Of a stretch of 64,000 nucleotides of DNA, positions 1-64,000 are shown piece by piece. Position 1 is the stretch's first letter. Each line of letters opens with the position of its first letter. A model generated the notes under the pieces. That model had not been told where the DNA came from. It saw only the letters and a program-made list of their open reading frames with translations, and made no database searches. Both the position numbers and the translations under genes were made by a program. Where the stretch lies: the NCBI GenBank assembly GCA_017889705.1, contig JAGGAB010000002.1:62001-126000 (forward strand), given 5' to 3'. This stretch comes from Bacillota bacterium. Lineage in GTDB: Bacteria > Bacillota > Negativicutes > Sporomusales > Sporomusaceae.

Positions 1-33
1 TGTTAAGATTTTACGAATTTCCTGGCTGCTTTC

Positions 34-70
34 AAAAAACGAATAGCCTCCAGGAAAGTTGAAGGCTATT
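34..70 (-). terminator. Rho-independent terminator of the OmpR-type regulator
   Basis: An 8-bp perfect stem (42-49 with 63-70) is followed on the minus strand by a run of six T (34-39). It lies about 70 bp after the stop of the response regulator and suggests that no kinase gene follows in the same transcript. Confidence 0.75.
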
Positions 71-141
71 TACAATAATTATACTTTAAGATATTCAGTT
101 TAAAGAATCTTCTTTTGCTATATTCATTGACTGGCAGTATG

Positions 142-840
142 CTATTCAGACAAATCCTTGAACCGGTAGCCAACGCCCCTTACGGTTTCAACAGCTTCGG
201 CCACATCATTTTCCAGCGCTAGTTTCACCCGCAAATGCCGGACATGCACATCAACGGTTCTGGTGTCACCATAATATTCATATCCCCATACCTTTTCCAG
301 CAACTGCTCTCTGGTAAATACCTTGCCGGTATTGGTCGCAAATAACTTGAGCATTTCATATTCTTTGGGAGTAAGCTCCAGTTTGGTCGCTCCCAAATAG
401 GCTTCATAGCGGTTAAAATTAAGTTTGAGCTTACCCACAACCAATTCCCCGCCAACTGCCGTTTCTTTATTGCTGCGCCTGAGCACAGCTTTAATTCTGG
501 CCAATAGTTCGCGCGGACTAAAGGGCTTTGTCAAATAATCGTCCGCTCCCAGCTCAAGACCAATTACCTTGTCAATTTCCTCATTTTTGGCAGTAAGCAT
601 AATAATGGGAATGGCAGCTGTCTCCCGGGAGTTTTTCACAAGCCGACATACTTCGAGGCCATCCATGCCCGGCAGCATAAGATCAAGTACTATGAGCTCG
701 GGTTTTTGGCTTTTAGCCATATTAATAGCGGTTTGTCCGTCTTCGGCCTCAATAACCTTGTAGCCCGAATTCTCCAAATTGAATTTTAGCAGTTCACGAA
801 TATTAAGTTCATCATCTACGATCAAAATCTTACCTGTCAT
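142..840 (-). CDS. OmpR/PhoB-family response regulator
   Basis: DNA-binding response regulator of 232 aa. The receiver domain (about 1-120) has the acidic pair D9/D10, phospho-acceptor D53 in the LDLMLPGMDG motif, T83 and K105. A winged-helix domain (about 130-228) ends in the usual RGVGYRF motif. It resembles PhoB/PhoP/WalR-type regulators; the exact pathway cannot be told from sequence. The ATG follows a good ribosome site (AAGGAGAG). It is bounded by the terminator at 34-70 downstream and by the hup terminator upstream, so it appears monocistronic. No histidine kinase gene adjoins it in this window, although one could lie beyond the left edge. Confidence 0.93.
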   Translation of the reverse strand: MTGKILIVDDELNIRELLKFNLENSGYKVIEAEDGQTAINMAKSQKPELIVLDLMLPGMDGLEVCRLVKNSRETAAIPIIMLTAKNEEIDKVIGLELGADDYLTKPFSPRELLARIKAVLRRSNKETAVGGELVVGKLKLNFNRYEAYLGATKLELTPKEYEMLKLFATNTGKVFTREQLLEKVWGYEYYGDTRTVDVHVRHLRVKLALENDVAEAVETVRGVGYRFKDLSE

Positions 841-985
841 GAAGGATAACTCTCCTTATTACTAAAATACCCCGCCACTGTCTCTCCCGTACCCTAAAGC
901 CAATAGATTCGCTATTTCCATACTTATTTGCCAAAGCCGGCAGTAAAGCTCATATATTATGATGACCGAGAAAATTTTATTTAAG

Positions 986-1015
986 CAAAAACCAGGTTTT
1001 ATAAAAAACCTGGTT
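986..1015 (-). terminator. Rho-independent terminator of hup
   Basis: An 11-bp stem (990-1000 with 1005-1015) is followed on the minus strand by TTTTTGC. It is the end signal of the HU gene. Confidence 0.8.
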
Positions 1016-1040
1016 CGTTGTGGTTCTGTTTACTTTAGTC

Positions 1041-1316
1041 TTACGCGTTTACAGTATCTTTTAAACCTTTACCGGCTTTGAATACCGGGTTTTTGGAAGC
1101 AGGAATGGTGATCTCTTTGCCAGTTTGTGGATTACGACCTTTGCGAGCCTCGCGAGCTTTGACTTCAAAAGTACCAAATCCAATAATTTGTACTTTGTCA
1201 TCCTTGGCTAGGGCTTCTTCAATAGCGGCAAATACAGAATTAATTGCTTTCTCTGCATCCTTTTGAGTCATATCAGCCTTTTGGGCTACGGCTTTTACCA
1301 AATCAGTTTTGTTCAC
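1041..1316 (-). CDS. hup: DNA-binding protein HU
   Basis: Histone-like nucleoid protein of 91 aa, the standard length. It has the HU/IHF signature GFGTFEVKAREARKGRNPQTG region (about residues 46-66), which forms the beta-arm that intercalates in the DNA minor groove. It acts as a homodimer that bends and compacts DNA. The start codon is GTG, preceded by AGGGGG at a 9-nt spacing. It lies 94 bp after mazG/yabN with no visible terminator between them, which allows read-through, but it has its own terminator at 986-1015. Confidence 0.97.
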   Translation of the reverse strand: MNKTDLVKAVAQKADMTQKDAEKAINSVFAAIEEALAKDDKVQIIGFGTFEVKAREARKGRNPQTGKEITIPASKNPVFKAGKGLKDTVNA

Positions 1317-1410
1317 AATCGTGTCCCCCTAACGTAAATCGATTACGATTAGCTTTATTCGCTATGTATCTTTTTATTCCTTCTTTTTATAAAAATTTTG
1401 GTAAAAAAAC

Positions 1411-2880
1411 TCATTTTTCTTGTTCTTTTTGCTTAGCTTCGTCCCAAAACACATCAAGTTGCGCTAAATTTAGATCGCTCCAAGCTGTTTTTTGCTTTTT
1501 GAGTTTGTCCTCAATATAGGTAAATCTTCGTCTAAATTTATTATTTGTCCGGTTAAGTGCCGACTCAGGATCAATGCCCATGAAACGGGCCAAATTAACA
1601 ACCGCAAACAGCACATCCCCCAGCTCGTCCTCAGTTTTCTCTGCCCGCTCAGTTTCCGGCAAAGCGGCCGCCTCTTTTAGTTCAGCCAGTTCTTCTGCTA
1701 CCTTGTCCCACACCGGACCAATATCGTTCCAGTCAAAACCGACTTTAGCCGCCTTTGCCTGAAGTTTGTAGGCAGTCATGAGGGCAGGCAGTCCTACCGG
1801 AATACCATCAAGCACCCCTGGCCTTTCTCCCGGCTTTTCCTGTTTTTTAATCTGTTCCCAGTTAACAACAACCTCGGCCGCATCCTGTACTGTTATTTCC
1901 CCAAAAACATGCGGGTGACGGCGTAGCATCTTCTCGGTAACAGTATCTACCACGTCCTGCATGGTAAATTCGTCGCTTTCCTCGGCAATGCGAGCATGAA
2001 AAACAATTTGGAGCAGCAAATCACCAAGTTCTTCGCATAGCATAGTACTATCAGCCAAGTCAATGGCTTCCAGCACTTCATACACTTCTTCCACAATATA
2101 CCGGCGAAGACTCGGATGAGTTTGCTCAATATCCCAGACACAACCGCCCGGGCTGCGCAGCTGTGCCATTACATCTACCAGCGGCGCAAGCGAAAATGGC
2201 GTACTACGCGTCGGCCTTGGCGGCACATAAACACTGGTAAGATGATCAATGCCGTCAAGCCGGTCAAGTTCATACAGCATTGCTGTGGTTATCTCTTCTT
2301 CCGGCAAACCCAAATGGCGAACAACGGTAATCTGATATTCATCACCATAGTACTCCATAAGCGCCAGCTTTGCATCTGATGCCACTTGGCGGCTGTATAC
2401 CTGGGTAATAATTAACCCGGTGGCAAGTTCTGGCGGCAGCTGTGATAAATCAGCAGCATCAAGAATAGTAACGCCGTTAATTGGATCTACGCCTAATTTG
2501 GTATAAAGCACTTCCAAAAAACTCATGGCCGGAATTATGGCAACACTGATCCTGTCCGCTTCCGCCTGTGCACAGATTAATTCTACCGTCTTTTCGGCCA
2601 CCAACGGGCTGCCAGGCACAGCATATACAATTTCTTGCCCCTGCCTAGCCATTTCGATTACGGCTGTGGTAATTTGCTGATACAGGCTGGCAAAATCTTC
2701 GGCCTGGTCATACAAATGGTCAAAACTGCTAAAGCCTATGCCACGCGCCACAAGTGTGTCCACACAAGGATGTTTCGCGGTGCGCAGCATCAACGTGCCG
2801 CCACCGTTAAGTAGTTCCCAGGTCTCCATGGTAATATGCTTAAAACTTCCGGGCCCAAGTCCAACAATCGTAATTCCCAT
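1411..2880 (-). CDS. mazG: YabN-type tetrapyrrole methylase-like / MazG pyrophosphohydrolase fusion
   Basis: Two-part protein of 489 aa. Residues about 1-220 form a tetrapyrrole (SAM-dependent) methylase-like domain with GLGPG near the N terminus. Residues about 230-485 form a MazG domain with two copies of the helical repeat; the acidic motifs EEVYEVLEAI and EELGDLLLQI bind Mg2+ in this family. MazG hydrolyses NTPs to NMP and PPi and is thought to clear aberrant nucleotides; the substrate of the methylase-like half is not established. The ATG starts 2 nt after the flippase stop, with its ribosome site inside the end of that gene, so translation is probably coupled. Gene order matches B. subtilis yabM-yabN. 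Confidence 0.92.
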   Translation of the reverse strand: MGITIVGLGPGSFKHITMETWELLNGGGTLMLRTAKHPCVDTLVARGIGFSSFDHLYDQAEDFASLYQQITTAVIEMARQGQEIVYAVPGSPLVAEKTVELICAQAEADRISVAIIPAMSFLEVLYTKLGVDPINGVTILDAADLSQLPPELATGLIITQVYSRQVASDAKLALMEYYGDEYQITVVRHLGLPEEEITTAMLYELDRLDGIDHLTSVYVPPRPTRSTPFSLAPLVDVMAQLRSPGGCVWDIEQTHPSLRRYIVEEVYEVLEAIDLADSTMLCEELGDLLLQIVFHARIAEESDEFTMQDVVDTVTEKMLRRHPHVFGEITVQDAAEVVVNWEQIKKQEKPGERPGVLDGIPVGLPALMTAYKLQAKAAKVGFDWNDIGPVWDKVAEELAELKEAAALPETERAEKTEDELGDVLFAVVNLARFMGIDPESALNRTNNKFRRRFTYIEDKLKKQKTAWSDLNLAQLDVFWDEAKQKEQEK

Positions 2881-2882
2881 AA

Positions 2883-4484
2883 TTATCGCCTCAATAGTCC
2901 TAGTTTCGTTAACACAGCGGATAGTTTTCGGCCTACCCGTGGTATTTGCTCAATATCGCGGGTTTCAATCCCACCAACCAGCAAAATAGCAAGACCGAAC
3001 ACTACCCCGCCAATCGCAATCGCGCCCAAAGTCGACAGGCTATTATGTAAAGTATGGCTCATGATGGCATCATAGGAAAGTAACGCAACACCACCCATAA
3101 CTCCTGATGCCACGATGGTCTTACATGTGTCCTTAATATTAATGCTAAATCCGACATAACGATACACAAAAATCATATTTAAGAGTGCAGCTACACCAAA
3201 ATCAGCCACAGTGGCCCAGGCAGCCCCCATAATACCAAGGGAAGGCATTGCCGTAAACACCCAGCTCATAATGATTTTCCCTACTGCCGACACGCCCATA
3301 TTAATAACAGGAATAGCCGTATGTCCCAGTCCCTGAAGCACCCCGGTTGTAACCTGATGTATCCCTAAAAGCACAATACCCACTGCCAAAATGGCAATTG
3401 ATGTGCCAGCATTAGGGGTTCCATACAGCATAAGTGAAATCGGCGTAGCTAAGAGACACAATCCCACAAAACTGGGAATGGTAATAAGGTTGGATATCCG
3501 CATCGCTGTCGCTGTCCGCTGATAAATCAGTTGTTTATTTCCCAGTGTATATGCTTCAGATACAGCAGGCACCAGACTTGCAGCCAGCGAGGCCGTCAAA
3601 ATGGTTGCCAAATTAACCAGCGGTACGGCCATACCGGTAAGATATCCGAACAGTTCGGTGGCTTGCTCTACCGTATAGCCAGCCACCTCTAATCTAGCCG
3701 GAACAATGAGTAAATCGATATTAGAAACCACCGGCAGCATAATGTTAGCCAATGATACCGGCAGCGCCAATTTCACAATGCGACTGATGATGCTAACACT
3801 GGATTCCTGAATATGCTGTGGCTGGGATTCCATTTTATCCTTGAAGCCGGGTTTATGCCGCCAATAAAAATATAGCAATACTAAGAGACCGGCAACCGCC
3901 CCCGGGCCAGCGCCAAAACTGGCTCCGGCAGCCGCAAATTCCAGACCGTGAGGCAGCAGAATATAGGCAAAGGCGATCATGGTAACAACCCGGAATAACT
4001 GCTCAAAAATCTGAGAAACAGCCGTAGGTATCATCATTTGCAGCCCCTGAAAATATCCCCGGTAGCTTGACAATACGGTAACAAAGAAAATAGCCGGTGC
4101 CAAAGCGGCAATCGCATAGTACGCACGGGCATCACGGACAAAGTGATGTTCAATCAGCCAGCCGGCACCGTAGTACAAAAGAAAAGTAAATAAAATTCCG
4201 GTAGCCGCCAGTACTCCCAATGAAATACGAAAAACCCGGTTTGCACCGCGATAATCGCTGCGAGCCAGTTTTTCAGCAACAATAATGGAGATAGCAACTG
4301 GAATCCCGGCAGACGAAATGCTAAGGGCCAACAGGTAAATGGGATATGCCATCTGATACAGGCCTACCCCTTCGCCGCCTAGTAACCGGGACAACAAAAT
4401 GCGGTTAACTGAACCGATAATTTTAACAACAATACCGGCTATCGTCAGAATTAACGCACCTTTTAAAAATGTATCTTTGCTCAA
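2883..4484 (-). CDS. SpoVB-like polysaccharide/lipid II-type flippase (MOP superfamily)
   Basis: Polytopic membrane protein of 533 aa with about 13-14 hydrophobic segments, related to SpoVB/MurJ and B. subtilis YabM, which sits in the same position between spoVT and yabN. Such proteins move lipid-linked glycans across the membrane for peptidoglycan or spore cortex synthesis; the substrate here is inferred. The reading frame opens with TTG (4484), followed by SKDTFLKGALILT, typical of the family N terminus. The nearest purine-rich site is about 12 nt away and better serves an overlapping four-codon ORF (4481-4495), so start use may be unusual. Confidence 0.88.
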   Translation of the reverse strand: MSKDTFLKGALILTIAGIVVKIIGSVNRILLSRLLGGEGVGLYQMAYPIYLLALSISSAGIPVAISIIVAEKLARSDYRGANRVFRISLGVLAATGILFTFLLYYGAGWLIEHHFVRDARAYYAIAALAPAIFFVTVLSSYRGYFQGLQMMIPTAVSQIFEQLFRVVTMIAFAYILLPHGLEFAAAGASFGAGPGAVAGLLVLLYFYWRHKPGFKDKMESQPQHIQESSVSIISRIVKLALPVSLANIMLPVVSNIDLLIVPARLEVAGYTVEQATELFGYLTGMAVPLVNLATILTASLAASLVPAVSEAYTLGNKQLIYQRTATAMRISNLITIPSFVGLCLLATPISLMLYGTPNAGTSIAILAVGIVLLGIHQVTTGVLQGLGHTAIPVINMGVSAVGKIIMSWVFTAMPSLGIMGAAWATVADFGVAALLNMIFVYRYVGFSINIKDTCKTIVASGVMGGVALLSYDAIMSHTLHNSLSTLGAIAIGGVVFGLAILLVGGIETRDIEQIPRVGRKLSAVLTKLGLLRR

Positions 4485-4602
4485 TACTGAGTCATTCCTC
4501 TCCCAATCCGGTCTCTTTGACCGCTTTTACTATTATAGCAAAATCTCCCTGCCAAATAAAACAATATTTCGCGAACTCGATACATGTACAAAAACAATAT
4601 AA

Positions 4603-4641
4603 AAGTAGCGAACTTAACAGCCTTGTTATTGTCCGCTACTT
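4603..4641 (-). terminator. Possible terminator of spoVT
   Basis: An 8-bp stem AAGTAGCG (4603-4610) pairs with 4634-4641 across a long loop and is followed on the minus strand by a T-rich but interrupted tract. It lies between the spoVT stop and the flippase gene. Confidence 0.5.
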
Positions 4642-4668
4642 ACATAATAAAAGCTTTTTGTGCAACTG

Positions 4669-5235
4669 TTATTGAGTCATTTGTTTTGCCAAAAATCCTG
4701 CTGCAGTTTCGGCTAGTTTAACCTCCATATCGGCCATTTGTACTCCTGGTTCCTTGGAGCAGATAATAACTGCCCCGATGGCATCGCCCTCCACAATAAT
4801 GGGAGCAATAACTTCTGAGGTGAACTTGCAGGTTTCATCATCCTCGCATTGATGGGCACAGCCTTGACAGTGTTTGTACTCACCCGGATTGCTGATTAAA
4901 ACCGCTTTGCGCTCCTCCATTACCTTTTCCACAGCTGGCCCAAGAGACTTGCTCATAAATTCTTTTTTGGAAGCACCTGCGACCGCAACTACATTATCAC
5001 GGTCGGCAATAAGAATGATATGACCAATAGCCTCAAACAGAGAGTCCGCATATTCTTTGGCGAAATCCCCTAATTCACCAACCGGAGAGTATTTTTTAAG
5101 GATAACCTCCCCCTCACGGTCAACATATATTTCGAGAGGATCGCCTTCACGGATTCTAAGAGTGCGTCTAATTTCTTTGGGTATTACAACCCGGCCTAAA
5201 TCATCAATTCTGCGTACAATTCCGGTTGCCTTCAC
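4669..5235 (-). CDS. spoVT: Stage V sporulation transcriptional regulator SpoVT
   Basis: Forespore transcription regulator of 188 aa. An AbrB-type swapped-hairpin DNA-binding domain (about 1-50, MKATGIVRRIDDLGRVVIPKE region) is followed by a GAF-like domain (about 55-185). SpoVT tunes sigma-G-dependent genes late in sporulation. The GAF part carries four cysteines in HCQGCAHQCEDDETC, a pattern seen in SpoVT homologues of anaerobes that may bind metal. The start is GTG with an AAGGGGGAT ribosome site. Context mfd-spoVT-flippase-yabN matches B. subtilis. Confidence 0.96.
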   Translation of the reverse strand: MKATGIVRRIDDLGRVVIPKEIRRTLRIREGDPLEIYVDREGEVILKKYSPVGELGDFAKEYADSLFEAIGHIILIADRDNVVAVAGASKKEFMSKSLGPAVEKVMEERKAVLISNPGEYKHCQGCAHQCEDDETCKFTSEVIAPIIVEGDAIGAVIICSKEPGVQMADMEVKLAETAAGFLAKQMTQ

Positions 5236-5428
5236 CAGTATCCCCCTTTCTACAGCTTTAGCAGACTAGATTACATTCGAGACTGTTTGAAAAACAAATC
5301 GGATCTTGCAAGGCAAATTCAAGGGTGTCTAGTAAATATCTTACTCTTTCATTGATAGTAGTATATATCCGGATATTGCGTTTTATTCATTTTTCCACAT
5401 ATAGAACAAGCCGATAAATTGTCATTTT

Positions 5429-8400
5429 TTACGTGTTCTTTACGCCGGTCAAACTATAGAACAGTTTGGTTAATATTTCAATTAACGGTAACGTGATCCG
5501 CGAAACCGCAAGCCGCATAGTTTCAGGCGGTCCTGGAAGAAAAGACAGCTTGCCGGGAAAAAGGTTTCTGGCTTCAACCAAGCCGCCTTCAACCACATTA
5601 GGATTATCGCCAAAAACAATCTCTATCCGGCCATCGCGTTCAGAGATAGAACGGACGCCCACGCGCCGTGCCAGATTTTTAATCCGGGCAACACCCAACA
5701 GATTAATAACTGGCAGCGGCGGTTCACCAAAGCGGTCAATCAATTCATCAAGCAGTTCGGTGAGATGTTCTTCCTGGCGGATTGCAGCAATCCGTTGATA
5801 TATCTCAATCTTGTGCATAGCATCACTGATATAATCACCGGTGAGATAGGCATCAATAGTAAGCTCAATGGTAGGTTCAGGCGGTGGCAGCGTTACTTTG
5901 CCTGTTTTCAGTTCTTCGACAGCCTCATCTAAGAGACGGCAATACATTTCAAACCCGACACTGACAATATGTCCATGCTGCTCCCGCCCTAACAGATTGC
6001 CTGCGCCCCGAATCTCAAGATCGCGCATGGCAATTTTGAAACCCGAGCCCAGCTCGGCAAACTCTTTAATGGCCTGCAGACGCTTTTCGGCAACCTCTGT
6101 CAGAACTTTGTCCTGGCGGTAAGTAAAATACGCATAAGCCATCCGGTGTGACCGGCCAACCCGTCCGCGCATCTGATATAACTGCGACAAACCAAAATGA
6201 TCGGCATCATACACAATAATGGTATTGGCATTTGACACATCCAGCCCATTTTCAATAATGCTGGTGCAGATCAGCACATCATCCCGGCCTTCATAAAAGT
6301 CGAGCATCACCTGCTCCAGAAGTTCTTCAGGCAGCTGTCCATGTCCGGTCTTAATAGTGGCATCAGGCAATATTTCCGTCAGGCGCTGGCGTATTTTATC
6401 AATGGTTTGTACCCGATTATACACAAAATAAACCTGCCCGCCGCGTTTAAGTTCACGGACAATGGCCTCGCGGATAATTTCTTCATTATACTCGACAACA
6501 TAACTTTGCACCGGAAATCTGTCTTCCGGCGGCGTTTCAATGATACTCATATCTCGTGCACCTACCAGCGACATGTGCAGCGTGCGGGGAATCGGAGTAG
6601 CACTTAAAGTAAGCACATCCAGATTGGCGCGCCATTTTTTCATCTTTTCTTTCTGGGCTACACCAAAACGCTGTTCTTCATCCACAATTAACAAGCCAAT
6701 ATCCTTAAATACCACATCTGGTTGTAAAATCCGGTGAGTGCCGATCAGCACATCGACTTTGCCCTGCGCCAGTTTTTGCAGGGTTGCTTTTTGTTCGCGG
6801 GCACTGCGGAACCGGCTGATAACGTCAACTACTGTACCAAAATCCGCAAAGCGTGAGGAAAAGGTCTGATAATGCTGCTGAGCCAGCACTGTTGTCGGCA
6901 CCAACACCGCAACCTGTTTGCCAGCCATAACGGCTTTAAAGGCAGCTCGAATGGCTACCTCAGTCTTACCAAAGCCCACATCGCCGCACAGCAAACGATC
7001 CATCGGGCGCTCCTGCTCCATATCGCGCTTAACTTCGGTAATAGCCTGCAGTTGATCTGGTGTTTCCTCATAGGCAAAAGCATCCTCAAATTCACGTTGC
7101 CACGGTGTATCTGGCCCAAAGGCATGGCCAACCTGCAGTTGGCGCTGGGCATAAAGTCCAATAAGTTCTTTTGCCATATCGGCAACTGCCGCCTTAGCCT
7201 TGGTTTTAACCTTTAGCCAGTCACTGCCGCCCATTTTGCTAAGCCGCGGCACTTCACCTTCAGAACCGATATACTTCTGCAGCATACCTACCTGGTCGGT
7301 AGGTACATACAGCTTGTCATCACCGGCATAACGAATGTGGAGATAGTCTTTGTGAACGCCGCCCACTTCCAGCGTCTGCACTCCGACATATTTGCCAATA
7401 CCGTGATTAATATGAACAACATAGTCACCTAAATTAATATCGCGAAAATACGTGATTTGCTGGTCTTTACCAACCCTTGGCCGCCGCTTTTTCTTTTGCC
7501 GTCCGAAAATATCAAACTCAGTCAGGATAACCAGCCTGGCCTGAGGAAATTCGAAGCCACCTGACAGCGTTCCTGTCACAATAACAACAGCACCCGATAT
7601 GAGCGGCATAGGTCCAGCCTGGGCCCTAATTGCAGTTATGCCTTCGTCGGTCAGATTGCGTTCAATATTAACCGCTTTGTCTTCACTGGACATAAATAAA
7701 ACAATATTATGGCGCTTATCCTGCCAGCTTTTAATCTCACTAATCAAAAGGTCAATCTGGCGGTGAAAAGGTGCAATACCTTTGGCGGTAATACTGATAA
7801 TCTCAGTTGGCTGCACGCCAGGTATTTTTTGCAATAATAGTGATAAGTAAAGGGAATTATATTCCTGGCAAGCCGCTACCAGCTCCGGCCAGGCAATAAC
7901 CCGGCGTTTGCACTCAGGATTTTCCTTAACCAGTTTAGCCATCTGCTCTCTGAGGCGTGCGGGTTCATCAAGGACAGCAGCCGCGCCGGCTGCCAGATAA
8001 GACACAAATACAGCAGCTTTACCACTCTGGGTTGTTTCGGTTAATGGCATAATATCAGCCAATTCCAGATCGTTGATAGAACGCTGGCTGACTTGATCAA
8101 ATTCTCGCAATGAGTCAATCTCATCACCAAACAGCTCAAGCCGGAGTGGAAAACTCCGGTTAACGGCAAAAATATCGATAATACCGCCCCGTACACTAAA
8201 CTGGCCGACACTATCTACCTGATCAACCCGTTCATAGCCAAACTCGACAAGCGAACCCACAAGCTCTTCCCGACTTATTACGCTGTCGTGATGGATGGAG
8301 ATGCGGCTGTTGAGAAAATCCTGTTTAGGCAGAACCTTCTGCATCGCAGCTTCAGCGGTTGCCAGCACAATCAGTTTTTCGCCTCTGGCCAGCCGATTAA

Positions 8401-8734
8401 GCACATCCATGCGTTTTGCCGCTAACTCGACGCTTTTGGCAGCAGCGGAAAAAGTCACCAAATCAAGGGCCGGCAGTTCCAGCACCGACACCTCTGGCAG
8501 CAAGGTGGCAAAATCATTTCTAAATACGTCTACCGCTTCCTGAGTGGCCCCAATAATTACTGTCGGCTTTCTGGCCGCCTGAAAGGCAGCTGCCAAAAAC
8601 ACACTCTTTTGGGCACCTGTTACTCCATAAATCAAGCCTTGCCCGTTAGGTTGTGCAAAAGCTGCCATAGCCTGGCGCAGGGCCTTATCCTCAGGTAAAG
8701 CTGAGAATAATGGTATACTTGTTTTTTCTCCCAT
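5429..8734 (-). CDS. mfd: Transcription-repair coupling factor Mfd
   Basis: DNA translocase of 1101 aa that removes RNA polymerase stalled at lesions and recruits UvrA. It shows the UvrB-like N-terminal module, the RNA-polymerase-interacting domain ([16 protein letters not shown], about 440-455), a RecG-like helicase core with Walker [10 protein letters not shown], a DEEQ box ([10 protein letters not shown]) and a C-terminal TRCF domain. Length is slightly below the family norm of about 1150. The ATG follows GAGG at 8 nt. It lies between fin and spoVT as in B. subtilis. Confidence 0.97.
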
Positions 8735-8761
8735 AAAAACCTCATCTGTCTTGGTAGTACC

Positions 8762-8790
8762 AAAAGGGCTTTAGCCTCGGCTAAAGCCCT
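8762..8790 (-). terminator. Rho-independent terminator after fin
   Basis: A 12-bp perfect stem (8765-8776 with 8779-8790) with a very tight loop is followed on the minus strand by TTTTGG. It separates the PrsW-like/fin pair from mfd. Confidence 0.85.
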
Positions 8791-8819
8791 AACTTATTTA
8801 TTTGTGGTTTTCACTGTGT

Positions 8820-9074
8820 TTAATGAATATAGCCTTTCGGATTAGCAATGGTCGGCATACCCAGTGATAGCGTATCATCAAGCCCAATCACAGTTATACA
8901 GTTATCACACAGTGATTTTACATAAATTGCATTTTGCGCAATATCAGTCTTAATTATATCCTGCCGTTCCTGGTCAGTCAAGCAATCAAAGCCAAATTTC
9001 GCCTCATCCACAGCATCTACTTCTAATGTATCAATATGATCTCCACAATATTCGCAGGTGTAGAAAATTCTCAT
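8820..9074 (-). CDS. fin: Anti-sigma-F factor Fin (YabK family)
   Basis: Small zinc-ribbon-like protein of 84 aa. It has the family pattern: a CEYCG pair at C7/C10, a central GFDCLTDQERQDII block and a second pair CDNC at C56/C59. In B. subtilis Fin inhibits sigma F so that the forespore switches to sigma G, and its gene lies beside mfd, as here. Only 2 nt separate it from the upstream PrsW-like gene, so the two are co-transcribed and probably translationally coupled. A terminator follows at 8762-8790. Confidence 0.88.
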   Translation of the reverse strand: MRIFYTCEYCGDHIDTLEVDAVDEAKFGFDCLTDQERQDIIKTDIAQNAIYVKSLCDNCITVIGLDDTLSLGMPTIANPKGYIH

Positions 9075-9076
9075 GA

Positions 9077-9490
9077 CTATTCCTTCTTTCTTGCCTTATC
9101 TGCAGTCTTGTTTGCCAGCAGCCTGACAACGGCGAGATTGTACGACAAATGCATTATTATCCCGGCAACTAATCCCAGCCACAAACTGCCTGCCAAGAAA
9201 ACTATGCCGGCAGTAACGCCGCCAAACAGGCTATGTCCAATTATACTCAAAACTGGGGGCGCAAGCTCATTATTACTCCGCCAATACCAGTCATACCCGG
9301 CTTCAATGACACCAAAAACCATATGTACGGTAAAAATGTCGGCACCTAAATAATATGCAAATAAAGTCTTGGCAGACTCCTCGACAACCGGTCCGGCGCT
9401 AATGATGGTCACCTTTCCCAGATAACGCAGCAAAAAACGGTTAAGCAAAAAACTCAAACCTGCCATAAGAACAGCAATTATATAGGCCAT
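9077..9490 (-). CDS. Compact PrsW-like intramembrane protease
   Basis: Membrane protein of 137 aa with about four hydrophobic helices. It carries motifs of the PrsW family: EExxK (E37, E38, K41), FxxxE (F59, E63), HxxxG (H86, G90) and a final HxxxN (H114, N118), all at membrane-embedded positions. PrsW of B. subtilis starts destruction of the anti-sigma factor RsiW. This protein is shorter than B. subtilis PrsW, keeping the motif core. The ribosome site is GCGAGGA. It is directly upstream of fin (2-nt gap). Family assignment is by motif; CPBP proteases share some of these patterns. Confidence 0.75.
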   Translation of the reverse strand: MAYIIAVLMAGLSFLLNRFLLRYLGKVTIISAGPVVEESAKTLFAYYLGADIFTVHMVFGVIEAGYDWYWRSNNELAPPVLSIIGHSLFGGVTAGIVFLAGSLWLGLVAGIIMHLSYNLAVVRLLANKTADKARKKE

Positions 9491-9572
9491 TTTTTCCTCG
9501 CAACCGTTGAGAGATACTACCTAGTTGTTATGCAGCAGCAGGATTATCATTATTATTCCCCATGAAATAAGT

Positions 9573-9605
9573 TGCGTATACAGCCGGCTATACGTATTTT
9601 TTGTT
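9573..9605 (+). terminator. Terminator-like hairpin in the leader of the secreted phosphatase homologue
   Basis: An imperfect inverted repeat around AGCCGGCT (about 9575-9596) is followed on the plus strand by ATTTTTTG. No plus-strand gene lies upstream, so it could be an attenuator or an operator rather than an ordinary terminator. Confidence 0.3.
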
Positions 9606-9688
9606 ATAAACGCTTTGCCAAAAAGGAAATTCCTACATGAGTAGCGAAAACAATAAAAATACTAAAGCGAAACTTTGGAGGGATAACC

Positions 9689-10672
9689 TTGCAGAAATCT
9701 TGTAAAACACTATTGCGCCTGGCGGTTTTGGCGCTAACGGTTACCTGGTGTCTACCGGCTCTGGCTCAGGCAGCAGCCAAACAACCTGAACTGCCGCCCG
9801 GACCGCTTAAAATCACCGTAATGGCCACAAGTAGGGTTAACGGTCATATTATTGACTGGGATTATAAATTCCCCAGAGCGGCCGAATTCGGGCTTGTAAA
9901 AGTGGCTAGCCTGGTAAAAGAACAACGTGCCACCAACTCGAATACCATCTTGATTGATCAGGGCAGCATGCTCTCAGGCTCTGCGCTAACCGATTATTTT
10001 GCTACTACTCCGTCTAAACTTCCTAATCCCATGGTATCGATGTACAACATGCTTGGTTATGATGCAGTGGTACTGGGCCCAGGCGAGCTCGCCTATGGTC
10101 CTACTTATTTATCAAAAGTATTACAGACCGCCAACTTTCCTATGTTAGCAGCCAATACCAAAAACACCGGGAAAACCTGGCCAGCCTTTCAACCTTATAC
10201 CATTAAAGAATTCTATGCTGGCAAAGACAAAAAGAAAAATGTTCTCCGCATTGGTATAATTGGTACATCTGGCATTGATTCTGACGGCCCTGAACATGCT
10301 GACCTCAAATTTACCGACCAAACAGAGGCTGTAAATGCCATTATCAAAAAAATCGGCAGCAAGGTTGATGCCTTAATTATTGTTAAAAACGACGGTTTGC
10401 AGGTATGTGGCATTACTGCCGCGACTTATGGTAAATATGACATTGCTGCTACCAACCCCAGTAAATTCGGCAGCAGCATCAGCAAAACCGATTTGACTTT
10501 CGAAAAACTGGGTAAAAGATGGCTGATTACTCACAGTGATACAAACACCATCTATTCAGTTACTGCCAAACCTGATAAAAACATGAGTGATGCCGCCTGG
10601 CCGTATCATGACGCCACCTTGCAGCACTTAACAACAACAGCTGCGACTCCGGCGGAAAAACCAAAATCATAA
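9689..10672 (+). CDS. Secreted 5'-nucleotidase-like protein with lost metal ligands (pseudoenzyme)
   Basis: Exported protein of 327 aa with a signal peptide (residues 1-28, cleavage near LAQA-A). The rest follows the N-terminal metallophosphatase domain of the UshA/CpdB/YfkN family: FPMLAAN, GYDAVVLG and IGIIGTSG match family blocks. Every metal-binding motif is altered: D-x-H-G reads R49-V-N51-G, D-N-G-D reads D90-Q-G-S93, G-N-H-E reads G-P131-G132-E, and the later GH and GHTH motifs read ND and TNPS. The C-terminal substrate domain is absent. A catalytic role is unlikely; a binding role is possible. Ribosome site TGGAGGG. A terminator follows at 10685. Confidence 0.8.
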   Translation: MQKSCKTLLRLAVLALTVTWCLPALAQAAAKQPELPPGPLKITVMATSRVNGHIIDWDYKFPRAAEFGLVKVASLVKEQRATNSNTILIDQGSMLSGSALTDYFATTPSKLPNPMVSMYNMLGYDAVVLGPGELAYGPTYLSKVLQTANFPMLAANTKNTGKTWPAFQPYTIKEFYAGKDKKKNVLRIGIIGTSGIDSDGPEHADLKFTDQTEAVNAIIKKIGSKVDALIIVKNDGLQVCGITAATYGKYDIAATNPSKFGSSISKTDLTFEKLGKRWLITHSDTNTIYSVTAKPDKNMSDAAWPYHDATLQHLTTTAATPAEKPKS

Positions 10673-10684
10673 GAACTGACTATA

Positions 10685-10722
10685 AAGCAAGGGCCGACTA
10701 TGTCGGGCCTTGCTTGTTTTTA
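10685..10722 (+). terminator. Rho-independent terminator of the secreted phosphatase homologue
   Basis: A 14-bp stem with one mismatch (AAGCAAGGGCCGAC paired with its complement across a 3-nt loop) is followed on the plus strand by GTTTTTAATTT. Confidence 0.85.
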
Positions 10723-10815
10723 ATTTACAGTAGTTGTTGCAGTTCAATATAAAGTCTTTGGCTGGCGCTGTCTTCTTTTATAGAAAATCCAATCTGCGCC
10801 TTAATTCAAATGAAA

Positions 10816-11280
10816 TCAAGCGGAGGAGTTTCCCTTTTGGCATTGCCCCAAAAGGGAAGCAAAAAGTCTAGGCCAAAAGCCTCCAAAAGCTGAAAAGCCA
10901 GGTAATATTCCTACAATCCGTAAACTCGCTACGCTCAAACAGTACGGATTGCTTAACGGAATATCACCCGGCTTTTCTCCTGCGGAACGCTTTTTCCGGC
11001 AAAGGCCAATGGGGGTACGGGAGTTGCGGGGGTGCCGGATCACCAGCTTATGATGCACAACTTCTGTAGGCAGGTACTATCCTAGAGCGAATTAGTGTCA
11101 TTATAAAACTACACGTTCTTTGCTCAGAACAGATGTAACCAGTACTGAGGCACAGGCGACCGTTATGCTTAAGCGGAGGTTAAGCGCCAGCGGCGAAACG
11201 TTGTATGATGCCCGGCTGTTCCGGACCTTGTATTTTACACACCTAGTTTTATAAGACTTCTACAACTCTCCAAACTTATA
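10816..11280. other. Hairpin-rich gene-poor region
   Basis: This stretch has no convincing gene. It holds a hairpin at 10830-10858 (11-bp stem) and a large nested hairpin at 10892-10979 in which GAAAAGCC, GGT, ATATTCC and CAATCCGTA each find a complement in reverse order. An 80-codon minus-strand frame (10816-11058) runs through both hairpins and is better explained by the repeats than as a protein. Around 11150 the bases GGCACAGGCGA recall the middle of the R1 repeat. Confidence 0.55.
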
Positions 11281-11287
11281 AATCGCA

Positions 11288-11327
11288 ACTTAATTCAGAA
11301 GGTGTTTTAACGCCGCCTGAAGTCTAA
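11288..11327 (-). repeat. R1 repeat, partial copy
   Basis: Matches only the last hairpin of the R1 family (TTCAGGCGG / CCxxCTGAA arms around GTTAAAAC) in minus orientation. It lies about 60 bp from a second, short R1 copy. Confidence 0.6.
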
Positions 11328-11385
11328 TACATGAAAAAAGCCATCGCACTAATTACTTAGCGCGACAGCCCTACAATTCTTTCTT

Positions 11386-11444
11386 TATCCGATGACTAAG
11401 ATTCAGACAGGGTTAAAACCCCAACTGAATCAAGTCTTATTTAT
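11386..11444 (+). repeat. R1 repeat, short copy at the 3' end of the M23 peptidase gene
   Basis: A 59-bp copy reading TTATCCGATGACTAAG, then the terminal hairpin (ATTCAG...CTGAAT), then CAAGTCTTATTTAT. The internal hairpin module seen in longer copies is missing. The stop codon of the convergent peptidase gene (11441-11443) lies inside the end of the repeat. Confidence 0.8.
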
Positions 11445-12322
11445 GGCAGGAAACCTGTCGGGTCTACCGGCTCGCCATTTTTTTGAATTTCAAAATGCAG
11501 ATGCGGACCGGTTGAATTGCCGGTATTGCCCATAGATGCAATTCGCTGACCGCCACGCACATACTGACCTCGTTCAACATTATAATCATCCAGGTGCCCA
11601 TATAAACTTATATATCCGCCGCCATGGTCAATCATTACCGTATAACCGTAACCCCCGCGCCAACCGGCCCAAATTATCTGCCCGGCCCGAGCAGCTACAA
11701 CATAGGTACCGGTGTCATTGGCAATATCAATACCGGCATGAAGGCGCCCCCACCGCCAGCCAAAATCAGAGGATATCTCGCCTCTTGTCGGCCAGAAGAA
11801 GCGGCTTACTGAAGCCCGGGCAACTACGGTCTCGGCTCTGGCCAAATGCGCTCCTGGAATAAAGAGTCTTTCACCAACTGTGATCTGGTCGCTGCCTTTC
11901 GTATTCGCTGATTTAATGGTCTCAACCGGCACACCATATGTATGAGCAATATCCCACAACGTGTCACCATTATTTACCTGATGAACAAGCCCTTTTTGGG
12001 GCAATATAACCAGTTGGTCACCAGGATGAATAAGATCACTGATTCCCGGATTTGCAGCAGTTAATGTCTCTACATCAATTCCATATCGCGCGGCAATACC
12101 TGATAAAGTATCTCCTGCCTCCACAGTATAACGCTTTGTCACTTGTTGAGGCTGCTCCACAGCTTTCGGTGCCTCAGCGACCTGAGTTTGGCTCGCAGGC
12201 ACAATTGGCATAGCTTCCGGCACTACATGGGGTTGAGTTGGAAAAACCCAAATCCCGGCTAATAGGGCAGCCCCACCCAAATAAGCCCATCGCCGCTTAA
12301 CTTTACTTTTCGGCAGATGCAA
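11441..12322 (-). CDS. LysM-domain M23 family cell-wall peptidase
   Basis: Envelope hydrolase of about 293 aa. Near the N terminus is a membrane or signal segment, then two LysM peptidoglycan-binding domains (about 65-110 and 113-157), then a LytM/M23 zinc endopeptidase domain (about 175-293) with HAGIDIA (metal H and D) and HLHFEI (HxH). Such enzymes cut peptide cross-links or act in spore wall remodelling. The frame opens at GTG 12331, but TTG at 12322 is better spaced from GAGG and is preferred. The R1 repeat abuts the stop codon. Confidence 0.9.
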   Translation of the reverse strand: MHLPKSKVKRRWAYLGGAALLAGIWVFPTQPHVVPEAMPIVPASQTQVAEAPKAVEQPQQVTKRYTVEAGDTLSGIAARYGIDVETLTAANPGISDLIHPGDQLVILPQKGLVHQVNNGDTLWDIAHTYGVPVETIKSANTKGSDQITVGERLFIPGAHLARAETVVARASVSRFFWPTRGEISSDFGWRWGRLHAGIDIANDTGTYVVAARAGQIIWAGWRGGYGYTVMIDHGGGYISLYGHLDDYNVERGQYVRGGQRIASMGNTGNSTGPHLHFEIQKNGEPVDPTGFLP

Positions 12323-12490
12323 ATACCTCACCTCGCTTACTGGTCTAATTTTAGTCAGCAGAACTAAGTCTGGCTGCTAACGCGAACTACTCCCAGTATT
12401 AGCATAAGCAAAAAGCCAAAAAAATATGCATAACTTGGTTATTTTTTTTAAATTATGTTATGATTTTTAGTTATTCAAACACACTCCAAA

Positions 12491-12557
12491 ACCAAAACGG
12501 GACTGCTCTCTTGGCCTGGCCGGTAAGGAAACCGTCAGACACCAAGAAGCAATCCCG
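12491..12557 (-). terminator. Rho-independent terminator of glpX
   Basis: A long stem with one or two mismatches (12498-12514 with 12542-12557) is followed on the minus strand by TTTTGGTTTTGG. Confidence 0.75.
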
Positions 12558-12588
12558 CTTATTATTGTTTATTGTTGTTGGTTACATA

Positions 12589-13554
12589 CTATACCCGTTT
12601 AATGAGCATAGGTTTTTTTTCAAATTTATGGATAGCATCCACAAATCGGATCGTCCCTGTCGATGCACGCATTACCAGCGAATGAGTGCGGGCACCGCCA
12701 CCAAAGTAGCGAACGCCATTTAGAAGATCGCCTTGGGTAATGGCTGTTGCCGCGAAAATGGCGTCATCGCCTTTAACCAAATCATCCAAAGTCAGCACCT
12801 TATTGATATCAGCAATTCCCATAGCCTTGGCCCGTGCTATGTCTTCATCGCCTTCCGGCCATAATCTGCCTTGCATGTCACCACCCAGACATTTAATGGC
12901 CGCAGCAGCCAATACACCCTCAGGCGCGCCGCCAATACCGAGCAGCATATGTACGCCTGTGCCTTCAATAGCCGCATTGATAGCCGGCGACACATCACCG
13001 TCAGAAATTAACTTAATTCTTGCGCCGGCATCACGCGCTTCTTTGATGATGGCCGCATGCCGCGGACGGTCAAGAATTACGACTGTAACCTCTTCTACTT
13101 TACGGGTAAGCGCCGCTGCAACCGCTTTAAGGTTCTCGGTTACAGACGCATTAATGTCAATTTTGCCTTTAGCCATCGGCCCAACGGCAATTTTGTCCAT
13201 ATACATATCAGGTGCATGCAGCAAATTGCCGCGCGGCGCAATCGCCAGTACAGCAATCGAGCCTGGCAGACCTTTGGCTACCAAGTTGGTCCCTTCCAGG
13301 GGATCAACCGCAATATCTACTTCTGGGCCGCCCTGGCCGACTTCTTCACCAATATACAGCATTGGCGCCTCATCCATCTCGCCTTCGCCAATAACAACCT
13401 GTCCACTTATACTTACGCTGTCAAACGCAGCGCGCATTGCATCCACAGCCGCTTGGTCAGCGGCAATTTTATCACCACGACCCATCCACCGAGCACTGGC
13501 AACTGCAGCGGCCTCGGTAACCCTTACAAATTCTAGTGCTAATTCACGTTCCAT
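12589..13554 (-). CDS. glpX: Class II fructose-1,6-bisphosphatase GlpX
   Basis: Gluconeogenic phosphatase of 321 aa, usual length, converting fructose 1,6-bisphosphate to fructose 6-phosphate. Lithium-sensitive phosphatase fold with metal/substrate motifs [10 protein letters not shown] (about 57-66) and DPLEGTN (about 84-90), plus [12 protein letters not shown] late in the protein. Ribosome site AAGGAG, 9 nt before ATG. It follows fsa by 26 bp and probably shares its transcript. In B. subtilis the same region runs spo0F-fba-tal-murA-glpX; fba and murA are absent here. Confidence 0.96.
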
Positions 13555-13580
13555 ATATTACATCTCCTTAACTTGTATCC

Positions 13581-14246
13581 TCACCTATTGGCCTTTTGCC
13601 AATCTTCCAGAAAACGTTTAATACCTGCATCTGTCAGCGGATGCTGCAAAAGTGATTGTAACACTTTTGGGGGAACAGTGGCAATATGCGCCCCTGCCAG
13701 CGCCGCCTGCGTAACATGCAGGGGATGTCGAATGCTTGCAGCAATAATTTCGGTCTCAATCCCATGAATAGAGAAAATATCTGCCGTATCCTTAATTAAC
13801 GCAATACCATCTTGACTTATATCATCAAGGCGACCAACAAACGGACTGACAAACGCAGCTCCTGCCCGCGCCGCCAACAATGCCTGGTTAGCCGAAAATA
13901 TCAAAGTTACATTGGTTTTAATTCCCTCTGCCGCCAGGGCACTGGCGGTCTTTAAACCATCAATTGTTACCGGAACTTTAATTACCACATTGCCACCAAG
14001 TTTGGCCAACGTCCTCGCTTCCGTCAGCATCTCAGCAAACTCGGTACTAATAACTTCAGCACTTACAGGCCCGGAAGTAAGTGCTGCAATTTCCTTGATT
14101 ACGGCTTTAATGTCTTGTTTTTCCTTAGCAATAAGCGATGGATTGGTGGTTACTCCTGCTACAACTCCCATTGGCAAAATGTCTTTGATTTCGTCAATAT
14201 TGGCAGTATCAAGAAAAAATTTCACAGGCAACTCACTCGCCTTCAT
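13581..14246 (-). CDS. fsa: Transaldolase / fructose-6-phosphate aldolase-like protein
   Basis: TIM-barrel aldolase of the small transaldolase (FSA/TalC) family, 221 aa in the longest frame. [11 protein letters not shown] at the start, the GVTTNPSL block and the Schiff-base lysine in VIKVPVT are all present. It moves dihydroxyacetone units in the pentose phosphate pathway. Family proteins normally begin at MKFFLDTA, which here corresponds to GTG at 14225, so the true start may be seven codons in; neither start has a strong ribosome site. It is followed closely by glpX. Confidence 0.93.
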
Positions 14247-14265
14247 TTTATTTAGGCAACCCTAC

Positions 14266-14904
14266 TCACTTGCGGTTGGTGCGCCTGAGCGGAGCTAATT
14301 CAATAGCCCCCATCGCAGATAATCTTGCCAAATCCTGCTCGTCTTTTGCCGAAATAAGCAGCCTGCCTTCACACTGATGACAAGACAACTCAACAGCATC
14401 TACAAGCACATCAACCTCAACATCGGTGCTGTTACCACAAGAGCAGTATACCCCTCCCTGCTCTGCAATATCATGGATCTTATTTAAAATCTCCAGCAAA
14501 ATTTGTGAATTCTCTATTCCCGAACCGTCTGGCTGCCCTTCCAGCTCACTGGCAAGACTGGCAACCTCCTGCTTATGTTTGTCAACAATTGCTGCAATGG
14601 CCTCTGGATTCCCAACAAAACCAAGTTCTAAATTCGCCTGGTCACAATATATTCTGCTTGCTTTGGGCTGACGAAATAAATTGCTGTCAAGGAAAATCAA
14701 GTGATTGGTTTCGCACACTACACAAGGAATATCTAACAGATATTGACGCCGCCCTGCAACAGATATCGTTCCCTGTGATTGGCCACAACTGCAGGCAAGC
14801 TGACAGGCTGAGTTATTAATAGCAAATCGGGAGACATTATGAAGTTCAATTTTGCCACATCGCGGACAATATAATGCCAATGTTGAGACAGCGTTAATGA
14901 TCAT
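14266..14904 (-). CDS. Unrecognised multi-zinc-ribbon protein
   Basis: A 212-aa soluble protein I do not recognise by name. It has at least four Cys pairs: CPRC (13-16), CSCG (about 38-41), CVVCE (about 61-65), and C-terminal CSCG and CHQC, suggesting two or more zinc ribbons flanking a helical middle (about 90-150). ATG follows GGGGGG. It lies between spo0F and fsa, where B. subtilis has fba. It could bind nucleic acid or act as a regulatory adaptor; nothing in the sequence decides this. Confidence 0.8.
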   Translation of the reverse strand: MIINAVSTLALYCPRCGKIELHNVSRFAINNSACQLACSCGQSQGTISVAGRRQYLLDIPCVVCETNHLIFLDSNLFRQPKASRIYCDQANLELGFVGNPEAIAAIVDKHKQEVASLASELEGQPDGSGIENSQILLEILNKIHDIAEQGGVYCSCGNSTDVEVDVLVDAVELSCHQCEGRLLISAKDEQDLARLSAMGAIELAPLRRTNRK

Positions 14905-15004
14905 GAATATCCCCCCTCTGCTTCCTGTATTTCGCCACCTATAGTAAAAATCCTGCCTGTTTATTGCAACTTAGCAATATCAGGTAACAGGGAAAACGCC
15001 AACA

Positions 15005-15036
15005 ATAACCCCGGGGACAGTTTTCCCCGGGGTTAT
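15005..15036 (-). terminator. Hairpin after spo0F, probable terminator
   Basis: A 13-bp perfect stem ATAACCCCGGGGA (15005-15017) with 15024-15036 lies just after the spo0F stop. The following T tract is weak, so termination may be partial. Confidence 0.65.
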
Positions 15037-15048
15037 TTGCAGTGAATG

Positions 15049-15453
15049 TTAACCAATCATCAACCTGTCAGGGCCCTCAATACTGGCACCGATATTATCA
15101 TGGATAATTTGACACAGTGACATAATATCAAACGGTTTGGTGATATAATCACGCATCCCTGCTTCTTTGGCCTCATTAACCATATCTAGCTCACCATATG
15201 CTGTCATCATAATTACCTGATCACCCTGTCCCTGACGCTTGAGCTCCTTTAAGGCCTCAATTCCGTCCATTCCAGGCATTTTCATATCCATTAAAATGAC
15301 ATTAGGATTATTATTCTGTGCAAGCTGTATGCCCTCGTAGCCGTTTGCGGCTGTAATTACCTGATACCCTTCATCCTGGAGAACCTCGGTCAGCAGTCTC
15401 CGAATCCCAGGTTGGTCGTCAATAACCAGTATGGTCGCTCGGGAATCGCTCAT
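15049..15453 (-). CDS. spo0F: Sporulation phosphorelay response regulator Spo0F
   Basis: Single receiver domain of 134 aa with no output domain. Acidic pair D12/D13, phospho-acceptor D56 (LMDMKMPGMDG), MMTAYGE and KPFD lysine are in place. Spo0F takes phosphate from sporulation kinases and passes it to Spo0B/Spo0A. The preferred start is ATG 15453 with AAGGTG six nt before it; a GTG nine bases upstream is also in frame. Position near pyrG, fsa and glpX matches B. subtilis. Confidence 0.9.
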   Translation of the reverse strand: MSDSRATILVIDDQPGIRRLLTEVLQDEGYQVITAANGYEGIQLAQNNNPNVILMDMKMPGMDGIEALKELKRQGQGDQVIMMTAYGELDMVNEAKEAGMRDYITKPFDIMSLCQIIHDNIGASIEGPDRLMIG

Positions 15454-15670
15454 GTAACGCACCTTACTTTCTCGCAGTTTTGACAGAAAATTTCATTTAC
15501 TCATTTCCTGTCTACATATATTCGCATTTAATCGGAAATCTCCTGCTAGAAAATGGAAATTTTTTCAAATTATTTTTGTCTTTTTTCTAATTTCTGTGAA
15601 ATACTTCCTATCCCGCCCATTTTTGTGCTACACTTTGTTATGTAATTAACTGCTTTGCGAGGTAGATTGT

Positions 15671-17413
15671 ATGCCAAAAAAACTGATACTAAGCAAGTTA
15701 TCCTGGCTTACCAGCCATAAAGCGGCCTTATTTTTTTCTTTTTTGTTACTGGCCTATTTAGCACCATTTGTTATTTTACGGCAAAACGCGCATTTTACCA
15801 TTAATGATAATCTGGACTGGATTACGCCCTGGGTCATTTTAGCCAAAAGCGGTGAGGCCTTTAGTTTAACCGGAACAATGCAGCAAATGCTGGGCGAATT
15901 ACCCCGCAGTTGTCTGCCCAGCGGTTTTAATGTAATTACTTGGCTTTATTTGCTCTTGCCTCCTTTTCGCGCTTATTTGGTTAACCTACTTCTTGTCCAC
16001 ACTGTCGCCTTTATCGGCATGTATCTGCTGCTAAAATACTATGTGCTGCCAGCCAAACAGCATAATTGGCTGATTTGGGCGACTGCTACCGCGTTTGCCA
16101 CCCTCCCTTTCTATACCGTATATGGACTGTCAATCGCCGGACAGCCCTTACTATTCTATGCTATGCTCAATGCCTATTATGACAAAAAAATGACAATTAA
16201 TATCCTGATCATTGTCATTTTTGCTCTGTATTCGTCATTACCGCTTGCCGGTGTCTTCATCCTTGCGGCCCTCGGCCTGTTTTCCTTATATGATTATTGG
16301 AGGCACCGCGTGCTGCGCCTCCATTTTTGGGGAGCAATTGCTTTACTGACCGGCTCCTATGTACTAACTGAAATCTGGCTGATCTATCATGAGTTCTTAA
16401 GTGCCGGCTTTATCTCTAACCGCGAGGAAATTAATCGTATTGCATTGGGACAGGCTCGCAGCCTGCGTGGCGTTATGCCGCTTATTGCCGACAATATCGT
16501 CAATGGCCAGTATCATGCTGTCAGTCTGCATAAATACATACTAACCCTTGCCGTGCCGCTTGCCCTCCTCACTGGCTGGCGTCAGTGGCGTGAATACAAA
16601 TTCCTCGTACTGCTCTTGGTATTAGCAGTTGGCATATCGATTTTTTATGGGCTGCGCTACACAGGTTTTTATATCTCCCACGCTGCTGCCAGCAGTTTTT
16701 TGAACTCGTTTCAAATTCAACGCATCCACTGGCTGCATCCACTTATCTGGTATGTTATTTTTGCCTTGTGTCTTGGGATTATCGCCAATATCCGCTATAT
16801 CGGCAAGTTGCTGGCCGCCCTGTTGATTGTTATGCAGCTAGGATTTCTGTTTGGCAACAACATTGAATATGACTTGGCCTTAAAAAAACATGCCGAAATT
16901 TCGGTAATGGAAAACGGCTGGCTTTACGAAAACATCAGTTACGGCGAATTTTTTGCCGACAGTCTGTTTCAAAAAGTCGATAATTACATCGGCCGTCCCA
17001 AACAGGATTACCGAATTGCCAGCATCGGCATTTATCCGGCTATCACCCAGTATCATGGCTTTTATACACTTGACGGCCGGCTTAATATTTACCCGCTGGC
17101 TTATAAGCATGCTTTCCGTCAAATCATTGCCAAAGAGCTTGATAAGAACCAGTTTTGGCGCAATTATTTCGATAATTGGGGCATAACCTGCTATATCTTC
17201 CCGGCTGAACTTGAGTACTACCAAATCCGGAAATCGTATCAGCTAAAGCTAAAAAATCTGGAGCTTGATATGCAGGCCTTTAAAAACTTAGGCGGCGAAT
17301 ATATTTTATCCGCCGCCGAAATAACCAACTATCAGCAAAATGGTCTTGAATTTTTACAAAAATTCAGCGAAGAGTGGTCGGTCTGGGAAGTCTATCTTTA
17401 CCGGGTACGTTAA
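15671..17413 (+). CDS. Large polytopic membrane protein, possibly DUF6044/GT-C-like
   Basis: Membrane protein of 580 aa with about 10-12 hydrophobic helices in residues 15-405 and a soluble C-terminal part (about 410-580). The first extracytoplasmic loop has ITNDNLDW-like acidic residues (about 44-52, read as TINDNLDW), a feature shared by GT-C-type transferases and by DUF6044 proteins, so a lipid-linked sugar transferase is possible. I am not certain of the family. Ribosome site GAGGTAGATTGT before ATG. Its stop overlaps the stop of the convergent yip1 gene by 3 nt, leaving no room for a terminator. Confidence 0.7.
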   Translation: MPKKLILSKLSWLTSHKAALFFSFLLLAYLAPFVILRQNAHFTINDNLDWITPWVILAKSGEAFSLTGTMQQMLGELPRSCLPSGFNVITWLYLLLPPFRAYLVNLLLVHTVAFIGMYLLLKYYVLPAKQHNWLIWATATAFATLPFYTVYGLSIAGQPLLFYAMLNAYYDKKMTINILIIVIFALYSSLPLAGVFILAALGLFSLYDYWRHRVLRLHFWGAIALLTGSYVLTEIWLIYHEFLSAGFISNREEINRIALGQARSLRGVMPLIADNIVNGQYHAVSLHKYILTLAVPLALLTGWRQWREYKFLVLLLVLAVGISIFYGLRYTGFYISHAAASSFLNSFQIQRIHWLHPLIWYVIFALCLGIIANIRYIGKLLAALLIVMQLGFLFGNNIEYDLALKKHAEISVMENGWLYENISYGEFFADSLFQKVDNYIGRPKQDYRIASIGIYPAITQYHGFYTLDGRLNIYPLAYKHAFRQIIAKELDKNQFWRNYFDNWGITCYIFPAELEYYQIRKSYQLKLKNLELDMQAFKNLGGEYILSAAEITNYQQNGLEFLQKFSEEWSVWEVYLYRVR

Positions 17414-17991
17414 AGATTAAACGGGATTTGCGGAATAGCTGAACCAACAAAAACGATTGCCGCAATAACCGCTCCAAACATGGCCAGAATTGGCGCAAAC
17501 AACACTAATATAGCCACAAGAGCGGACAAACCATGCGCCCCACGAATAGCCGCCACATTGAGTGCCATCGTCCAAATAACCACCAGTAACCCGATTGCGC
17601 CGAAGGCTAAACCGCGTAAACCGTCTGGCAAGAGAGCAGCAATAACTCCCAGCGGTATTACGGCAACCCTCGGCAAATGCGAAAATCCCATGGCGGCAAA
17701 CAGCCCGACAGCCGTTCCCCGGCCGCCTGCCAACTCAGCAAAAAAGTTAAGTACGGCAGCGCCTAGTATCCAAAACGCCAGACTGCCGAAAAAGTGCAGT
17801 GCAAACATACCACCGAATACCGGAATCGCCGGAGTACCTTTAATTCCAGTATATACCGCCCACACCGGGACAAGCATGCCAATGGTAAACATGGTTAATG
17901 CCTGCCCGGTTAATTTCTTCTCGGCAATATATTCCATCGCTGCCTTCGGCTTAAATAACACATCATAAATGGTTTCCAAAAAGCTCCCCAT
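17410..17991 (-). CDS. Yip1-family integral membrane protein
   Basis: Membrane protein of 193 aa with about five helices and the Yip1 layout: a short N-terminal region ending in FKPKAAMEYI, then hydrophobic segments with proline and glycine turns. Function is unknown in bacteria. ATG 17991 follows GGGAGGGG and is preferred to the upstream TTG. It starts 14 nt after the sppA stop, so it belongs to an sppA operon. It converges with and slightly overlaps the neighbouring plus-strand gene. Confidence 0.82.
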   Translation of the reverse strand: MGSFLETIYDVLFKPKAAMEYIAEKKLTGQALTMFTIGMLVPVWAVYTGIKGTPAIPVFGGMFALHFFGSLAFWILGAAVLNFFAELAGGRGTAVGLFAAMGFSHLPRVAVIPLGVIAALLPDGLRGLAFGAIGLLVVIWTMALNVAAIRGAHGLSALVAILVLFAPILAMFGAVIAAIVFVGSAIPQIPFNL

Positions 17992-18005
17992 ACCAATCCC
18001 CTCCC

Positions 18006-18932
18006 TCAATAACTCTGGGGTGCGGCCACAGGACCGGACGAGAGTATATCTTTAAGCTGCTTAAGCATAAGCTGTTCGGGAGTATGGCTATCCTGCGCAC
18101 CCAGCAAGGCTTCCAGAGCATTTTGCTTACCATATTCGACAATTTCGGGTTTGCCCTTAATCCCAACCATGGCAGTTGCGCCGTCTATGGCATCATACAT
18201 ATTCCCTAATTCGTCGACAAGTCCTGCTTCTTTGGCCTGGCGGCCGGTATATATGCGGCCATCTGCCAACTGCCGAACTTTAGCTTGATCCAGGTGACGA
18301 CCTTCCGCAATAACCTCCACAAACTGATTATACATGTCGTCAACCATAACCTGAATAATGGCCCGTTCCTCTTCTGTCAGCTGACGATCTGGTGATAAGA
18401 TATCTTTATGCGGGCCGCTTTTAATTTTTTCCTGGCGCACACCGATTTTTTTGTATAACTCTTCCCAGTTGGAGTATGGCATGTAAACACCCAGACTGCC
18501 TGTAATGGTAGAAGGATTGGCATATATTTTGTCAGTGCAGGCTGCCAGCCAATAGCCGCCAGAGGCTGCCATATCTGCCATAGAAGTAATCACCGGCTTA
18601 CCAAGCTCTCTGACTTTTTTCAGTTCCTCGCCAACTTCCTGCGAGGCAGGAACTGTGCCGCCAGGACTGTTGATGCGAAGCACAATAGCTTTAACCGACT
18701 GATCATCACGCGCCGCATGCAATTGGCGAATGAGCGCATCAGTACCACCGCCTTCGCTGAATAAGCCAACTTGCCCCCGGCCGCCGACAATCATACCGTC
18801 AACATAAATAATAGCAATTTTATCACGCCCGGCTAATTTGCTTTGTTTTACCTTTGGTCCAATAAATAATGCCCCCAGCATAGATATACCAATAAGACCA
18901 ATCAGTACCAGTACCACTGAGCGTTTAAACAC
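18006..18932 (-). CDS. sppA: Signal peptide peptidase SppA
   Basis: Membrane-anchored serine protease of 308 aa, the short Gram-positive form. An N-terminal anchor (about 5-24) is followed by the ClpP-like fold with nucleophile S124 (MAASGGYW) and general base K176 (KSGPHKD). SppA degrades cleaved signal peptides and membrane fragments. The start is GTG with AAGGAGG upstream. It heads an operon with yip1 and is cut off from pyrG by the hairpin at 18964 and an R1 repeat. Confidence 0.94.
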   Translation of the reverse strand: MFKRSVVLVLIGLIGISMLGALFIGPKVKQSKLAGRDKIAIIYVDGMIVGGRGQVGLFSEGGGTDALIRQLHAARDDQSVKAIVLRINSPGGTVPASQEVGEELKKVRELGKPVITSMADMAASGGYWLAACTDKIYANPSTITGSLGVYMPYSNWEELYKKIGVRQEKIKSGPHKDILSPDRQLTEEERAIIQVMVDDMYNQFVEVIAEGRHLDQAKVRQLADGRIYTGRQAKEAGLVDELGNMYDAIDGATAMVGIKGKPEIVEYGKQNALEALLGAQDSHTPEQLMLKQLKDILSSGPVAAPQSY

Positions 18933-18963
18933 AAATCTACCTCCTTCTTAAGTCCCGGTTTAA

Positions 18964-18998
18964 AAGAAAACTGTTGGAGTATATCCAACAGTTTTCTT
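18964..18998 (-). terminator. Terminator between pyrG and sppA
   Basis: A 14-bp perfect stem AGAAAACTGTTGGA with its complement across a 5-nt loop, followed on the minus strand by TTTTAAACC. It lies beyond the R1 copy that trails pyrG. Confidence 0.85.
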
Positions 18999-19007
18999 AC
19001 TATATTT

Positions 19008-20741
<1,734 letters not shown>

Positions 20742-20858
20742 TTAAAAATCCTCCTACTAAACTTCCCACAATTAACTGTCTGACAACCTAATTATCCCAA
20801 CAATTCAAGCTCTTTATCCGATCAAGAGACGATATTTTACCTTTTCGGATATGTTCAG

Positions 20859-21287
20859 TTAAGCTTCATTGTCTTCCATTTCTTCCTCATCCAGCTCGGC
20901 TTCACCCTCTAATAAAGAGTCTGACTCAGTTGCGCTGCCAGCATCTTCATTGTCAAAATCTTGCTGAATAGCTGCCAACAGTCTTTCTCTTCTTTTTGTA
21001 TCCTGCCGAGCTGCAGCAGGCTCGTCCGCATCGTACGAACTAATGCGCTGTGGTGACCATTCATTTAAACCCCACATGCTTTTGCCGGTATGCACAAACC
21101 GGCTGTCTAAATTGATCCGTGTATGAACATCAGCAATGGTATACGCCGATGCCCGGGCTGCGCCACCCTTTAATGCAATGGCCTGATCAATTAAATCACG
21201 ATAATATAGCGGATGTCCTGCCGCCTTCAAAACCTGATATGCTGAATCGACTTCATCCATAGTATTCTTCGAAATAGTATTTGCCAT
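20859..21287 (-). CDS. rpoE: DNA-directed RNA polymerase delta subunit
   Basis: Delta subunit of Firmicute RNA polymerase, 142 aa. An N-terminal HARE-HTH domain (about 5-80, with ADVHTRINLDSRFVHTG) is followed by an unstructured acidic tail ending EEEMEDNEA. It aids recycling of polymerase and promoter selectivity. ATG 21287 follows GGAGG at 8 nt and is preferred over an upstream in-frame start. It lies between argS and pyrG. Confidence 0.93.
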   Translation of the reverse strand: MANTISKNTMDEVDSAYQVLKAAGHPLYYRDLIDQAIALKGGAARASAYTIADVHTRINLDSRFVHTGKSMWGLNEWSPQRISSYDADEPAAARQDTKRRERLLAAIQQDFDNEDAGSATESDSLLEGEAELDEEEMEDNEA

Positions 21288-21381
21288 TAATTCAACCTCC
21301 GCACTTAACAATCCCGTTTATATTTCAACATACAGAGGTAAAATCCTCCCGGTTTCTGTAAAACATTGTTGAAGATAGTAA

Positions 21382-23049
21382 TTACATTTTGTCGGGGGCG
21401 TCTACTCCCAGAATACTGAGCGATTGTTTTACTGTTGATCTCACCGCGGTAACAAGCGCCAGCCGGGCAGCCTGAAGCTCCTCATCAACACCAATAATCC
21501 GGCACTGATTATAAAAAGTATGGAACAGGCTGGCCAGGTCATGCGCATACCGGGCAATCCGGTGTGGCGCACGCTCACGGGCAGCACTGGCAACTTCTTC
21601 AGGAAACTGAGCCATTTTTTTAATCAGGTCGATTTCTGCCTGCTCGGCTAATACGCTAAGCAGTACCTGCTGCCAGTCAGTCGGCACTGTGATACCCGCC
21701 TCAGCCACCTGACGGAAGATACTAGCTATCCGCGCATGAGCATATTGGATGTAATATACCGGATTCTCATTGGTATGGGATTTAGCCAAGTCAAGATCGA
21801 AATCCAGTTGGCTGTCAGTTGAGCGCATAATGAAGAAGAATCGGGCGGCATCGCGGCCCACTTCTTCAATAAGCTCACTGAGTGTCACACCTTGACCTGT
21901 CCGCTTGGACATTTTTACAAGCTGTCCGTCCTGGTAAAGGCTTACCATCTGCAAAATTAATACTTCCAGGTTGTCGGCATTATAGCCCATGGCATTAATA
22001 GCGGCTTTAACCCGGCAAATATAGCCATGATGATCGGCACCCCAGATATTAATAACCTTGTTAAAACCACGGGAAAATTTATCACGATGATAGGCAATAT
22101 CGGCAGCCAAATACGTGGGAACACCATTATCGCGAATAACCACCCGGTCTTTATCATCGCCATAGTCTGTCGATTTGAGCCATAAAGCGCCATCTTTTTC
22201 ATAGATGCTGCCATTGGCTTGCAGTTGGTCACAAGTGGCTTTCACAGCGCCGCTGTTATGCAGAGTGCGTTCGCTATACCACACATCAAAGGTTACGCCA
22301 AACTGTTCCAGATCTTCCTGCAACGCAGCAAGCTTTTCTTTAAGGCCGACTTCCTTGAATTCTGCCAGCCGCTGTGCTTCCGGCATAATAAGATATTTGT
22401 CGCCATGTTTATCAATAATCCGCTGGGCGGTATCAACAATATCCCGGCCATGATAGCCGTCTTCCGGAAACTCTACGGTCTTACCCATAAGTTCAAGATA
22501 ACGGGCATTTACCGAAGCTGCCAGATTGTCCATCTGGTTACCCGCATCATTTATATAAAATTCCGCTTCTACCTTGTAACCGGCCGTTCTGAGCAAATTA
22601 ACCAGCGCACTGCCGACGGCTGCTCCCCGGCCATGGCCAACATGCAGCGGCCCGGTGGGATTGGCGCTGACAAACTCAACCTGGATTAATTCGCCTTTGC
22701 CAGCATCAGACTGTCCAAAGGTTTCGCCGGCAGCCAGAATACCTGCCAAGTCCTGATATAAGACATCGGCTTTCAGATAAAAATTAATAAATCCCGGACC
22801 GGCAAGCAGCGCTTTTTCCAGCCATGGCTCATTAATACGGTCAATAATGGCCTGAGCAATCACTCGGGGATTCTTTTTGGCGGCCTTGGCCGATTGCATG
22901 GCAAAATTGGTAGCATAATCGCCAAATTCACGTTGCGGTGGCACTTCTAAAGCTATTTCGGGTAAATTTTCGACAGAAAAGATGCCGTCAGCTCTGGCCT
23001 TTGCCGCAGCTTGTCCAATTGCGGCAATCAACTGTTGTTTAATGTCCAT
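21382..23049 (-). CDS. argS: Arginyl-tRNA synthetase
   Basis: Class I synthetase of 555 aa. N-terminal Arg-S additional domain (about 1-85), catalytic core with the HIGH-like HVGHGRGAA (after ANPTGPL) and a KMSKRTG loop, then the DALR anticodon-binding domain. The chosen ATG (23049) follows AGGGGGATAAG and gives the normal N terminus MDIKQQL; the longer open frame reaches into the upstream gene. It overlaps the end of the DUF1934 gene by 11 nt, indicating translational coupling. Confidence 0.97.
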   Translation of the reverse strand: MDIKQQLIAAIGQAAAKARADGIFSVENLPEIALEVPPQREFGDYATNFAMQSAKAAKKNPRVIAQAIIDRINEPWLEKALLAGPGFINFYLKADVLYQDLAGILAAGETFGQSDAGKGELIQVEFVSANPTGPLHVGHGRGAAVGSALVNLLRTAGYKVEAEFYINDAGNQMDNLAASVNARYLELMGKTVEFPEDGYHGRDIVDTAQRIIDKHGDKYLIMPEAQRLAEFKEVGLKEKLAALQEDLEQFGVTFDVWYSERTLHNSGAVKATCDQLQANGSIYEKDGALWLKSTDYGDDKDRVVIRDNGVPTYLAADIAYHRDKFSRGFNKVINIWGADHHGYICRVKAAINAMGYNADNLEVLILQMVSLYQDGQLVKMSKRTGQGVTLSELIEEVGRDAARFFFIMRSTDSQLDFDLDLAKSHTNENPVYYIQYAHARIASIFRQVAEAGITVPTDWQQVLLSVLAEQAEIDLIKKMAQFPEEVASAARERAPHRIARYAHDLASLFHTFYNQCRIIGVDEELQAARLALVTAVRSTVKQSLSILGVDAPDKM

Positions 23050-23521
23050 TTTTCTTATCCCCCTGTACCAAGACAGCCAGCGTATTATTACTTTGCCACT
23101 GTCCGTCAATTTCCAGCTCATACTCAATATGTATTCCGGCGACCTGGCTATTATCTTCTGTCCGGTCTATTGTCAGCCGGGTAGTAAGCATACTCATTTC
23201 CATTGTGCCATAGGGCGTGATATATTGGGAACTGCTGCGTTCCCCGACACAAAACTCCTGTCGCTGATCAATGCGGCCCATACGCACCAGAACAACATGG
23301 TCTGCGTATACCTTTAACAGTGTTGTGCAGCCTTCCAAACCGCTAATCTCAGTTTCCTGGTAGGTAATATAGTGAACCCCGTTTTTCGTATATCGCTTCC
23401 CATGGGTAAATAATTCAATTACATCTTCTTCACCCTGGGAGTCCTGTTGCGAACCTTTTACAGAAATAAGCACATGGCCAACATCGGTATTACTCTTATT
23501 GATCAAACTCAATCCCTTCAC
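23039..23521 (-). CDS. DUF1934 protein (YwiB-like)
   Basis: A 160-aa beta-barrel protein of the DUF1934/YwiB family, distantly like lipocalins, with family features GKRYTKNGVHYITYQETE and YGTMEMSMLTT. Function is unknown; the gene sits next to argS in many Firmicutes, as here. The start is GTG with AAGG six nt upstream. Confidence 0.85.
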   Translation of the reverse strand: MKGLSLINKSNTDVGHVLISVKGSQQDSQGEEDVIELFTHGKRYTKNGVHYITYQETEISGLEGCTTLLKVYADHVVLVRMGRIDQRQEFCVGERSSSQYITPYGTMEMSMLTTRLTIDRTEDNSQVAGIHIEYELEIDGQWQSNNTLAVLVQGDKKNGH

Positions 23522-23605
23522 AGAGCCTTAACTTTATTATTATAGCGTAGTCGAAAGCTATTGCCAATATTCATATGACCAATACAGAAAAAAAATTTGG
23601 CCGAA

Positions 23606-23653
23606 ATAAAAATAAATCGCGCCGTCTGTCCGTGCGTACCAGACAAACGGCGC
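23606..23653 (-). terminator. Rho-independent terminator of spoIID
   Basis: A 12-bp stem with one mismatch (23619-23630 with 23642-23653), followed on the minus strand by ATTTATTTTTATTTC. Confidence 0.8.
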
Positions 23654-23773
23654 AATCCCCGGGAGGTAGCCGCCATACTACCTCGCATTATTAATGTATG
23701 CAAAATTTAATATAAAATTCACGATACCTGCCGCAAATAATTATCTTTGCTAAATTGTCTACCTATCAGCATA

Positions 23774-24793
23774 TTACTGCCACAGTTTTTTTATGTCGGT
23801 ACCAGGATAATAATGTTTGATAATATCCTGGGCTTTCCAGCCCTCATTGGCATACGTATGCGCACCCCATTGGCACAAACCTACACCGTTGCCCCAGCCC
23901 TGTCCCTTAAAAGTAAAGCTGCCGCCTTCATAATTCATTTCCGAAATCAAGGTTGATTTAAGGACATCATAACCCACCGCCCGCCGAAAATCAGAGCCAT
24001 ACATTTTTTTATCACCGGCACCAATATAAAGAATGCGCCCTGACGGTCCTTTTTCCAAGATGCGGATATCCTTGGGATCACCGCGGTAGCCAATGGCCGC
24101 AGCTACCTGGGCTGCTGGAATTTTTACCGTCCATGTTTTTATATTGTCAGGAGCATCCGTAAAACAGGTATCGACAACAGGCTTAAAATACGGAGTCTCA
24201 TGGGGAATTTCCTTAGGGAAGCTTTCTTCCCTGGTGGCACCAATTTGACCGTTGCAGGAACTATAAATTGCATTAACCAAGCCACCGGCATACAGCAGTA
24301 CTTCCCCACGTGTCCGGGCTACGGCCTGCCGCACGCTGTCATTGACTTTTTGCGGCGCAAATGCCTGCAGTTCTTCTTTCGCGGTACTGACATCGGCATT
24401 ACGCAACTTTTTAATGGTACCAGCCTCAATTGCGCTGATGGTCAGTGTTCGCGAGGCAATAGCCTGCGCTGCCAAAGCCTCTATCGGCCAGTCAGGTTCC
24501 ATCTCCTGGGCAATAACCCCTTCAATGTACTTCTCAAGAGGCATTGTTTCAATTGTGCCTTTGTCTGCCAAGTATACCCTGATTTGCGGTTCACTTACAT
24601 ACTTGTCCGCATTAAAAGGCGCCACACCGGCAATTGGTTTTGGTGCCAGCGGTGCTTGTTCCACCGGGGCTGGTGCCGGCGCCGGTACAGGGCTTGGCTT
24701 TAGGGCAGGAGGCTTGAGTAGTGTATAGGCTCCCGTGACAAATGCCAACAAAATTCCTGCGACTAGGATGGTATTCAGTGTTTTGTTTTTCAT
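23774..24793 (-). CDS. spoIID: Stage II sporulation protein D
   Basis: Peptidoglycan hydrolase of 339 aa needed for septal wall thinning and engulfment of the forespore; SpoIID is a lytic transglycosylase. N-terminal membrane anchor (about 7-27), a proline/alanine-rich linker (about 28-60), then the SpoIID domain: catalytic glutamate in IAQEMEPDWP, SCNGQIGATREE and GWGNGVGLCQWGA. ATG 24793 is preferred over the upstream in-frame start because of GAGGTGGGAG. It follows the VanW-like gene by 42 bp. Confidence 0.95.
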   Translation of the reverse strand: MKNKTLNTILVAGILLAFVTGAYTLLKPPALKPSPVPAPAPAPVEQAPLAPKPIAGVAPFNADKYVSEPQIRVYLADKGTIETMPLEKYIEGVIAQEMEPDWPIEALAAQAIASRTLTISAIEAGTIKKLRNADVSTAKEELQAFAPQKVNDSVRQAVARTRGEVLLYAGGLVNAIYSSCNGQIGATREESFPKEIPHETPYFKPVVDTCFTDAPDNIKTWTVKIPAAQVAAAIGYRGDPKDIRILEKGPSGRILYIGAGDKKMYGSDFRRAVGYDVLKSTLISEMNYEGGSFTFKGQGWGNGVGLCQWGAHTYANEGWKAQDIIKHYYPGTDIKKLWQ

Positions 24794-24835
24794 GCGCTCC
24801 CACCTCATCGTTAGTATGTCTGAAAAAAAAACTGC

Positions 24836-25717
24836 TTATGCGCCAGGCAGTCCCCATAGCTCTACCGTCAGTATAGTACCTGCCTGGTCGGTAAACACCC
24901 GGCTTATCAAACGCTGACGCGCAGTATTAACAAAACGAAAATCTTTATCAGTATAAGTAGTTGCATCCCGGTCAGGCGGTACATAGTTTACCGGGCGGGA
25001 ATGCGGATGACGCTCAGTGACTTTAAGCTTTGCAGCCAATACCGCATTATATAAAGTAGAAGATACCTGACACATGCCGCCCCCCAGACCTTCTTCCTTA
25101 TTCCCGCTGTCATTAAATATAGTCGCCGGCTGAAAACCACGCACGATTGTCGGTTCGCCTGTCAGATCATTAAAAGAAAATTCCTGCCCGGGCTCCAGCA
25201 CAATATTGTTAATTAGCCTGCCTGTCAGCCGGATATTGGCAAGACGTCCCGGACTATTATCCAAAATCGGTGTTGTATAACTGCCCAAATTACGGCTTTG
25301 CAGCAGCTTTTCTTTAGTAATATCAGGCAAAAAAGTCTGATATACCGCTTTCACATTGCTGCCAGGCTGCGCCGCCAGGATTTCCTCAAGAGTGACCTCA
25401 CGGTTAAGGCGCCGCCCTGGTCGCTCAGGTATAATCTCACCGCTGTCAGCAGCAAAACCGGCATTTACCGCAGGCACATCTTTGGCCTTAGCTAGATTTA
25501 TCAAAACTTTGCCGGCTTCTTCTTTGGTCATATTCCCAACAGGCTGCCCTTCAACGCTAACCTGCTCAGCAACCCGCCGCACCTCAGGTTTAGGAGCCGG
25601 AGCCTGCAATCCACAACCGACGCTAATGTATTCCAGCAGTATTAGCATCAACAATACCAGCAAATACAAAAACTTTTTAATGATGAATTCACCTCCTGCC
25701 GGTAATGGGAATACCAT
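24836..25717 (-). CDS. VanW-family lipoprotein-like protein
   Basis: VanW-domain protein (up to 293 aa) upstream of spoIID. A hydrophobic leader ends in ISVGC, a possible lipobox; a peptidoglycan-binding-4-like part precedes the VanW block (about 150-280) with FSFNDLTGEP, EGLGGGMCQVSSTLYNA and HPHSRPVNYVPPDRDAT. Proteins with this domain are tied to cell-wall work but lack a defined activity. The only ATG (25717) has no ribosome site, while a strong AGGAGGT is followed by ATC ATT AAA AAG (25684-25673), suggesting a rare ATC/ATT start. Confidence 0.88.
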   Translation of the reverse strand: MVFPLPAGGEFIIKKFLYLLVLLMLILLEYISVGCGLQAPAPKPEVRRVAEQVSVEGQPVGNMTKEEAGKVLINLAKAKDVPAVNAGFAADSGEIIPERPGRRLNREVTLEEILAAQPGSNVKAVYQTFLPDITKEKLLQSRNLGSYTTPILDNSPGRLANIRLTGRLINNIVLEPGQEFSFNDLTGEPTIVRGFQPATIFNDSGNKEEGLGGGMCQVSSTLYNAVLAAKLKVTERHPHSRPVNYVPPDRDATTYTDKDFRFVNTARQRLISRVFTDQAGTILTVELWGLPGA

Positions 25718-25751
25718 GGAGTATCTTATTGGCTGACAAGGAGGAAACGGT

Positions 25752-27242
25752 ATGCAGGAATTGGAACGCTGGCTAAATAAAGCAACAGGGATTACCTGTC
25801 ACTCTGATAAAGTACTGCCAGGTCATATTTTTGTGGCTATCTGCGGCCGGGCTGTTGATGGCAACAAGTTTGCCCAAGCTGCCGCCGGCCGGGGCGCTTT
25901 GGCAATTGTCAGCGATTGCCCGGATAAACTGCCGCCGCTCAACATTCCGGTATTTGCAGTACCAAATGCCCGATTAACCTTGTCGGCACTGGCTGCAGCT
26001 TTCTATCAAAACCCTTCCCGCCAATTAAAGCTTATTGGCATAACCGGCTCAAACGGCAAAACGACCATTGCCTGCCTGCTGGAACATATATTTAATCACA
26101 GCGGTTGCCCGGTCGGCCTTATTGGCACCCTCCGGGTTACCACCGGCAAACACTCCGTCCCCAGTACCCTGACAACGCCGGATGCCGTGAATTTACAGCA
26201 TTACCTGGCCCAAATGGTTAGCAATAAGCTAACTCATGCTGTTATGGAAGTATCGGCGCAAGGTATTGACATGCATCGCACTGCTCATGTTCATTTCTCC
26301 ACAGGCATACTTAGCAATATCTGTGCAGACCATCTTGATTTCCATGGCACTTTTGCCAATTACCTTGCCGCCAAAGCCAAATTTTTAGACTTACTGCCTG
26401 CTCAGACCCCCTTTGTTGTCAATATCTCCGATCGGTATTGCCGTAAAATTGCCGACTGTTTTGCCGGTCGCCTTGTCACTGCGGCCATTGACAGCCCAGC
26501 TGATATTTGTGTTACTCTTAACCGCCTCACACCTTATGGCAGCAACTTTACTTTGACACTGAACAAACCGCTTCTTACATTAAGCGGCCAGACGCTGCCA
26601 CCCAGCCAGTATGTTATGAACTTGGCCATTCCCGGCCGGCACAATGTGGAAAATGCCATGTTAGCGATCACCGCCGCTTTGCTGCATGACCTGCCACCAG
26701 AACTTGTCGCCGATGGGCTGGAAACTTTCCGGGGAGTGGAACGGCGCATGGAGATTTTTCACCTGGCCGGACTCACTGTTGTTGATGACACCGCCTTAAA
26801 TCCCGGCAGCATTGAGGCTGTCTTCAGCACTATCATGCCTTGGCATTACCGGCGGCTGGTTGTGGTTACCGCCATCCGCGGCCACCGCGGCACGGCAATT
26901 AATGCAGAAAATGCGGCCAGTATCGCCAGTTTCCAGCGCTGCCTTCCTTTTACGCTGATTGTTACCGACAGTAGCGATCAGGTTGGTGCTGCCGATAAGG
27001 TAACTCCGGAAGAAAGACTGGCCTTTCTACAGACACTGACAACACTGCATGCTGACTATACTTACACCCCCACCCTCCTATCGGCGGTTAAGGCTGCCCG
27101 CAGGCGGGCAGCGGCCGGCGACTTGCTTGTATTAATGGGCGCCCAGGGTATGGATGCCGGCAGGCAGGTGTTAACCGCTATAGCACCGACGCCAAACCTC
27201 CCGCCTTTGCAGGAGCTGCACCCGCTGACTAATGTTCTCTAA
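25752..27242 (+). CDS. MurE-like Mur ligase with divergent C-terminal motifs
   Basis: ATP-dependent amide ligase of 496 aa with the three Mur domains: N-terminal UDP-sugar-binding-like (about 15-85), central with P-loop GITGSNGKTT (about 97-106) and a lysine in AAKAKFL for carbamylation, and C-terminal with RRMEIF. It is closest to UDP-MurNAc-tripeptide synthetase (MurE), but lacks the DNPR motif that selects diaminopimelate, and the usual D-Y-A-H-x-P reads D-D-T-A-L-N-P. It may be a paralogue with another substrate. Ribosome site AAGGAGG. Divergent from the VanW gene with 34 bp between; converges with the cytochrome gene. Confidence 0.82.
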   Translation: MQELERWLNKATGITCHSDKVLPGHIFVAICGRAVDGNKFAQAAAGRGALAIVSDCPDKLPPLNIPVFAVPNARLTLSALAAAFYQNPSRQLKLIGITGSNGKTTIACLLEHIFNHSGCPVGLIGTLRVTTGKHSVPSTLTTPDAVNLQHYLAQMVSNKLTHAVMEVSAQGIDMHRTAHVHFSTGILSNICADHLDFHGTFANYLAAKAKFLDLLPAQTPFVVNISDRYCRKIADCFAGRLVTAAIDSPADICVTLNRLTPYGSNFTLTLNKPLLTLSGQTLPPSQYVMNLAIPGRHNVENAMLAITAALLHDLPPELVADGLETFRGVERRMEIFHLAGLTVVDDTALNPGSIEAVFSTIMPWHYRRLVVVTAIRGHRGTAINAENAASIASFQRCLPFTLIVTDSSDQVGAADKVTPEERLAFLQTLTTLHADYTYTPTLLSAVKAARRRAAAGDLLVLMGAQGMDAGRQVLTAIAPTPNLPPLQELHPLTNVL

Positions 27243-27243
27243 A

Positions 27244-27837
27244 TTACGGGTTCTCAGGCTTTATTTTGGGCGTTTTATTTACATAGCCCGAAAACATTGC
27301 CTGCAATTTAGCTGGTTCTTCGGTAAAAGCCAAATACAAATGCAAGGGAATGGTGGCCAGAAAAAACATGGTAATGCCGTAATAGAGTATCCTGATTCCA
27401 CTAAGTCCACCAAAAGGCCGGCTGAGCCAGGCAGCATAGTCCGGGAAAAAGAAAGGCAGCGCTGCCGCTCCGGCCAGCAAAACCACGAGCCCCCAGGAAG
27501 TAAACAAAACTTTCTGACCAGGGTTATAGCGCCCGTAATTCGGGTGGTTTTCCGTAATAAACAAGGCATACCGAAAAAAACTGCGCAGGTTAGGCAAATC
27601 ATGTCTGGTAAACAATATTTCGCGATGTTTGCCGGTAGCAAGGTAATAGTAAATCTGCCCCCCCAAATTCAGCATTAAGATAATGCCGGCAAAGGTATGG
27701 GTCTTGCGCATTGTTCCATATGGCAGAGAACTCCATGGATCATGCAGATACAAACCGGTGATAACCAGATAGACAATGGCCGCAAACATGATCCAGTGAA
27801 AAATGCGTACAGGCAGCGGATGCAATAATAGTTTCAT
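27244..27837 (-). CDS. Cytochrome b561-like membrane subunit
   Basis: Four-helix membrane protein of 197 aa of the cytochrome b/b6 type found with hydrogenases and formate dehydrogenases. Histidines suited to b heme ligation are in LPVRIFHW (first helix), the THTFAG segment and IPLHLYL (last helix). No catalytic partner lies beside it. ATG 27837 (MKLLLHPLP) is preferred; its only purine-rich ribosome site is the GGGGG arm of the speD terminator hairpin. It ends 1 bp from the convergent Mur ligase. Confidence 0.82.
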   Translation of the reverse strand: MKLLLHPLPVRIFHWIMFAAIVYLVITGLYLHDPWSSLPYGTMRKTHTFAGIILMLNLGGQIYYYLATGKHREILFTRHDLPNLRSFFRYALFITENHPNYGRYNPGQKVLFTSWGLVVLLAGAAALPFFFPDYAAWLSRPFGGLSGIRILYYGITMFFLATIPLHLYLAFTEEPAKLQAMFSGYVNKTPKIKPENP

Positions 27838-27867
27838 AAAAATAAAATCCCCCAAACGGGGGATTTT
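27836..27867 (-). terminator. Rho-independent terminator of speD
   Basis: A 10-bp perfect stem (27844-27853 with 27858-27867) with loop AAAC, followed on the minus strand by TATTTTTATG. The T run touches the start codon of the cytochrome gene. Confidence 0.85.
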
Positions 27868-27874
27868 AATGTAC

Positions 27875-28717
27875 TCACAATTTTACATTGACTTTCGGGA
27901 TATTTTTTCCGTAGAAAATCTCTGCCATCTCTTTTTTGAGCCGCTGTTTGATTTTTTTCTTTTCGCCCATCATAAGTTCCTTTTTGGCAGTGCCAAACAG
28001 GTAATTATCCAAATCAAATTCTTTTAACAACATCTTCGTATGGAAGATATTCTCCTGATAAACATTGACGTCAATCATCTGATACATGTCGCGATTTTCG
28101 CCGGAAATGTAATTTTGAATCGAATTTATTTTATGATCGATAAAAAATTTCTTGCCGTTTACATCACGGGTAAAGCCGCGAACCCGGTAATCCATAACCG
28201 CAATATCAGGATGGAAAGTATTTATGAGAAAGTTCAAGGCCTTAAGCGGCGAAATATGCCCACAGGTTGATACATCAATATCAACCCGAAAAGTGCTGAT
28301 ACCTTCGTCAGGATGACTTTCCGGATAAGTGTGGACGGTAATATGGCTTTTATCCAGATGGCACACAACCGCATCAGATATCGGCTCATGTACTTCACAT
28401 TCATTACACTCTTCGCTGGTTACCGGCTCTCCCGGCTGGTTGTGCGGTTCCTCTGAAATCAACATGGTTACACTGGCACCCTGCGGATCATAATCCTGCT
28501 TGGCGATATTTAGAATCCTGGCTCCGATTATGTTGGATACTTCTGTTAGAATATTGGTCAAGCGTTCAGCGCTATATTCTTCATCAATATACTCAATATA
28601 AGAATGACGATGCTGCGGAGTCTTAGCATAACAGATATCATACATGTTAAAGCTAAGTGTCTTGGTAAGATTATTAAAACCATATAATTTAAGCTTTTTT
28701 ATTGATTTAATTTCCAT
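27875..28717 (-). CDS. speD: S-adenosylmethionine decarboxylase, E. coli type
   Basis: Pyruvoyl enzyme of 280 aa, making decarboxylated SAM, the aminopropyl donor for spermidine. The length and the N-terminal block [15 protein letters not shown] match the long proteobacterial-type SpeD and not the short Bacillus form. Self-cleavage serine S124 lies in [16 protein letters not shown] follows AAGGA. No speE is in the window. A terminator follows at once. Confidence 0.95.
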
Positions 28718-28750
28718 CTTGCCCGTCCTTCTCTTTGTTGAAATGAATAA

Positions 28751-29659
28751 CTATTGAAGTTTCGCGATATATTTTTCTACCATTTTCGCCGGATAATAGG
28801 ATTCCTTAGCTTTACGCAAACCTTCAAGCCCCATATCTTCCTCACGGTTAATAAACGGAATATGACTCCATGCATTGGCGCAAAATTGTTGGTTAATTAC
28901 CGGATAAACACCGCGAATATCGGGGTTAGCCTTCTCCACATGGATAACGGCAGTATCCTCGTTGAGCTGCTCGCCAAAACTAAATGCTTCGACTTTGCCA
29001 TCAATATAAATTAAACCGCCTGTCAGCTTAAGCTCCTCCCAGTGGATAAGAACTTCAATAATGGCATCGCGTTCGCCTTTTAGCATGGCATCATCATCAC
29101 AGCCTTTTTTCCTGCACCACTCAATCTGGGTCTCCACACAGCGGGACACCCATTCCGGAGTCAGTGGTATATACTGATAGTTGCTGTAATTGCGCAGAAA
29201 GCTGTTAATATGATTTTTTTTGCTATGATATTTGCGCCCTTTTAATTCAATTAAATCCTTGCTATTATAAACATAATCAAAGTTATCCCGGTCGCTTGTA
29301 AAAGCAAATTGCCCCGGCCGCCATTTTTCTATAATATCGACCATGTATTTTTCGATTCCATATAGTTTAAAAGCCAAATTATGTTCGGTACAGTAAGCTG
29401 CCATTTTCTCAAGGACATTTTCTACGCCTGCATCACTGCCAAAAGGCTGCAGCATAAATTGCTTTTCACCAATACCGGCCTTAATGATTAAGTAGCCGTC
29501 TTCCTCCGCCCATTTTATTGAGTATAAATTACGCCACATAAACAGATTGGTAAAATTATAGTGCGCGTTTTCATAGCGGCGCTGACTAAAGCTCTTATCA
29601 AACAAGGCCTTTTGTGCCAAAGTGATATCCTGGAAATTAATACGAAGCCCCCCAAACAT
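28751..29659 (-). CDS. DUF2156 protein (GNAT-like, phosphatidylglycerol lysyltransferase C-terminal type)
   Basis: A 302-aa soluble protein with the DUF2156 fold: two GNAT-like halves, N-terminal YENAHYNFTNLFMWR and C-terminal KGRKYHSKKNHINSFLR and IRGVYPVINQQFC. MprF uses this domain to move an aminoacyl group from tRNA to lipid, but free-standing proteins are uncharacterised. The ATG has only a weak ribosome site. It lies 33 bp before speD and may be co-transcribed with it. Confidence 0.85.
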   Translation of the reverse strand: MFGGLRINFQDITLAQKALFDKSFSQRRYENAHYNFTNLFMWRNLYSIKWAEEDGYLIIKAGIGEKQFMLQPFGSDAGVENVLEKMAAYCTEHNLAFKLYGIEKYMVDIIEKWRPGQFAFTSDRDNFDYVYNSKDLIELKGRKYHSKKNHINSFLRNYSNYQYIPLTPEWVSRCVETQIEWCRKKGCDDDAMLKGERDAIIEVLIHWEELKLTGGLIYIDGKVEAFSFGEQLNEDTAVIHVEKANPDIRGVYPVINQQFCANAWSHIPFINREEDMGLEGLRKAKESYYPAKMVEKYIAKLQ

Positions 29660-29886
29660 TATCAACAGCTACACTTAGCCGTAAATAAAAACATAATACT
29701 TTTAGTTAATACCTATTATATTCCGATTGTAAGTAAGGCGCAATATAAAGCCTTATAGTCAGAATGTTCCTGTGAATATATTATGAAACACTCGTATTAT
29801 GCCCCATCAGATCATAAAGAACACTTAGTTAAGATATTTTAACCACCAGGTATTTTTCTTTAAAAATAAACATCGGAGGTGAGATT

Positions 29887-30108
29887 ATGAGCAGACGCGC
29901 ACCCACTTTGCTAACCGGCGATTGCCCTTATCTACAAAAACCCCACAGTATTATTGCCGTCTATGGCGAAACCCGTACCCCCAATGATTCAAGACCACAT
30001 TATCAGGTTGAAGAGATTGAGTGCGATTATAGCGGTGACTGCGGTTTAGCCAAGTGCCCACTTGCCGAAAATGCGCCCAAGCATCCGCCCGGCATTGGCT
30101 TTAGCTGA
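29887..30108 (+). CDS. Small four-cysteine protein, unrecognised
   Basis: A 73-aa protein with a strong ribosome site (TCGGAGGTG). Cysteines are in GDCPY, IECDYSGDCG and KCPL, a spacing that could bind zinc or an iron-sulfur cluster. No known family is recognised. It has its own promoter region and a shared terminator with the convergent VOC gene. Confidence 0.75.
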   Translation: MSRRAPTLLTGDCPYLQKPHSIIAVYGETRTPNDSRPHYQVEEIECDYSGDCGLAKCPLAENAPKHPPGIGFS

Positions 30109-30148
30109 CCAAGCTCCCTCGTGAAAAGGTTACTTCCCGCAAAACAGC

Positions 30149-30203
30149 AAAAACGGTTCTTGTTTGCCGGCTGCAATACCAACAAACAGAACCGTTCTTT
30201 TTA
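30149..30203. terminator. Bidirectional terminator
   Basis: Arms AAACGGTTCT..GTTTG and CAAACAGAACCGTT pair with one interruption. T runs follow on both strands (CTTTTTATTT on plus, TTTTTGC on minus). It serves the small plus-strand gene and the VOC gene. Confidence 0.8.
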
Positions 30204-30208
30204 TTTCG

Positions 30209-30580
30209 TTATAGCTTTTGAACAAATTCCAGGCGTTCCCCATCAGGCCCGGTAAAAAACAGGATCTTTTTGCCACTGGTAGTTATTCTGGGCTCATCAA
30301 ATAACAAGGTCACATTTTTCCGCCGAAGTTTGGCGGTTTCGGCATCAATATCAGCAACTGTGAAGGCAATATGATCGACATGACCTGCACCGCGCCCCGG
30401 TTCACTGTCTCCATGATACTGAATGAGCTCAATAATCTGCCGGCCGGCTTGCAAAAACGCAAACTTGCCACGATCATTTTCGAAACTGTCCTCCATAGTA
30501 CACTCTAACACCTGGGTGTAAAAATCCAGCGATTTGTCCAGATTTTTAACTACTACTCCGATGTGGTTAACCTCATACAT
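30209..30580 (-). CDS. VOC-family (glyoxalase/bleomycin-resistance-like) protein
   Basis: A 123-aa protein with two beta-alpha-beta-beta-beta modules. Metal ligands fit the family: H in EVNHIGVV, E in IIELIQYH, H in HVDHIAF and E near the end in ERLEFVQ. Possible activities are lactoylglutathione lyase or methylmalonyl-CoA epimerase-like, but the sequence does not decide. The second of two in-frame ATGs (30580) is better spaced from AGGAGG. Confidence 0.88.
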   Translation of the reverse strand: MYEVNHIGVVVKNLDKSLDFYTQVLECTMEDSFENDRGKFAFLQAGRQIIELIQYHGDSEPGRGAGHVDHIAFTVADIDAETAKLRRKNVTLLFDEPRITTSGKKILFFTGPDGERLEFVQKL

Positions 30581-30598
30581 AGCCATTCCTCCTGCTAC

Positions 30599-33500
30599 CT
30601 ATTTAAAATAGCTGACACCGGCACTAAACAGGCGCTGATCCTTATTGCCCGGGATATTAGCGGCAACATGACCGCCAATACGCTCAGAGTGAGCCATTTT
30701 ACCAAGCACACGCCCATCAGGACTGGTAATAGCTTCAATGGCCTGGAAAGAACCGTTAGGATTAAAAGCTACGTCATAGGTGGCCTGACCGTCAAAATCA
30801 ACATATTGGGTTGCGATCTGGCCATTGGCCGCCAATTGGCTGATTTCTTCCGCAGTAGCATAAAACCGACCTTCCCCGTGTGAAGCAGGAATTGCAAAGA
30901 CTTCGCCGGCTTCCACATTGCTCAGCCAAGGCGACAGAGTTGATACCACCTTGGTATTAACCATGCAGGAAATATGACGCCCGATTTTATTAAAGGTCAG
31001 TGTCGGACTATGCTCAGACAGGTCGCGTATTTCGCCGTAAGGAACCAGCCCCAGTTTTATCAGCGCCTGGAAGCCATTGCAAATACCAAGCATCAATCCG
31101 TCCCGCTGCTGTAGTAATTCGGTAACTGCCTGTTTTACGCGCGGATTGCGAAACACTGTGGCAATGAACTTGCCTGAACCGTCAGGCTCATCGCCAGCGC
31201 TAAAACCTCCGGGAATCATAACAATATGTGAATTGTCAATCGCACTGGCAAGTGCTGCTATGGATTCCTCAATATGGGAGGCAGTGAGGTTGCGGATGAC
31301 CAGCGACTGGGCAACAGCTCCGGCCTGTTCAAACGCTTTGATGGTATCATACTCACAGTTGGTGCCGGGAAATACCGGAACAAGTACCCGTGGCTTAGCA
31401 ATGGCGACTTTAGGCCGCCGCGTATTGCGCAGTGTATAAGCAGTAAAGTTTTGTGGCTTGCCATCGATAAGCTCAGGCCGGGTAGGGAAAACCTTTTCAA
31501 GCGGCTGTTCCCAGGCGGCAAACGCCTCTTCGAGGGTTATCGCCACACCGTCAAGCGCAATAACTTGTTCTGTCGTTGTTTTTCCCAGCAGCTCATAGGC
31601 AATATCACCAAATTCCTGAGCAGCATCCAGACCTGCGGGGAGTTCGAGCACCAAGGAACCATAATCAGGCGTAAATAAATCCCGAATAGCCACTTGTGCG
31701 GCAAAGGTCATACCGATACGGTTACCAAACGCCATTTTGCTGACAGCTTCGGCAATACCTCCTGCTTTAACCGGATATGCAGACAGTATTTTACCAGCCT
31801 GAATAAGTTGGGTTACTTTATCATAGGTTACTTTTAAAACAGCAAAATCAGGAAGCTCATCTTGATTGCGTTGCAGGCGGACAATAGCCACCTGACTGCC
31901 GATTTTCCTAAATTCCTGCGAAATTACCTGACGGACATCCACAGGGGTTACGGCAAAGGCCACCAGTGTCGGCGGTACGTTAAGCTCATTAAACGACCCT
32001 GACATACTGTCCTTACCGCCAATTGCCGGAATGCCCAACTGCTGCTGCGCGTAAAAAGCACCTAATAATGCGCCGAATGGCTTGCCCCACTTCACACTGT
32101 CTTTTCCCAGCTTTTCAAAATACTCTTGCAGCGTCAGCCGCACAGTCCGGAAATTGCCACCTAAAGCCACTACTTTGGCTACCGCTTCAACAATGGCATA
32201 AACAGCACCATGAAACGGGCTCCAGCTGGAAAGATACGGATTAAAACCATAGGTCATGATGGTACCTGTCGTGGTATCGCCTGACACCATCGGCAGTTTA
32301 GCTACCATGCCCTCAATAGGAGTAGCCTGATATTTTCCGCCAAACGGCATAAGGACAGTACCGGCGCCAATGCTGCTGTCAAAACGCTCCACCAGACCTT
32401 TTTGGCTGGCAACATTGATATTCTGCAAAGTCTGCAGCCAAGTCTCTTTAACCTGTTGTGCAGTTATTTTGCCGCCAACAGGTGTGTCGGCAAAATAACT
32501 GGTATCTGCCGGCGCTGATACCTGCACAGTGGTATACTGCTTAGCACCGTTGGTATTTAAGAATGCACGGCTAAGGCTGACAATAGGTTTGCCACGCCAT
32601 AACATAGTCAGGCGATTATCGTCAGATACCGTAGCCACACGGGTTGCCTCTAAATTTTCGGCATCAGCATATTCGATAAAATTCTGCGCATTCTCAGCAG
32701 CAACTACAACCGCCATGCGTTCCTGCGATTCCGAGATGGCAAGTTCGGTGCCGTCAAGACCCTCATATTTTTTAGGAACAGCATCCAGATTAATCTGCAG
32801 ACCGTCTGTAAGCTCGCCAATGGCTACAGACACACCGCCAGCGCCAAAATCATTACAGCGTTTAATCATGGTGCTGACTGCACTGTGACGGAATAAGCGC
32901 TGGATTTTGCGTTCAGTCGGCGGATTGCCTTTTTGGACTTCAGCGCCGCAGGTTTCCAGTGATTCTTCAGTGTGAGCCTTGGACGAACCGGTAGCGCCAC
33001 CACAGCCGTCACGCCCGGTGCGACCGCCGACCAACAATACAATATCGCCAGGCTGCGGCTCCTGCCGCACAACATTCTGTTTGGGCGCGGCTGCCATAAC
33101 TGCGCCAATTTCCATGCGTTTGGCAACATAGCCTTCATGATATACTTCAGCTACCTGGCCTGTTGCCAAACCAATTTGATTACCATAGGAGCTATAACCG
33201 GCTGCCGCACTGGTGGTAATCTTGCGCTGGGACAGCTTGCCTGGCAGGGTATTCTCCAGCGGCACACGCGGATCGCCGCTGCCGGTAACCCGCATGGCCT
33301 GGTAAGCATACGACCGGCCTGAGAGCGGATCGCGGATACAACCGCCAAGGCAGGTAGCCGCCCCGCCAAAGGGCTCAATTTCTGTCGGATGATTATGGGT
33401 TTCATTCTTGAACATAACCAGCCAGTCTTCACACTGTCCGTCAATATCAGCTTGTACCACAATGCTGCAGGCGTTAATTTCTTCTGATTCATCCAAATCA

Positions 33501-34381
33501 GTTAACTGTCCCTGTTTTTTCAGTTCCTTCATGGCGGCTGTGGCAATATCCATTAAATTGATATCGCGTTCGCCTGCTTTTTCCCCATACACATAATTCC
33601 TGGCCTTGCGGTATTCCTGCCAGGCTTTGTCAACAGCCTGCGTAAAATGGCCTGGTTCAATGTCAACTTTTTCAATCTTGGTATGGAAGGTAGTATGGCG
33701 GCAATGATCTGACCAATAGGTGTCAATTACCTTTATTTCTGTAATTGTCGGATCACGCTTTTCGGTATCCCGGAAATAGATTTGGCAAAAATCCAGATCC
33801 TCCAGACTCATGGCCAAACCGCGTTCCTGAAGAAACTGGTTTAATTCGGCCTGAGTCATATTGGTAAAGCCTGTAAGACATGCCACATCCTCAGGCATGG
33901 TTACAGGCAGTTCTAAGGTTACCGGTTTTTCAAGCGCAGCCTCTCTGGCTTCCACCGGGTTAATACAGTATTCTTTAATTTTGGCAAGATCTGCAGCTGA
34001 AATTTGTCCTCCCAGCACCAGCACCTTAGCAGTGCGAATCTCAGGACGTTCTTTTTGAGTTAATATCTGGACAGACTGCGCCGCCCAGTCGGCCCGTTGG
34101 TCATACTGACCAGGCAAATATTCCATGGCAAACACAGTTTCCCCGGCAGACACAGTAAATTTCTCAAGATAAACAACATCCACAGGAGGTTCGGAAAAAA
34201 TGGTATGAAGGGAAGCCTCAAACTCGGCGTCACTTATTCCACTGATATCATAGCGGTGCAAAATGCGCACCTCTGTCAAATTCGTTATCCCCAAATGGTG
34301 CTTTAAATCAGAATACACACCTGCGGCCTCAACGGCAAAACCCGGTTTTTTCTCTACAAATATACGACGAACGGCACTCAA
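30599..34381 (-). CDS. purL: Phosphoribosylformylglycinamidine synthase, single-chain
   Basis: Purine pathway enzyme of 1260 aa in which the PurS-like, PurL and glutaminase PurQ parts are fused, as in Clostridia and Proteobacteria. It turns FGAR into FGAM using glutamine and ATP. Residues about 200-960 hold the AIR-synthase-like halves (THNHPTEIEPFGGAAT, GGKDSMSGS); about 1000-1255 hold the glutaminase with VFPGTNCEYD, nucleophile in LGICNGFQ and SHGEGRFY. The start is TTG with GGAGG at 8 nt. A minus-orientation R1 repeat ends directly at this ribosome site. No other pur gene is nearby. Confidence 0.96.
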   Translation of the reverse strand: MSAVRRIFVEKKPGFAVEAAGVYSDLKHHLGITNLTEVRILHRYDISGISDAEFEASLHTIFSEPPVDVVYLEKFTVSAGETVFAMEYLPGQYDQRADWAAQSVQILTQKERPEIRTAKVLVLGGQISAADLAKIKEYCINPVEAREAALEKPVTLELPVTMPEDVACLTGFTNMTQAELNQFLQERGLAMSLEDLDFCQIYFRDTEKRDPTITEIKVIDTYWSDHCRHTTFHTKIEKVDIEPGHFTQAVDKAWQEYRKARNYVYGEKAGERDINLMDIATAAMKELKKQGQLTDLDESEEINACSIVVQADIDGQCEDWLVMFKNETHNHPTEIEPFGGAATCLGGCIRDPLSGRSYAYQAMRVTGSGDPRVPLENTLPGKLSQRKITTSAAAGYSSYGNQIGLATGQVAEVYHEGYVAKRMEIGAVMAAAPKQNVVRQEPQPGDIVLLVGGRTGRDGCGGATGSSKAHTEESLETCGAEVQKGNPPTERKIQRLFRHSAVSTMIKRCNDFGAGGVSVAIGELTDGLQINLDAVPKKYEGLDGTELAISESQERMAVVVAAENAQNFIEYADAENLEATRVATVSDDNRLTMLWRGKPIVSLSRAFLNTNGAKQYTTVQVSAPADTSYFADTPVGGKITAQQVKETWLQTLQNINVASQKGLVERFDSSIGAGTVLMPFGGKYQATPIEGMVAKLPMVSGDTTTGTIMTYGFNPYLSSWSPFHGAVYAIVEAVAKVVALGGNFRTVRLTLQEYFEKLGKDSVKWGKPFGALLGAFYAQQQLGIPAIGGKDSMSGSFNELNVPPTLVAFAVTPVDVRQVISQEFRKIGSQVAIVRLQRNQDELPDFAVLKVTYDKVTQLIQAGKILSAYPVKAGGIAEAVSKMAFGNRIGMTFAAQVAIRDLFTPDYGSLVLELPAGLDAAQEFGDIAYELLGKTTTEQVIALDGVAITLEEAFAAWEQPLEKVFPTRPELIDGKPQNFTAYTLRNTRRPKVAIAKPRVLVPVFPGTNCEYDTIKAFEQAGAVAQSLVIRNLTASHIEESIAALASAIDNSHIVMIPGGFSAGDEPDGSGKFIATVFRNPRVKQAVTELLQQRDGLMLGICNGFQALIKLGLVPYGEIRDLSEHSPTLTFNKIGRHISCMVNTKVVSTLSPWLSNVEAGEVFAIPASHGEGRFYATAEEISQLAANGQIATQYVDFDGQATYDVAFNPNGSFQAIEAITSPDGRVLGKMAHSERIGGHVAANIPGNKDQRLFSAGVSYFK

Positions 34382-34395
34382 AGTAATACCTCCTT

Positions 34396-34473
34396 ATAAA
34401 TGAGACTTGCTTCAGATGGGGTTTTAACCCCACCTGAAGCTTAGTCGAATTATCCAGTTAGTCATCGGAGAAA
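34396..34473 (-). repeat. R1 repeat, medium copy before purL
   Basis: A 78-bp copy in minus orientation: CTCCGATGACTAAC, then GGATAATTCGACTAAGCTTCAGG, the terminal hairpin, then CAAGTCTCATTTAT, which runs straight into AAGGAGG of purL. The internal ACTCCCG hairpin is missing. The arms keep pairing despite a base change shared by both (TTCAG becomes CTTCAGG / CCTGAAG-like). Confidence 0.82.
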
Positions 34474-34576
34474 GTAAGCAAAAACCAGCAATCTCTATTT
34501 ACCGGTCTCAAATACTATGTAATCCTTAGCAGGATATTATTATTATTATAATGACTTGTCAATTGAATAGCAAGTT

Positions 34577-34612
34577 GCAAAAAGCAGCCCTGCTTGCGCC
34601 GAGCTGCTTTTT
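34577..34612 (-). terminator. Rho-independent terminator of the pit operon
   Basis: Ten-base arms (34579-34588 with 34603-34612) include GCAGC/GCTGC and a T run on the minus strand. Confidence 0.75.
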
Positions 34613-34630
34613 TCACATAAGTATCTAGTA

Positions 34631-35629
34631 TTATGAATGAATAAAGAACGATAGAACTTTGTACATCAGCGCACTTGTTGCCGCACTGAACGGTATGGTC
34701 AGAACCCAGGCAAACAGCATTTGCTGGGCTACACCCCAGCGAACAGCATTTAACCGTTTGGATGAACCTACACCCATAATTGATCCAGACACGACATGAG
34801 TGGTGCTTACCGGCAAATGCAGATTGGTAGCGGCAAAAATAACCAGCGATGAGTTTAAATCGGCAGCAAAGCCAGAAATAGGCTCAAGCTTAAATATTTT
34901 ACCACCCATGGTTTTAATGATTTTCCAACCACCCATTGCCGTACCACAGCCCATTGCAGTTGCGCAGGATAATTTTACCCACAGGGGAACCTCTAACGAG
35001 GGTATCTGTCCGGAACTTAAAAGTGCTAACGTAATGATACCCATGGCCTTTTGCGCATCATTAGAACCATGGGAAAATGACATCATGCTGGCAGACAAAA
35101 GCTGCATTTTCTTGAAGCCGGTATTTATTTTACACGGCTCTTGTTTGCAGAAAATCCACATCATGGCAATCATGATAATATACCCGCCTGCCATGGCAAG
35201 CAGCGGTGACAATACCAGTGAAAGCACAATTTTTTCAACACCGGCAACGTTAATGGCCTCAAAACCTGCGCCTACAGACACAGCGCCCAAAACGCCACCG
35301 ACCAAAGCATGTGAAGAACTGCTGGGAATACCAAACCACCAAGTAATCAAATTCCAAACAATGGCACCAAACAGCGCTGAAATGATAACAGGCTGATTAA
35401 CCATAGAAGCTGCTTTTACAAGATCGCCGCCGATAGTTTTCGCCACACCGGTACTATAGAGCGCCCCGGCAAAGTTAAGCACAGCTGCCAGTATTACCGC
35501 ATACTGCGGTTCTAATGCCCGGGTTGATACCGAAGTGGCAATCGCGTTGGCCGTATCATGAAAACCGTTAATATAGTCAAACGCTAATGCAAAGAATACA
35601 ACGACGTAGAGTAACGTCATATCAGGCAT
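34631..35629 (-). CDS. pit: Inorganic phosphate transporter, PiT family
   Basis: Low-affinity phosphate permease of 332 aa with about 10 helices. The duplicated PiT signature is present: GFHDTANAIATSVSTRAL near the N terminus and SHGSNDAQKAMG in the second half. It moves metal-phosphate with protons. It overlaps the upstream DUF47 gene by 8 nt, the usual pairing with its PhoU-like partner. A terminator follows. Confidence 0.95.
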   Translation of the reverse strand: MPDMTLLYVVVFFALAFDYINGFHDTANAIATSVSTRALEPQYAVILAAVLNFAGALYSTGVAKTIGGDLVKAASMVNQPVIISALFGAIVWNLITWWFGIPSSSSHALVGGVLGAVSVGAGFEAINVAGVEKIVLSLVLSPLLAMAGGYIIMIAMMWIFCKQEPCKINTGFKKMQLLSASMMSFSHGSNDAQKAMGIITLALLSSGQIPSLEVPLWVKLSCATAMGCGTAMGGWKIIKTMGGKIFKLEPISGFAADLNSSLVIFAATNLHLPVSTTHVVSGSIMGVGSSKRLNAVRWGVAQQMLFAWVLTIPFSAATSALMYKVLSFFIHS

Positions 35630-36251
35630 ATTTTACAATGACTCCCTTTAATAAATTCGCAATGTCCTCTGAAATATCCAGAGTCTCTTCCAGGTGAAGC
35701 AGAATTTCCTTCCACTTGATGATCTCAATAGGATCAGTGCTTTCTCTAAACAGCTTGGCCATTTCCTGACGATATAGTCTGTCTCCCAAGGCCTCAAACT
35801 CAATAATCTTAGAGCAACGCTCCTCGAGTTTTTCCCGCTGTTTTTTAATCTCAGGCAAATAGGTAAATGCTTTATCAATTTGTTTGGAAGTTTTGGCGAC
35901 AAGGGTTCCCAGTTCTCTGGCTCCCTCAGATGCAGTGCCGGCATTGTATAACTCCATCCGTTCAATAACACCCTGGATACAGTCAATAACATCATCCAGC
36001 TTGTGGGCAATAGCGTAGATATCTTCCCGGTCCAGCGGAGTAATAAAACTCTTATGTAGCAGACCGACAATTTTGGCAGTATTGACATCAGCTTTTTTCT
36101 CAAGCGCATCGATTTGCGCCATCAACTCAGGCAATTCACCCTCTTGATTTAATGCCAATTGCAATATTTCCGCCGCATTACGAATGATTTCCGTATTTTC
36201 CAGGAGATAACCGTAAAACTTTTCTTCACGTGGCTTCAAGCCAAATCCCAT
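35622..36251 (-). CDS. DUF47 PhoU-like Pit accessory protein
   Basis: A 209-aa all-helical protein of the DUF47 (YkaA) family, distantly PhoU-like, normally encoded with Pit and thought to regulate it. Features: helical repeats with acidic metal-cluster-type motifs such as AHKLDDVIDCIQG and LEALGDRLYR (read as FEALGDRLYR). ATG 36251 follows GAGGAGG and is preferred to an upstream in-frame start. Overlap with pit implies coupling. Confidence 0.92.
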   Translation of the reverse strand: MGFGLKPREEKFYGYLLENTEIIRNAAEILQLALNQEGELPELMAQIDALEKKADVNTAKIVGLLHKSFITPLDREDIYAIAHKLDDVIDCIQGVIERMELYNAGTASEGARELGTLVAKTSKQIDKAFTYLPEIKKQREKLEERCSKIIEFEALGDRLYRQEMAKLFRESTDPIEIIKWKEILLHLEETLDISEDIANLLKGVIVKYA

Positions 36252-36360
36252 AATTATCCTCCTCAGTTTGTCGGATTCAACCTGATTATAGCACAAAGAC
36301 CTACCTTTTGTTAACTTATTGTAAAATAATGTTAAGATTCTGTTAATTATCTACTTCTTA

Positions 36361-36705
36361 TTAAGACTTAGCCACCAATACGATTCCGCCTAGAATTAGC
36401 GCCATTCCCCCCAGTCTGAGCACACTGATTGGTTCATGAAAAATAAAATAAGAGGCAATAAATACCAGAACATATCCCAAACTGATCAGTGGATACGCAT
36501 AGCTAAGTTCCACCGTACGCAGTGCATAAATCCACAGCAAAGTACTCACGCCATATAGTGCCAGCCCGGCTGCCAGCGGCCAAGCAGCAATCGCCTTATC
36601 CCACAAGGAACCGTCATCTGGCAAACGCATAGCACCATATTTTAAGCCGACCTGTCCCAGTGCGCCAATAAAAACCGAAAGCAAAATAACATATAACTCT
36701 TTCAT
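36361..36705 (-). CDS. Small EamA/SMR-type transporter
   Basis: A 114-aa membrane protein with four helices, in the EmrE/ArnE-like drug and metabolite transporter group. It has an early LGQVGLKYG block, an aromatic helix around YALRTVELSYAYPL and FIFHEPIS before the last helix. These act as dimers; the substrate is unknown. ATG 36705 follows AGGATGG. Confidence 0.82.
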   Translation of the reverse strand: MKELYVILLSVFIGALGQVGLKYGAMRLPDDGSLWDKAIAAWPLAAGLALYGVSTLLWIYALRTVELSYAYPLISLGYVLVFIASYFIFHEPISVLRLGGMALILGGIVLVAKS

Positions 36706-36957
36706 ATAACACCATCCTGCTAAAAAAAGCACCTGGCTTGTACCAAGTTCTTTGAAACACTGTTTGAGCGGCCTATACGCCTTGAATCTATAAGTAGAAT
36801 AGCTTCATCCGGAGCAAGCGCCGTTTACAAATCACAGTTTTCTAGATTAGTATATTCCCGTTACAATCAGGTATTCCTGCCAAATTTGCCAAACTGTCCT
36901 TTTCCAGGACTTACATTGTTGTCTTCATTCGTGTATCAGCCGCCCCGTCTTCCACCC

Positions 36958-36986
36958 TTGACGATTACACCTTTGTCCTCTATTGT
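36958..36986 (+). promoter_or_regulatory. Candidate sigma-A promoter for the DUF1624 gene
   Basis: TTGACG (36958-36963), a 17-bp spacer and TATTGT (36981-36986) lie 38 bp before the preferred TTG start. Box matches are 5/6 and 4/6. Confidence 0.45.
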
Positions 36987-37023
36987 TAATATAGAATATG
37001 ATCTGGTAAAGGAGACTGATGTC

Positions 37024-37713
37024 TTGTCGCCTGCTGCCCGCATTATGGAAATAGACTGTATCCGGGGAATTGCGATAATCTTAATGGTAATTTTCCATAC
37101 GGTTTTTGACTTAGCCTACTTTTATAACTGGCCTATCGATTATTTGCAGGGCTTCTGGTATTATCAGGGTAAAGCTGCGGCAATCTTGTTTATGCTGATA
37201 TCAGGCATAAGTACCACTCTCAGCCGCAGTTCGATGCGCCGCGGCCTGACTGTGTTTGGTGCAGGTATGTTGATTACCGCAGCGACCTATTATTATAACC
37301 CTACCATGTATATCCAGTTTGGCATCTTGCATCTTTTGGGCTTCAGTATGTTTATTGCTCCCTGGACAACCAGACTGCCGGTCTTGCTGCTGACAAGTAC
37401 CGCCATCATCTTTCTGCTTGCCGGTAACGTAGTTGCCGACCTGACAACAGCTTCCCCGTGGCTTTTGCCTCTCGGCATTAAACCGGTCAACTTTGCCTCG
37501 CTGGATTATTACCCACTGCTGCCATATCTTGGTATCATCTTTTTCGGCATAGCCATTGGCAAAATGCTGTATAGCAGCAAACAATCACTTTGGCCCTCAG
37601 CTTTAACCAACAATTTTGCCTGCGGCCTCCGCTATCTGGGGCGCCATTCCCTGCTTATTTATCTTATTCATCAACCAATACTGCTGGCCATATTGTTCTT
37701 ATTCCTTTCCTAA
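37024..37713 (+). CDS. DUF1624 membrane protein (heparan-alpha-glucosaminide N-acetyltransferase-like)
   Basis: A 229-aa membrane protein with about seven helices. MEIDCIRGIAIILMVIFHTVFD at its start is the family signature with a conserved arginine and histidine. Members move acyl groups across membranes onto sugars; the bacterial substrate is unknown. The open frame reaches back to 36886, but that extension has no homology features and the TTG at 37024 is nine nt after GGAG, so it is the preferred start. Confidence 0.85.
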   Translation: MSPAARIMEIDCIRGIAIILMVIFHTVFDLAYFYNWPIDYLQGFWYYQGKAAAILFMLISGISTTLSRSSMRRGLTVFGAGMLITAATYYYNPTMYIQFGILHLLGFSMFIAPWTTRLPVLLLTSTAIIFLLAGNVVADLTTASPWLLPLGIKPVNFASLDYYPLLPYLGIIFFGIAIGKMLYSSKQSLWPSALTNNFACGLRYLGRHSLLIYLIHQPILLAILFLFLS

Positions 37714-37774
37714 CAAATAGTAGCGCTCCAAATGCTTTTGCCACCACTAACTTTTTCATTTTCTCTGCCGGCAT

Positions 37775-37822
37775 ACAAAAAGAGCCTTGGTAACAACACC
37801 GCGTTGCCAAGACTCTTTTTCT
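37775..37822. terminator. Bidirectional terminator
   Basis: Arms AAAAAGAGCCTTGG (37777-37790) and CCAAGACTCTTTTT (37807-37820) pair with one mismatch. T runs follow on both strands, between convergent genes. Confidence 0.82.
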
Positions 37823-37835
37823 TATGCCTGCAAAA

Positions 37836-39677
37836 TTACCTGCCGCAAGCTTCAATATACATGCTTTTCATAAAGTATCGATTAAAGACGGCACTGCCGC
37901 CTAACTCAACATGAATAATATCACGGGATTTTTCCCGGAACTCGGCAAAATCTTGCTGATTAAGCAGCGCCCTGACAGCCCCAGCATGGGCAGCATTGCC
38001 TGCTGCGTGCAGCTTATTGCCCTTCAGCCAGGGAATTAAACCTATATCCACCGTGCTTTCCAGGTTAAGGTGGGCGGCAAATGTTCCTGCCAAAATCACG
38101 CCGTCAAGTTCAGTTGCCCCAAGTCCGGCCTTGTCAAGAAGTGTCCGGATGGCTGCGCAAATCGCACCCTTGGCCAGTTGCAGCTGACTGATATCCTGCT
38201 GGGTCAAAACAACATCCTTACCGTTTGAACCAAAATGCAGCACAAACTCACGGCATTTTTCCCCATTACGAATACGTTTCCTTAGTCCCGGCCCCAGACT
38301 TAAACCGTCCTCAAGGTCAAGCGGATCGACAATTTTCCCCTCCCGGGTGATAATCCCGGCCTGACGCATCTGCTGCACAGCCTCAATTAACCCGGAACCG
38401 CAAATACCGGATGCCTCACCGCCGCCAATAACACTAAGCATAACCTGCTGGCCAGTAATGGTTACCCGCTCAATAGCCCCTGGCTGCGCCCGCATGCCGC
38501 AAGTTATGCCTGCACCTTCAAAGGCAGGACCGGCAGCCGTGGAGCAAACCCAGCACCGCTGCCCGGCCTCTAAATACAATTCGCAATTAGTGCCAATATC
38601 AATTAACAGTTGGCGGCCCCTGCCCAGTAAATGCCCGGCCCCCAGGACAGCGCCCAAGGTATCACCCCCAACAAAACCGCCCACATTGGGAAACATAAGC
38701 ACCTTTGCCTGGGGCTGAAGCATAAGACCGGCCTCAGCAGCATCGAGTTCCAGGTCGGTTGTGCACACAGCCACAAACGGCGACAACGCCAAGCAGGAAA
38801 CATCCAGCCCTAAAAACAAATGATGCATAGTGGTATTGCCCACCACAACAGCTTTATAAATATCAGTTGGCTCAGTGTCAGCCGCCGCACACACTGTGTT
38901 AATCAGACGATTAATACTATCGACGGCAGCCTGCCTCAGCCGCTTACGGTTGTCTTCACTGCTGCCGGCAAATTGAATGCGTGATATCACATCAGCGCCA
39001 AACGCCGCTTGGCTGTTACCTTCCGCTGCCAGGCCAAGCTGTTCGCCATTTTCCAGATTATACAGCGCCACAGCAATGTTTGTCGTACCAAGATCAACAG
39101 CTATGCCGTACAGCGGCTTTATCGAAGCCCCTGGCAAAATTGCCAGCACACTGTCCTGCCACAGGATAACGGTAACCGTAAAATCCTGCTGCCGCAAGAT
39201 GACAGGCAAATTCTGAAGCTGGTGTAAATCAAATTTTACCTGTTCAAGCTGAGTCAATTCCTGAATTTTATGCCGCAGCCTGTCCCAGTCTCCCCGTTCA
39301 TCAGCCAGTGTGGGTGGTTCCACCGCGACCACCAGCCGGCGCAGGCCACTATCTTGGCTTGTTATGTGCTGCGGCGCAAACAACAGACCGCTTTTCCGGT
39401 CGGTATCTCCGGCTGGCTTATAGGTTATAACCATACCATCACAGACTTTTACCTGGCAAGCCAGACGCACTCCCGCCGCCAGTTCTCCGGCACTAAGCTT
39501 GCGTTGTTCCGCTTCCAAAGGTTCCGGAGCAGCATGAGTAATTTGCACTTTACATTTTCCGCAAGTGCCCAGTCCATTACAGATATTAGCTATATTCTTA
39601 TTGTTACGGATCAGAACAGCCATTATATTTTCGCCTTCAGTCACAGCTATTGTTTCCGTATTAATGCTTATCTGCAT
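37836..39677 (-). CDS. RACo-like ASKHA protein with 2Fe-2S domain (DUF4445)
   Basis: A 613-aa protein of the reductive activator of corrinoid proteins type. The N-terminal plant-type [2Fe-2S] domain has C33, C39, C42 and C74 (CX5CX2C...C). A linker follows, then the ASKHA ATPase core (about 190-610) with AVDLGTTNIA, IDIGTNCE, GPAFEGAGI and SGICGSGLIEA. RACo proteins use ATP to return Co(II) corrinoids to Co(I) in acetyl-CoA synthesis or methyl transfer. No corrinoid protein or methyltransferase is adjacent, so the partner is unknown. ATG 39677 follows GGAGGAG. Confidence 0.88.
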   Translation of the reverse strand: MQISINTETIAVTEGENIMAVLIRNNKNIANICNGLGTCGKCKVQITHAAPEPLEAEQRKLSAGELAAGVRLACQVKVCDGMVITYKPAGDTDRKSGLLFAPQHITSQDSGLRRLVVAVEPPTLADERGDWDRLRHKIQELTQLEQVKFDLHQLQNLPVILRQQDFTVTVILWQDSVLAILPGASIKPLYGIAVDLGTTNIAVALYNLENGEQLGLAAEGNSQAAFGADVISRIQFAGSSEDNRKRLRQAAVDSINRLINTVCAAADTEPTDIYKAVVVGNTTMHHLFLGLDVSCLALSPFVAVCTTDLELDAAEAGLMLQPQAKVLMFPNVGGFVGGDTLGAVLGAGHLLGRGRQLLIDIGTNCELYLEAGQRCWVCSTAAGPAFEGAGITCGMRAQPGAIERVTITGQQVMLSVIGGGEASGICGSGLIEAVQQMRQAGIITREGKIVDPLDLEDGLSLGPGLRKRIRNGEKCREFVLHFGSNGKDVVLTQQDISQLQLAKGAICAAIRTLLDKAGLGATELDGVILAGTFAAHLNLESTVDIGLIPWLKGNKLHAAGNAAHAGAVRALLNQQDFAEFREKSRDIIHVELGGSAVFNRYFMKSMYIEACGR

Positions 39678-39765
39678 AAGAACTCCTCCGCCATCCTGTA
39701 CTCTGTCGCATACCATTTACTTACCCTTACACTAGTACAGTTTACTGGCTACGTCAATGCGCAAA

Positions 39766-39809
39766 TAGAAAAAACCATTCAGGCGGCATTATAATGCCGC
39801 CTGAATGGT
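39766..39809 (-). terminator. Rho-independent terminator of nfnAB
   Basis: A perfect palindrome of about 36 bases (39774-39809) centred on ATTATAAT, followed on the minus strand by TTTTTTCTATTT. Confidence 0.88.
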
Positions 39810-39820
39810 TAATATATCTT

Positions 39821-41203
39821 TTAGGCACTCATCATTTCATCAATGGCTTTAGCCGCCCGTTTACCTGCACCCATTGCTAAAATAACGGTAGCAGCACCAG
39901 TTACGGCGTCACCGCCAGCATATACCCGTTCGCGGCTGGTTAGGCCAGTCTCTTCATCAGCGACAATACATTGCCATTTATTAATCTCCAGACCTTCGGT
40001 GGTAGAAGAAATTAAAGGATTAGGCGATGTTCCCAGCGACATAATAACGGTATCAACAGCTATAACAAACTCAGATCCCGGTACTTCCACCGGTTTTCTC
40101 CGGCCTGAGGCATCAGGCTCGCCCAGTTCCATTTTTACACATTTGAGACCGGTTACCCAGCCTTTATCATCAACAATAACCTCAGTTGGGTTTGTCAACG
40201 TATCAAAAATAATGCCTTCTTCATGGGCATGATGCACTTCTTCAACCCTGGCCGGCAATTCAGCTTCTGACCGCCGATACACAATATGAGTCTCTGCACC
40301 CAAACGGGCAGCCGTTCTGGCAGCATCCATAGCAACATTACCGCCGCCAACCACCGCAACTTTTTGTCCCACTTTAATGGGTGTCGAGTAGTCTTCCCGG
40401 AAGGCTTTCATCAGATTGTTCCGCGTCAAAAACTCATTGGCCGAAAATACACCGTTGGCATTTTCACCAGGAATTCCCATGAACTTAGGCAAACCGGCAC
40501 CTGAACCAATAAATACAGCATCAAAGCCTTCTTCATTTAACAATTCATCAATGGTAACGGTTTTACCGACAACCACGTTGGTTTCAATAGTAACACCCAG
40601 TTTTTTGAGATTTTCAATCTCGCTCTTAACAACAGTTTCCTTAGGCAGGCGAAACTCAGGGATACCATACACCAAGACCCCGCCTGCCTCGTGCAGCGCC
40701 TCAAATATGGTAACTTCATACCCTTTGCGCGCCAAATCGCCGGCGCAGGATAACCCGGCCGGACCGCTGCCGATAACCGCTACCTTTTTGCCGTTTTTAG
40801 GCTGAGTAGTTACAGTATCTACTTGATTTTCCCTGGCCCAGTCGGCAACAAAGCGTTCAAGTTTACCGATAGCCACCGGCTCTCCCTTAATTCCCAAAAT
40901 GCATTTACCCTCACACTGGGTTTCCTGTGGACAAACCCGGCCACACACGGCCGGCAGCGCACTAGATTCGGCAATAATTTTGGCCGCCTCGGCAATTTCG
41001 CCTTGTTTTACCTGATTGATAAAAGCCGGAATATCAATGGCTACCGGACACTGTCCTACACATTTTGCGTTTTTGCAGTTTAAGCAGCGGGCAGCTTCTG
41101 CAACAGCTTCCTCCAGGGAATATCCCAGACATACTTCTTCAAAATTTGTTACCCGTTTTTTGGGGTTTTGTTCACGTACCGGTATTCTTGCTATATTAGC
41201 CAT
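39821..41203 (-). CDS. nfnB: NfnB-type NADPH oxidoreductase subunit (glutamate synthase small chain-like)
   Basis: A 460-aa flavoprotein. N-terminal two-cluster region with CLNCKNAKCVGQCPV and CGRVCPQETQCEGKC, then FAD-binding GSGPAGLSCAG (about 147-157) and a second dinucleotide fold GGGNVAMDAARTA. Alone it would be annotated GltA/GltD-like; next to an NfnA-like gene it is best read as the large subunit of NADH-dependent ferredoxin:NADP+ oxidoreductase, which bifurcates electrons between NADH and ferredoxin. Its ATG overlaps the nfnA stop by one base. A sulfide dehydrogenase (SudA) role is an alternative. Confidence 0.88.
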   Translation of the reverse strand: MANIARIPVREQNPKKRVTNFEEVCLGYSLEEAVAEAARCLNCKNAKCVGQCPVAIDIPAFINQVKQGEIAEAAKIIAESSALPAVCGRVCPQETQCEGKCILGIKGEPVAIGKLERFVADWARENQVDTVTTQPKNGKKVAVIGSGPAGLSCAGDLARKGYEVTIFEALHEAGGVLVYGIPEFRLPKETVVKSEIENLKKLGVTIETNVVVGKTVTIDELLNEEGFDAVFIGSGAGLPKFMGIPGENANGVFSANEFLTRNNLMKAFREDYSTPIKVGQKVAVVGGGNVAMDAARTAARLGAETHIVYRRSEAELPARVEEVHHAHEEGIIFDTLTNPTEVIVDDKGWVTGLKCVKMELGEPDASGRRKPVEVPGSEFVIAVDTVIMSLGTSPNPLISSTTEGLEINKWQCIVADEETGLTSRERVYAGGDAVTGAATVILAMGAGKRAAKAIDEMMSA

Positions 41204-42087
41204 TAGTGTTTACCTCCGCAGCAACCGCCGGTGTGACTTCCTTTTTCTGCTGCCAGCATTTGCCGTCCTTCTTCGGTTTTGTACATAGTCTGGCGGCGAA
41301 TGGCTTCATCAAAATCTACCAAATGGCCGTCAAACTCAGGCCCATCCACACAGGCAAATTTAATTTCATTGCCAACCGATACCCGGCAGGCGCCGCACAT
41401 GCCTGTGCCATCCACCATAATGGGATTTAAACTAATGGTTGTTTTTATATCATAGCCGGCTGTCAGTTTAGACACAAACTTCATCATAACCATCGGGCCG
41501 ATGGCAATAACATGATCATAGTTTGCGCCGCCGTCAACCAAGCTCTTTAATACGTCGGTTACAAGCCCCTTCCGGCCTGAAGAGCCGTCATCGGTAGTAA
41601 CATATACCTGCGCTCCCAAAGCTTTCATTTCTTCTTCAAGAATGACAAAATCTTTAGAACGCGCGCCAATAATAACGTCAACTTGTACGCCTTGCTGCTG
41701 CAGCCACTTTACCTGCGGATATACCGGAGCTGCACCTACACCGCCGGCAATAAAGACCAGGCGCTGCTGTTTTAGTTCTTCGATATCCTCATAGATGAAT
41801 TCAGAAGGCTCACCAAGCGGTCCGGCAAAATCGGTAAAATAATCCCCAACCTCATAACCGGCCATATCGATGGTCGATTGACCCAATACCTGGAATACAA
41901 TTGTAACTGTCCCCTTCTCTTCGTTATAATCACAGATAGTTAAAGGTATTCTTTCGCCTTTTTCGTTCATCTTGACTATTACAAACTGACCGGGTTTAGC
42001 CGATTTGGCTACTCTTGGAGCTTCTACATCCATAAGATAGATTTGTGGTGCCAAATTTATTTTCTCGACTATTTTGTACATCTGCAT
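41203..42087 (-). CDS. nfnA: NfnA-type ferredoxin-NADP+ reductase subunit alpha
   Basis: A 294-aa protein with an FAD-binding ferredoxin-reductase domain (about 1-100), an NAD-binding domain (about 105-220, FIAGGVGAAPVYPQ) and a C-terminal [2Fe-2S] site (MCGACRVSVGNEIKFAC). It pairs with NfnB. ATG 42087 is six nt after AGGAG; a second ATG two codons later is possible. The pair forms a two-gene operon ended by the terminator at 39766-39809. Confidence 0.9.
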   Translation of the reverse strand: MQMYKIVEKINLAPQIYLMDVEAPRVAKSAKPGQFVIVKMNEKGERIPLTICDYNEEKGTVTIVFQVLGQSTIDMAGYEVGDYFTDFAGPLGEPSEFIYEDIEELKQQRLVFIAGGVGAAPVYPQVKWLQQQGVQVDVIIGARSKDFVILEEEMKALGAQVYVTTDDGSSGRKGLVTDVLKSLVDGGANYDHVIAIGPMVMMKFVSKLTAGYDIKTTISLNPIMVDGTGMCGACRVSVGNEIKFACVDGPEFDGHLVDFDEAIRRQTMYKTEEGRQMLAAEKGSHTGGCCGGKH

Positions 42088-42186
42088 TTTCATCTCCTGT
42101 CCCAACATAATGTTACAAAGAATAAAACAATGAGAATTATATCACAAAATCCCGATTTGGAAAATAGCCAAACCCACAGCACATAA

Positions 42187-42214
42187 AAACCGCGGCATAA
42201 TCATGCCGCGGTTT
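42187..42214 (-). terminator. Terminator of the siroheme-reductase operon
   Basis: A 12-bp perfect stem (42187-42198 with 42203-42214), then TTTTTATG on the minus strand. Confidence 0.85.
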
Positions 42215-42218
42215 AGGG

Positions 42219-42866
42219 TTACACTCTGACTATCTCAAATTTATTCTCTGCTGTTTGCACAAAGGCAAAACCGGGGTTAAGAAGATTTACAAAAGCTGTC
42301 AGCCACTCATTATAAAGAGTTTTCATGAGTTTGGCGTCAGTGCCGGCGCGCTTCCAGTTAGGTTCCTGCAAACACACTCCGCTTTCCCACGCTATTTTGT
42401 CAGGCGTGCTTTCTGTGATAGCATCGGCTTGGTCACAAGGCATCCCATTGAGATAATAATCGTTGATAGCTTTGTAGATGCCGGGAGCTGTTGAGGCATC
42501 GTATTTCCCCTGCGCCGCAGCGTGGCGGGAGCAATGTGCACCATGCTCTCTGAAGGTTTTCCGGGCTACATCGACTGCGGCATCTCCACAGTTATCGACA
42601 ATAGTTTGAATAAAGGCAGCCTCCCGGCTTTCCGCCACATTAATCTGACGCTGCAGCCAACCGTGGATATTACTTTGGTCGATATGGTCTGCCAAATCAG
42701 TATCTGGCAGGGGTTCACCATAGCTTTGCCAAGCCTGCTCCCGGGCTTCTTCTGCTGTGCCGCCGCACAAATTGCCTGCCTCCTCAAATAGCAGTTGTTC
42801 ACGTTCAATAACATAACGGATTTTACTGTATAACCAAAAATGAATTGGCGCTAAAAAAGCACTCAT
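42219..42866 (-). CDS. Unrecognised Cys/His-rich protein cotranscribed with the siroheme reductase
   Basis: A 215-aa, mostly helical soluble protein that I cannot place. Potential ligands cluster in GAHCSRHAA (about 116-124), GMPCDQAD and ESGVCLQEPNW; an amphipathic N terminus reads SAFLAPIHFWLY. ATG follows GGGAGGAC. It starts 28 bp after the reductase gene and ends at a strong terminator, so the two form an operon. It could bind a metal, heme or a substrate of the reductase; this is inference only. Confidence 0.78.
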   Translation of the reverse strand: MSAFLAPIHFWLYSKIRYVIEREQLLFEEAGNLCGGTAEEAREQAWQSYGEPLPDTDLADHIDQSNIHGWLQRQINVAESREAAFIQTIVDNCGDAAVDVARKTFREHGAHCSRHAAAQGKYDASTAPGIYKAINDYYLNGMPCDQADAITESTPDKIAWESGVCLQEPNWKRAGTDAKLMKTLYNEWLTAFVNLLNPGFAFVQTAENKFEIVRV

Positions 42867-42894
42867 AATCTTGTCCTCCCTTATATTGTTTAGT

Positions 42895-43863
42895 TTACTT
42901 GTTCGCCGGCACCACTTTATTCAAAGCCACTAATAGCTCAGTTATATTAAGGCCATGGATTTCCGCAGCCTTGGTGACAGGCTCACCGGCCGAAGACGGG
43001 CAGCCCAGACAACCCATGCCAAAAGACCGAAACACTGGGATAGTTTGTGGATATACTCGGATAATGTCACTAATGACACTGTCGGCGGTTATAGCATCAC
43101 CAAACACCAGATTGCCTTCTGTCAAGCCGCCAGGCAGCGGGACAATCTTTTCGCCGGCTTCTGACTGCGGTACCTTCGGCTCCTCAGCCGCACTCTTTTC
43201 GCCATAAAATACAGCCAGTACATCATTCTTAAATTTATCCAGGCCAATGCGCTCAATGAACTGTCCAACCCGTTCAATATCGGCATGTTTTTGGTAATAT
43301 GTCATGATAATATCGATAATGCGCAGGGTATCCTCATAATTAAGCCCCTCAATCAGCTTGTCTGCCAACCGCGGATGCGAACCGGCACTGCCGCCGACAT
43401 ACACATCCCAACCCTGATCTGTACCAATAACACCGACATCTTTGACATAAGTCTCGCCGCAGGAATTAGGACAACCTGATACGCCCATTTTTATACGACT
43501 GGGCATTTCTTTTTTGATATAGCGTTTGTCAAGCTCCAACCCCAGCTTGATGCTGTCCTGCTTGCCGCGTTTACAAAAGGCAGTGCCCGGACAAATTTTT
43601 ACGCTACGCACACAATTGGCATACCCCAAAGCCGGCTGCATACCAAGCTCTTCCCAAATGTTCTCAATATCCTCGGCTGCAAGGCCGGTAATCATAATCC
43701 GCTGGGCAGAAGTCAGTTTCATAGTTCCGCCATATTTTTTGGTGACATCAACATATTTCTGCATAACCTCTGGTTTGATAAAACCACCAGGAAGATGGGG
43801 GGTTATCGCATAGGTACGTTTTCCATCCCGAATTTTTTGTAAATTTGCTCCTTTGGGCAGCAT
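42895..43863 (-). CDS. Small siroheme nitrite/sulfite reductase-like protein with DUF1858 tail
   Basis: A 322-aa protein. Residues about 1-215 form a half-size nitrite/sulfite reductase with the siroheme/[4Fe-4S] motifs CX5C (C91, C97) and CX3C (C131, C135; GCPNSCGE). A linker of about 30 residues leads to a DUF1858 domain (about 255-320) with GMGCLGCPSS, the redox-disulfide type seen near hybrid cluster proteins. It resembles assimilatory-type small sulfite reductases; the electron donor and substrate are not shown. ATG 43863 follows AGGAGGTGG. A Crp/Fnr-type site lies about 100 bp upstream. Confidence 0.87.
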   Translation of the reverse strand: MLPKGANLQKIRDGKRTYAITPHLPGGFIKPEVMQKYVDVTKKYGGTMKLTSAQRIMITGLAAEDIENIWEELGMQPALGYANCVRSVKICPGTAFCKRGKQDSIKLGLELDKRYIKKEMPSRIKMGVSGCPNSCGETYVKDVGVIGTDQGWDVYVGGSAGSHPRLADKLIEGLNYEDTLRIIDIIMTYYQKHADIERVGQFIERIGLDKFKNDVLAVFYGEKSAAEEPKVPQSEAGEKIVPLPGGLTEGNLVFGDAITADSVISDIIRVYPQTIPVFRSFGMGCLGCPSSAGEPVTKAAEIHGLNITELLVALNKVVPANK

Positions 43864-43961
43864 GCTGCCACCTCCTCTGTTTATTTGCACTTTGTCTTGT
43901 TATCTTGTCTTTATTGTATTATAAAAATTTTCCACACGCACCAATAAACGTCACACTTTGT

Positions 43962-43977
43962 TGTGATTCTCATCACA
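43962..43977. promoter_or_regulatory. Crp/Fnr-type operator
   Basis: TGTGA-TTCTCA-TCACA, a perfect half-site match to the Crp/HcpR-type consensus, in the divergent region between the siroheme reductase and DUF1450 genes. The Crp/Fnr protein at 57561-58241 has a matching recognition helix. Confidence 0.6.
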
Positions 43978-44056
43978 CTCTATTTGGCTGTCATACATAG
44001 TTTATCGTTATCAGGACTAAACTAAACTTCGAAAAAGTTTGAGGAGGCATCAATTT

Positions 44057-44281
44057 ATGAATATTTTGCAGTTTTGCGAAAACAATCTGAAACACGAAGG
44101 CATGGAAGAACTTGTGGAAAAATGCCAAGCCGATTTTAAAAACGCATCTATTTCGGTTGAACCCTGTTTGGGGGAATGCGGCGACTGTGCCGAAATGTAT
44201 ATTGCCAAGGTTAATGACAAGTTAGTCACATCCGATAACACCCATTACTTGTATGAGGAAATTGAAAACCTGATGCAATAA
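44057..44281 (+). CDS. DUF1450 (YuzB-like) protein
   Basis: A 74-aa protein of the DUF1450 family, with the family Cys pattern: C7 in LQFCENN and CLGECGDC in the middle. The fold is thioredoxin-like; function is unknown. ATG 44057 follows GAGGAGG; the frame opens slightly earlier. It is transcribed away from the siroheme reductase and shares its control region. Confidence 0.85.
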   Translation: MNILQFCENNLKHEGMEELVEKCQADFKNASISVEPCLGECGDCAEMYIAKVNDKLVTSDNTHYLYEEIENLMQ

Positions 44282-44301
44282 AACAACCGTCGGGGAAACG
44301 C

Positions 44302-44338
44302 AAAACCTCTCTGCACACAGATACAGAGAGGTTTTTTT
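44302..44338 (+). terminator. Terminator of the DUF1450 gene
   Basis: An 11-bp perfect stem (44303-44313 with 44324-44334), then TTTT on plus. The minus strand also has a short T run, so it may serve the convergent transporter as well. Confidence 0.85.
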
Positions 44339-44381
44339 ATAAGCATTTTTCGTTGCTGATAATATAAATTTTTCCCGAAGC

Positions 44382-45785
44382 CTACTGCACTATCCCCAAC
44401 CATTTCCAATATGTCAAAACCATCACACTCATAAAGGCTGCGGCCAAAATGCTCATTACCGCACCGGTCTTAATAAGTTCGCCGGACGTAAGATGGCCTG
44501 TACCGATGGCAACGGCATTTGGCATATTGCTTACAGGCAGCAGATATTGATGCTGCATATTCATGCCTAGAAGCAGCGCAAACGGCAGCGGGTCTGCGCC
44601 AATGGCGACAGCGTGGGCAATGACGATTGGTGTCAAAGCCGTGGTTTTGGGGCCGCCGCCGGTAAAGAATATCTGCAGAGCAGTGGCAATCCAGATTAAG
44701 AGAATCATTTGCGATGAATGCGCCATTGTGCTGATCGGCCCCAGCATTGTGCCTGCCAGCCATTTAGCTGCACCTGAGGAAACCAACGCGGTTCCCATAG
44801 ATAACCCTGCTCCATATAAAACAAAGATATTCCAGGGCACTTTCTGCTGGGCTTCTTTCCAGCCCATAACCCCTGAACCCGGCCATAACAAGAGGATAAC
44901 AGCCACCATGCCTACCAGCACGACATTGACCTTGTGCAGCGAGTCAGTGGCCCATAAAACCAAAGTAAGAAAGAACACCAGCATTGTATATTTTTCCTGG
45001 GAAGTAAGTTTACCCAAAGCCGCAAGCTCGTTACGGACATAATCCTGTCCCTGCCCCAGTGTTTTGATTTCCGGTGCCCACATTTTTTGCAGAATAAAAA
45101 CAGATATAGCGGCAAGAATAAAGGCCGGCGGCGCACCGATTTTGAACCATTCCGCCCAGGAGATGGCCTGTTTGGTGGCAATTTCAATCAGCCCTACCGT
45201 TATCGGATTACCAACATGGGCGGTTAATATACCAATACTCATCATGGTGCCGCTCATGGCAACAATGAACAACAAGGCTTTTACAATATTACTCTGTCCC
45301 TGTTTGGCACCAAAGGCTTGTCCGATACCGACAATAATCGGCAGCATCAGAAGCGTTCTGGCCGTTATCGACGGCACTAAAAAGCTTGTTACCAGCATAA
45401 CAAGGGCAACCGCCCAGTACACCTTAACCGCCGAGCCTTTGGCGGAATTCACTAAGACCAGGGCAATCCTCTTAGATAATCCGGATTTCTCCATACAGCC
45501 TGCCATAATAAAACCAATTACAATAAGCCAGACTGCCGTATTGGAATAGCCGCTGAAAGCGTCTCCCAGTTTAGTTGCACCCATGGCAGCCAGCAAAAAC
45601 ACAATAACCAGACCGCTGATTGCATCTTCCATGGCTTGCGAGACCCATACAATGATTGCGAAAATCGCTACACCCATCGCCTTTTTCCCGGCCAGGGTAA
45701 GCCCCTTAACCTCAGGTGTCATAAAGACTACTCCAAACAAACAGGCAAAGGCAACTAAGAGATACAACCATTTCTGCTTATTCAT
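44382..45785 (-). CDS. DASS-family anion symporter (SLC13/CitT-like)
   Basis: A 467-aa secondary transporter with about 12 helices. It shows family features: an early MEDAISGLV segment, the SITARTLLMLPI block, VGNPITVGLI and a second-half GGGPKTTALTPIV, the paired Asn/Thr hairpins that bind Na+ and a carboxylate or sulfate. Likely substrates are dicarboxylates or citrate; inferred. ATG 45785 follows GAGGAGG. The LytS/LytTR pair lies directly upstream in the same direction and is the likely regulator. Confidence 0.88.
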   Translation of the reverse strand: MNKQKWLYLLVAFACLFGVVFMTPEVKGLTLAGKKAMGVAIFAIIVWVSQAMEDAISGLVIVFLLAAMGATKLGDAFSGYSNTAVWLIVIGFIMAGCMEKSGLSKRIALVLVNSAKGSAVKVYWAVALVMLVTSFLVPSITARTLLMLPIIVGIGQAFGAKQGQSNIVKALLFIVAMSGTMMSIGILTAHVGNPITVGLIEIATKQAISWAEWFKIGAPPAFILAAISVFILQKMWAPEIKTLGQGQDYVRNELAALGKLTSQEKYTMLVFFLTLVLWATDSLHKVNVVLVGMVAVILLLWPGSGVMGWKEAQQKVPWNIFVLYGAGLSMGTALVSSGAAKWLAGTMLGPISTMAHSSQMILLIWIATALQIFFTGGGPKTTALTPIVIAHAVAIGADPLPFALLLGMNMQHQYLLPVSNMPNAVAIGTGHLTSGELIKTGAVMSILAAAFMSVMVLTYWKWLGIVQ

Positions 45786-45904
45786 ATCTTCCCTCCTCAA
45801 AATGAACGGTTTTAACCTACTCTAATTGTAAATAATCCAGTTCAAGCTGGCTTCATTATTGCGACCAACAACAAAAAAAAGCCTACCAACGGATAATAGC
45901 TCCA

Positions 45905-45931
45905 ACAAAAAAACCGCCGATTGGGGCGGCG
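45905..45931 (-). terminator. Terminator of the lytS/lytTR operon
   Basis: A short G/C stem (CCGCC with GGCGG, 45914-45929), followed on the minus strand by TTTTTTTG. It separates the regulator genes from the transporter. Confidence 0.75.
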
Positions 45932-45935
45932 CTAG

Positions 45936-46709
45936 TTACAGCTCAATATATTCCTTCAGCCGGGCGGCATAGGCCCGCCCCACTGGAATCTCAGCAGCCT
46001 TGCCTGATCCTGATTTTTGCAAAATCAAAATATAGCCTTTATTAAACCAGGTCGCAATTTCTTTTATCTGATTGACATTAACAATATAATTCCGGTGGCA
46101 GCGAAAAAATCGCGCTGACGGCAGCTTAGCCTCAAATTCTTGTAGGGTTAGTTTGGTGCGATATACCTCGCCATCCAGAGTTTTAATATAAACCAGCCGG
46201 TCTTTAGCATAAATCAGCTCAATTTTATCGCTGCCGATAATCTCCATACGATCACCTTTTTCCAAAGAAAACTTGCGTTCTCCGCCTGCCGGCTTCTGGA
46301 TTTCGGTTCGCGGCTTCACACTAGATCTGGCAAGCATGCGTTCAAACTTGCCCATAACCCGTGCCATATCGCTTTCATCATAGGGTTTTAGAATATAATC
46401 CATGGCATTGACAGCGAACGCCGTTAAGGCATATTCGTCATATGCAGTGGCAAACACAACAGCCGGCGCCTCTTCCATAACAGCCAGTTTTTCCGCAACT
46501 TCCAGACCGGTCATTCCCGGCATCTGAATATCGAGGAAAACAATATCAGGCTTGCCGGTCTTGACTAAACTGAGAGCAGTTTCGCCGTCATGAGCCATAC
46601 CGACAATAATAAGATCAGGATAGATTTCCAGAAGTAATGACTGCAACTCCTCAGCCATTACTTTTTCATCATCAGCAATAACAACCTTTACATCTTTTAG
46701 CCTTGTCAT
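45936..46709 (-). CDS. LytTR-family response regulator
   Basis: A 257-aa regulator. The receiver domain (about 5-125) has an IADDE acidic pocket and the phospho-acceptor in IVFLDIQMPGM. A LytTR DNA-binding domain (about 155-255) has LVYIKTLDGEVYRTK and FFRCHRNYIVNV. It pairs with the LytS-type kinase; ATG overlaps the kinase stop by one base (TGATG), so they are coupled. The open frame extends further upstream but that part overlaps the kinase gene. Confidence 0.93.
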   Translation of the reverse strand: MTRLKDVKVVIADDEKVMAEELQSLLLEIYPDLIIVGMAHDGETALSLVKTGKPDIVFLDIQMPGMTGLEVAEKLAVMEEAPAVVFATAYDEYALTAFAVNAMDYILKPYDESDMARVMGKFERMLARSSVKPRTEIQKPAGGERKFSLEKGDRMEIIGSDKIELIYAKDRLVYIKTLDGEVYRTKLTLQEFEAKLPSARFFRCHRNYIVNVNQIKEIATWFNKGYILILQKSGSGKAAEIPVGRAYAARLKEYIEL

Positions 46710-48412
46710 CAGCGCACCTCCTGCCAAGGTAACCGGAGCGACACACAAGTGCCCTCATTTTCTTTGCTGTCCAGCAAGATACCATACTCGCTGCCAAACA
46801 GCCGTTGTATCCGGGCATGAACATTATTAAGCCCAATGCCAATACCTCCGCTCAGCGGATTGTCAGGTTGTATTTCCAATATTTTGTCAAGACATTCCCG
46901 GCTCATACCCACGCCATTGTCCTGCACCGCAATACAGATGATTTCGCCTTCCCGGCGCACACGAATTTCAATGATCCCGCCCTCTTTTTTCGGCGTAAGG
47001 CCATGTTTGACCGCATTTTCCACAAGCACCTGGACAGAAAAAACCGGTACTGCCTGCTTAGAGGTTGCCGGATCAATCGCAGTAACAATCCGGATACGCT
47101 CGCCGAAACGTGCTTGCTCTAGGCGAATATAACTGTCGACAAACTCCAGTTCTTCGGTTACTGTATTGATTTCCTTGCCGGGCTTGATATGTCGCCTGAT
47201 GATATCTGACAAATCCTTAATTAACGCCCTGGCCTTTTCAGGCTCTGTCCGGATAATCGCCCTGATTGTGCCTAAGGTATTGAAGATAAAGTGCGGCTGA
47301 ATCTGGGAACGCAGCGAGTTATATTCAGCTTGCGCCAAAAGCACAATCTTGGTTTCAAGTTCGCCATGCAGCAGCTGCAAACTCAGAAAATCGGCAATAC
47401 CTTGTACCAGCTCAGCTTCATAAGGCAGGATAACGCCGGTACCTGTTTTATAGACTTTAATGCTGCCCTGAAAACGGTTGTTAACAAGTAGTGGCGCTTC
47501 AATTACCGCCGATAGCGGACAGCCGGCAACCGGGCAACCGATACTTTCTTTGTCACTGGTAATCACAGTCTGGAGATTTTGCATGGTACGTTTTGTCGCC
47601 GCCGTGATAAACGGCTGTCCAACAATATGGTGGTCATCCCCCTGCCCGATAAACGCCAGTATTTTGTCTGCATCAGTTACAGCCACAGCATCGGCTTCAA
47701 TTTCGGAGTAGATAATTCCCGCCACCGTCCTAGCTGATTTTTCACCCAAACCATTCCATAATACCCCGTTGGTTTTCTGAATAACCCGCATAGCCTGCTG
47801 CGATGCCCGGGCCTGAATCTTTTCCTGCTCGGTGTATACGTCACGCACAATATAGACAAACAACATAACGCCAAGGCAATTAGCGATGGTTGTAGGAATG
47901 GCAATAACGCGTTCAAGTTCCCAGGCCGCGTCATAAGAGCTTGAAAAGGCTAGAATCATAACTTTCAAAATAACTTCCGCACCAAAAGCCGCCAGCAAGG
48001 CAGTTTTAATGCCGATATTGCGGACACCATAGCGAACATAAATTAGCCCGCTGAGATAGCCTACCAGAATATTGGACTCAACTGCCGGCAGCACTGTATA
48101 GCCGCCCATAAAATAACGGGGAATGGCACCAATAATGCCTGCACCCAGCCCTACCATAGGCCCGCCCAAGAGACCGCCGGCCACCGCGCCGACAATCCGG
48201 GTGTTAGCCAATGCCCCCATAACCGGAATACTGAGATAGTTACCCAATCCGGAAAAAAAGCCGAAAATGCAGATTAATATTATTTTATCCCGCAAGCGGT
48301 ATTGTGACTGGCTAAGTGCCCGGCGAAACGGTGGTAATTGGGTAGTCAAATAAGCTGCAACCCCCAGGACAGCAATGTTTTTTATGACATCATCCATTAA
48401 GCTAAGATACAC
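46709..48412 (-). CDS. LytS-type sensor histidine kinase
   Basis: A 567-aa membrane kinase. The 5TMR-LYT domain (about 5-165) holds six or so helices; a GAF-like domain follows (about 215-345), then the HisKA_7TM-like/His_kinase motif with phospho-acceptor H in QIQPHFIFNTL, and an HATPase with VLVENAVKHG, DNGVGM and GIGLNNV. LytS-type kinases sense membrane state or extracellular carboxylates such as pyruvate. GTG 48412 is preferred because GGGGAGG lies 5 nt before it. Confidence 0.93.
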   Translation of the reverse strand: MYLSLMDDVIKNIAVLGVAAYLTTQLPPFRRALSQSQYRLRDKIILICIFGFFSGLGNYLSIPVMGALANTRIVGAVAGGLLGGPMVGLGAGIIGAIPRYFMGGYTVLPAVESNILVGYLSGLIYVRYGVRNIGIKTALLAAFGAEVILKVMILAFSSSYDAAWELERVIAIPTTIANCLGVMLFVYIVRDVYTEQEKIQARASQQAMRVIQKTNGVLWNGLGEKSARTVAGIIYSEIEADAVAVTDADKILAFIGQGDDHHIVGQPFITAATKRTMQNLQTVITSDKESIGCPVAGCPLSAVIEAPLLVNNRFQGSIKVYKTGTGVILPYEAELVQGIADFLSLQLLHGELETKIVLLAQAEYNSLRSQIQPHFIFNTLGTIRAIIRTEPEKARALIKDLSDIIRRHIKPGKEINTVTEELEFVDSYIRLEQARFGERIRIVTAIDPATSKQAVPVFSVQVLVENAVKHGLTPKKEGGIIEIRVRREGEIICIAVQDNGVGMSRECLDKILEIQPDNPLSGGIGIGLNNVHARIQRLFGSEYGILLDSKENEGTCVSLRLPWQEVR

Positions 48413-48437
48413 AATATCCTCCCCGGTATATATAGCT

Positions 48438-48470
48438 AACAACCTCCGGCCTTTGCAGCCAGAGGTTGTT
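48438..48470 (-). terminator. Hairpin after korC, probable terminator
   Basis: Arms AACAACCTC (48438-48446) and GAGGTTGTT (48462-48470) pair around GGC/GCC. The following T tract is poor, so some read-through into lytS is possible. Confidence 0.6.
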
Positions 48471-48476
48471 GTTTCA

Positions 48477-48998
48477 TTATACTGCCTGATAACCGGTTTG
48501 CAGTGCTAATTTGTTCATTTCTTCCGTGCCTTTGGGCACGCGGGCAAGAACGGCTTTTTCAATAGCGTCATGGCTAACCACACTGGATACTTTGGTAATT
48601 GCCCCTAATGCAACAATATTGGCAAATAATTCACGGCCGCATTTTTCCCTGGCTAATTGAGTAATAGCAACCTTGTATACATTGGTAAACCGTGCCGGCA
48701 CTTCCCGGACAAGCGTACTGTCCACAATTAAGAGACCGTCATCTTTCAGATCGGTGCCGTATTTGTTGAGCGCTTCCTGGGTCATAGCCAGCAGTAGGTT
48801 GGGATTGGTTACTTTGGGATAATGGATGCGCTTGTCACTGATAATAACCTCAGCCTTACTGGAACCACCACGTGCTTCCGGTCCGTAAGACTGGGACTGA
48901 ATTGCTTCTTTGCCATCATCAATAGCAGCCTCAGCCAGAATGATGCCGGCAAGAATCAAGCCTTGCCCGCCTGAACCGCTCAATCTGATTTCCATCAT
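48477..48998 (-). CDS. korC: 2-oxoacid:ferredoxin oxidoreductase, gamma subunit
   Basis: A 173-aa gamma subunit of the pyruvate/2-oxoglutarate ferredoxin oxidoreductase family. GSGGQGLILAG near the N terminus and SYGPEARGGSSKAEV are family blocks. ATG 48998 (MMEIRLSGS) is seven nt after GGGGAG and lies directly after the korB stop at 49000; the longer open frame overlaps korB and is not coding. It is the last gene of the operon. Confidence 0.93.
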   Translation of the reverse strand: MMEIRLSGSGGQGLILAGIILAEAAIDDGKEAIQSQSYGPEARGGSSKAEVIISDKRIHYPKVTNPNLLLAMTQEALNKYGTDLKDDGLLIVDSTLVREVPARFTNVYKVAITQLAREKCGRELFANIVALGAITKVSSVVSHDAIEKAVLARVPKGTEEMNKLALQTGYQAV

Positions 48999-48999
48999 A

Positions 49000-49824
49000 T
49001 TACCGCTCCCCTTCCATGGCTTTTTTGATAACCTTGGCATATTCGGTAACATATTCGGGAGCTTCTTCCTCATAGAGCACACCAATAAGGAATTTTCCGG
49101 CGATCTGTTCAGGTTTGAGTTTGGCGGCAGCTTCCACCGTAATGGCATTGTCCCGCTGCCAAGCGAGCAACGCGGCAGGTTTACCAAGTTTATTCTGGCG
49201 GCCATAGGAAATCGGGCAGCCGGTAATGGCTTCGACAACCGAAAACCCTTTGTGCTCAATGGCTTTAACTATAAGCTCAGACAATTGTTTGGCATGATAG
49301 GTGGTTGATCTGGCAACAAAAGTAGCCCCGGCACCTTTAGCCAGCTGAGTTAAGTCAAAAGCCCGGTCGACATTGCCGTATGGAGCAGTGGTCGCTTTGG
49401 CCATATGCGGCGTTAACGGGGAATATTGTCCACCGGTCATGCCGTAAATATTGTTGTTATAGACAATAAGGGTCATATCAATATTGCGTCTGGCAGCATG
49501 GATAAAATGGTTGCCGCCAATTGCGGTGGCATCGCCATCACCGCTGATAACAATAACTGTGTGTTCAGGCTTAGCGATTTTTATGCCGGTAGCAAACGGC
49601 AGTGCCCGGCCATGCGCGGTGTGCAAGGTATCAAAATGCAAATAGCCGGGGGCCCGTGACGAGCAGCCGATACCGGAAACAATGGTAGTTTTATCCTGAT
49701 TAAGTCCCAATTTATCAATGGCTTTGACAAGGGCGGAAGTTACAATGCCGTTGCCACAGCCCGGACACCACATATGAGGCAGTTTGGGACGATAATACTT
49801 TTTTAATAATTCTTCCATTTCCAT
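49000..49824 (-). CDS. korB: 2-oxoacid:ferredoxin oxidoreductase, beta subunit
   Basis: A 274-aa thiamine-diphosphate-binding subunit. Key features are HMWCPGCGNG near the N terminus (Cys ligands), GIGCSSRAPGY and the ThDP/Mg motif GDGDATAIGGNH (about 94-105). Together with KorA it decarboxylates 2-oxoglutarate oxidatively to succinyl-CoA, reducing ferredoxin. ATG follows AAGGAGGGG. It sits 13 bp after korA. Confidence 0.94.
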   Translation of the reverse strand: MEMEELLKKYYRPKLPHMWCPGCGNGIVTSALVKAIDKLGLNQDKTTIVSGIGCSSRAPGYLHFDTLHTAHGRALPFATGIKIAKPEHTVIVISGDGDATAIGGNHFIHAARRNIDMTLIVYNNNIYGMTGGQYSPLTPHMAKATTAPYGNVDRAFDLTQLAKGAGATFVARSTTYHAKQLSELIVKAIEHKGFSVVEAITGCPISYGRQNKLGKPAALLAWQRDNAITVEAAAKLKPEQIAGKFLIGVLYEEEAPEYVTEYAKVIKKAMEGER

Positions 49825-49837
49825 ACTTTTCCCCTCC

Positions 49838-50968
49838 TTAGTTGGCCTCTTTAATGACTGCTAACATTTCAGCAGGCGTAATCGGGTCATTATTCCATTT
49901 TGCCAATGACACAACCTTAGTCTGGCCATCAACAATGCGCTGTACCTCACCCACATACTGACCATAATTAAGTTCAGCGACAATGATGGTTTTTACTTTT
50001 TGGGCCAGCGCCTTAAGTTGTTTTTCCGGTGAAGGCCAAATGGTGATCGGGCGGAATAAACCGGCCTTAACACCCTGCTCACGCGCCATTTCGATAGCAG
50101 CATAGGCGGTACGGGCAGTGCCGCCGAAAGCCACAACGGCAATCTCGGCATCAGCAAGCTGCTCTTCTTCGAAGGTTACAATGTCGTCGATATGATCATT
50201 TATTTTGGTATGAAGTCTGGCAATCAGCTCATGGGAAGTACTGTTGGCGCCACTGGGAAAACCAGTATAATCATGCGCCAAGCCGGTGACATGGAAACGA
50301 TAGCCGTCACCATATGCCGGCATAGGCGGTACGCCGTCATCCTCAGGTTTGTAAGGCAGGAATTCGCCTGGCGGCAACACAGGTTTTTTACGATTAACGA
50401 TGGTGAGGCTACTGGGATCAGGAATTTCAATTTTTTCCCGCATATGACCAACAATTTCATCCAATAACAGCACTACCGGTGTACGATATTTTTCAGCAAG
50501 ATTAAAGGCCTCAACGGTCAGGGTAAAACATTCAGGCACACTGGACGGGCTAAGTGCAATAACGCCTCTGTCACCATGCGAACCCCAACGTGCTTGCATA
50601 ATATCAGCCTGAGCCGGTGAAGTCGGCTGACCGGTACTGGGGCCTACCCGCTGCACATTAACAATTACACAGGGAACCTCAGCCATAGATGCATAGCCAA
50701 TCAGTTCCTGTTTTAGCGAAAAGCCGGGACCACTGGTAGCAGTCAGCGCTTTCACTCCGGTTAACGCCGCACCAATGGTTGCCGCCATACCGGCAATTTC
50801 ATCTTCCATCTGTATAAAGCTACCGCCAACCTGCGGTAACCGTTTGGCCAACTGTTCGGCCACCTCGGTGGACGGTGTTATCGGATAGCCGGCGAAAAAC
50901 CTGGCTCCGGCCGCAAGCGCGCCTTCGGCACAGGCACTATTCCCCTGCATCAGTAATGCTTTTGCCAT
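49838..50968 (-). CDS. korA: 2-oxoacid:ferredoxin oxidoreductase, alpha subunit
   Basis: A 376-aa alpha subunit. The N-terminal pyrimidine-binding domain (about 5-190) has GNSACAEGALAAGARFFAGYPITPSTE split over residues 9-35; the C-terminal domain (about 260-370) follows. The short-form order delta-alpha-beta-gamma is typical of KOR or VOR enzymes. 2-Oxoglutarate is the likely substrate by similarity and context, but branched-chain oxoacids are possible. ATG follows GGAGG. Confidence 0.93.
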   Translation of the reverse strand: MAKALLMQGNSACAEGALAAGARFFAGYPITPSTEVAEQLAKRLPQVGGSFIQMEDEIAGMAATIGAALTGVKALTATSGPGFSLKQELIGYASMAEVPCVIVNVQRVGPSTGQPTSPAQADIMQARWGSHGDRGVIALSPSSVPECFTLTVEAFNLAEKYRTPVVLLLDEIVGHMREKIEIPDPSSLTIVNRKKPVLPPGEFLPYKPEDDGVPPMPAYGDGYRFHVTGLAHDYTGFPSGANSTSHELIARLHTKINDHIDDIVTFEEEQLADAEIAVVAFGGTARTAYAAIEMAREQGVKAGLFRPITIWPSPEKQLKALAQKVKTIIVAELNYGQYVGEVQRIVDGQTKVVSLAKWNNDPITPAEMLAVIKEAN

Positions 50969-50989
50969 ACTACATTCCTCCGTTCGTTA

Positions 50990-51178
50990 TTACTTTTTAT
51001 CAGGAATAAGATAGATCGCATAATCCGGGCATCTCAGCTCACATTGCCCGCAAGCTACACAGTCATCAGGATTGGCAACTTTAATCTTACCTAGCTCATC
51101 AAGTTCCAATACCTTTTTCGGGCAAAGTTCCACACAGATTCCACAGCCCTTGCAATACCTGGGCACAGTTTTTAGCAT
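50990..51178 (-). CDS. korD: 2-oxoacid:ferredoxin oxidoreductase, delta (ferredoxin) subunit
   Basis: A 62-aa ferredoxin with two [4Fe-4S] motifs, CKGCGICVELCP and CVACGQCELRCP. It carries electrons for KorABC. ATG follows GGGGGAGG. It is 38 bp after glcD and 21 bp before korA, so the dehydrogenase and KOR genes probably form one transcript. Confidence 0.93.
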   Translation of the reverse strand: MLKTVPRYCKGCGICVELCPKKVLELDELGKIKVANPDDCVACGQCELRCPDYAIYLIPDKK

Positions 51179-51216
51179 TTTTGTTCCTCCCCCATACTCT
51201 TTTTAAGCCAAATAGG

Positions 51217-52593
51217 TTATGCGGTAAATAACTTACCGGGATTTAACAGTTCCTGCGGATCAACAACTTGTTTTAGCTGTTTGCCGACAGCAAAACCGGT
51301 TTCTCCTGTTTCCCATTTTAAAAACGGGGCTTTCATATAGCCGATGCCATGTTCGCCTGACAATGTACCGCCAAGCTCTAACGCTGCTTTGAACAGCTCT
51401 TCTACAGCCTGCTCCACCCGCTCCATTTCTTCGTGGTCATGTTTGTTGCTTAAAATGTTGGGATGGAGATTGCCGTCACCGGCATGACCAAAGATAACCA
51501 TCTTGAGATTGTATTTTTGCGCGATCTCACGCAGCCGGCGAACCATCACCGGAATTTGGCTGCGAGGTACTGTGGCATCCTCAGAAATTTTCGTTGGATT
51601 GATCTTGCCGCACGCCGGCGATATAGCTCGCCGAGCCCGCCACAGCTTATCCATGTCTGCAGGCGTGGAAGCAGCTTGAATTTCAGTCGCACCACAGCGT
51701 TTACATACCTGCATAACACGGTCGGCCTGTTTGGCGATAGCGGCAGCACTGCCGTCAACTTCAATTAATAGAATAGCTTCGGCATTCACCGGCAAGCCCA
51801 CTTTAAGATAATCTTCAACTGCACGGATTGTCAAATTATCCATAATTTCGAGTGTGGTCGGTATGATGCCTGAAGCAATCATTTCACTTACTGTGCGGGC
51901 AGCGTCATCCAGGCTGTCGAAGATGGCCAGCAAGGTTTGCTTGGCACTTGGTTTGTCAACAAGTTTCAAATACACCTTGGTAACAATACCCAATGTTCCC
52001 TCAGAACCAACAAGCAGCATGCCCCAGTCAGGCCCGGTCATCTCACTGTCAACTTTGTTGCCTAGTTCAACTACACTACCATCCGGCAAAACTACCTCCA
52101 TACCAAGCACATAATCCCGGGTGATGCCATATTTAACCCCCTTAGGTCCACCAGCACATTCGGCAATATTGCCGCCAATGGTTGAGGTTTTGGCACTGGC
52201 CGGATCAGGCGGATAAAATAGTCCGGCCTGATTTACGGCATTGACAAAGGTCTCGGTAATTACGCCGGTTTCCACGATTGCCACGCGATTTTCCGTATCA
52301 ATATCAACAATTTTGTCAAGACGGGTTAAAACCAGACTAATGCCGCCTTTAACCGGGACAGAGCCGCCGGATAGCCCGGTGGCAGCCCCTCTGGCAGTCA
52401 GTGGCACCTGGTACTTGCCAGCTAGCTTGACAATTGCGACAATTTCCTCTACATTACCTGGCTTAACGACCACATCTGGGAGAAAATCCCGAAAGGTGGC
52501 ATCAAACGAATAACAAATCCGGTCTTCCAGCTGATCCATGACATATTGAGCACCGACCAAGCCTTTTAACTCAGCAATTATTTGCTGTTGCAT
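51217..52593 (-). CDS. glcD: FAD-linked 2-hydroxyacid dehydrogenase, GlcD type
   Basis: A 458-aa flavoprotein of the GlcD/D-LDH/D-2HGDH family. FAD-binding PCMH domain (about 30-210) with ARGAATGLSGGSVPVKGG and PASAKTSTIGGN; C-terminal FAD-oxidase domain with metal/substrate histidines in HAGDGNLHP and GEHGIGYMK. Glycolate, D-lactate and D-2-hydroxyglutarate are candidate substrates; neighbours favour the last. ATG 52593 is preferred; GTG three codons upstream is possible. Confidence 0.92.
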   Translation of the reverse strand: MQQQIIAELKGLVGAQYVMDQLEDRICYSFDATFRDFLPDVVVKPGNVEEIVAIVKLAGKYQVPLTARGAATGLSGGSVPVKGGISLVLTRLDKIVDIDTENRVAIVETGVITETFVNAVNQAGLFYPPDPASAKTSTIGGNIAECAGGPKGVKYGITRDYVLGMEVVLPDGSVVELGNKVDSEMTGPDWGMLLVGSEGTLGIVTKVYLKLVDKPSAKQTLLAIFDSLDDAARTVSEMIASGIIPTTLEIMDNLTIRAVEDYLKVGLPVNAEAILLIEVDGSAAAIAKQADRVMQVCKRCGATEIQAASTPADMDKLWRARRAISPACGKINPTKISEDATVPRSQIPVMVRRLREIAQKYNLKMVIFGHAGDGNLHPNILSNKHDHEEMERVEQAVEELFKAALELGGTLSGEHGIGYMKAPFLKWETGETGFAVGKQLKQVVDPQELLNPGKLFTA

Positions 52594-52608
52594 TTTTCCC
52601 ACCCCTCC

Positions 52609-53877
52609 CTAATTAAGGCCGTAAGCCTTGGCAATGATTTCAGCGGTGTGCAATACTTTCATATTACTGCTGCGCTGACCTAAACCGTCGGTAATGTGCA
52701 TCCGGCAAGCCGAGCACCCTGTTGCCAGGATAGCTGCGCCTGTCTTTTCCGCATTGTCGAGTTTCCAATCATTGATAGTACGGGAAATTTCATAGTGGGC
52801 CATGCTAAAGGTGCCGCCTGCACCGCAGCATTTGGCGGCGTCCTTCATTTCGGCATATTCCACACCCGGAATAGCCTGCAATAATTGCCGTGGTTGTTGC
52901 GAGACCCCCATACCCCGGACAAGGTGACAAGGGTCATGATACGTTATTTTAGCTTTTACTTCACGTAATTCCTGCTTTATTCCTTGTTCAACAATAAATT
53001 CTGTAATATCTTTGACTTTTTTCGATATTTTTTCCCACAATTGTTTAACTTTAGGGTCTTCGATAATATTGCCGTATTCATGTTTTAAGGCCGCCCCACA
53101 GGAAGCACAGCCGGTAACAATATCATCATAATCTCCGTCAGCCAAAATTTTTATATTTTCTTCTGCCAAATACCGTCCTACCTGGTAATCACCGGAGGTA
53201 AACGCCGGTGTGCCGCAGCAACTCTGTTTGGCGGGAATAACCACTTCGGCATCATGAGCTTTAAGGATTTTGACAATGGCTTCGCCTGCTTCCGGGTAAA
53301 TATAATTCAGCATACAGCCGGTGTAAAAAGCCACTCTGACTTTGGGCGAAGACACTGTATTCGTTTCCGGCAAGCGGGTTCTTAGCGGCGCGCTGGCTAA
53401 AGGCGGAATAATACGCCGTTGGCTAAGACCGGCACTGGGCATGGGAATACGGGCCAATTTGCCCCGGCCTTTAGGCGCTTCTTTAAAAACAACGCCCTGA
53501 AATACCGCACCCATTTTAAGACCCAGGTCAAATAACTTACGATATGTCAGTCCGGTAAAGGCTAGCTTTTTCGCTAACGGTAATCCATTTTGATCAGCCA
53601 GCAGCTTTCTGGCACTTAAAAACAGCTCATCGGTTTTTACACCTGACGGACAGCCATTCACACAGGCCTTGCACAATAAACACTTGCCCATGCGCTGCTG
53701 CAGCTCAGGTGTCAGCGGCAATTTGCCTTCGCTGACGGCTTCCAGTAGTCTCACCTTGCCTCTGGCAGTGGTATTTTCATTATCTGCGGCCTGAAACACC
53801 GGACAGACCGAACGGCAGGTACCGCAGCGAATACATTTAACCAGTTGGTTTTGCCAGGCCTCATATTTCTTATCCAT
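52609..53877 (-). CDS. glcF: GlcF-type iron-sulfur (CCG domain) subunit
   Basis: A 422-aa electron-transfer subunit. Two [4Fe-4S] motifs near the N terminus (CIRCGTCRSVCP and CLLCKACVNGCP) are followed by two CCG domains (YTGCML...SCCGTPAF and CASCG...CCGAGGTF). It would pass electrons from GlcD/GlcE to a membrane or ferredoxin-linked acceptor. Its ATG begins on the base after the glcE stop. GlcD follows by about 15 bp. Confidence 0.93.
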   Translation of the reverse strand: MDKKYEAWQNQLVKCIRCGTCRSVCPVFQAADNENTTARGKVRLLEAVSEGKLPLTPELQQRMGKCLLCKACVNGCPSGVKTDELFLSARKLLADQNGLPLAKKLAFTGLTYRKLFDLGLKMGAVFQGVVFKEAPKGRGKLARIPMPSAGLSQRRIIPPLASAPLRTRLPETNTVSSPKVRVAFYTGCMLNYIYPEAGEAIVKILKAHDAEVVIPAKQSCCGTPAFTSGDYQVGRYLAEENIKILADGDYDDIVTGCASCGAALKHEYGNIIEDPKVKQLWEKISKKVKDITEFIVEQGIKQELREVKAKITYHDPCHLVRGMGVSQQPRQLLQAIPGVEYAEMKDAAKCCGAGGTFSMAHYEISRTINDWKLDNAEKTGAAILATGCSACRMHITDGLGQRSSNMKVLHTAEIIAKAYGLN

Positions 53878-55041
53878 TTAGTTCACCCCCTGCTGCAGTT
53901 GACGGTTGAGTATTTGTTTGGGATCAAAACTAAGTTTGGCCCGCTGCTCAAGCTCTGCCAATATGCCGCTTTGGCCTTTGCCGGCAAGCCGGTCATATTT
54001 GCCGGCTAGAACGCCACCGGCCTGCTCGACTGCAGCGCCAACGGCTTCCATAAACCTGTTGTCCGGCTGGGCTGTGGCACACGCAATATTGAGTTTACCT
54101 TCGGCTATCTGCCCAAACAAACCGGCTTTTACGCCGCTGTCTTTACTGATTTGGTAAAAGGCCTTGATGAATTCTTCCTGACGGGTAAAAGCCAGTTTGT
54201 ATTCATCAGTTAATATATACTTATCTGTACTCTGATATAAATCAGTCCACTTGATCGGTGTTTGGCCGCTGCCTTCATAAGACTCCAGCACTTTCCCGCC
54301 ATGTTTTTTACTCAGGGTGTCCGCATTTTGATATTGTTCAGCAACTTCTTCCTGCAAACCGTCAAACGCAAGCATTAATAGGTGCCCTGCTGGTTTATCC
54401 CCAAAAAGCTCCTGCACCTGACTGTCAACCCATAGGAGGTAGGCAGGAACCACCCGGCATTCTTTCAAATCCTTAACAAAGGCCAGCACCTCATTAAGGC
54501 CGGCAAATGTCAGTGCCACACCTTTGCGAATCTCAGGTAGCGGCAGCAGTTTCAGCAGAAATTTTACAGTAATACCATAATCGGTATACGGCGCATTAAA
54601 AAAACGGGTAAAATCATAACCGGTGACATTTTTGACGGTCTTGCCGCCGGTTTTTAATAACTCTCCTGTTGGCAGGACAACTTCCGACCCCATTAAAAAA
54701 TGTTTGGCGCTCCCGTATTTTAAGCTGGCCAAGTTTGCACAGCCTTCATAAAAAAATTGGCCTACGGTTTTTCCATGGTAAAACGGGGTATCGGCAGGTA
54801 AAAAGCGGAGTCCCTGCTGAGCCAGACTGCCAGCCAATACACCCAGTTTAACACCTGGTCTGACAGTTGCGACAAGGTTGGCCGCATCAATTTCCACAAT
54901 CTCATCAAGTTTAGTTAGGTCGACACTTATTCCTGTTTCCAGAGCTTGCCTGTAAACATATACAGGGTTTTCAGTATCAGATGCAGTCCGCAGTAAGTGC
55001 TGTAATTCCTCAACAGACTGAGGATACATGGGTTGATTCAC
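53878..55041 (-). CDS. glcE: GlcE-type FAD-binding subunit
   Basis: A 387-aa FAD-binding oxidoreductase subunit, a second, smaller PCMH flavoprotein (about 5-180) with LRFLPADTPF, GKTVGQFFYEG and GGKTVKNVTGYD. In glycolate oxidase GlcE pairs with GlcD and GlcF. The start is GTG with GGAGG at 7 nt. It lies first in the operon, about 385 bp after serA; an R1 repeat fills much of that gap. Confidence 0.9.
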   Translation of the reverse strand: MNQPMYPQSVEELQHLLRTASDTENPVYVYRQALETGISVDLTKLDEIVEIDAANLVATVRPGVKLGVLAGSLAQQGLRFLPADTPFYHGKTVGQFFYEGCANLASLKYGSAKHFLMGSEVVLPTGELLKTGGKTVKNVTGYDFTRFFNAPYTDYGITVKFLLKLLPLPEIRKGVALTFAGLNEVLAFVKDLKECRVVPAYLLWVDSQVQELFGDKPAGHLLMLAFDGLQEEVAEQYQNADTLSKKHGGKVLESYEGSGQTPIKWTDLYQSTDKYILTDEYKLAFTRQEEFIKAFYQISKDSGVKAGLFGQIAEGKLNIACATAQPDNRFMEAVGAAVEQAGGVLAGKYDRLAGKGQSGILAELEQRAKLSFDPKQILNRQLQQGVN

Positions 55042-55170
55042 AAGAATACCTCCTTTACTACCTTTCTAACGCTAGCCTAACTGCTTATTGCCAAATATGA
55101 AACCAAATCACGACCAAACGCAAAAATTGCCTGACGAACCCCGGTAAATTGTCCACAAAAAGTACTCTCG

Positions 55171-55319
55171 TAAATGGAGACTTAATTCAGACGGCGTTTT
55201 AACGCCGCCTGAGTTTTAGTCGGAATTATCTTAACGTTTAGCCGCTCGCCTGTGCCCGTAATGGTATACTCCCGCTTGTTTAAACGGGAGTCTTAGAGAG
55301 GGTTAGTCATTCGGATAAA
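55171..55319 (-). repeat. R1 repeat, long copy between serA and glcE
   Basis: A copy of about 149 bp in minus orientation with all modules: TTATCCGAATGACTAACC, internal hairpin ACTCCCG...CGGGAGT, GGGCACAGGCGAGCGGCTAA, GATAATTCCGACTAAAACTCAGG, terminal hairpin with GCGGCGTT/AACGCCG arms and TTAAGTCTCCATTTA. It accounts for most of the 384-bp gap; the rest holds the serA terminator and, presumably, a glcE promoter. Confidence 0.85.
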
Positions 55320-55320
55320 G

Positions 55321-55344
55321 CAGCCGTACCTTTCGGTACGGCTG
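55321..55344 (-). terminator. Terminator of serA
   Basis: A 10-bp perfect stem CAGCCGTACC with GGTACGGCTG around TTTC; the T tract after it is short (CTTTATCC) and is the first module of the R1 repeat. Confidence 0.6.
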
Positions 55345-55425
55345 TGTTTGCTGCTTCAGTTTCCATAGCTGGCACTACCGACATTTTCTCCTTGCCAACG
55401 ATAATAGCTTATTACAAAACCGCAC

Positions 55426-57006
55426 TTATATCTTTACAAAATTCACCCGCAGGATACCATCTATGCCGCCGAGGAAATCCAGGGTATCCTGAGAAACCTC
55501 GGAGTCAACAGCCAATACCATCATAGCTTTTTGCACAGCCTCATTCCGGCCAAGCTGCATTGTGGCAATATTGACCTTAGCAACTCCCAGCAATGTTCCC
55601 ATTTGTCCCACAACCCCCGGCTTATCTGTATTTTCCGCAATTAGCATGTTTGGAGTGGGGTTAATATCAAATTCATAGCCATTAATATTTACAATTCGTA
55701 ATTCGCCAAGACCAAACGTTGTACCGCTGATGGTAAACACCTTGCCTTTGGACATAACTTTGAGTGTAAGTAGCGTCAGGTAATTGTCGATATCTGTTTC
55801 TTTGCTTTCGGTAACGGTAACGCCGCGGCTTTTGGCAATGACGCTGGCATTTACATAGTTAATCCGTTCTTTTAGAACCGGCTCAAATAGTCCTTTTAAG
55901 ATAGCCAGCGAAATAACCGAAGTTTCCAGCGCTGCTACTTCGCCCCGATACACGATTTCTACTTTTTCAATGGCTTCTTTTTCCAGTTGATAATACATCT
56001 TACCCATGGTTTCGCCTAATTTCAGATAGGATTTGATAATATCAAATTCCTGCATTGGCAAAGTAGGCAGATTAACCGCATTGGGAACAATTTCACCCCG
56101 CAGTGAAGAAACTACTTCCTGGGCTACTGTTATGCCGACATTATCCTGCGCCTCAACCGTATCAGCGCCGGCATGGGGTGTTACGATAACATTTTCGCAA
56201 TCTAGGAGCGGCGAAGTAGGCTCTGGTTCTCCTTCCGGCACATCAATACCAACTCGCTTAACAATCTTTTCTTTCATGGCTTCAATCAGCGCAGCTTCAT
56301 TTATAATGCCTGCCCGCGCGCAATTGATAACAGTCAAACCTTTTTTCGCGGCTTTAAATTGTTCTTTGCCAATCATGCCATAAGTTTCTTTGGTTTTGGG
56401 AGTATGGACAGTGAGAATATCGCACTCTGCCATCAACTCTTCCACAGTTTCTTTCTTTTCAACACCAAGTTTTTTGAAACGGGTATCACTGATATAAGGA
56501 TCATAAGCAATAATTTCCATACCAAACGATTTTAAGCGGGTAGCCACTAACGAACCAATCCGGCCCAAACCAACAATACCAACGGTTTTACCTTGAAGTT
56601 CCATGCCCTTTAGCCCGGCGCGGTCCCACACCCGTTCTTGCAAACGGTTATGCAGCTGAGGAATGTTGCGGCAGGTTGCGAACAGCAGACCGATAGTAAG
56701 TTCAGCAGCCGATACAACATTGGATTCGGGAGTGTTAACAACAATAATACCGCGCTTAGTGGCGCCGTCCATCTCAATATTGTCCACACCGTTGCCGGCA
56801 CGTCCTACTACCTTTAACTTAGTGGCCTTTTGGTACAATTCCTCATTTACTTTGGTGTTGCTTCTAACAATCAGGGCGTCATATTCGCCAATAATTTTCA
56901 GCAGCTCTTCCCGCGAAAGGCCAGTTTTTACATCAACAGTAACGCCTTCCTTTGTAAGTCTTTCAATACCTTTTTGCGCAATCTGTTCAGATACTAATAC
57001 TTTCAT
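55426..57006 (-). CDS. serA: D-3-phosphoglycerate dehydrogenase
   Basis: First enzyme of serine synthesis, 526 aa, long form. NAD-binding domain with GLGRIGSLVATRL (about 147-159), catalytic Arg/Glu/His set in CARAGIINEAAL and TPHAGADT, then an ASB domain and a C-terminal ACT domain (about 455-526, AENTDKPGVVGQMG) for serine feedback. SerA enzymes can also reduce 2-oxoglutarate to D-2-hydroxyglutarate. ATG 57006 follows GGAGG; the longer frame would begin inside the T-box terminator. A T-box leader precedes it. Confidence 0.96.
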   Translation of the reverse strand: MKVLVSEQIAQKGIERLTKEGVTVDVKTGLSREELLKIIGEYDALIVRSNTKVNEELYQKATKLKVVGRAGNGVDNIEMDGATKRGIIVVNTPESNVVSAAELTIGLLFATCRNIPQLHNRLQERVWDRAGLKGMELQGKTVGIVGLGRIGSLVATRLKSFGMEIIAYDPYISDTRFKKLGVEKKETVEELMAECDILTVHTPKTKETYGMIGKEQFKAAKKGLTVINCARAGIINEAALIEAMKEKIVKRVGIDVPEGEPEPTSPLLDCENVIVTPHAGADTVEAQDNVGITVAQEVVSSLRGEIVPNAVNLPTLPMQEFDIIKSYLKLGETMGKMYYQLEKEAIEKVEIVYRGEVAALETSVISLAILKGLFEPVLKERINYVNASVIAKSRGVTVTESKETDIDNYLTLLTLKVMSKGKVFTISGTTFGLGELRIVNINGYEFDINPTPNMLIAENTDKPGVVGQMGTLLGVAKVNIATMQLGRNEAVQKAMMVLAVDSEVSQDTLDFLGGIDGILRVNFVKI

Positions 57007-57062
57007 GATCTTACCTCCGTTTTTTTGTAATCCGGTTTTACCTTTTTTACTACAGAAGTTAG

Positions 57063-57112
57063 AAAAACTCACCCCATATCATGGGGCGAGTTTTAACCCG
57101 CGTTGCCACCCA
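57063..57112 (-). promoter_or_regulatory. Second T-box antiterminator-terminator module of the serA leader
   Basis: On the minus strand CTGGGTGGCAACGCGGG (57096-57112) matches the T-box core, followed by a terminator (ACTCGCCCCAT/ATGGGGTGAGT and TTTTTC, 57063-57094). Less than 40 bp separate this core from the R2 repeat upstream, too little for a normal stem I, so this module appears incomplete. Confidence 0.75.
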
Positions 57113-57145
57113 GCTTAGACCAAAACACATCATAAGTGTGACACG

Positions 57146-57243
57146 ATAAAGAAAACACAGCTTGCACCAATCTTCAGTGAAGGCACAAGTCGCTGCTATC
57201 CTTATTTCGCTTGTAAGAAAGTTATACTTTCTTTCAGGGGAAA
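57146..57243 (-). repeat. R2 repeat, copy 1, in the serA leader
   Basis: About 98 bp sharing roughly 80% of bases by eye with 60519-60615. On the minus strand it runs AGAAAGTATAACTTTCT, then ACTTGTGCC...GGTGCAAG, which pairs with two G-U wobbles, then GTTTTCTTTAT. It lies between the two T-box modules. Confidence 0.8.
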
Positions 57244-57246
57244 ATA

Positions 57247-57450
57247 AAAAAGTTCTCCATCCCTTTAGGGACGAGAACTATTCCCGCGTTGCCACCCATG
57301 TTGCCTTTCGGCCAACTTTAGCCGCTATAGTGGGCGGATCCCATTCTGATTCATCACCAGACACTCCCAGGCGGAACTTTGCTGCTTAGCGGACGACTCG
57401 CACCAACCGTCATCTCTCTGCACACCTTGCATTCAGCTTCCTGTTCATTG
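57247..57450 (-). promoter_or_regulatory. T-box leader of serA (first, complete module)
   Basis: The minus strand carries a stem I with AGAGAG and GGTTGGTGCGAG (57394-57420), a T-box core TGGGTGGCAACGCGGG (57283-57298) and a terminator GTTCTCGTCCC/GGGATGGAGAAC with TTTTTTATTTT (57247-57279). An AGC (serine) triplet at about 57381-57386 is a plausible specifier but was not proven by folding. Uncharged tRNA-Ser would favour antitermination. Confidence 0.88.
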
Positions 57451-57560
57451 TGTTGAATATTTCATTGAAATGATTATATCGTGTATGCAACTGTAAGTCA
57501 AGTGTATTTTTCAGAAGGTCATTGTTCCACCAAAAGTTTTTTTCGCTTTGTCTAAAGACA

Positions 57561-58241
57561 TTACTTTTGATACCTTTTCAGGCTTTTCTCATCCAAAATA
57601 ATAATTTGGTGTTCCGCAAAATCAATAACCTTATCCTTTTTCAGCGAACTCAGCACCCGGCTTACCGTCTCCCGGGTTGTCCCCACCAAATTGGCTAAAT
57701 CCTGGCGTGTCATATCAATGGCAATCTGAACACCGCCGGCAACCGGCTGGCCATACTGCTTTGATAGGCGGCCAAGCACCTGGGCTGTGCGCGAAACGGT
57801 ATCAGATAATGCCAGTGTTCTGATCTTCATCTGGGCATGAATTAATTTTTTGCTCATCACTTGGATAATATGCAGCGCAATACGGCTGTTTTCTGCTACC
57901 ACATTCTCCAGGTCACTGTTTTTTATAATGCCGATAACCGAGTCTTCAATTGCCACAGATGTAGCTGGATAAGATCCCCGATTAAATAGCAGCACTTCGG
58001 CAAAAACTTCACCAGGTCCCAAAATATTAATAATGTGTTCGCGGCCGTCAGGTGCCATCTGCGTAATTTTAACCTTGCCACTTTTTATGTAATGAAAGCC
58101 TTCTCCCGGCTCACCTTCCATAAAAATTATCATATTTTTTTTATAGCGCCGTTCAATAGTAACTGTATTAATCGCAGCTAAATCGGCGGGAGCCAGTTCT
58201 TCGAAAATTGGTATATGCTTTAAATATTCCAAGCCCTGCAT
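57561..58241 (-). CDS. Crp/Fnr-family transcription regulator
   Basis: A 226-aa regulator. The cyclic-nucleotide-binding-like beta barrel (about 8-120) has GEVFAEVLLFNRGSYPATSVA, where the Arg that binds cAMP phosphate is replaced, so cAMP is unlikely. There is no N-terminal Cys set for an FNR cluster. The C-terminal HTH has TTRETVSRVLSSLKK; R-E-x-x-x-R equals the E. coli Crp residues that read TGTGA. The ligand is unknown (heme or redox in HcpR-like proteins). ATG 58241 follows GAGGAG. Confidence 0.9.
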   Translation of the reverse strand: MQGLEYLKHIPIFEELAPADLAAINTVTIERRYKKNMIIFMEGEPGEGFHYIKSGKVKITQMAPDGREHIINILGPGEVFAEVLLFNRGSYPATSVAIEDSVIGIIKNSDLENVVAENSRIALHIIQVMSKKLIHAQMKIRTLALSDTVSRTAQVLGRLSKQYGQPVAGGVQIAIDMTRQDLANLVGTTRETVSRVLSSLKKDKVIDFAEHQIIILDEKSLKRYQK

Positions 58242-58312
58242 GTCTTTCTCTCCTCTCACACACCAACGCAAACAATCACATTTACACCTACTGTTATTAT
58301 AATTATAACTAA

Positions 58313-58340
58313 AAAAGTCCAGCCCGCAAGCTGGACTTTT
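58313..58340 (-). terminator. Terminator downstream of the ferredoxin gene
   Basis: An 11-bp perfect stem (58313-58323 with 58330-58340), then a T run on the minus strand. A further hairpin (about 58360-58410, CCACGGTCTCCGC with GCGGAAACCATG) lies between it and the ferredoxin stop. Confidence 0.8.
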
Positions 58341-58435
58341 GTTGCCTACAAATAGGTTAACCTAAGCGCACCACGGTCTCCGCCTGCGCTACAGCTCAGC
58401 GGAAACCATGTTGTCTTTACCGTATAGGTAGCCCC

Positions 58436-58609
58436 CTATTCTCCAGGGCTGATAGCTCCTACCGGGCAAACGGCTGCACAAGCGCCGCAATCAATGCAAA
58501 GACCTGGGTCAATTTCATATTGGCTGTCGCCTTCCGAAATCGCCTCAACCGGACAAACCGGTGCACAGGCACCGCACTTCACACATTCAGAACTGATTTT
58601 AAATGCCAT
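58436..58609 (-). CDS. 2[4Fe-4S] ferredoxin
   Basis: A 57-aa clostridial-type ferredoxin with two CX2CX2CX3C motifs: C9, C12, C15, C19 and C38, C41, C44, C48. It is a likely electron carrier for KOR, Nfn and other ferredoxin enzymes. ATG 58609 follows AAGGAGG. It is monocistronic. Confidence 0.96.
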   Translation of the reverse strand: MAFKISSECVKCGACAPVCPVEAISEGDSQYEIDPGLCIDCGACAAVCPVGAISPGE

Positions 58610-58765
58610 GTTTAAGCCTCCTTCCTTGTTGCTGGTCGTCTTTGCGACGTCCACTTTAATTATACCGCAATTTGGACTTGAAGTCTGTGATAAAAATCAT
58701 ATTTAGTATCTGCAACTTAGCTTGATTTTAAGAAACTGTGTTCAAGGAAATTATTGTTTTCTTAT

Positions 58766-58911
58766 TTATCGGATGACAAACCTGTTCTAATACCCCTATC
58801 TCTAGGCGGGAGTATTACCCCTACGGCCACAGGCGAATGGCTAGACGTTAGGATAATTCGACTAAGATTCAGATGGGGTTCCCCCCCCCATCTGAATCAA
58901 GTCTCATTTAT
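58766..58911 (+). repeat. R1 repeat, long copy before the GH26-like gene
   Basis: A copy of about 146 bp: TTATCGGATGACAAACC, a weaker internal hairpin, GGCCACAGGCGAATGGCTAGA, GGATAATTCGACTAAGATTCAG, terminal hairpin with an eight-C loop side, CAAGTCTCATTTAT. It fills most of the gap between the ferredoxin and the GH26-like gene. Confidence 0.85.
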
Positions 58912-58956
58912 GATATAATGAAGTATATTTTAACCAAAACTAAAGGAGAAATGCTC

Positions 58957-60510
58957 ATGCCCAAGCTGTTTCAGCTAATTACTGCCATAGCACTGGCCGT
59001 AATGCTAGTAAGTCCGGTCAGCGCCGCCACGATTATTAATGGCCAATATGCCGATTATCAGGCCGGAACTTTCGATGATGTCAAGGTCACCGTTCCTGTT
59101 GACACTTACTATGAACGTTTAACTGATTATGCTAACGGCTATTCTGTGCTTGTCCCGCAAGGGCTAAAACTTGACGCTTCTTTATCGCCTGTAGTGACGG
59201 TTTTAACAAATGATCTAGTGCGCATGGAAATTTTTTATGACAATTTTACCAACACCGAGGCCTCTACTGCCGACTATATGGTGTACAGCAACAGGTTTTT
59301 AAATAACACCCGCGATCATACCTTGCTTGCCGATGATACATACCGGGAAAACGGTTTCAAAATCCACTTGCTGAACTGGACAAGACGCAAGCTTGCTCAC
59401 ATGCCTAATGACAAGAACTATTATGCCAGTATTGAGCTAGCCAAAAACTCCAATGAGGTTTACACAATTATTATTAAATCCACCCAGCCTATCGAAAATG
59501 CGGGAGAAATTGCCACAAGTTTTACATTGGTCGAACGGCAGGGAACACCGCAGTTTAACCGTACGGAAGCCAAATCGACTACACCTTTTAGTGCTGAAAC
59601 CCGTGCAGTTTACGACAAATTTTTCAGTGTATCAAGCCCGTTGCGCTGGGGTATTTTCGAGCCGGTCGCACCCCAGAAATTCGAAAATCTGGATGCACTC
59701 GAAGCCCGCCTCGATTATAAATTCCCAGTCTTGGTACGTTATCAGTCATTCACTGAAAGATTGCCGATCATGGCGCTTAATGCGGCTTATGAACGCGGCA
59801 GAATTGTGGAACTGACACTGCAAACCGGTTATGATTTCACTGACAACTCGAGTGTAATTTACGACATTCTGGATGGGAAATATGATGAGTATTTGGAAAT
59901 GTACGCCAAGCAGATAAAGTACTTTGGGCATCCTATTCTTTTTCGTTTAAACAATGAAATGAACGGTGACTGGTGCTGGTACTCTGCGCATTATTACAGT
60001 AAAGACGCCGAATTATATAAAGCCATGTGGCGCTATATTCGCAGCGTATTTGACGCCAACGGCATTGATAATGTCATCTGGGTCTGGAATCCACACGATT
60101 TATCCTTCCCTGCTTTTAAATGGAATCATCATATGATGTACTACCCTGGCGATGAATATGTGGATGTCGTCGGATTAACAGGCTATAATACCGGCACCTA
60201 TTTCCCCGGTGAAAGGTGGCGGGAGTTCTCCAGTATTTATCCGCAAGTTTATACCGAATATACCCAGCAATTTTCCAAGCCGTTTATGATTACCGAGTTT
60301 GGTTCCAATTCGTTTGGCGGCAATAAGCCCCAGTGGATGAACCGCATGTTTGAGCAAATCGGTCAATTTGATAAAATAAAAGTTGCTATTTGGTGGAACG
60401 GAATTGATCGCGATTCGCAAGGCAATCCCGGCCGCATCTATCTGTTGGACGAAACCGAGGAAACAACCGAAGCCTTCCGGCAAGGGTTAACCAAATTCAC
60501 CCGCCAGTAA
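58957..60510 (+). CDS. Secreted GH26-like glycoside hydrolase
   Basis: An exported 517-aa protein. Signal peptide about 1-23 (cleavage near VSA-A). Residues about 30-210 form a domain I do not recognise; residues about 225-515 look like a GH26 TIM barrel with the acid/base Glu in NNEMNGDWCWYSA and nucleophile Glu in FMITEFGS. GH26 enzymes cut beta-mannans or related glucans; an envelope or matrix glycan could be the target here. ATG 58957 is 8 nt after GGAG; two earlier ATGs are less well placed. Confidence 0.85.
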   Translation: MPKLFQLITAIALAVMLVSPVSAATIINGQYADYQAGTFDDVKVTVPVDTYYERLTDYANGYSVLVPQGLKLDASLSPVVTVLTNDLVRMEIFYDNFTNTEASTADYMVYSNRFLNNTRDHTLLADDTYRENGFKIHLLNWTRRKLAHMPNDKNYYASIELAKNSNEVYTIIIKSTQPIENAGEIATSFTLVERQGTPQFNRTEAKSTTPFSAETRAVYDKFFSVSSPLRWGIFEPVAPQKFENLDALEARLDYKFPVLVRYQSFTERLPIMALNAAYERGRIVELTLQTGYDFTDNSSVIYDILDGKYDEYLEMYAKQIKYFGHPILFRLNNEMNGDWCWYSAHYYSKDAELYKAMWRYIRSVFDANGIDNVIWVWNPHDLSFPAFKWNHHMMYYPGDEYVDVVGLTGYNTGTYFPGERWREFSSIYPQVYTEYTQQFSKPFMITEFGSNSFGGNKPQWMNRMFEQIGQFDKIKVAIWWNGIDRDSQGNPGRIYLLDETEETTEAFRQGLTKFTRQ

Positions 60511-60518
60511 CCGGCCTT

Positions 60519-60615
60519 ATAAAGAAAACACGGCTTGCGCCGAGCTTTAGCGAAGGCGGAAGTCGATGTTGCTCTTATCCTGTTTTTAAGAAAGTTATAC
60601 TTTCTGTTAGGGAAA
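60519..60615 (-). repeat. R2 repeat, copy 2
   Basis: About 97 bp between the GH26-like stop and its terminator, similar throughout to 57146-57243. On the minus strand the hairpin reads ACTTCCGCC...GGCGCAAG with one mismatch, and the AGAAAGT/ACTTTCT palindrome is intact. Confidence 0.8.
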
Positions 60616-60617
60616 CA

Positions 60618-60660
60618 AAACTGCCGGCGTGAACTAATCACGCCGGCAGTTTATTATTTG
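60618..60660. terminator. Bidirectional terminator
   Basis: A 14-bp perfect stem (60618-60631 with 60639-60652) with T-rich tracts on both sides, between the convergent GH26-like and GGDEF genes. Confidence 0.88.
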
Positions 60661-60680
60661 TATCCACATTATGAAAAATC

Positions 60681-62546
60681 TTATGACTTGCGGCGATGCC
60701 GTTTGATCGACATCATAATAAATTTGCGGGCTTCCTCCCGGTTGACGGGTTTACGGCTCTCCATTTCCTGTATTGCCCGTTCCCAGGCGGCAGCCAGACT
60801 TTCTCCGGTTTTGGCCATGGTTGTTCCAGTTGTTATACTAAGCGGCAGCTCCGGATGGCGCAGATTATGAAGATCAATATTATACTTAATATCTTTTTTC
60901 ACGTCTTCCAGCGCTTCTGGTGAAACTTCGTAAAACATAGCAACAAACCTGTCACCGTCCATGCGGGCCGCTATACAGTCAGAACCGGCAACCTGTTTAA
61001 GAATATCGGCGGCGGCTGTGATAATGGTATCACCAGCCAAATTTCCTAAAAAGTCGTTGATTACTTTCATACCGTCAATACTTAAAACAATAAACCCTAT
61101 ATCAGGTTTACCATACCGGGCAGCTATTTTTTTCTCAAATACCGACCGGGTATATAGAGTTGTCAACCCATCACCTGCAGGCAAATCATCCATACTCATT
61201 GTTTTAAACTCCGTCGCAGCCAGTCGCTGTTGCTGTTTTTCAACAAGCTCCTGGCGGTCAATCGTGTTTGTCTCCGCAGGTTCTATCTGTGGTTCTAATT
61301 TAGGTTCAGATTTAAGTTTACGCAACTGAGCAGCTATTGGTTCAAACTCACTGGGAATAACCGGCTCTTTTTGGGCGGCGGCGCGACTTCCTTTATACGC
61401 AGCCGCTGCCAGCATCTTATCAATGACAGCCGCCGGTGTTGGCGCAACTACTTCCGCAGCCATATTATTCTGCCGTTTTTTGGCGGCAATAATCCTAGTG
61501 GTTTTAGCAGCATCACCAGCGAACGAAACCGTGCCCGCCTCTGAAGCAACATTTGCCGTCTCAGCGGCAATTCTTTCAATGAGCTTTGTAGCGGCAAGCG
61601 TTTTTGCTGCTGCTGCATCACTATCAGGCAGCGACTTCTTTTCTGCCGCCTGATCGGCATCAGCTGAATTTAACGCAATTATTTCGGCTATCTTTCTGAC
61701 AGCAATACTTTCCGGAGGTTCTGACGCCGTGCCGCCAAAATCTTTTATAAACAAACCGGCTTCCTCATCAGGCAGCAATCCGGGTGCCACTCTGTTGCCC
61801 ATAGGTCTTGGAGCTTTTCTGGTTCTCAGCTTTTCACGCTCAGCCGTTTTTGATCGCGCTGCCTCAAAGGGTAACTCCACAACTTCCCGGGAACGGCGCA
61901 ATAGATAGCCCAATGCCAGTAAAGGAATAATCCCTAAAAGATACATGCCTGCCAACCAAGCCAACCAGCGGCCGGCAACCTGCTGTTCACTAATACCGAC
62001 AGGTGCTAAGTTCGCAAACATTGCCTCAATAGTTTCCTGGCGAATAACGCCGTAGAAAACACCGGTGACCACTCCATCGACAGTAGCTGGCACAGCGATC
62101 ACCGTAACTTCTTCACTTAATAGCCAGTCAGTTCCTGTGACTCGCCCCATAAACTCCCGACCGGCAGCCGCATCAACAAAATAATTCTTGCCGGCAATAT
62201 TTTGAACACCACTCTGACTTGTATCAAACTGAACTTTGCCGTCAGCTCCCGCATAACCAAGTGCCGCAAGCTCCGTAGTCTGGAAACTGCGTAAATCAGT
62301 AGGCAACGCCTCCGGATCACTCAGGGAGACTGCATTAATTTTTGCAATACTTCTCAGATATGTTGTCTGCCCTGACAACCAGTAGACTTCGGCTTCAGCT
62401 CTGAGTTTTGCATCCTGTATCTGATTAAGTTCTGTTACATATTGCTTTTCAACAAACATTACTTCTGCACCGAAAATTAAGGGTAACACCAAGGCTGCCA
62501 ATATCACAAGTTTGATGATATTACCCTTTGTATTCATTGTTTGCAT
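60681..62546 (-). CDS. Cache-domain GGDEF protein with degenerate active site
   Basis: A 621-aa membrane protein. TM helix about 10-30, extracellular cache-like sensor (about 35-190), second TM (about 205-225), a long Ala/Glu-rich cytoplasmic linker (about 230-450) and a GGDEF domain (about 455-610). The GGDEF motif reads DGDRF (about 530-534), so diguanylate cyclase activity is doubtful; a c-di-GMP or GTP sensing role is possible. The RxxD inhibitory site is not evident. ATG 62546 (MQTMN) follows GGGGG. Confidence 0.88.
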   Translation of the reverse strand: MQTMNTKGNIIKLVILAALVLPLIFGAEVMFVEKQYVTELNQIQDAKLRAEAEVYWLSGQTTYLRSIAKINAVSLSDPEALPTDLRSFQTTELAALGYAGADGKVQFDTSQSGVQNIAGKNYFVDAAAGREFMGRVTGTDWLLSEEVTVIAVPATVDGVVTGVFYGVIRQETIEAMFANLAPVGISEQQVAGRWLAWLAGMYLLGIIPLLALGYLLRRSREVVELPFEAARSKTAEREKLRTRKAPRPMGNRVAPGLLPDEEAGLFIKDFGGTASEPPESIAVRKIAEIIALNSADADQAAEKKSLPDSDAAAAKTLAATKLIERIAAETANVASEAGTVSFAGDAAKTTRIIAAKKRQNNMAAEVVAPTPAAVIDKMLAAAAYKGSRAAAQKEPVIPSEFEPIAAQLRKLKSEPKLEPQIEPAETNTIDRQELVEKQQQRLAATEFKTMSMDDLPAGDGLTTLYTRSVFEKKIAARYGKPDIGFIVLSIDGMKVINDFLGNLAGDTIITAAADILKQVAGSDCIAARMDGDRFVAMFYEVSPEALEDVKKDIKYNIDLHNLRHPELPLSITTGTTMAKTGESLAAAWERAIQEMESRKPVNREEARKFIMMSIKRHRRKS

Positions 62547-62763
62547 GCGAATCCCCCTGTAAACGTATCCCCTGATACTGCGCCGTCTTTTCGCGCAGGC
62601 CCGTGCCGTTACTGTATTTGTCCTGATACAGGCGGCTATCTTCTCTTTACGACCTAACAATATCCAAGATATTATTTGACACAACGCTTTAATATCCTGC
62701 CCACATTAACCCTTACTTGCTACCGCGCATACAATATAGAAGATTATTGGGAGGTGAATATAT

Positions 62764-63360
62764 ATGGCCTTATTCCGGGCTTACAAAAAATCAACTAAAC
62801 CCAAACCGATTGTATATGACGATATGTCCTGCACGACAGAGCTTTGTCCCAACCATCCTGATTTATTACTGCTCCGCGACGCAGCCGCTGACGAACGCAA
62901 TGCCATTGCGTTTTATCTGGAAGCATCCCGAACGGCTTGCCTGCCCCGGCTATTTCTCGATGTAGCCGAAGACGAAATGCAGCACTATGTTGAAATCATG
63001 CGCGAAGTTTCCCGTCTGGATCCAGTACAGGCTCAGATGTTTAGCGAGCAGGAGCTTGATATCCTACTCATGACCCGGCCCTTATTCAAACCCAAAGCCA
63101 AAGCAGTTGAAGCCGGCGATATCCAGGTAGTTCCCCCTAGCCGCAAAGAGATGCCAACCGTCATCCTGCTAACCAAAGCCTTAAATGACGAACTCCTGGC
63201 AACAAATAAATATCAAAAATATATGGAAACAGCCGAAGATCCCGAAGTCCAGCGTCTGTTCTGCCATTTGATGAATGAAGAAAAAGAACATATTGCCGAG
63301 TTCACCGCAGCGCTGTTTGAACTTACCCACGAACCGCTGCCGCCGGAAGAAGAAGCTTAG
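62764..63360 (+). CDS. Ferritin-like di-iron protein
   Basis: A 198-aa four-helix-bundle protein with two copies of a carboxylate-bridged iron motif: DERNAIAFYLEA...AEDEMQHYVEI and NDELLATNKYQKY...MNEEKEHIAEF (Exx H in each half). A CTTELC segment near residue 23 is a possible extra site. It resembles rubrerythrin/ferritin-like proteins of anaerobes, which handle iron or peroxide. Ribosome site GGGAGGTGA. Confidence 0.88.
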   Translation: MALFRAYKKSTKPKPIVYDDMSCTTELCPNHPDLLLLRDAAADERNAIAFYLEASRTACLPRLFLDVAEDEMQHYVEIMREVSRLDPVQAQMFSEQELDILLMTRPLFKPKAKAVEAGDIQVVPPSRKEMPTVILLTKALNDELLATNKYQKYMETAEDPEVQRLFCHLMNEEKEHIAEFTAALFELTHEPLPPEEEA

Positions 63361-63373
63361 TACTTAATAACTG

Positions 63374-63399
63374 AAAAGGATAGGTATTTCCTATCCTTT
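63374..63399 (+). terminator. Terminator of the ferritin-like gene
   Basis: A 9-bp stem AAAGGATAG (63375-63383) with 63391-63399; weak T tract on plus. It touches the stop of the convergent gene. Confidence 0.6.
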
Positions 63400-63748
63400 A
63401 CTTGCCCTTACGGTGTACAGGCTGTTTGGCGCTCGTTTCAGTTTTAGTTTTTACTTTAGCCGGTACGGCAGTCAGTATTACCTGGTTATCCTGGCAGGCA
63501 ACCTTAACTTGATAATCTACAATACCTTGTTTATAAAGATTAAGTTTGAGTTCCAGCAGGGCCTTGCCAACCGACTCTTTGAGTTCTGGCGTAAGATAGG
63601 CATTATTAATATCTTCTGCCGCATCTTTTTTTGCCATTTTTACCGGTCTTGGAACAGTTTCTTCCAAGATTTCAGTCTCAAAGGTGGACTCTTCCTGCCA
63701 CCCTTTAAGCATCTCGCTATCGCTAAGATTTTTCTTGATTTTTACCAA
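63398..63748 (-). CDS. Unrecognised small charged protein
   Basis: A 116-aa protein, lysine- and glutamate-rich, with a likely helical middle (LTPELKESVGKALLELKLNLY) and a short beta-like segment after it. Not recognised. TTG 63748 is eight nt after GGGAGG and gives the best start; the earlier ATG has no ribosome site. Confidence 0.65.
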   Translation of the reverse strand: MVKIKKNLSDSEMLKGWQEESTFETEILEETVPRPVKMAKKDAAEDINNAYLTPELKESVGKALLELKLNLYKQGIVDYQVKVACQDNQVILTAVPAKVKTKTETSAKQPVHRKGK

Positions 63749-63871
63749 ACTAATTACCTCCCGGATATCCCACACCAAATTAGACATGCTGCACTTTTGA
63801 TATTCTAGTATTTCTTTACCTGCGCCTTCAAATCCTTCCGCTAAATAAACAGTGACTTAAGGGTAACAAAA

Positions 63872-63909
63872 ACAGTGAGAATTTCAGGTATTCCTGAGAT
63901 TCTCACTGT
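63872..63909 (-). terminator. Terminator of the edge gene
   Basis: A stem with arms ACAGTGAGAAT and ATTCTCACTGT plus inner TCAGG/CCTGA, followed on the minus strand by TTTTTG. Confidence 0.85.
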
Positions 63910-63921
63910 CCATTCACGCAA

Positions 63922-64000
63922 TTAGTCTTCCCGGATGGTACCGTCTGTACCAATAATTACAACCTGCCAGGGAATCATTTTGCCGCTTTGCAGCAGCGCC
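63922..64000 (-). CDS. 3' end of a gene cut by the right edge
   Basis: The minus strand has an open frame from the window edge to TAA at 63922-63924, ending PWQVVIIGTDGTIRED. A strong terminator follows. Only 25 residues are visible, so the product cannot be named. Confidence 0.6.
   Translation of the reverse strand, partial: ALLQSGKMIPWQVVIIGTDGTIRED

Follow-up and report, generated by a model that had tools for sequence, protein, structure and literature searches.

R1, a modular and gene-free hairpin repeat of Sporomusa and other Bacillota, as a probable non-autonomous element resembling IS200/IS605

Copies of the repeat family R1 are scattered across the window (the whole stretch of 64,000 nucleotides analysed here), where they adjoin five mutually unrelated genes, including those for a LysM/M23 peptidase, CTP synthase and a PurL-like protein (Table 1). 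The original prediction of five copies and one partial copy proved sound, in that the five could be read where they had been placed and have the described modules in common, and the partial one is matched by the covariance model; its details required revision in three respects. The proposed start was misplaced, as the element begins with the CCGATG that follows TTTAT, and the left TTTAT is target DNA; the optional hairpin is present, but as the apex of a long left hairpin rather than as a separate structure; and the copy at 55171 is real, but ends in TTTAC with 55170 as its last base. Allowing up to three mismatches, the 5' motif TTATCCGATGACTAA has seven matches in the window against 1.2 expected, a number reached by none of 100 shuffles, and four of the seven are R1 copies. 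The other two motifs are weaker when taken singly: the 3' motif has four window matches, all being copies, and 13 of 100 shuffles reach four; the linker motif has four matches, of which two are copies (4 of 100 shuffles). A covariance model built on the 65-base terminal module, and trained on sequences that included window copies 55171 and 34396, gives the five copies 56–77 bits. The model also matched 39762-39821 (33 bits), where a gene stop is followed by a terminator-like hairpin and its T run; this match was rejected as a copy.

Table 1. Copies of R1 in the window, with their junctions and neighbouring features
Copy	Strand	Structure	Junctions and setting
11389..11444	+	Short; left module joined to right, guide-bearing inner part lost; model score 56 bits	Left TTTAT 11384-11388; right TTTAT overlaps end of LysM/M23 peptidase ORF 11441-12331 (-)
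19011..19135	+	No GGCACAGGCGA module; degenerate guide	Left TTTAT 19006-19010; right end runs into the end of pyrG (CTP synthase, 19128-20741, -)
34396..34468	-	Left hairpin mostly deleted; guide GGATAAT retained	Left site TTTCT 34469-34473; directly before ribosome-binding site of PurL-like gene 30599-34381 (-)
55170..55314	-	Long, with GGCACAGGCGA module	Right end TTTAC; left TTTAT 55315-55319, just after terminator-like hairpin
58770..58911	+	Long, with GGCACAGGCGA module and poly-C loop	Left TTTAT 58765-58769
11276..11343 (partial)	-	Decayed; terminal hairpin; 38.6 bits	

Elements of the family measure about 60–150 bases, or up to about 250 with extra modules, which is too short for a transposase gene, and they contain no gene and have no coding capacity. 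Read from the left, the order is target TTTAT, then CC, a long left hairpin, the guide GGATAAx, a right hairpin and x'TTTAT, where the element ends. In full copies the left hairpin spans TTATCC to GGATAA, with GGCACAGGCGA as an extra module within it, and the right hairpin follows the pattern NNCT-AA-..TTCAG..CTGAA..-A-AGNN. Its outer stem, across 112 elements, reads GACT/AGTC in 78, AACT/AGTT in 8, TTCT/AGAA in 8, GGCT/AGTC in 7, AACT/AGTC in 4, GACT/AGCC in 3, GACT/AGTT in 3 and GGCT/AGCC in 1. Near-terminal palindromes are present, the left and right hairpins differ from each other, and terminal inverted repeats are missing when the left end CCGATGAC is set against the reverse complement of the right end ATAAATGAGACTT. 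Outside TTTAT the sequence flanking 71 left ends is random, and tandem copies have one TTTAT or TTTGT in common (L020, L024, L038, L129).

The source Sporomusa genome, in which the original prediction had proposed that copies be counted, holds about 110 distinct ones: extraction by model (100 sources, 170 matches, 150 aligned) gave 111 distinct best-strand rows, while another model count, of 149 matches, includes both-strand matches of single places. R1 occurs in 26 of 299 sampled Bacillota genomes, from Sporomusa, Pelosinus, Desulfosporosinus, Syntrophomonas, Alkaliphilus and others, with one Oceanobacillus. At E<=1e-4 the source genome (G000) has 138 matches, two Sporomusa sisters have 111 and 82, genomes from two other genera have 49 and 42, and the R1-poor sisters G006 and G007 have 3 each; these counts take in both-strand matches of one place. 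Full copies are dispersed and closely alike within one genome; relative to genes, 41 are antisense, 26 sense, and 18 and 16 mixed, and 7 of 110 overlap a called ORF of at least 80 aa. Phages and plasmids searched with one full element gave no match, a pattern scan returned one viral contig with a match, and a search of the open-licence literature found no description of R1.

That the hairpin arms differ between copies and still pair had been taken as a sign of selection on structure, and covariation supports this, with both hairpins retained through compensatory changes. In an alignment of 44 elements (47 representatives of the 125 with a left part of 66–92 bases, minus L248, L273 and L288, which the analyst dropped for inner deletions or a foreign module), 22 of 40 pairs show double changes. 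Over all 40 pairs and 44 elements, 88.9% of cells are paired and 150 carry double changes; none of 500 shuffles was as high, and slid partners gave 25–47% paired. Helix 1 has no double change. A separate regularity links the interior of the element to its right end: among the 112 elements fitting the pattern with both motifs intact, the base after GGATAA complements the base before the final TTTAT in 109 (GC 52, TA 52, CG 5; exceptions AA, GT and TC), as compared with a mean of 50 and a maximum of 67 over 2000 shuffles. This match ties the right end to the element, and suggests that the right TTTAT belongs to R1 itself. It provides a clear, testable rule for a gene-free element carrying its own targeting. 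The guide matches the right end; on the left it sits 3' of the hairpin.

Orthologous empty sites, for which the original prediction had called, were found, are precise and hold one TTTAT. Within the Syntrophomonas wolfei pair, three of the ten copies compared in subsp. methylbutyratica (G163) face continuous empty sites in G045, each with one TTTAT, and the remaining seven are common to both genomes; filled sites have one TTTAT on each side. The difference may be a gain in G163 or a precise loss in G045. The seven orthologous copies show 19/882 differences, against 57/784 in the left flank and 36/840 in the right, so that constraint or gene conversion is possible. Elsewhere, tnpB is interrupted by R1 at two loci (L102, L106), to be compared with five uninterrupted copies, four of which read CCATTTATC and one CCATTTTATC. 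For the window itself, copy 34396 is absent in all five Sporomusa sister loci examined; copy 19011 is absent in five of seven, with R1 present there in G003 and a different insertion in G008; and copy 58770 is absent in the one sister locus examined, in G008, whose empty site reads TTTTATGATATAAT. Six sister loci gave no R1 match at the site of copy 11389; in two sister loci, L220 and L236, the entire left neighbourhood of this copy (10723-11439) is lacking, so that the absence there does not count as a precise one. On these sequence comparisons R1 is mobile. One TTTAT per empty site, taken alone, fits a 5-base duplication and insertion 3' of TTTAT equally.

The statement that no transposase is present is correct as regards the element proper. 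No autonomous form was seen in 429 loci (1.70 Mb), most of them with only 1–1.5 kb per side. A right end within 400 bases is lacking for 31 of 222 left ends; the 24 unpaired ones with more than 500 bases following were judged by eye to be decayed, module-bearing or tandem, not autonomous. At 81 Y1 loci (RAYT and tnpA; 80 places, part of all Y1 places found) there was no model match at E<0.01 within about 1.5 kb or less, the best sub-threshold matches being at L180 (E 0.018) and L079 (E 0.048); pattern scans gave none at 31 Y1 loci and only five chance-like matches at 61. Re-checking the 81 loci for fragments revealed R1-like remnants near two: at L079, about 100 bases upstream of a RAYT gene in G008, where the AAGACTCCCGCCTCTACAGG apex is exact and a TTCAGGTGGAG..CTCCACCTGAA hairpin is present, and at L177 (G215), where the remains of a left hairpin lie some 170 bases upstream of an IS200-type tnpA. 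Hairpins near Y1 genes at L087 and L180 are unrelated to R1. Five of 18 R1-bearing genomes gave no Y1 match, and two of these five (G309, G137), each with at least 10 listed R1 places, match metagenome-assembled records; G006 has 11 Y1 and 3 R1 matches, and G000 has 2 Y1 (one broken) and 138 R1 matches. TnpB was not found in G000, G003, G021, G045 and G163. A link to TnpB was considered over 30 loci and set aside: L443 and L456 are two places where one and the same tnpB contains R1, and at L434 a copy in opposite orientation occupies the 3' end of a different tnpB, so that R1 is not placed as an IS end.

Three other explanations must be weighed against these observations. The presence of TTTAT on both sides of R1 and once in empty sites is formally a 5-base duplication, as it would be for a MITE that a DDE-type transposase inserts at an obligatory TTTAT, duplicating this target in the process; such an origin is nonetheless distinctly unlikely, as terminal inverted repeats were not found between CCGATGAC and ATAAATGAGACTT, the two hairpins are unlike each other, and the match of the base before the right TTTAT to the internal guide (109/112) ties that end to R1. 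Mobilisation of a REP/REPIN-like element in trans by a resident RAYT protein is unlikely: many genomes with R1 do contain RAYT-type Y1 genes, among them the S. wolfei pair with its visible movement, and one RAYT gene has the R1-like remnant upstream (L079, G008), but the repeats next to the gene at the 11 RAYT loci inspected are GGGGACAGG- or GGGGACGGTTC-like and not intact R1, none of the 81 Y1 loci has an intact copy, and R1 number does not track Y1 number.

The original prediction had also offered a choice between a non-autonomous element and a structured RNA, of which the former gains from the empty sites, the dispersed and alike copies and the lack of coding capacity, and the latter is the less favoured. 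If R1 were a structured RNA, such as a mobile UTR regulator that the host maintains, this would account for the strong covariation and for the lesser change of orthologous copies than of their flanks in the S. wolfei pair. Over 111 copies, G.T exceeds A.C (106 v 83, p 0.11) when pair 32-60 of the 17 is counted, a column that the analyst chose to omit from the totals as it splits by subfamily; the other 16 stem positions have no G.T excess (52 v 75, p 0.05 the opposite way), and with no significant G.T preference in the stems an RNA is not favoured. Moreover, every orientation to genes occurs, the five neighbour genes tested are unrelated, copies are missing in sister species, and no Rfam match on R1 reaches gathering score: no family does so in the window, nothing did in a permissive search of a 401-base piece with an R1 copy, and across ten R1 loci only tRNAs and two riboswitches did, away from R1. 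An RNA role is accordingly very improbable.

The preferred reading is that R1 is probably a non-autonomous element that works like IS200/IS605, in the manner of the PATEs discussed below, and is joined 3' of TTTAT, the side of insertion being deduced. It would move in single-stranded form, served in trans by a transposase of the IS200/IS605 type (HUH, Y1); this enzyme would recognise the hairpins and rely on the guide to position both the right cut and the TTTAT target. Insertion beside TTTAT would be mild for neighbours because the other strand, ATAAA, carries a TAA stop, and copies would decay once inserted. The Y1 and TnpB results above count against this reading, as do the left guide lying 3' of its hairpin, the lack of double changes in helix 1 and the low divergence of the seven S. 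wolfei copies relative to their flanks. A more doubtful extension of this model is that one guide, GGATAAx, serves both ends in turn, the enzyme being something other than the resident RAYT or a tnpB-linked TnpA. Pairing of GGATAAx with TTATCC at the left junction would close hairpin 1, and pairing with x'TTTAT at the right end would close hairpin 2; as the two foldings are mutually exclusive, R1 would itself switch between left-cut and right-cut forms and, if this is true, would constitute a minimal single-strand transposon. The search for the enzyme behind R1 now has clear terms.

BOX elements of Streptococcus pneumoniae are modular, dispersed intergenic repeats with optional inner modules, and R1 is like them in modular layout. 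REP/BIME sequences with RAYT (PMC2817692) are likewise palindromes placed between genes, at roughly a hundred or more in each genome; R1 differs in its exact TTTAT boundaries and in that no intact copy lies at the RAYT loci tested. Closer parallels are found in IS200/IS605 elements, which, in the sections of PMC7290912 and PMC4227781 that describe them, also adjoin a T-rich pentanucleotide, have subterminal hairpins and carry, at the base of the right hairpin on its 5' side, a guide that matches the end; group A IStrons insert after TTGAT, ATTAT or TTTAT (PMC4227781, in part). With TTTAT at its left junction and in empty sites, R1 fits insertion 3' of a fixed tetra- or pentanucleotide. G041 has three tnpB elements that begin immediately after TTTAT and whose left hairpin resembles that of R1 in design, and one of them has 29 bases at 97% in common with R1 copies of G077; descent of R1 from a particular IS605-type element is no more than suggested. 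Unlike the IS200/IS605 elements of those sections, however, R1 has no tnpA or tnpB inside and ends in TTTAT; its left guide is 3' of the hairpin, in contrast to the canonical IS605 left end, and a cognate transposase was not found among the 81 Y1 loci examined. The palindrome-associated transposable elements (PATEs) of Haloquadratum walsbyi, as described in PMC3119063, are like R1 in being short and gene-free, with near-terminal palindromes, no terminal inverted repeats, presence or absence between close genomes and divergent copies. What sets R1 apart from the PATEs of that account is one guide placed between two different hairpins, and a distribution over many genera of one bacterial phylum.

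All five copies and the partial copy of R1, a dispersed modular intergenic repeat and putative gene-free mobile element with two hairpins, were found in the window where the original prediction placed them, and the family continues through the rest of the genome (G000; 5.0 Mb, 154 contigs). A covariance model of its 65-base terminal module, trained on 40 copies, returned 149 matches there at E<=0.1 and 138 at E<=1e-4, some places being counted on both strands in either figure; 111 distinct best-strand copies were extracted from 100 sources. Judged by a simple ORF call, 103 of 110 copies lie between genes. A gene end faces the right end of R1 in 57 cases, and in 24 of these the gene stops within the last bases of the element: TTTAT is ATAAA on the opposite strand, and a TAA stop is therefore available. 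The five window neighbours tested (CTP synthase, PurL-like, FAD-linked oxidase, LysM/M23 peptidase and a glycosyl-hydrolase-26 match) have no functional theme in common.

Genus-wide, model matches fall from 138 in G000 through 111 and 82 in two sister genomes to 3; 17 of the 31 genomes searched have a match, G000 counted, and beyond the order, two genomes of the same class have two matches apiece. Under the stricter filters of a phylum sample, R1 occurs in 26 of 299 genomes and 21 of 215 genera, with none in the nine other same-class genomes listed and the 25 positives besides G000 all in other classes. A pattern scan of named genomes gave at least 112 stretches, the matches listed (80 rows) including Desulfosporosinus, Syntrophomonas, Pelosinus, Sporomusa, Desulfotomaculum, Desulfotruncus, Paradesulfitobacterium, Alkaliphilus and one Oceanobacillus. 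The pattern is present in one viral contig; plasmid and phage records gave no match to a single element used as query. Searches of open-licence papers, judged for the most part by title and the opening lines of the abstract, turned up no account of such a family.

The full element begins directly after a TTTAT with CCGATGACTAAC and continues with a long left hairpin with the end CCTGGATAA, a second hairpin and a final TTTAT. In a comparison of 71 left ends the flanking sequence is random except for TTTAT, each of whose five positions is conserved in 55 to 68, and tandem copies (loci L020, L024, L038 and L129) have one TTTAT or TTTGT in common. Between the hairpins lies a guide, GGATAA plus one base; among 112 distinct elements fitting the pattern with GGATAA and TTTAT intact, that base is complementary to the one before the final TTTAT in 109 (G-C 52, T-A 52, C-G 5), a match with few independent changes behind it because pair states follow lineages. 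The right module is a perfect palindrome in L242 and nearly so in L110. In genomes G077 and G137 (L169-L171, L174-L176, L248, L253-L256) several extra modules occur within the left hairpin and ahead of the guide, with modules reshuffled from one copy to another.

When R1 is folded as single-stranded DNA, z-scores range from -10.1 to -14.5 for three full elements and are -3.9 and -4.9 for two window copies. Across 40 stem pairs in 44 elements, 88.9% of cells are paired. In line with the predicted covariation, 22 of the 40 pairs and 150 cells are changed on both sides (shuffles 15.9 pairs and 42.9 cells, a lenient control because the element sequences are related); sliding the partners gave 25-47% paired and 13-37 double-change cells. 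Helix 1 (TTATCC/GGATAA) has zero double changes among the 44; in class B, a subset of R1, TTCG..CGAA is by eye a possible counterpart (L099, L168, L344, L394).

Evidence of mobility comes from empty sites. Of 13 model matches in one Syntrophomonas wolfei genome, 10 places were compared with a second: seven are orthologous and three lack an orthologue. The joined flanks of these three match the second genome across the join at 92-96% identity, a clean absence with a single TTTAT left, which either gain or precise loss would explain. In G041 and G126, R1 lies inside the same IS605 tnpB gene with TTTGT at its left site; five other copies of that gene have no interruption at this point, four of them with the sequence CCATTTATC and one with CCATTTTATC. 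As the interrupted unit is found in two species whose outer flanks are unrelated, it seems to have moved in one piece. Among Sporomusa loci examined, the copy before purL is missing from 5 of 5 and that after pyrG from 5 of 7, the exceptions being G003, which has R1 (50.7 bits), and G008, which has a different insertion.

Features in and beyond the window (window coordinates unless a locus is named)
Position	Feature	Observation
11139-11279	Stretch left of the first window R1 copy	Many matches across other Sporomusa genomes, G003 alone having over 20
39762-39821	Terminator-like hairpin, CATTCAGGCGGC arms and T run	33 bits with the R1 model; likely a chance match, rejected as a copy
57145-57252	Second dispersed repeat family, R1-like layout: hairpin, ATAAG, hairpin, TTCTTTAT end	43 matches in G000 at 83-100%
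60519-60620	Same second family	
58770	R1 copy	Missing from the sole locus examined (G008), which reads TTTTATGATATAAT
L102:1146-2539	IS605-type tnpB interrupted by R1	
L106:1146-2538	IS605-type tnpB interrupted by R1	

A non-autonomous element and a structured RNA had both been proposed. Over 16 stem positions in 111 copies, non-Watson-Crick cells number 52 G.T, 75 A.C and 69 other of 1759 (p 0.05 towards A.C); a seventeenth position (G.T 54, A.C 8), which splits by subfamily, was excluded, and all 17 together give G.T 106 vs A.C 83 (p 0.11). As these copies show no significant G.T preference either way, decay after insertion fits the stems better than an RNA under selection, although R1 may still be one. 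In the seven orthologous pairs 19 of 882 sites differ inside R1, compared with 57 of 784 in the left and 36 of 840 in the right 120-base flank, and this lower internal divergence counts against R1 as a pure parasite.

Sister Sporomusa genomes have a third related family, CGACTAAGGCTTCTGC...AAGCCAAGTCTT.TCTTAT, of which L211 and L229 hold complete members and L213 a partial one. Class B elements (L167, L168, L394, L401) have a GGGACAGGAATGTCCC palindrome, of a type also found beside RAYT genes, nested inside the left hairpin palindrome. The layout of R1 corresponds to that of IS200/IS605 transposons as given in excerpts of PMC7290912 and PMC4227781: a pentanucleotide target rich in T, ends that are not inverted repeats, near-terminal hairpins and a guide at the foot of the right hairpin. 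Three tnpB elements in G041 start directly after TTTAT with a hairpin of R1-like design, one having 29 bases in common with R1 copies of G077, a likeness that is no more than suggestive. R1-like remnants lie upstream of two Y1 genes, a RAYT gene at a distance of about 100 bases (L079, G008) and an IS200-type tnpA at about 170 bases (L177, G215), leads that could point to a mobilising enzyme. Because intact R1 is absent from all 81 loci searched of the Y1 transposases (RAYT and IS200/IS605 tnpA), and the two remnants demonstrate no IS end, R1 is filed as PATE-like, akin to palindrome-associated transposable elements, rather than as a member of IS200/IS605.
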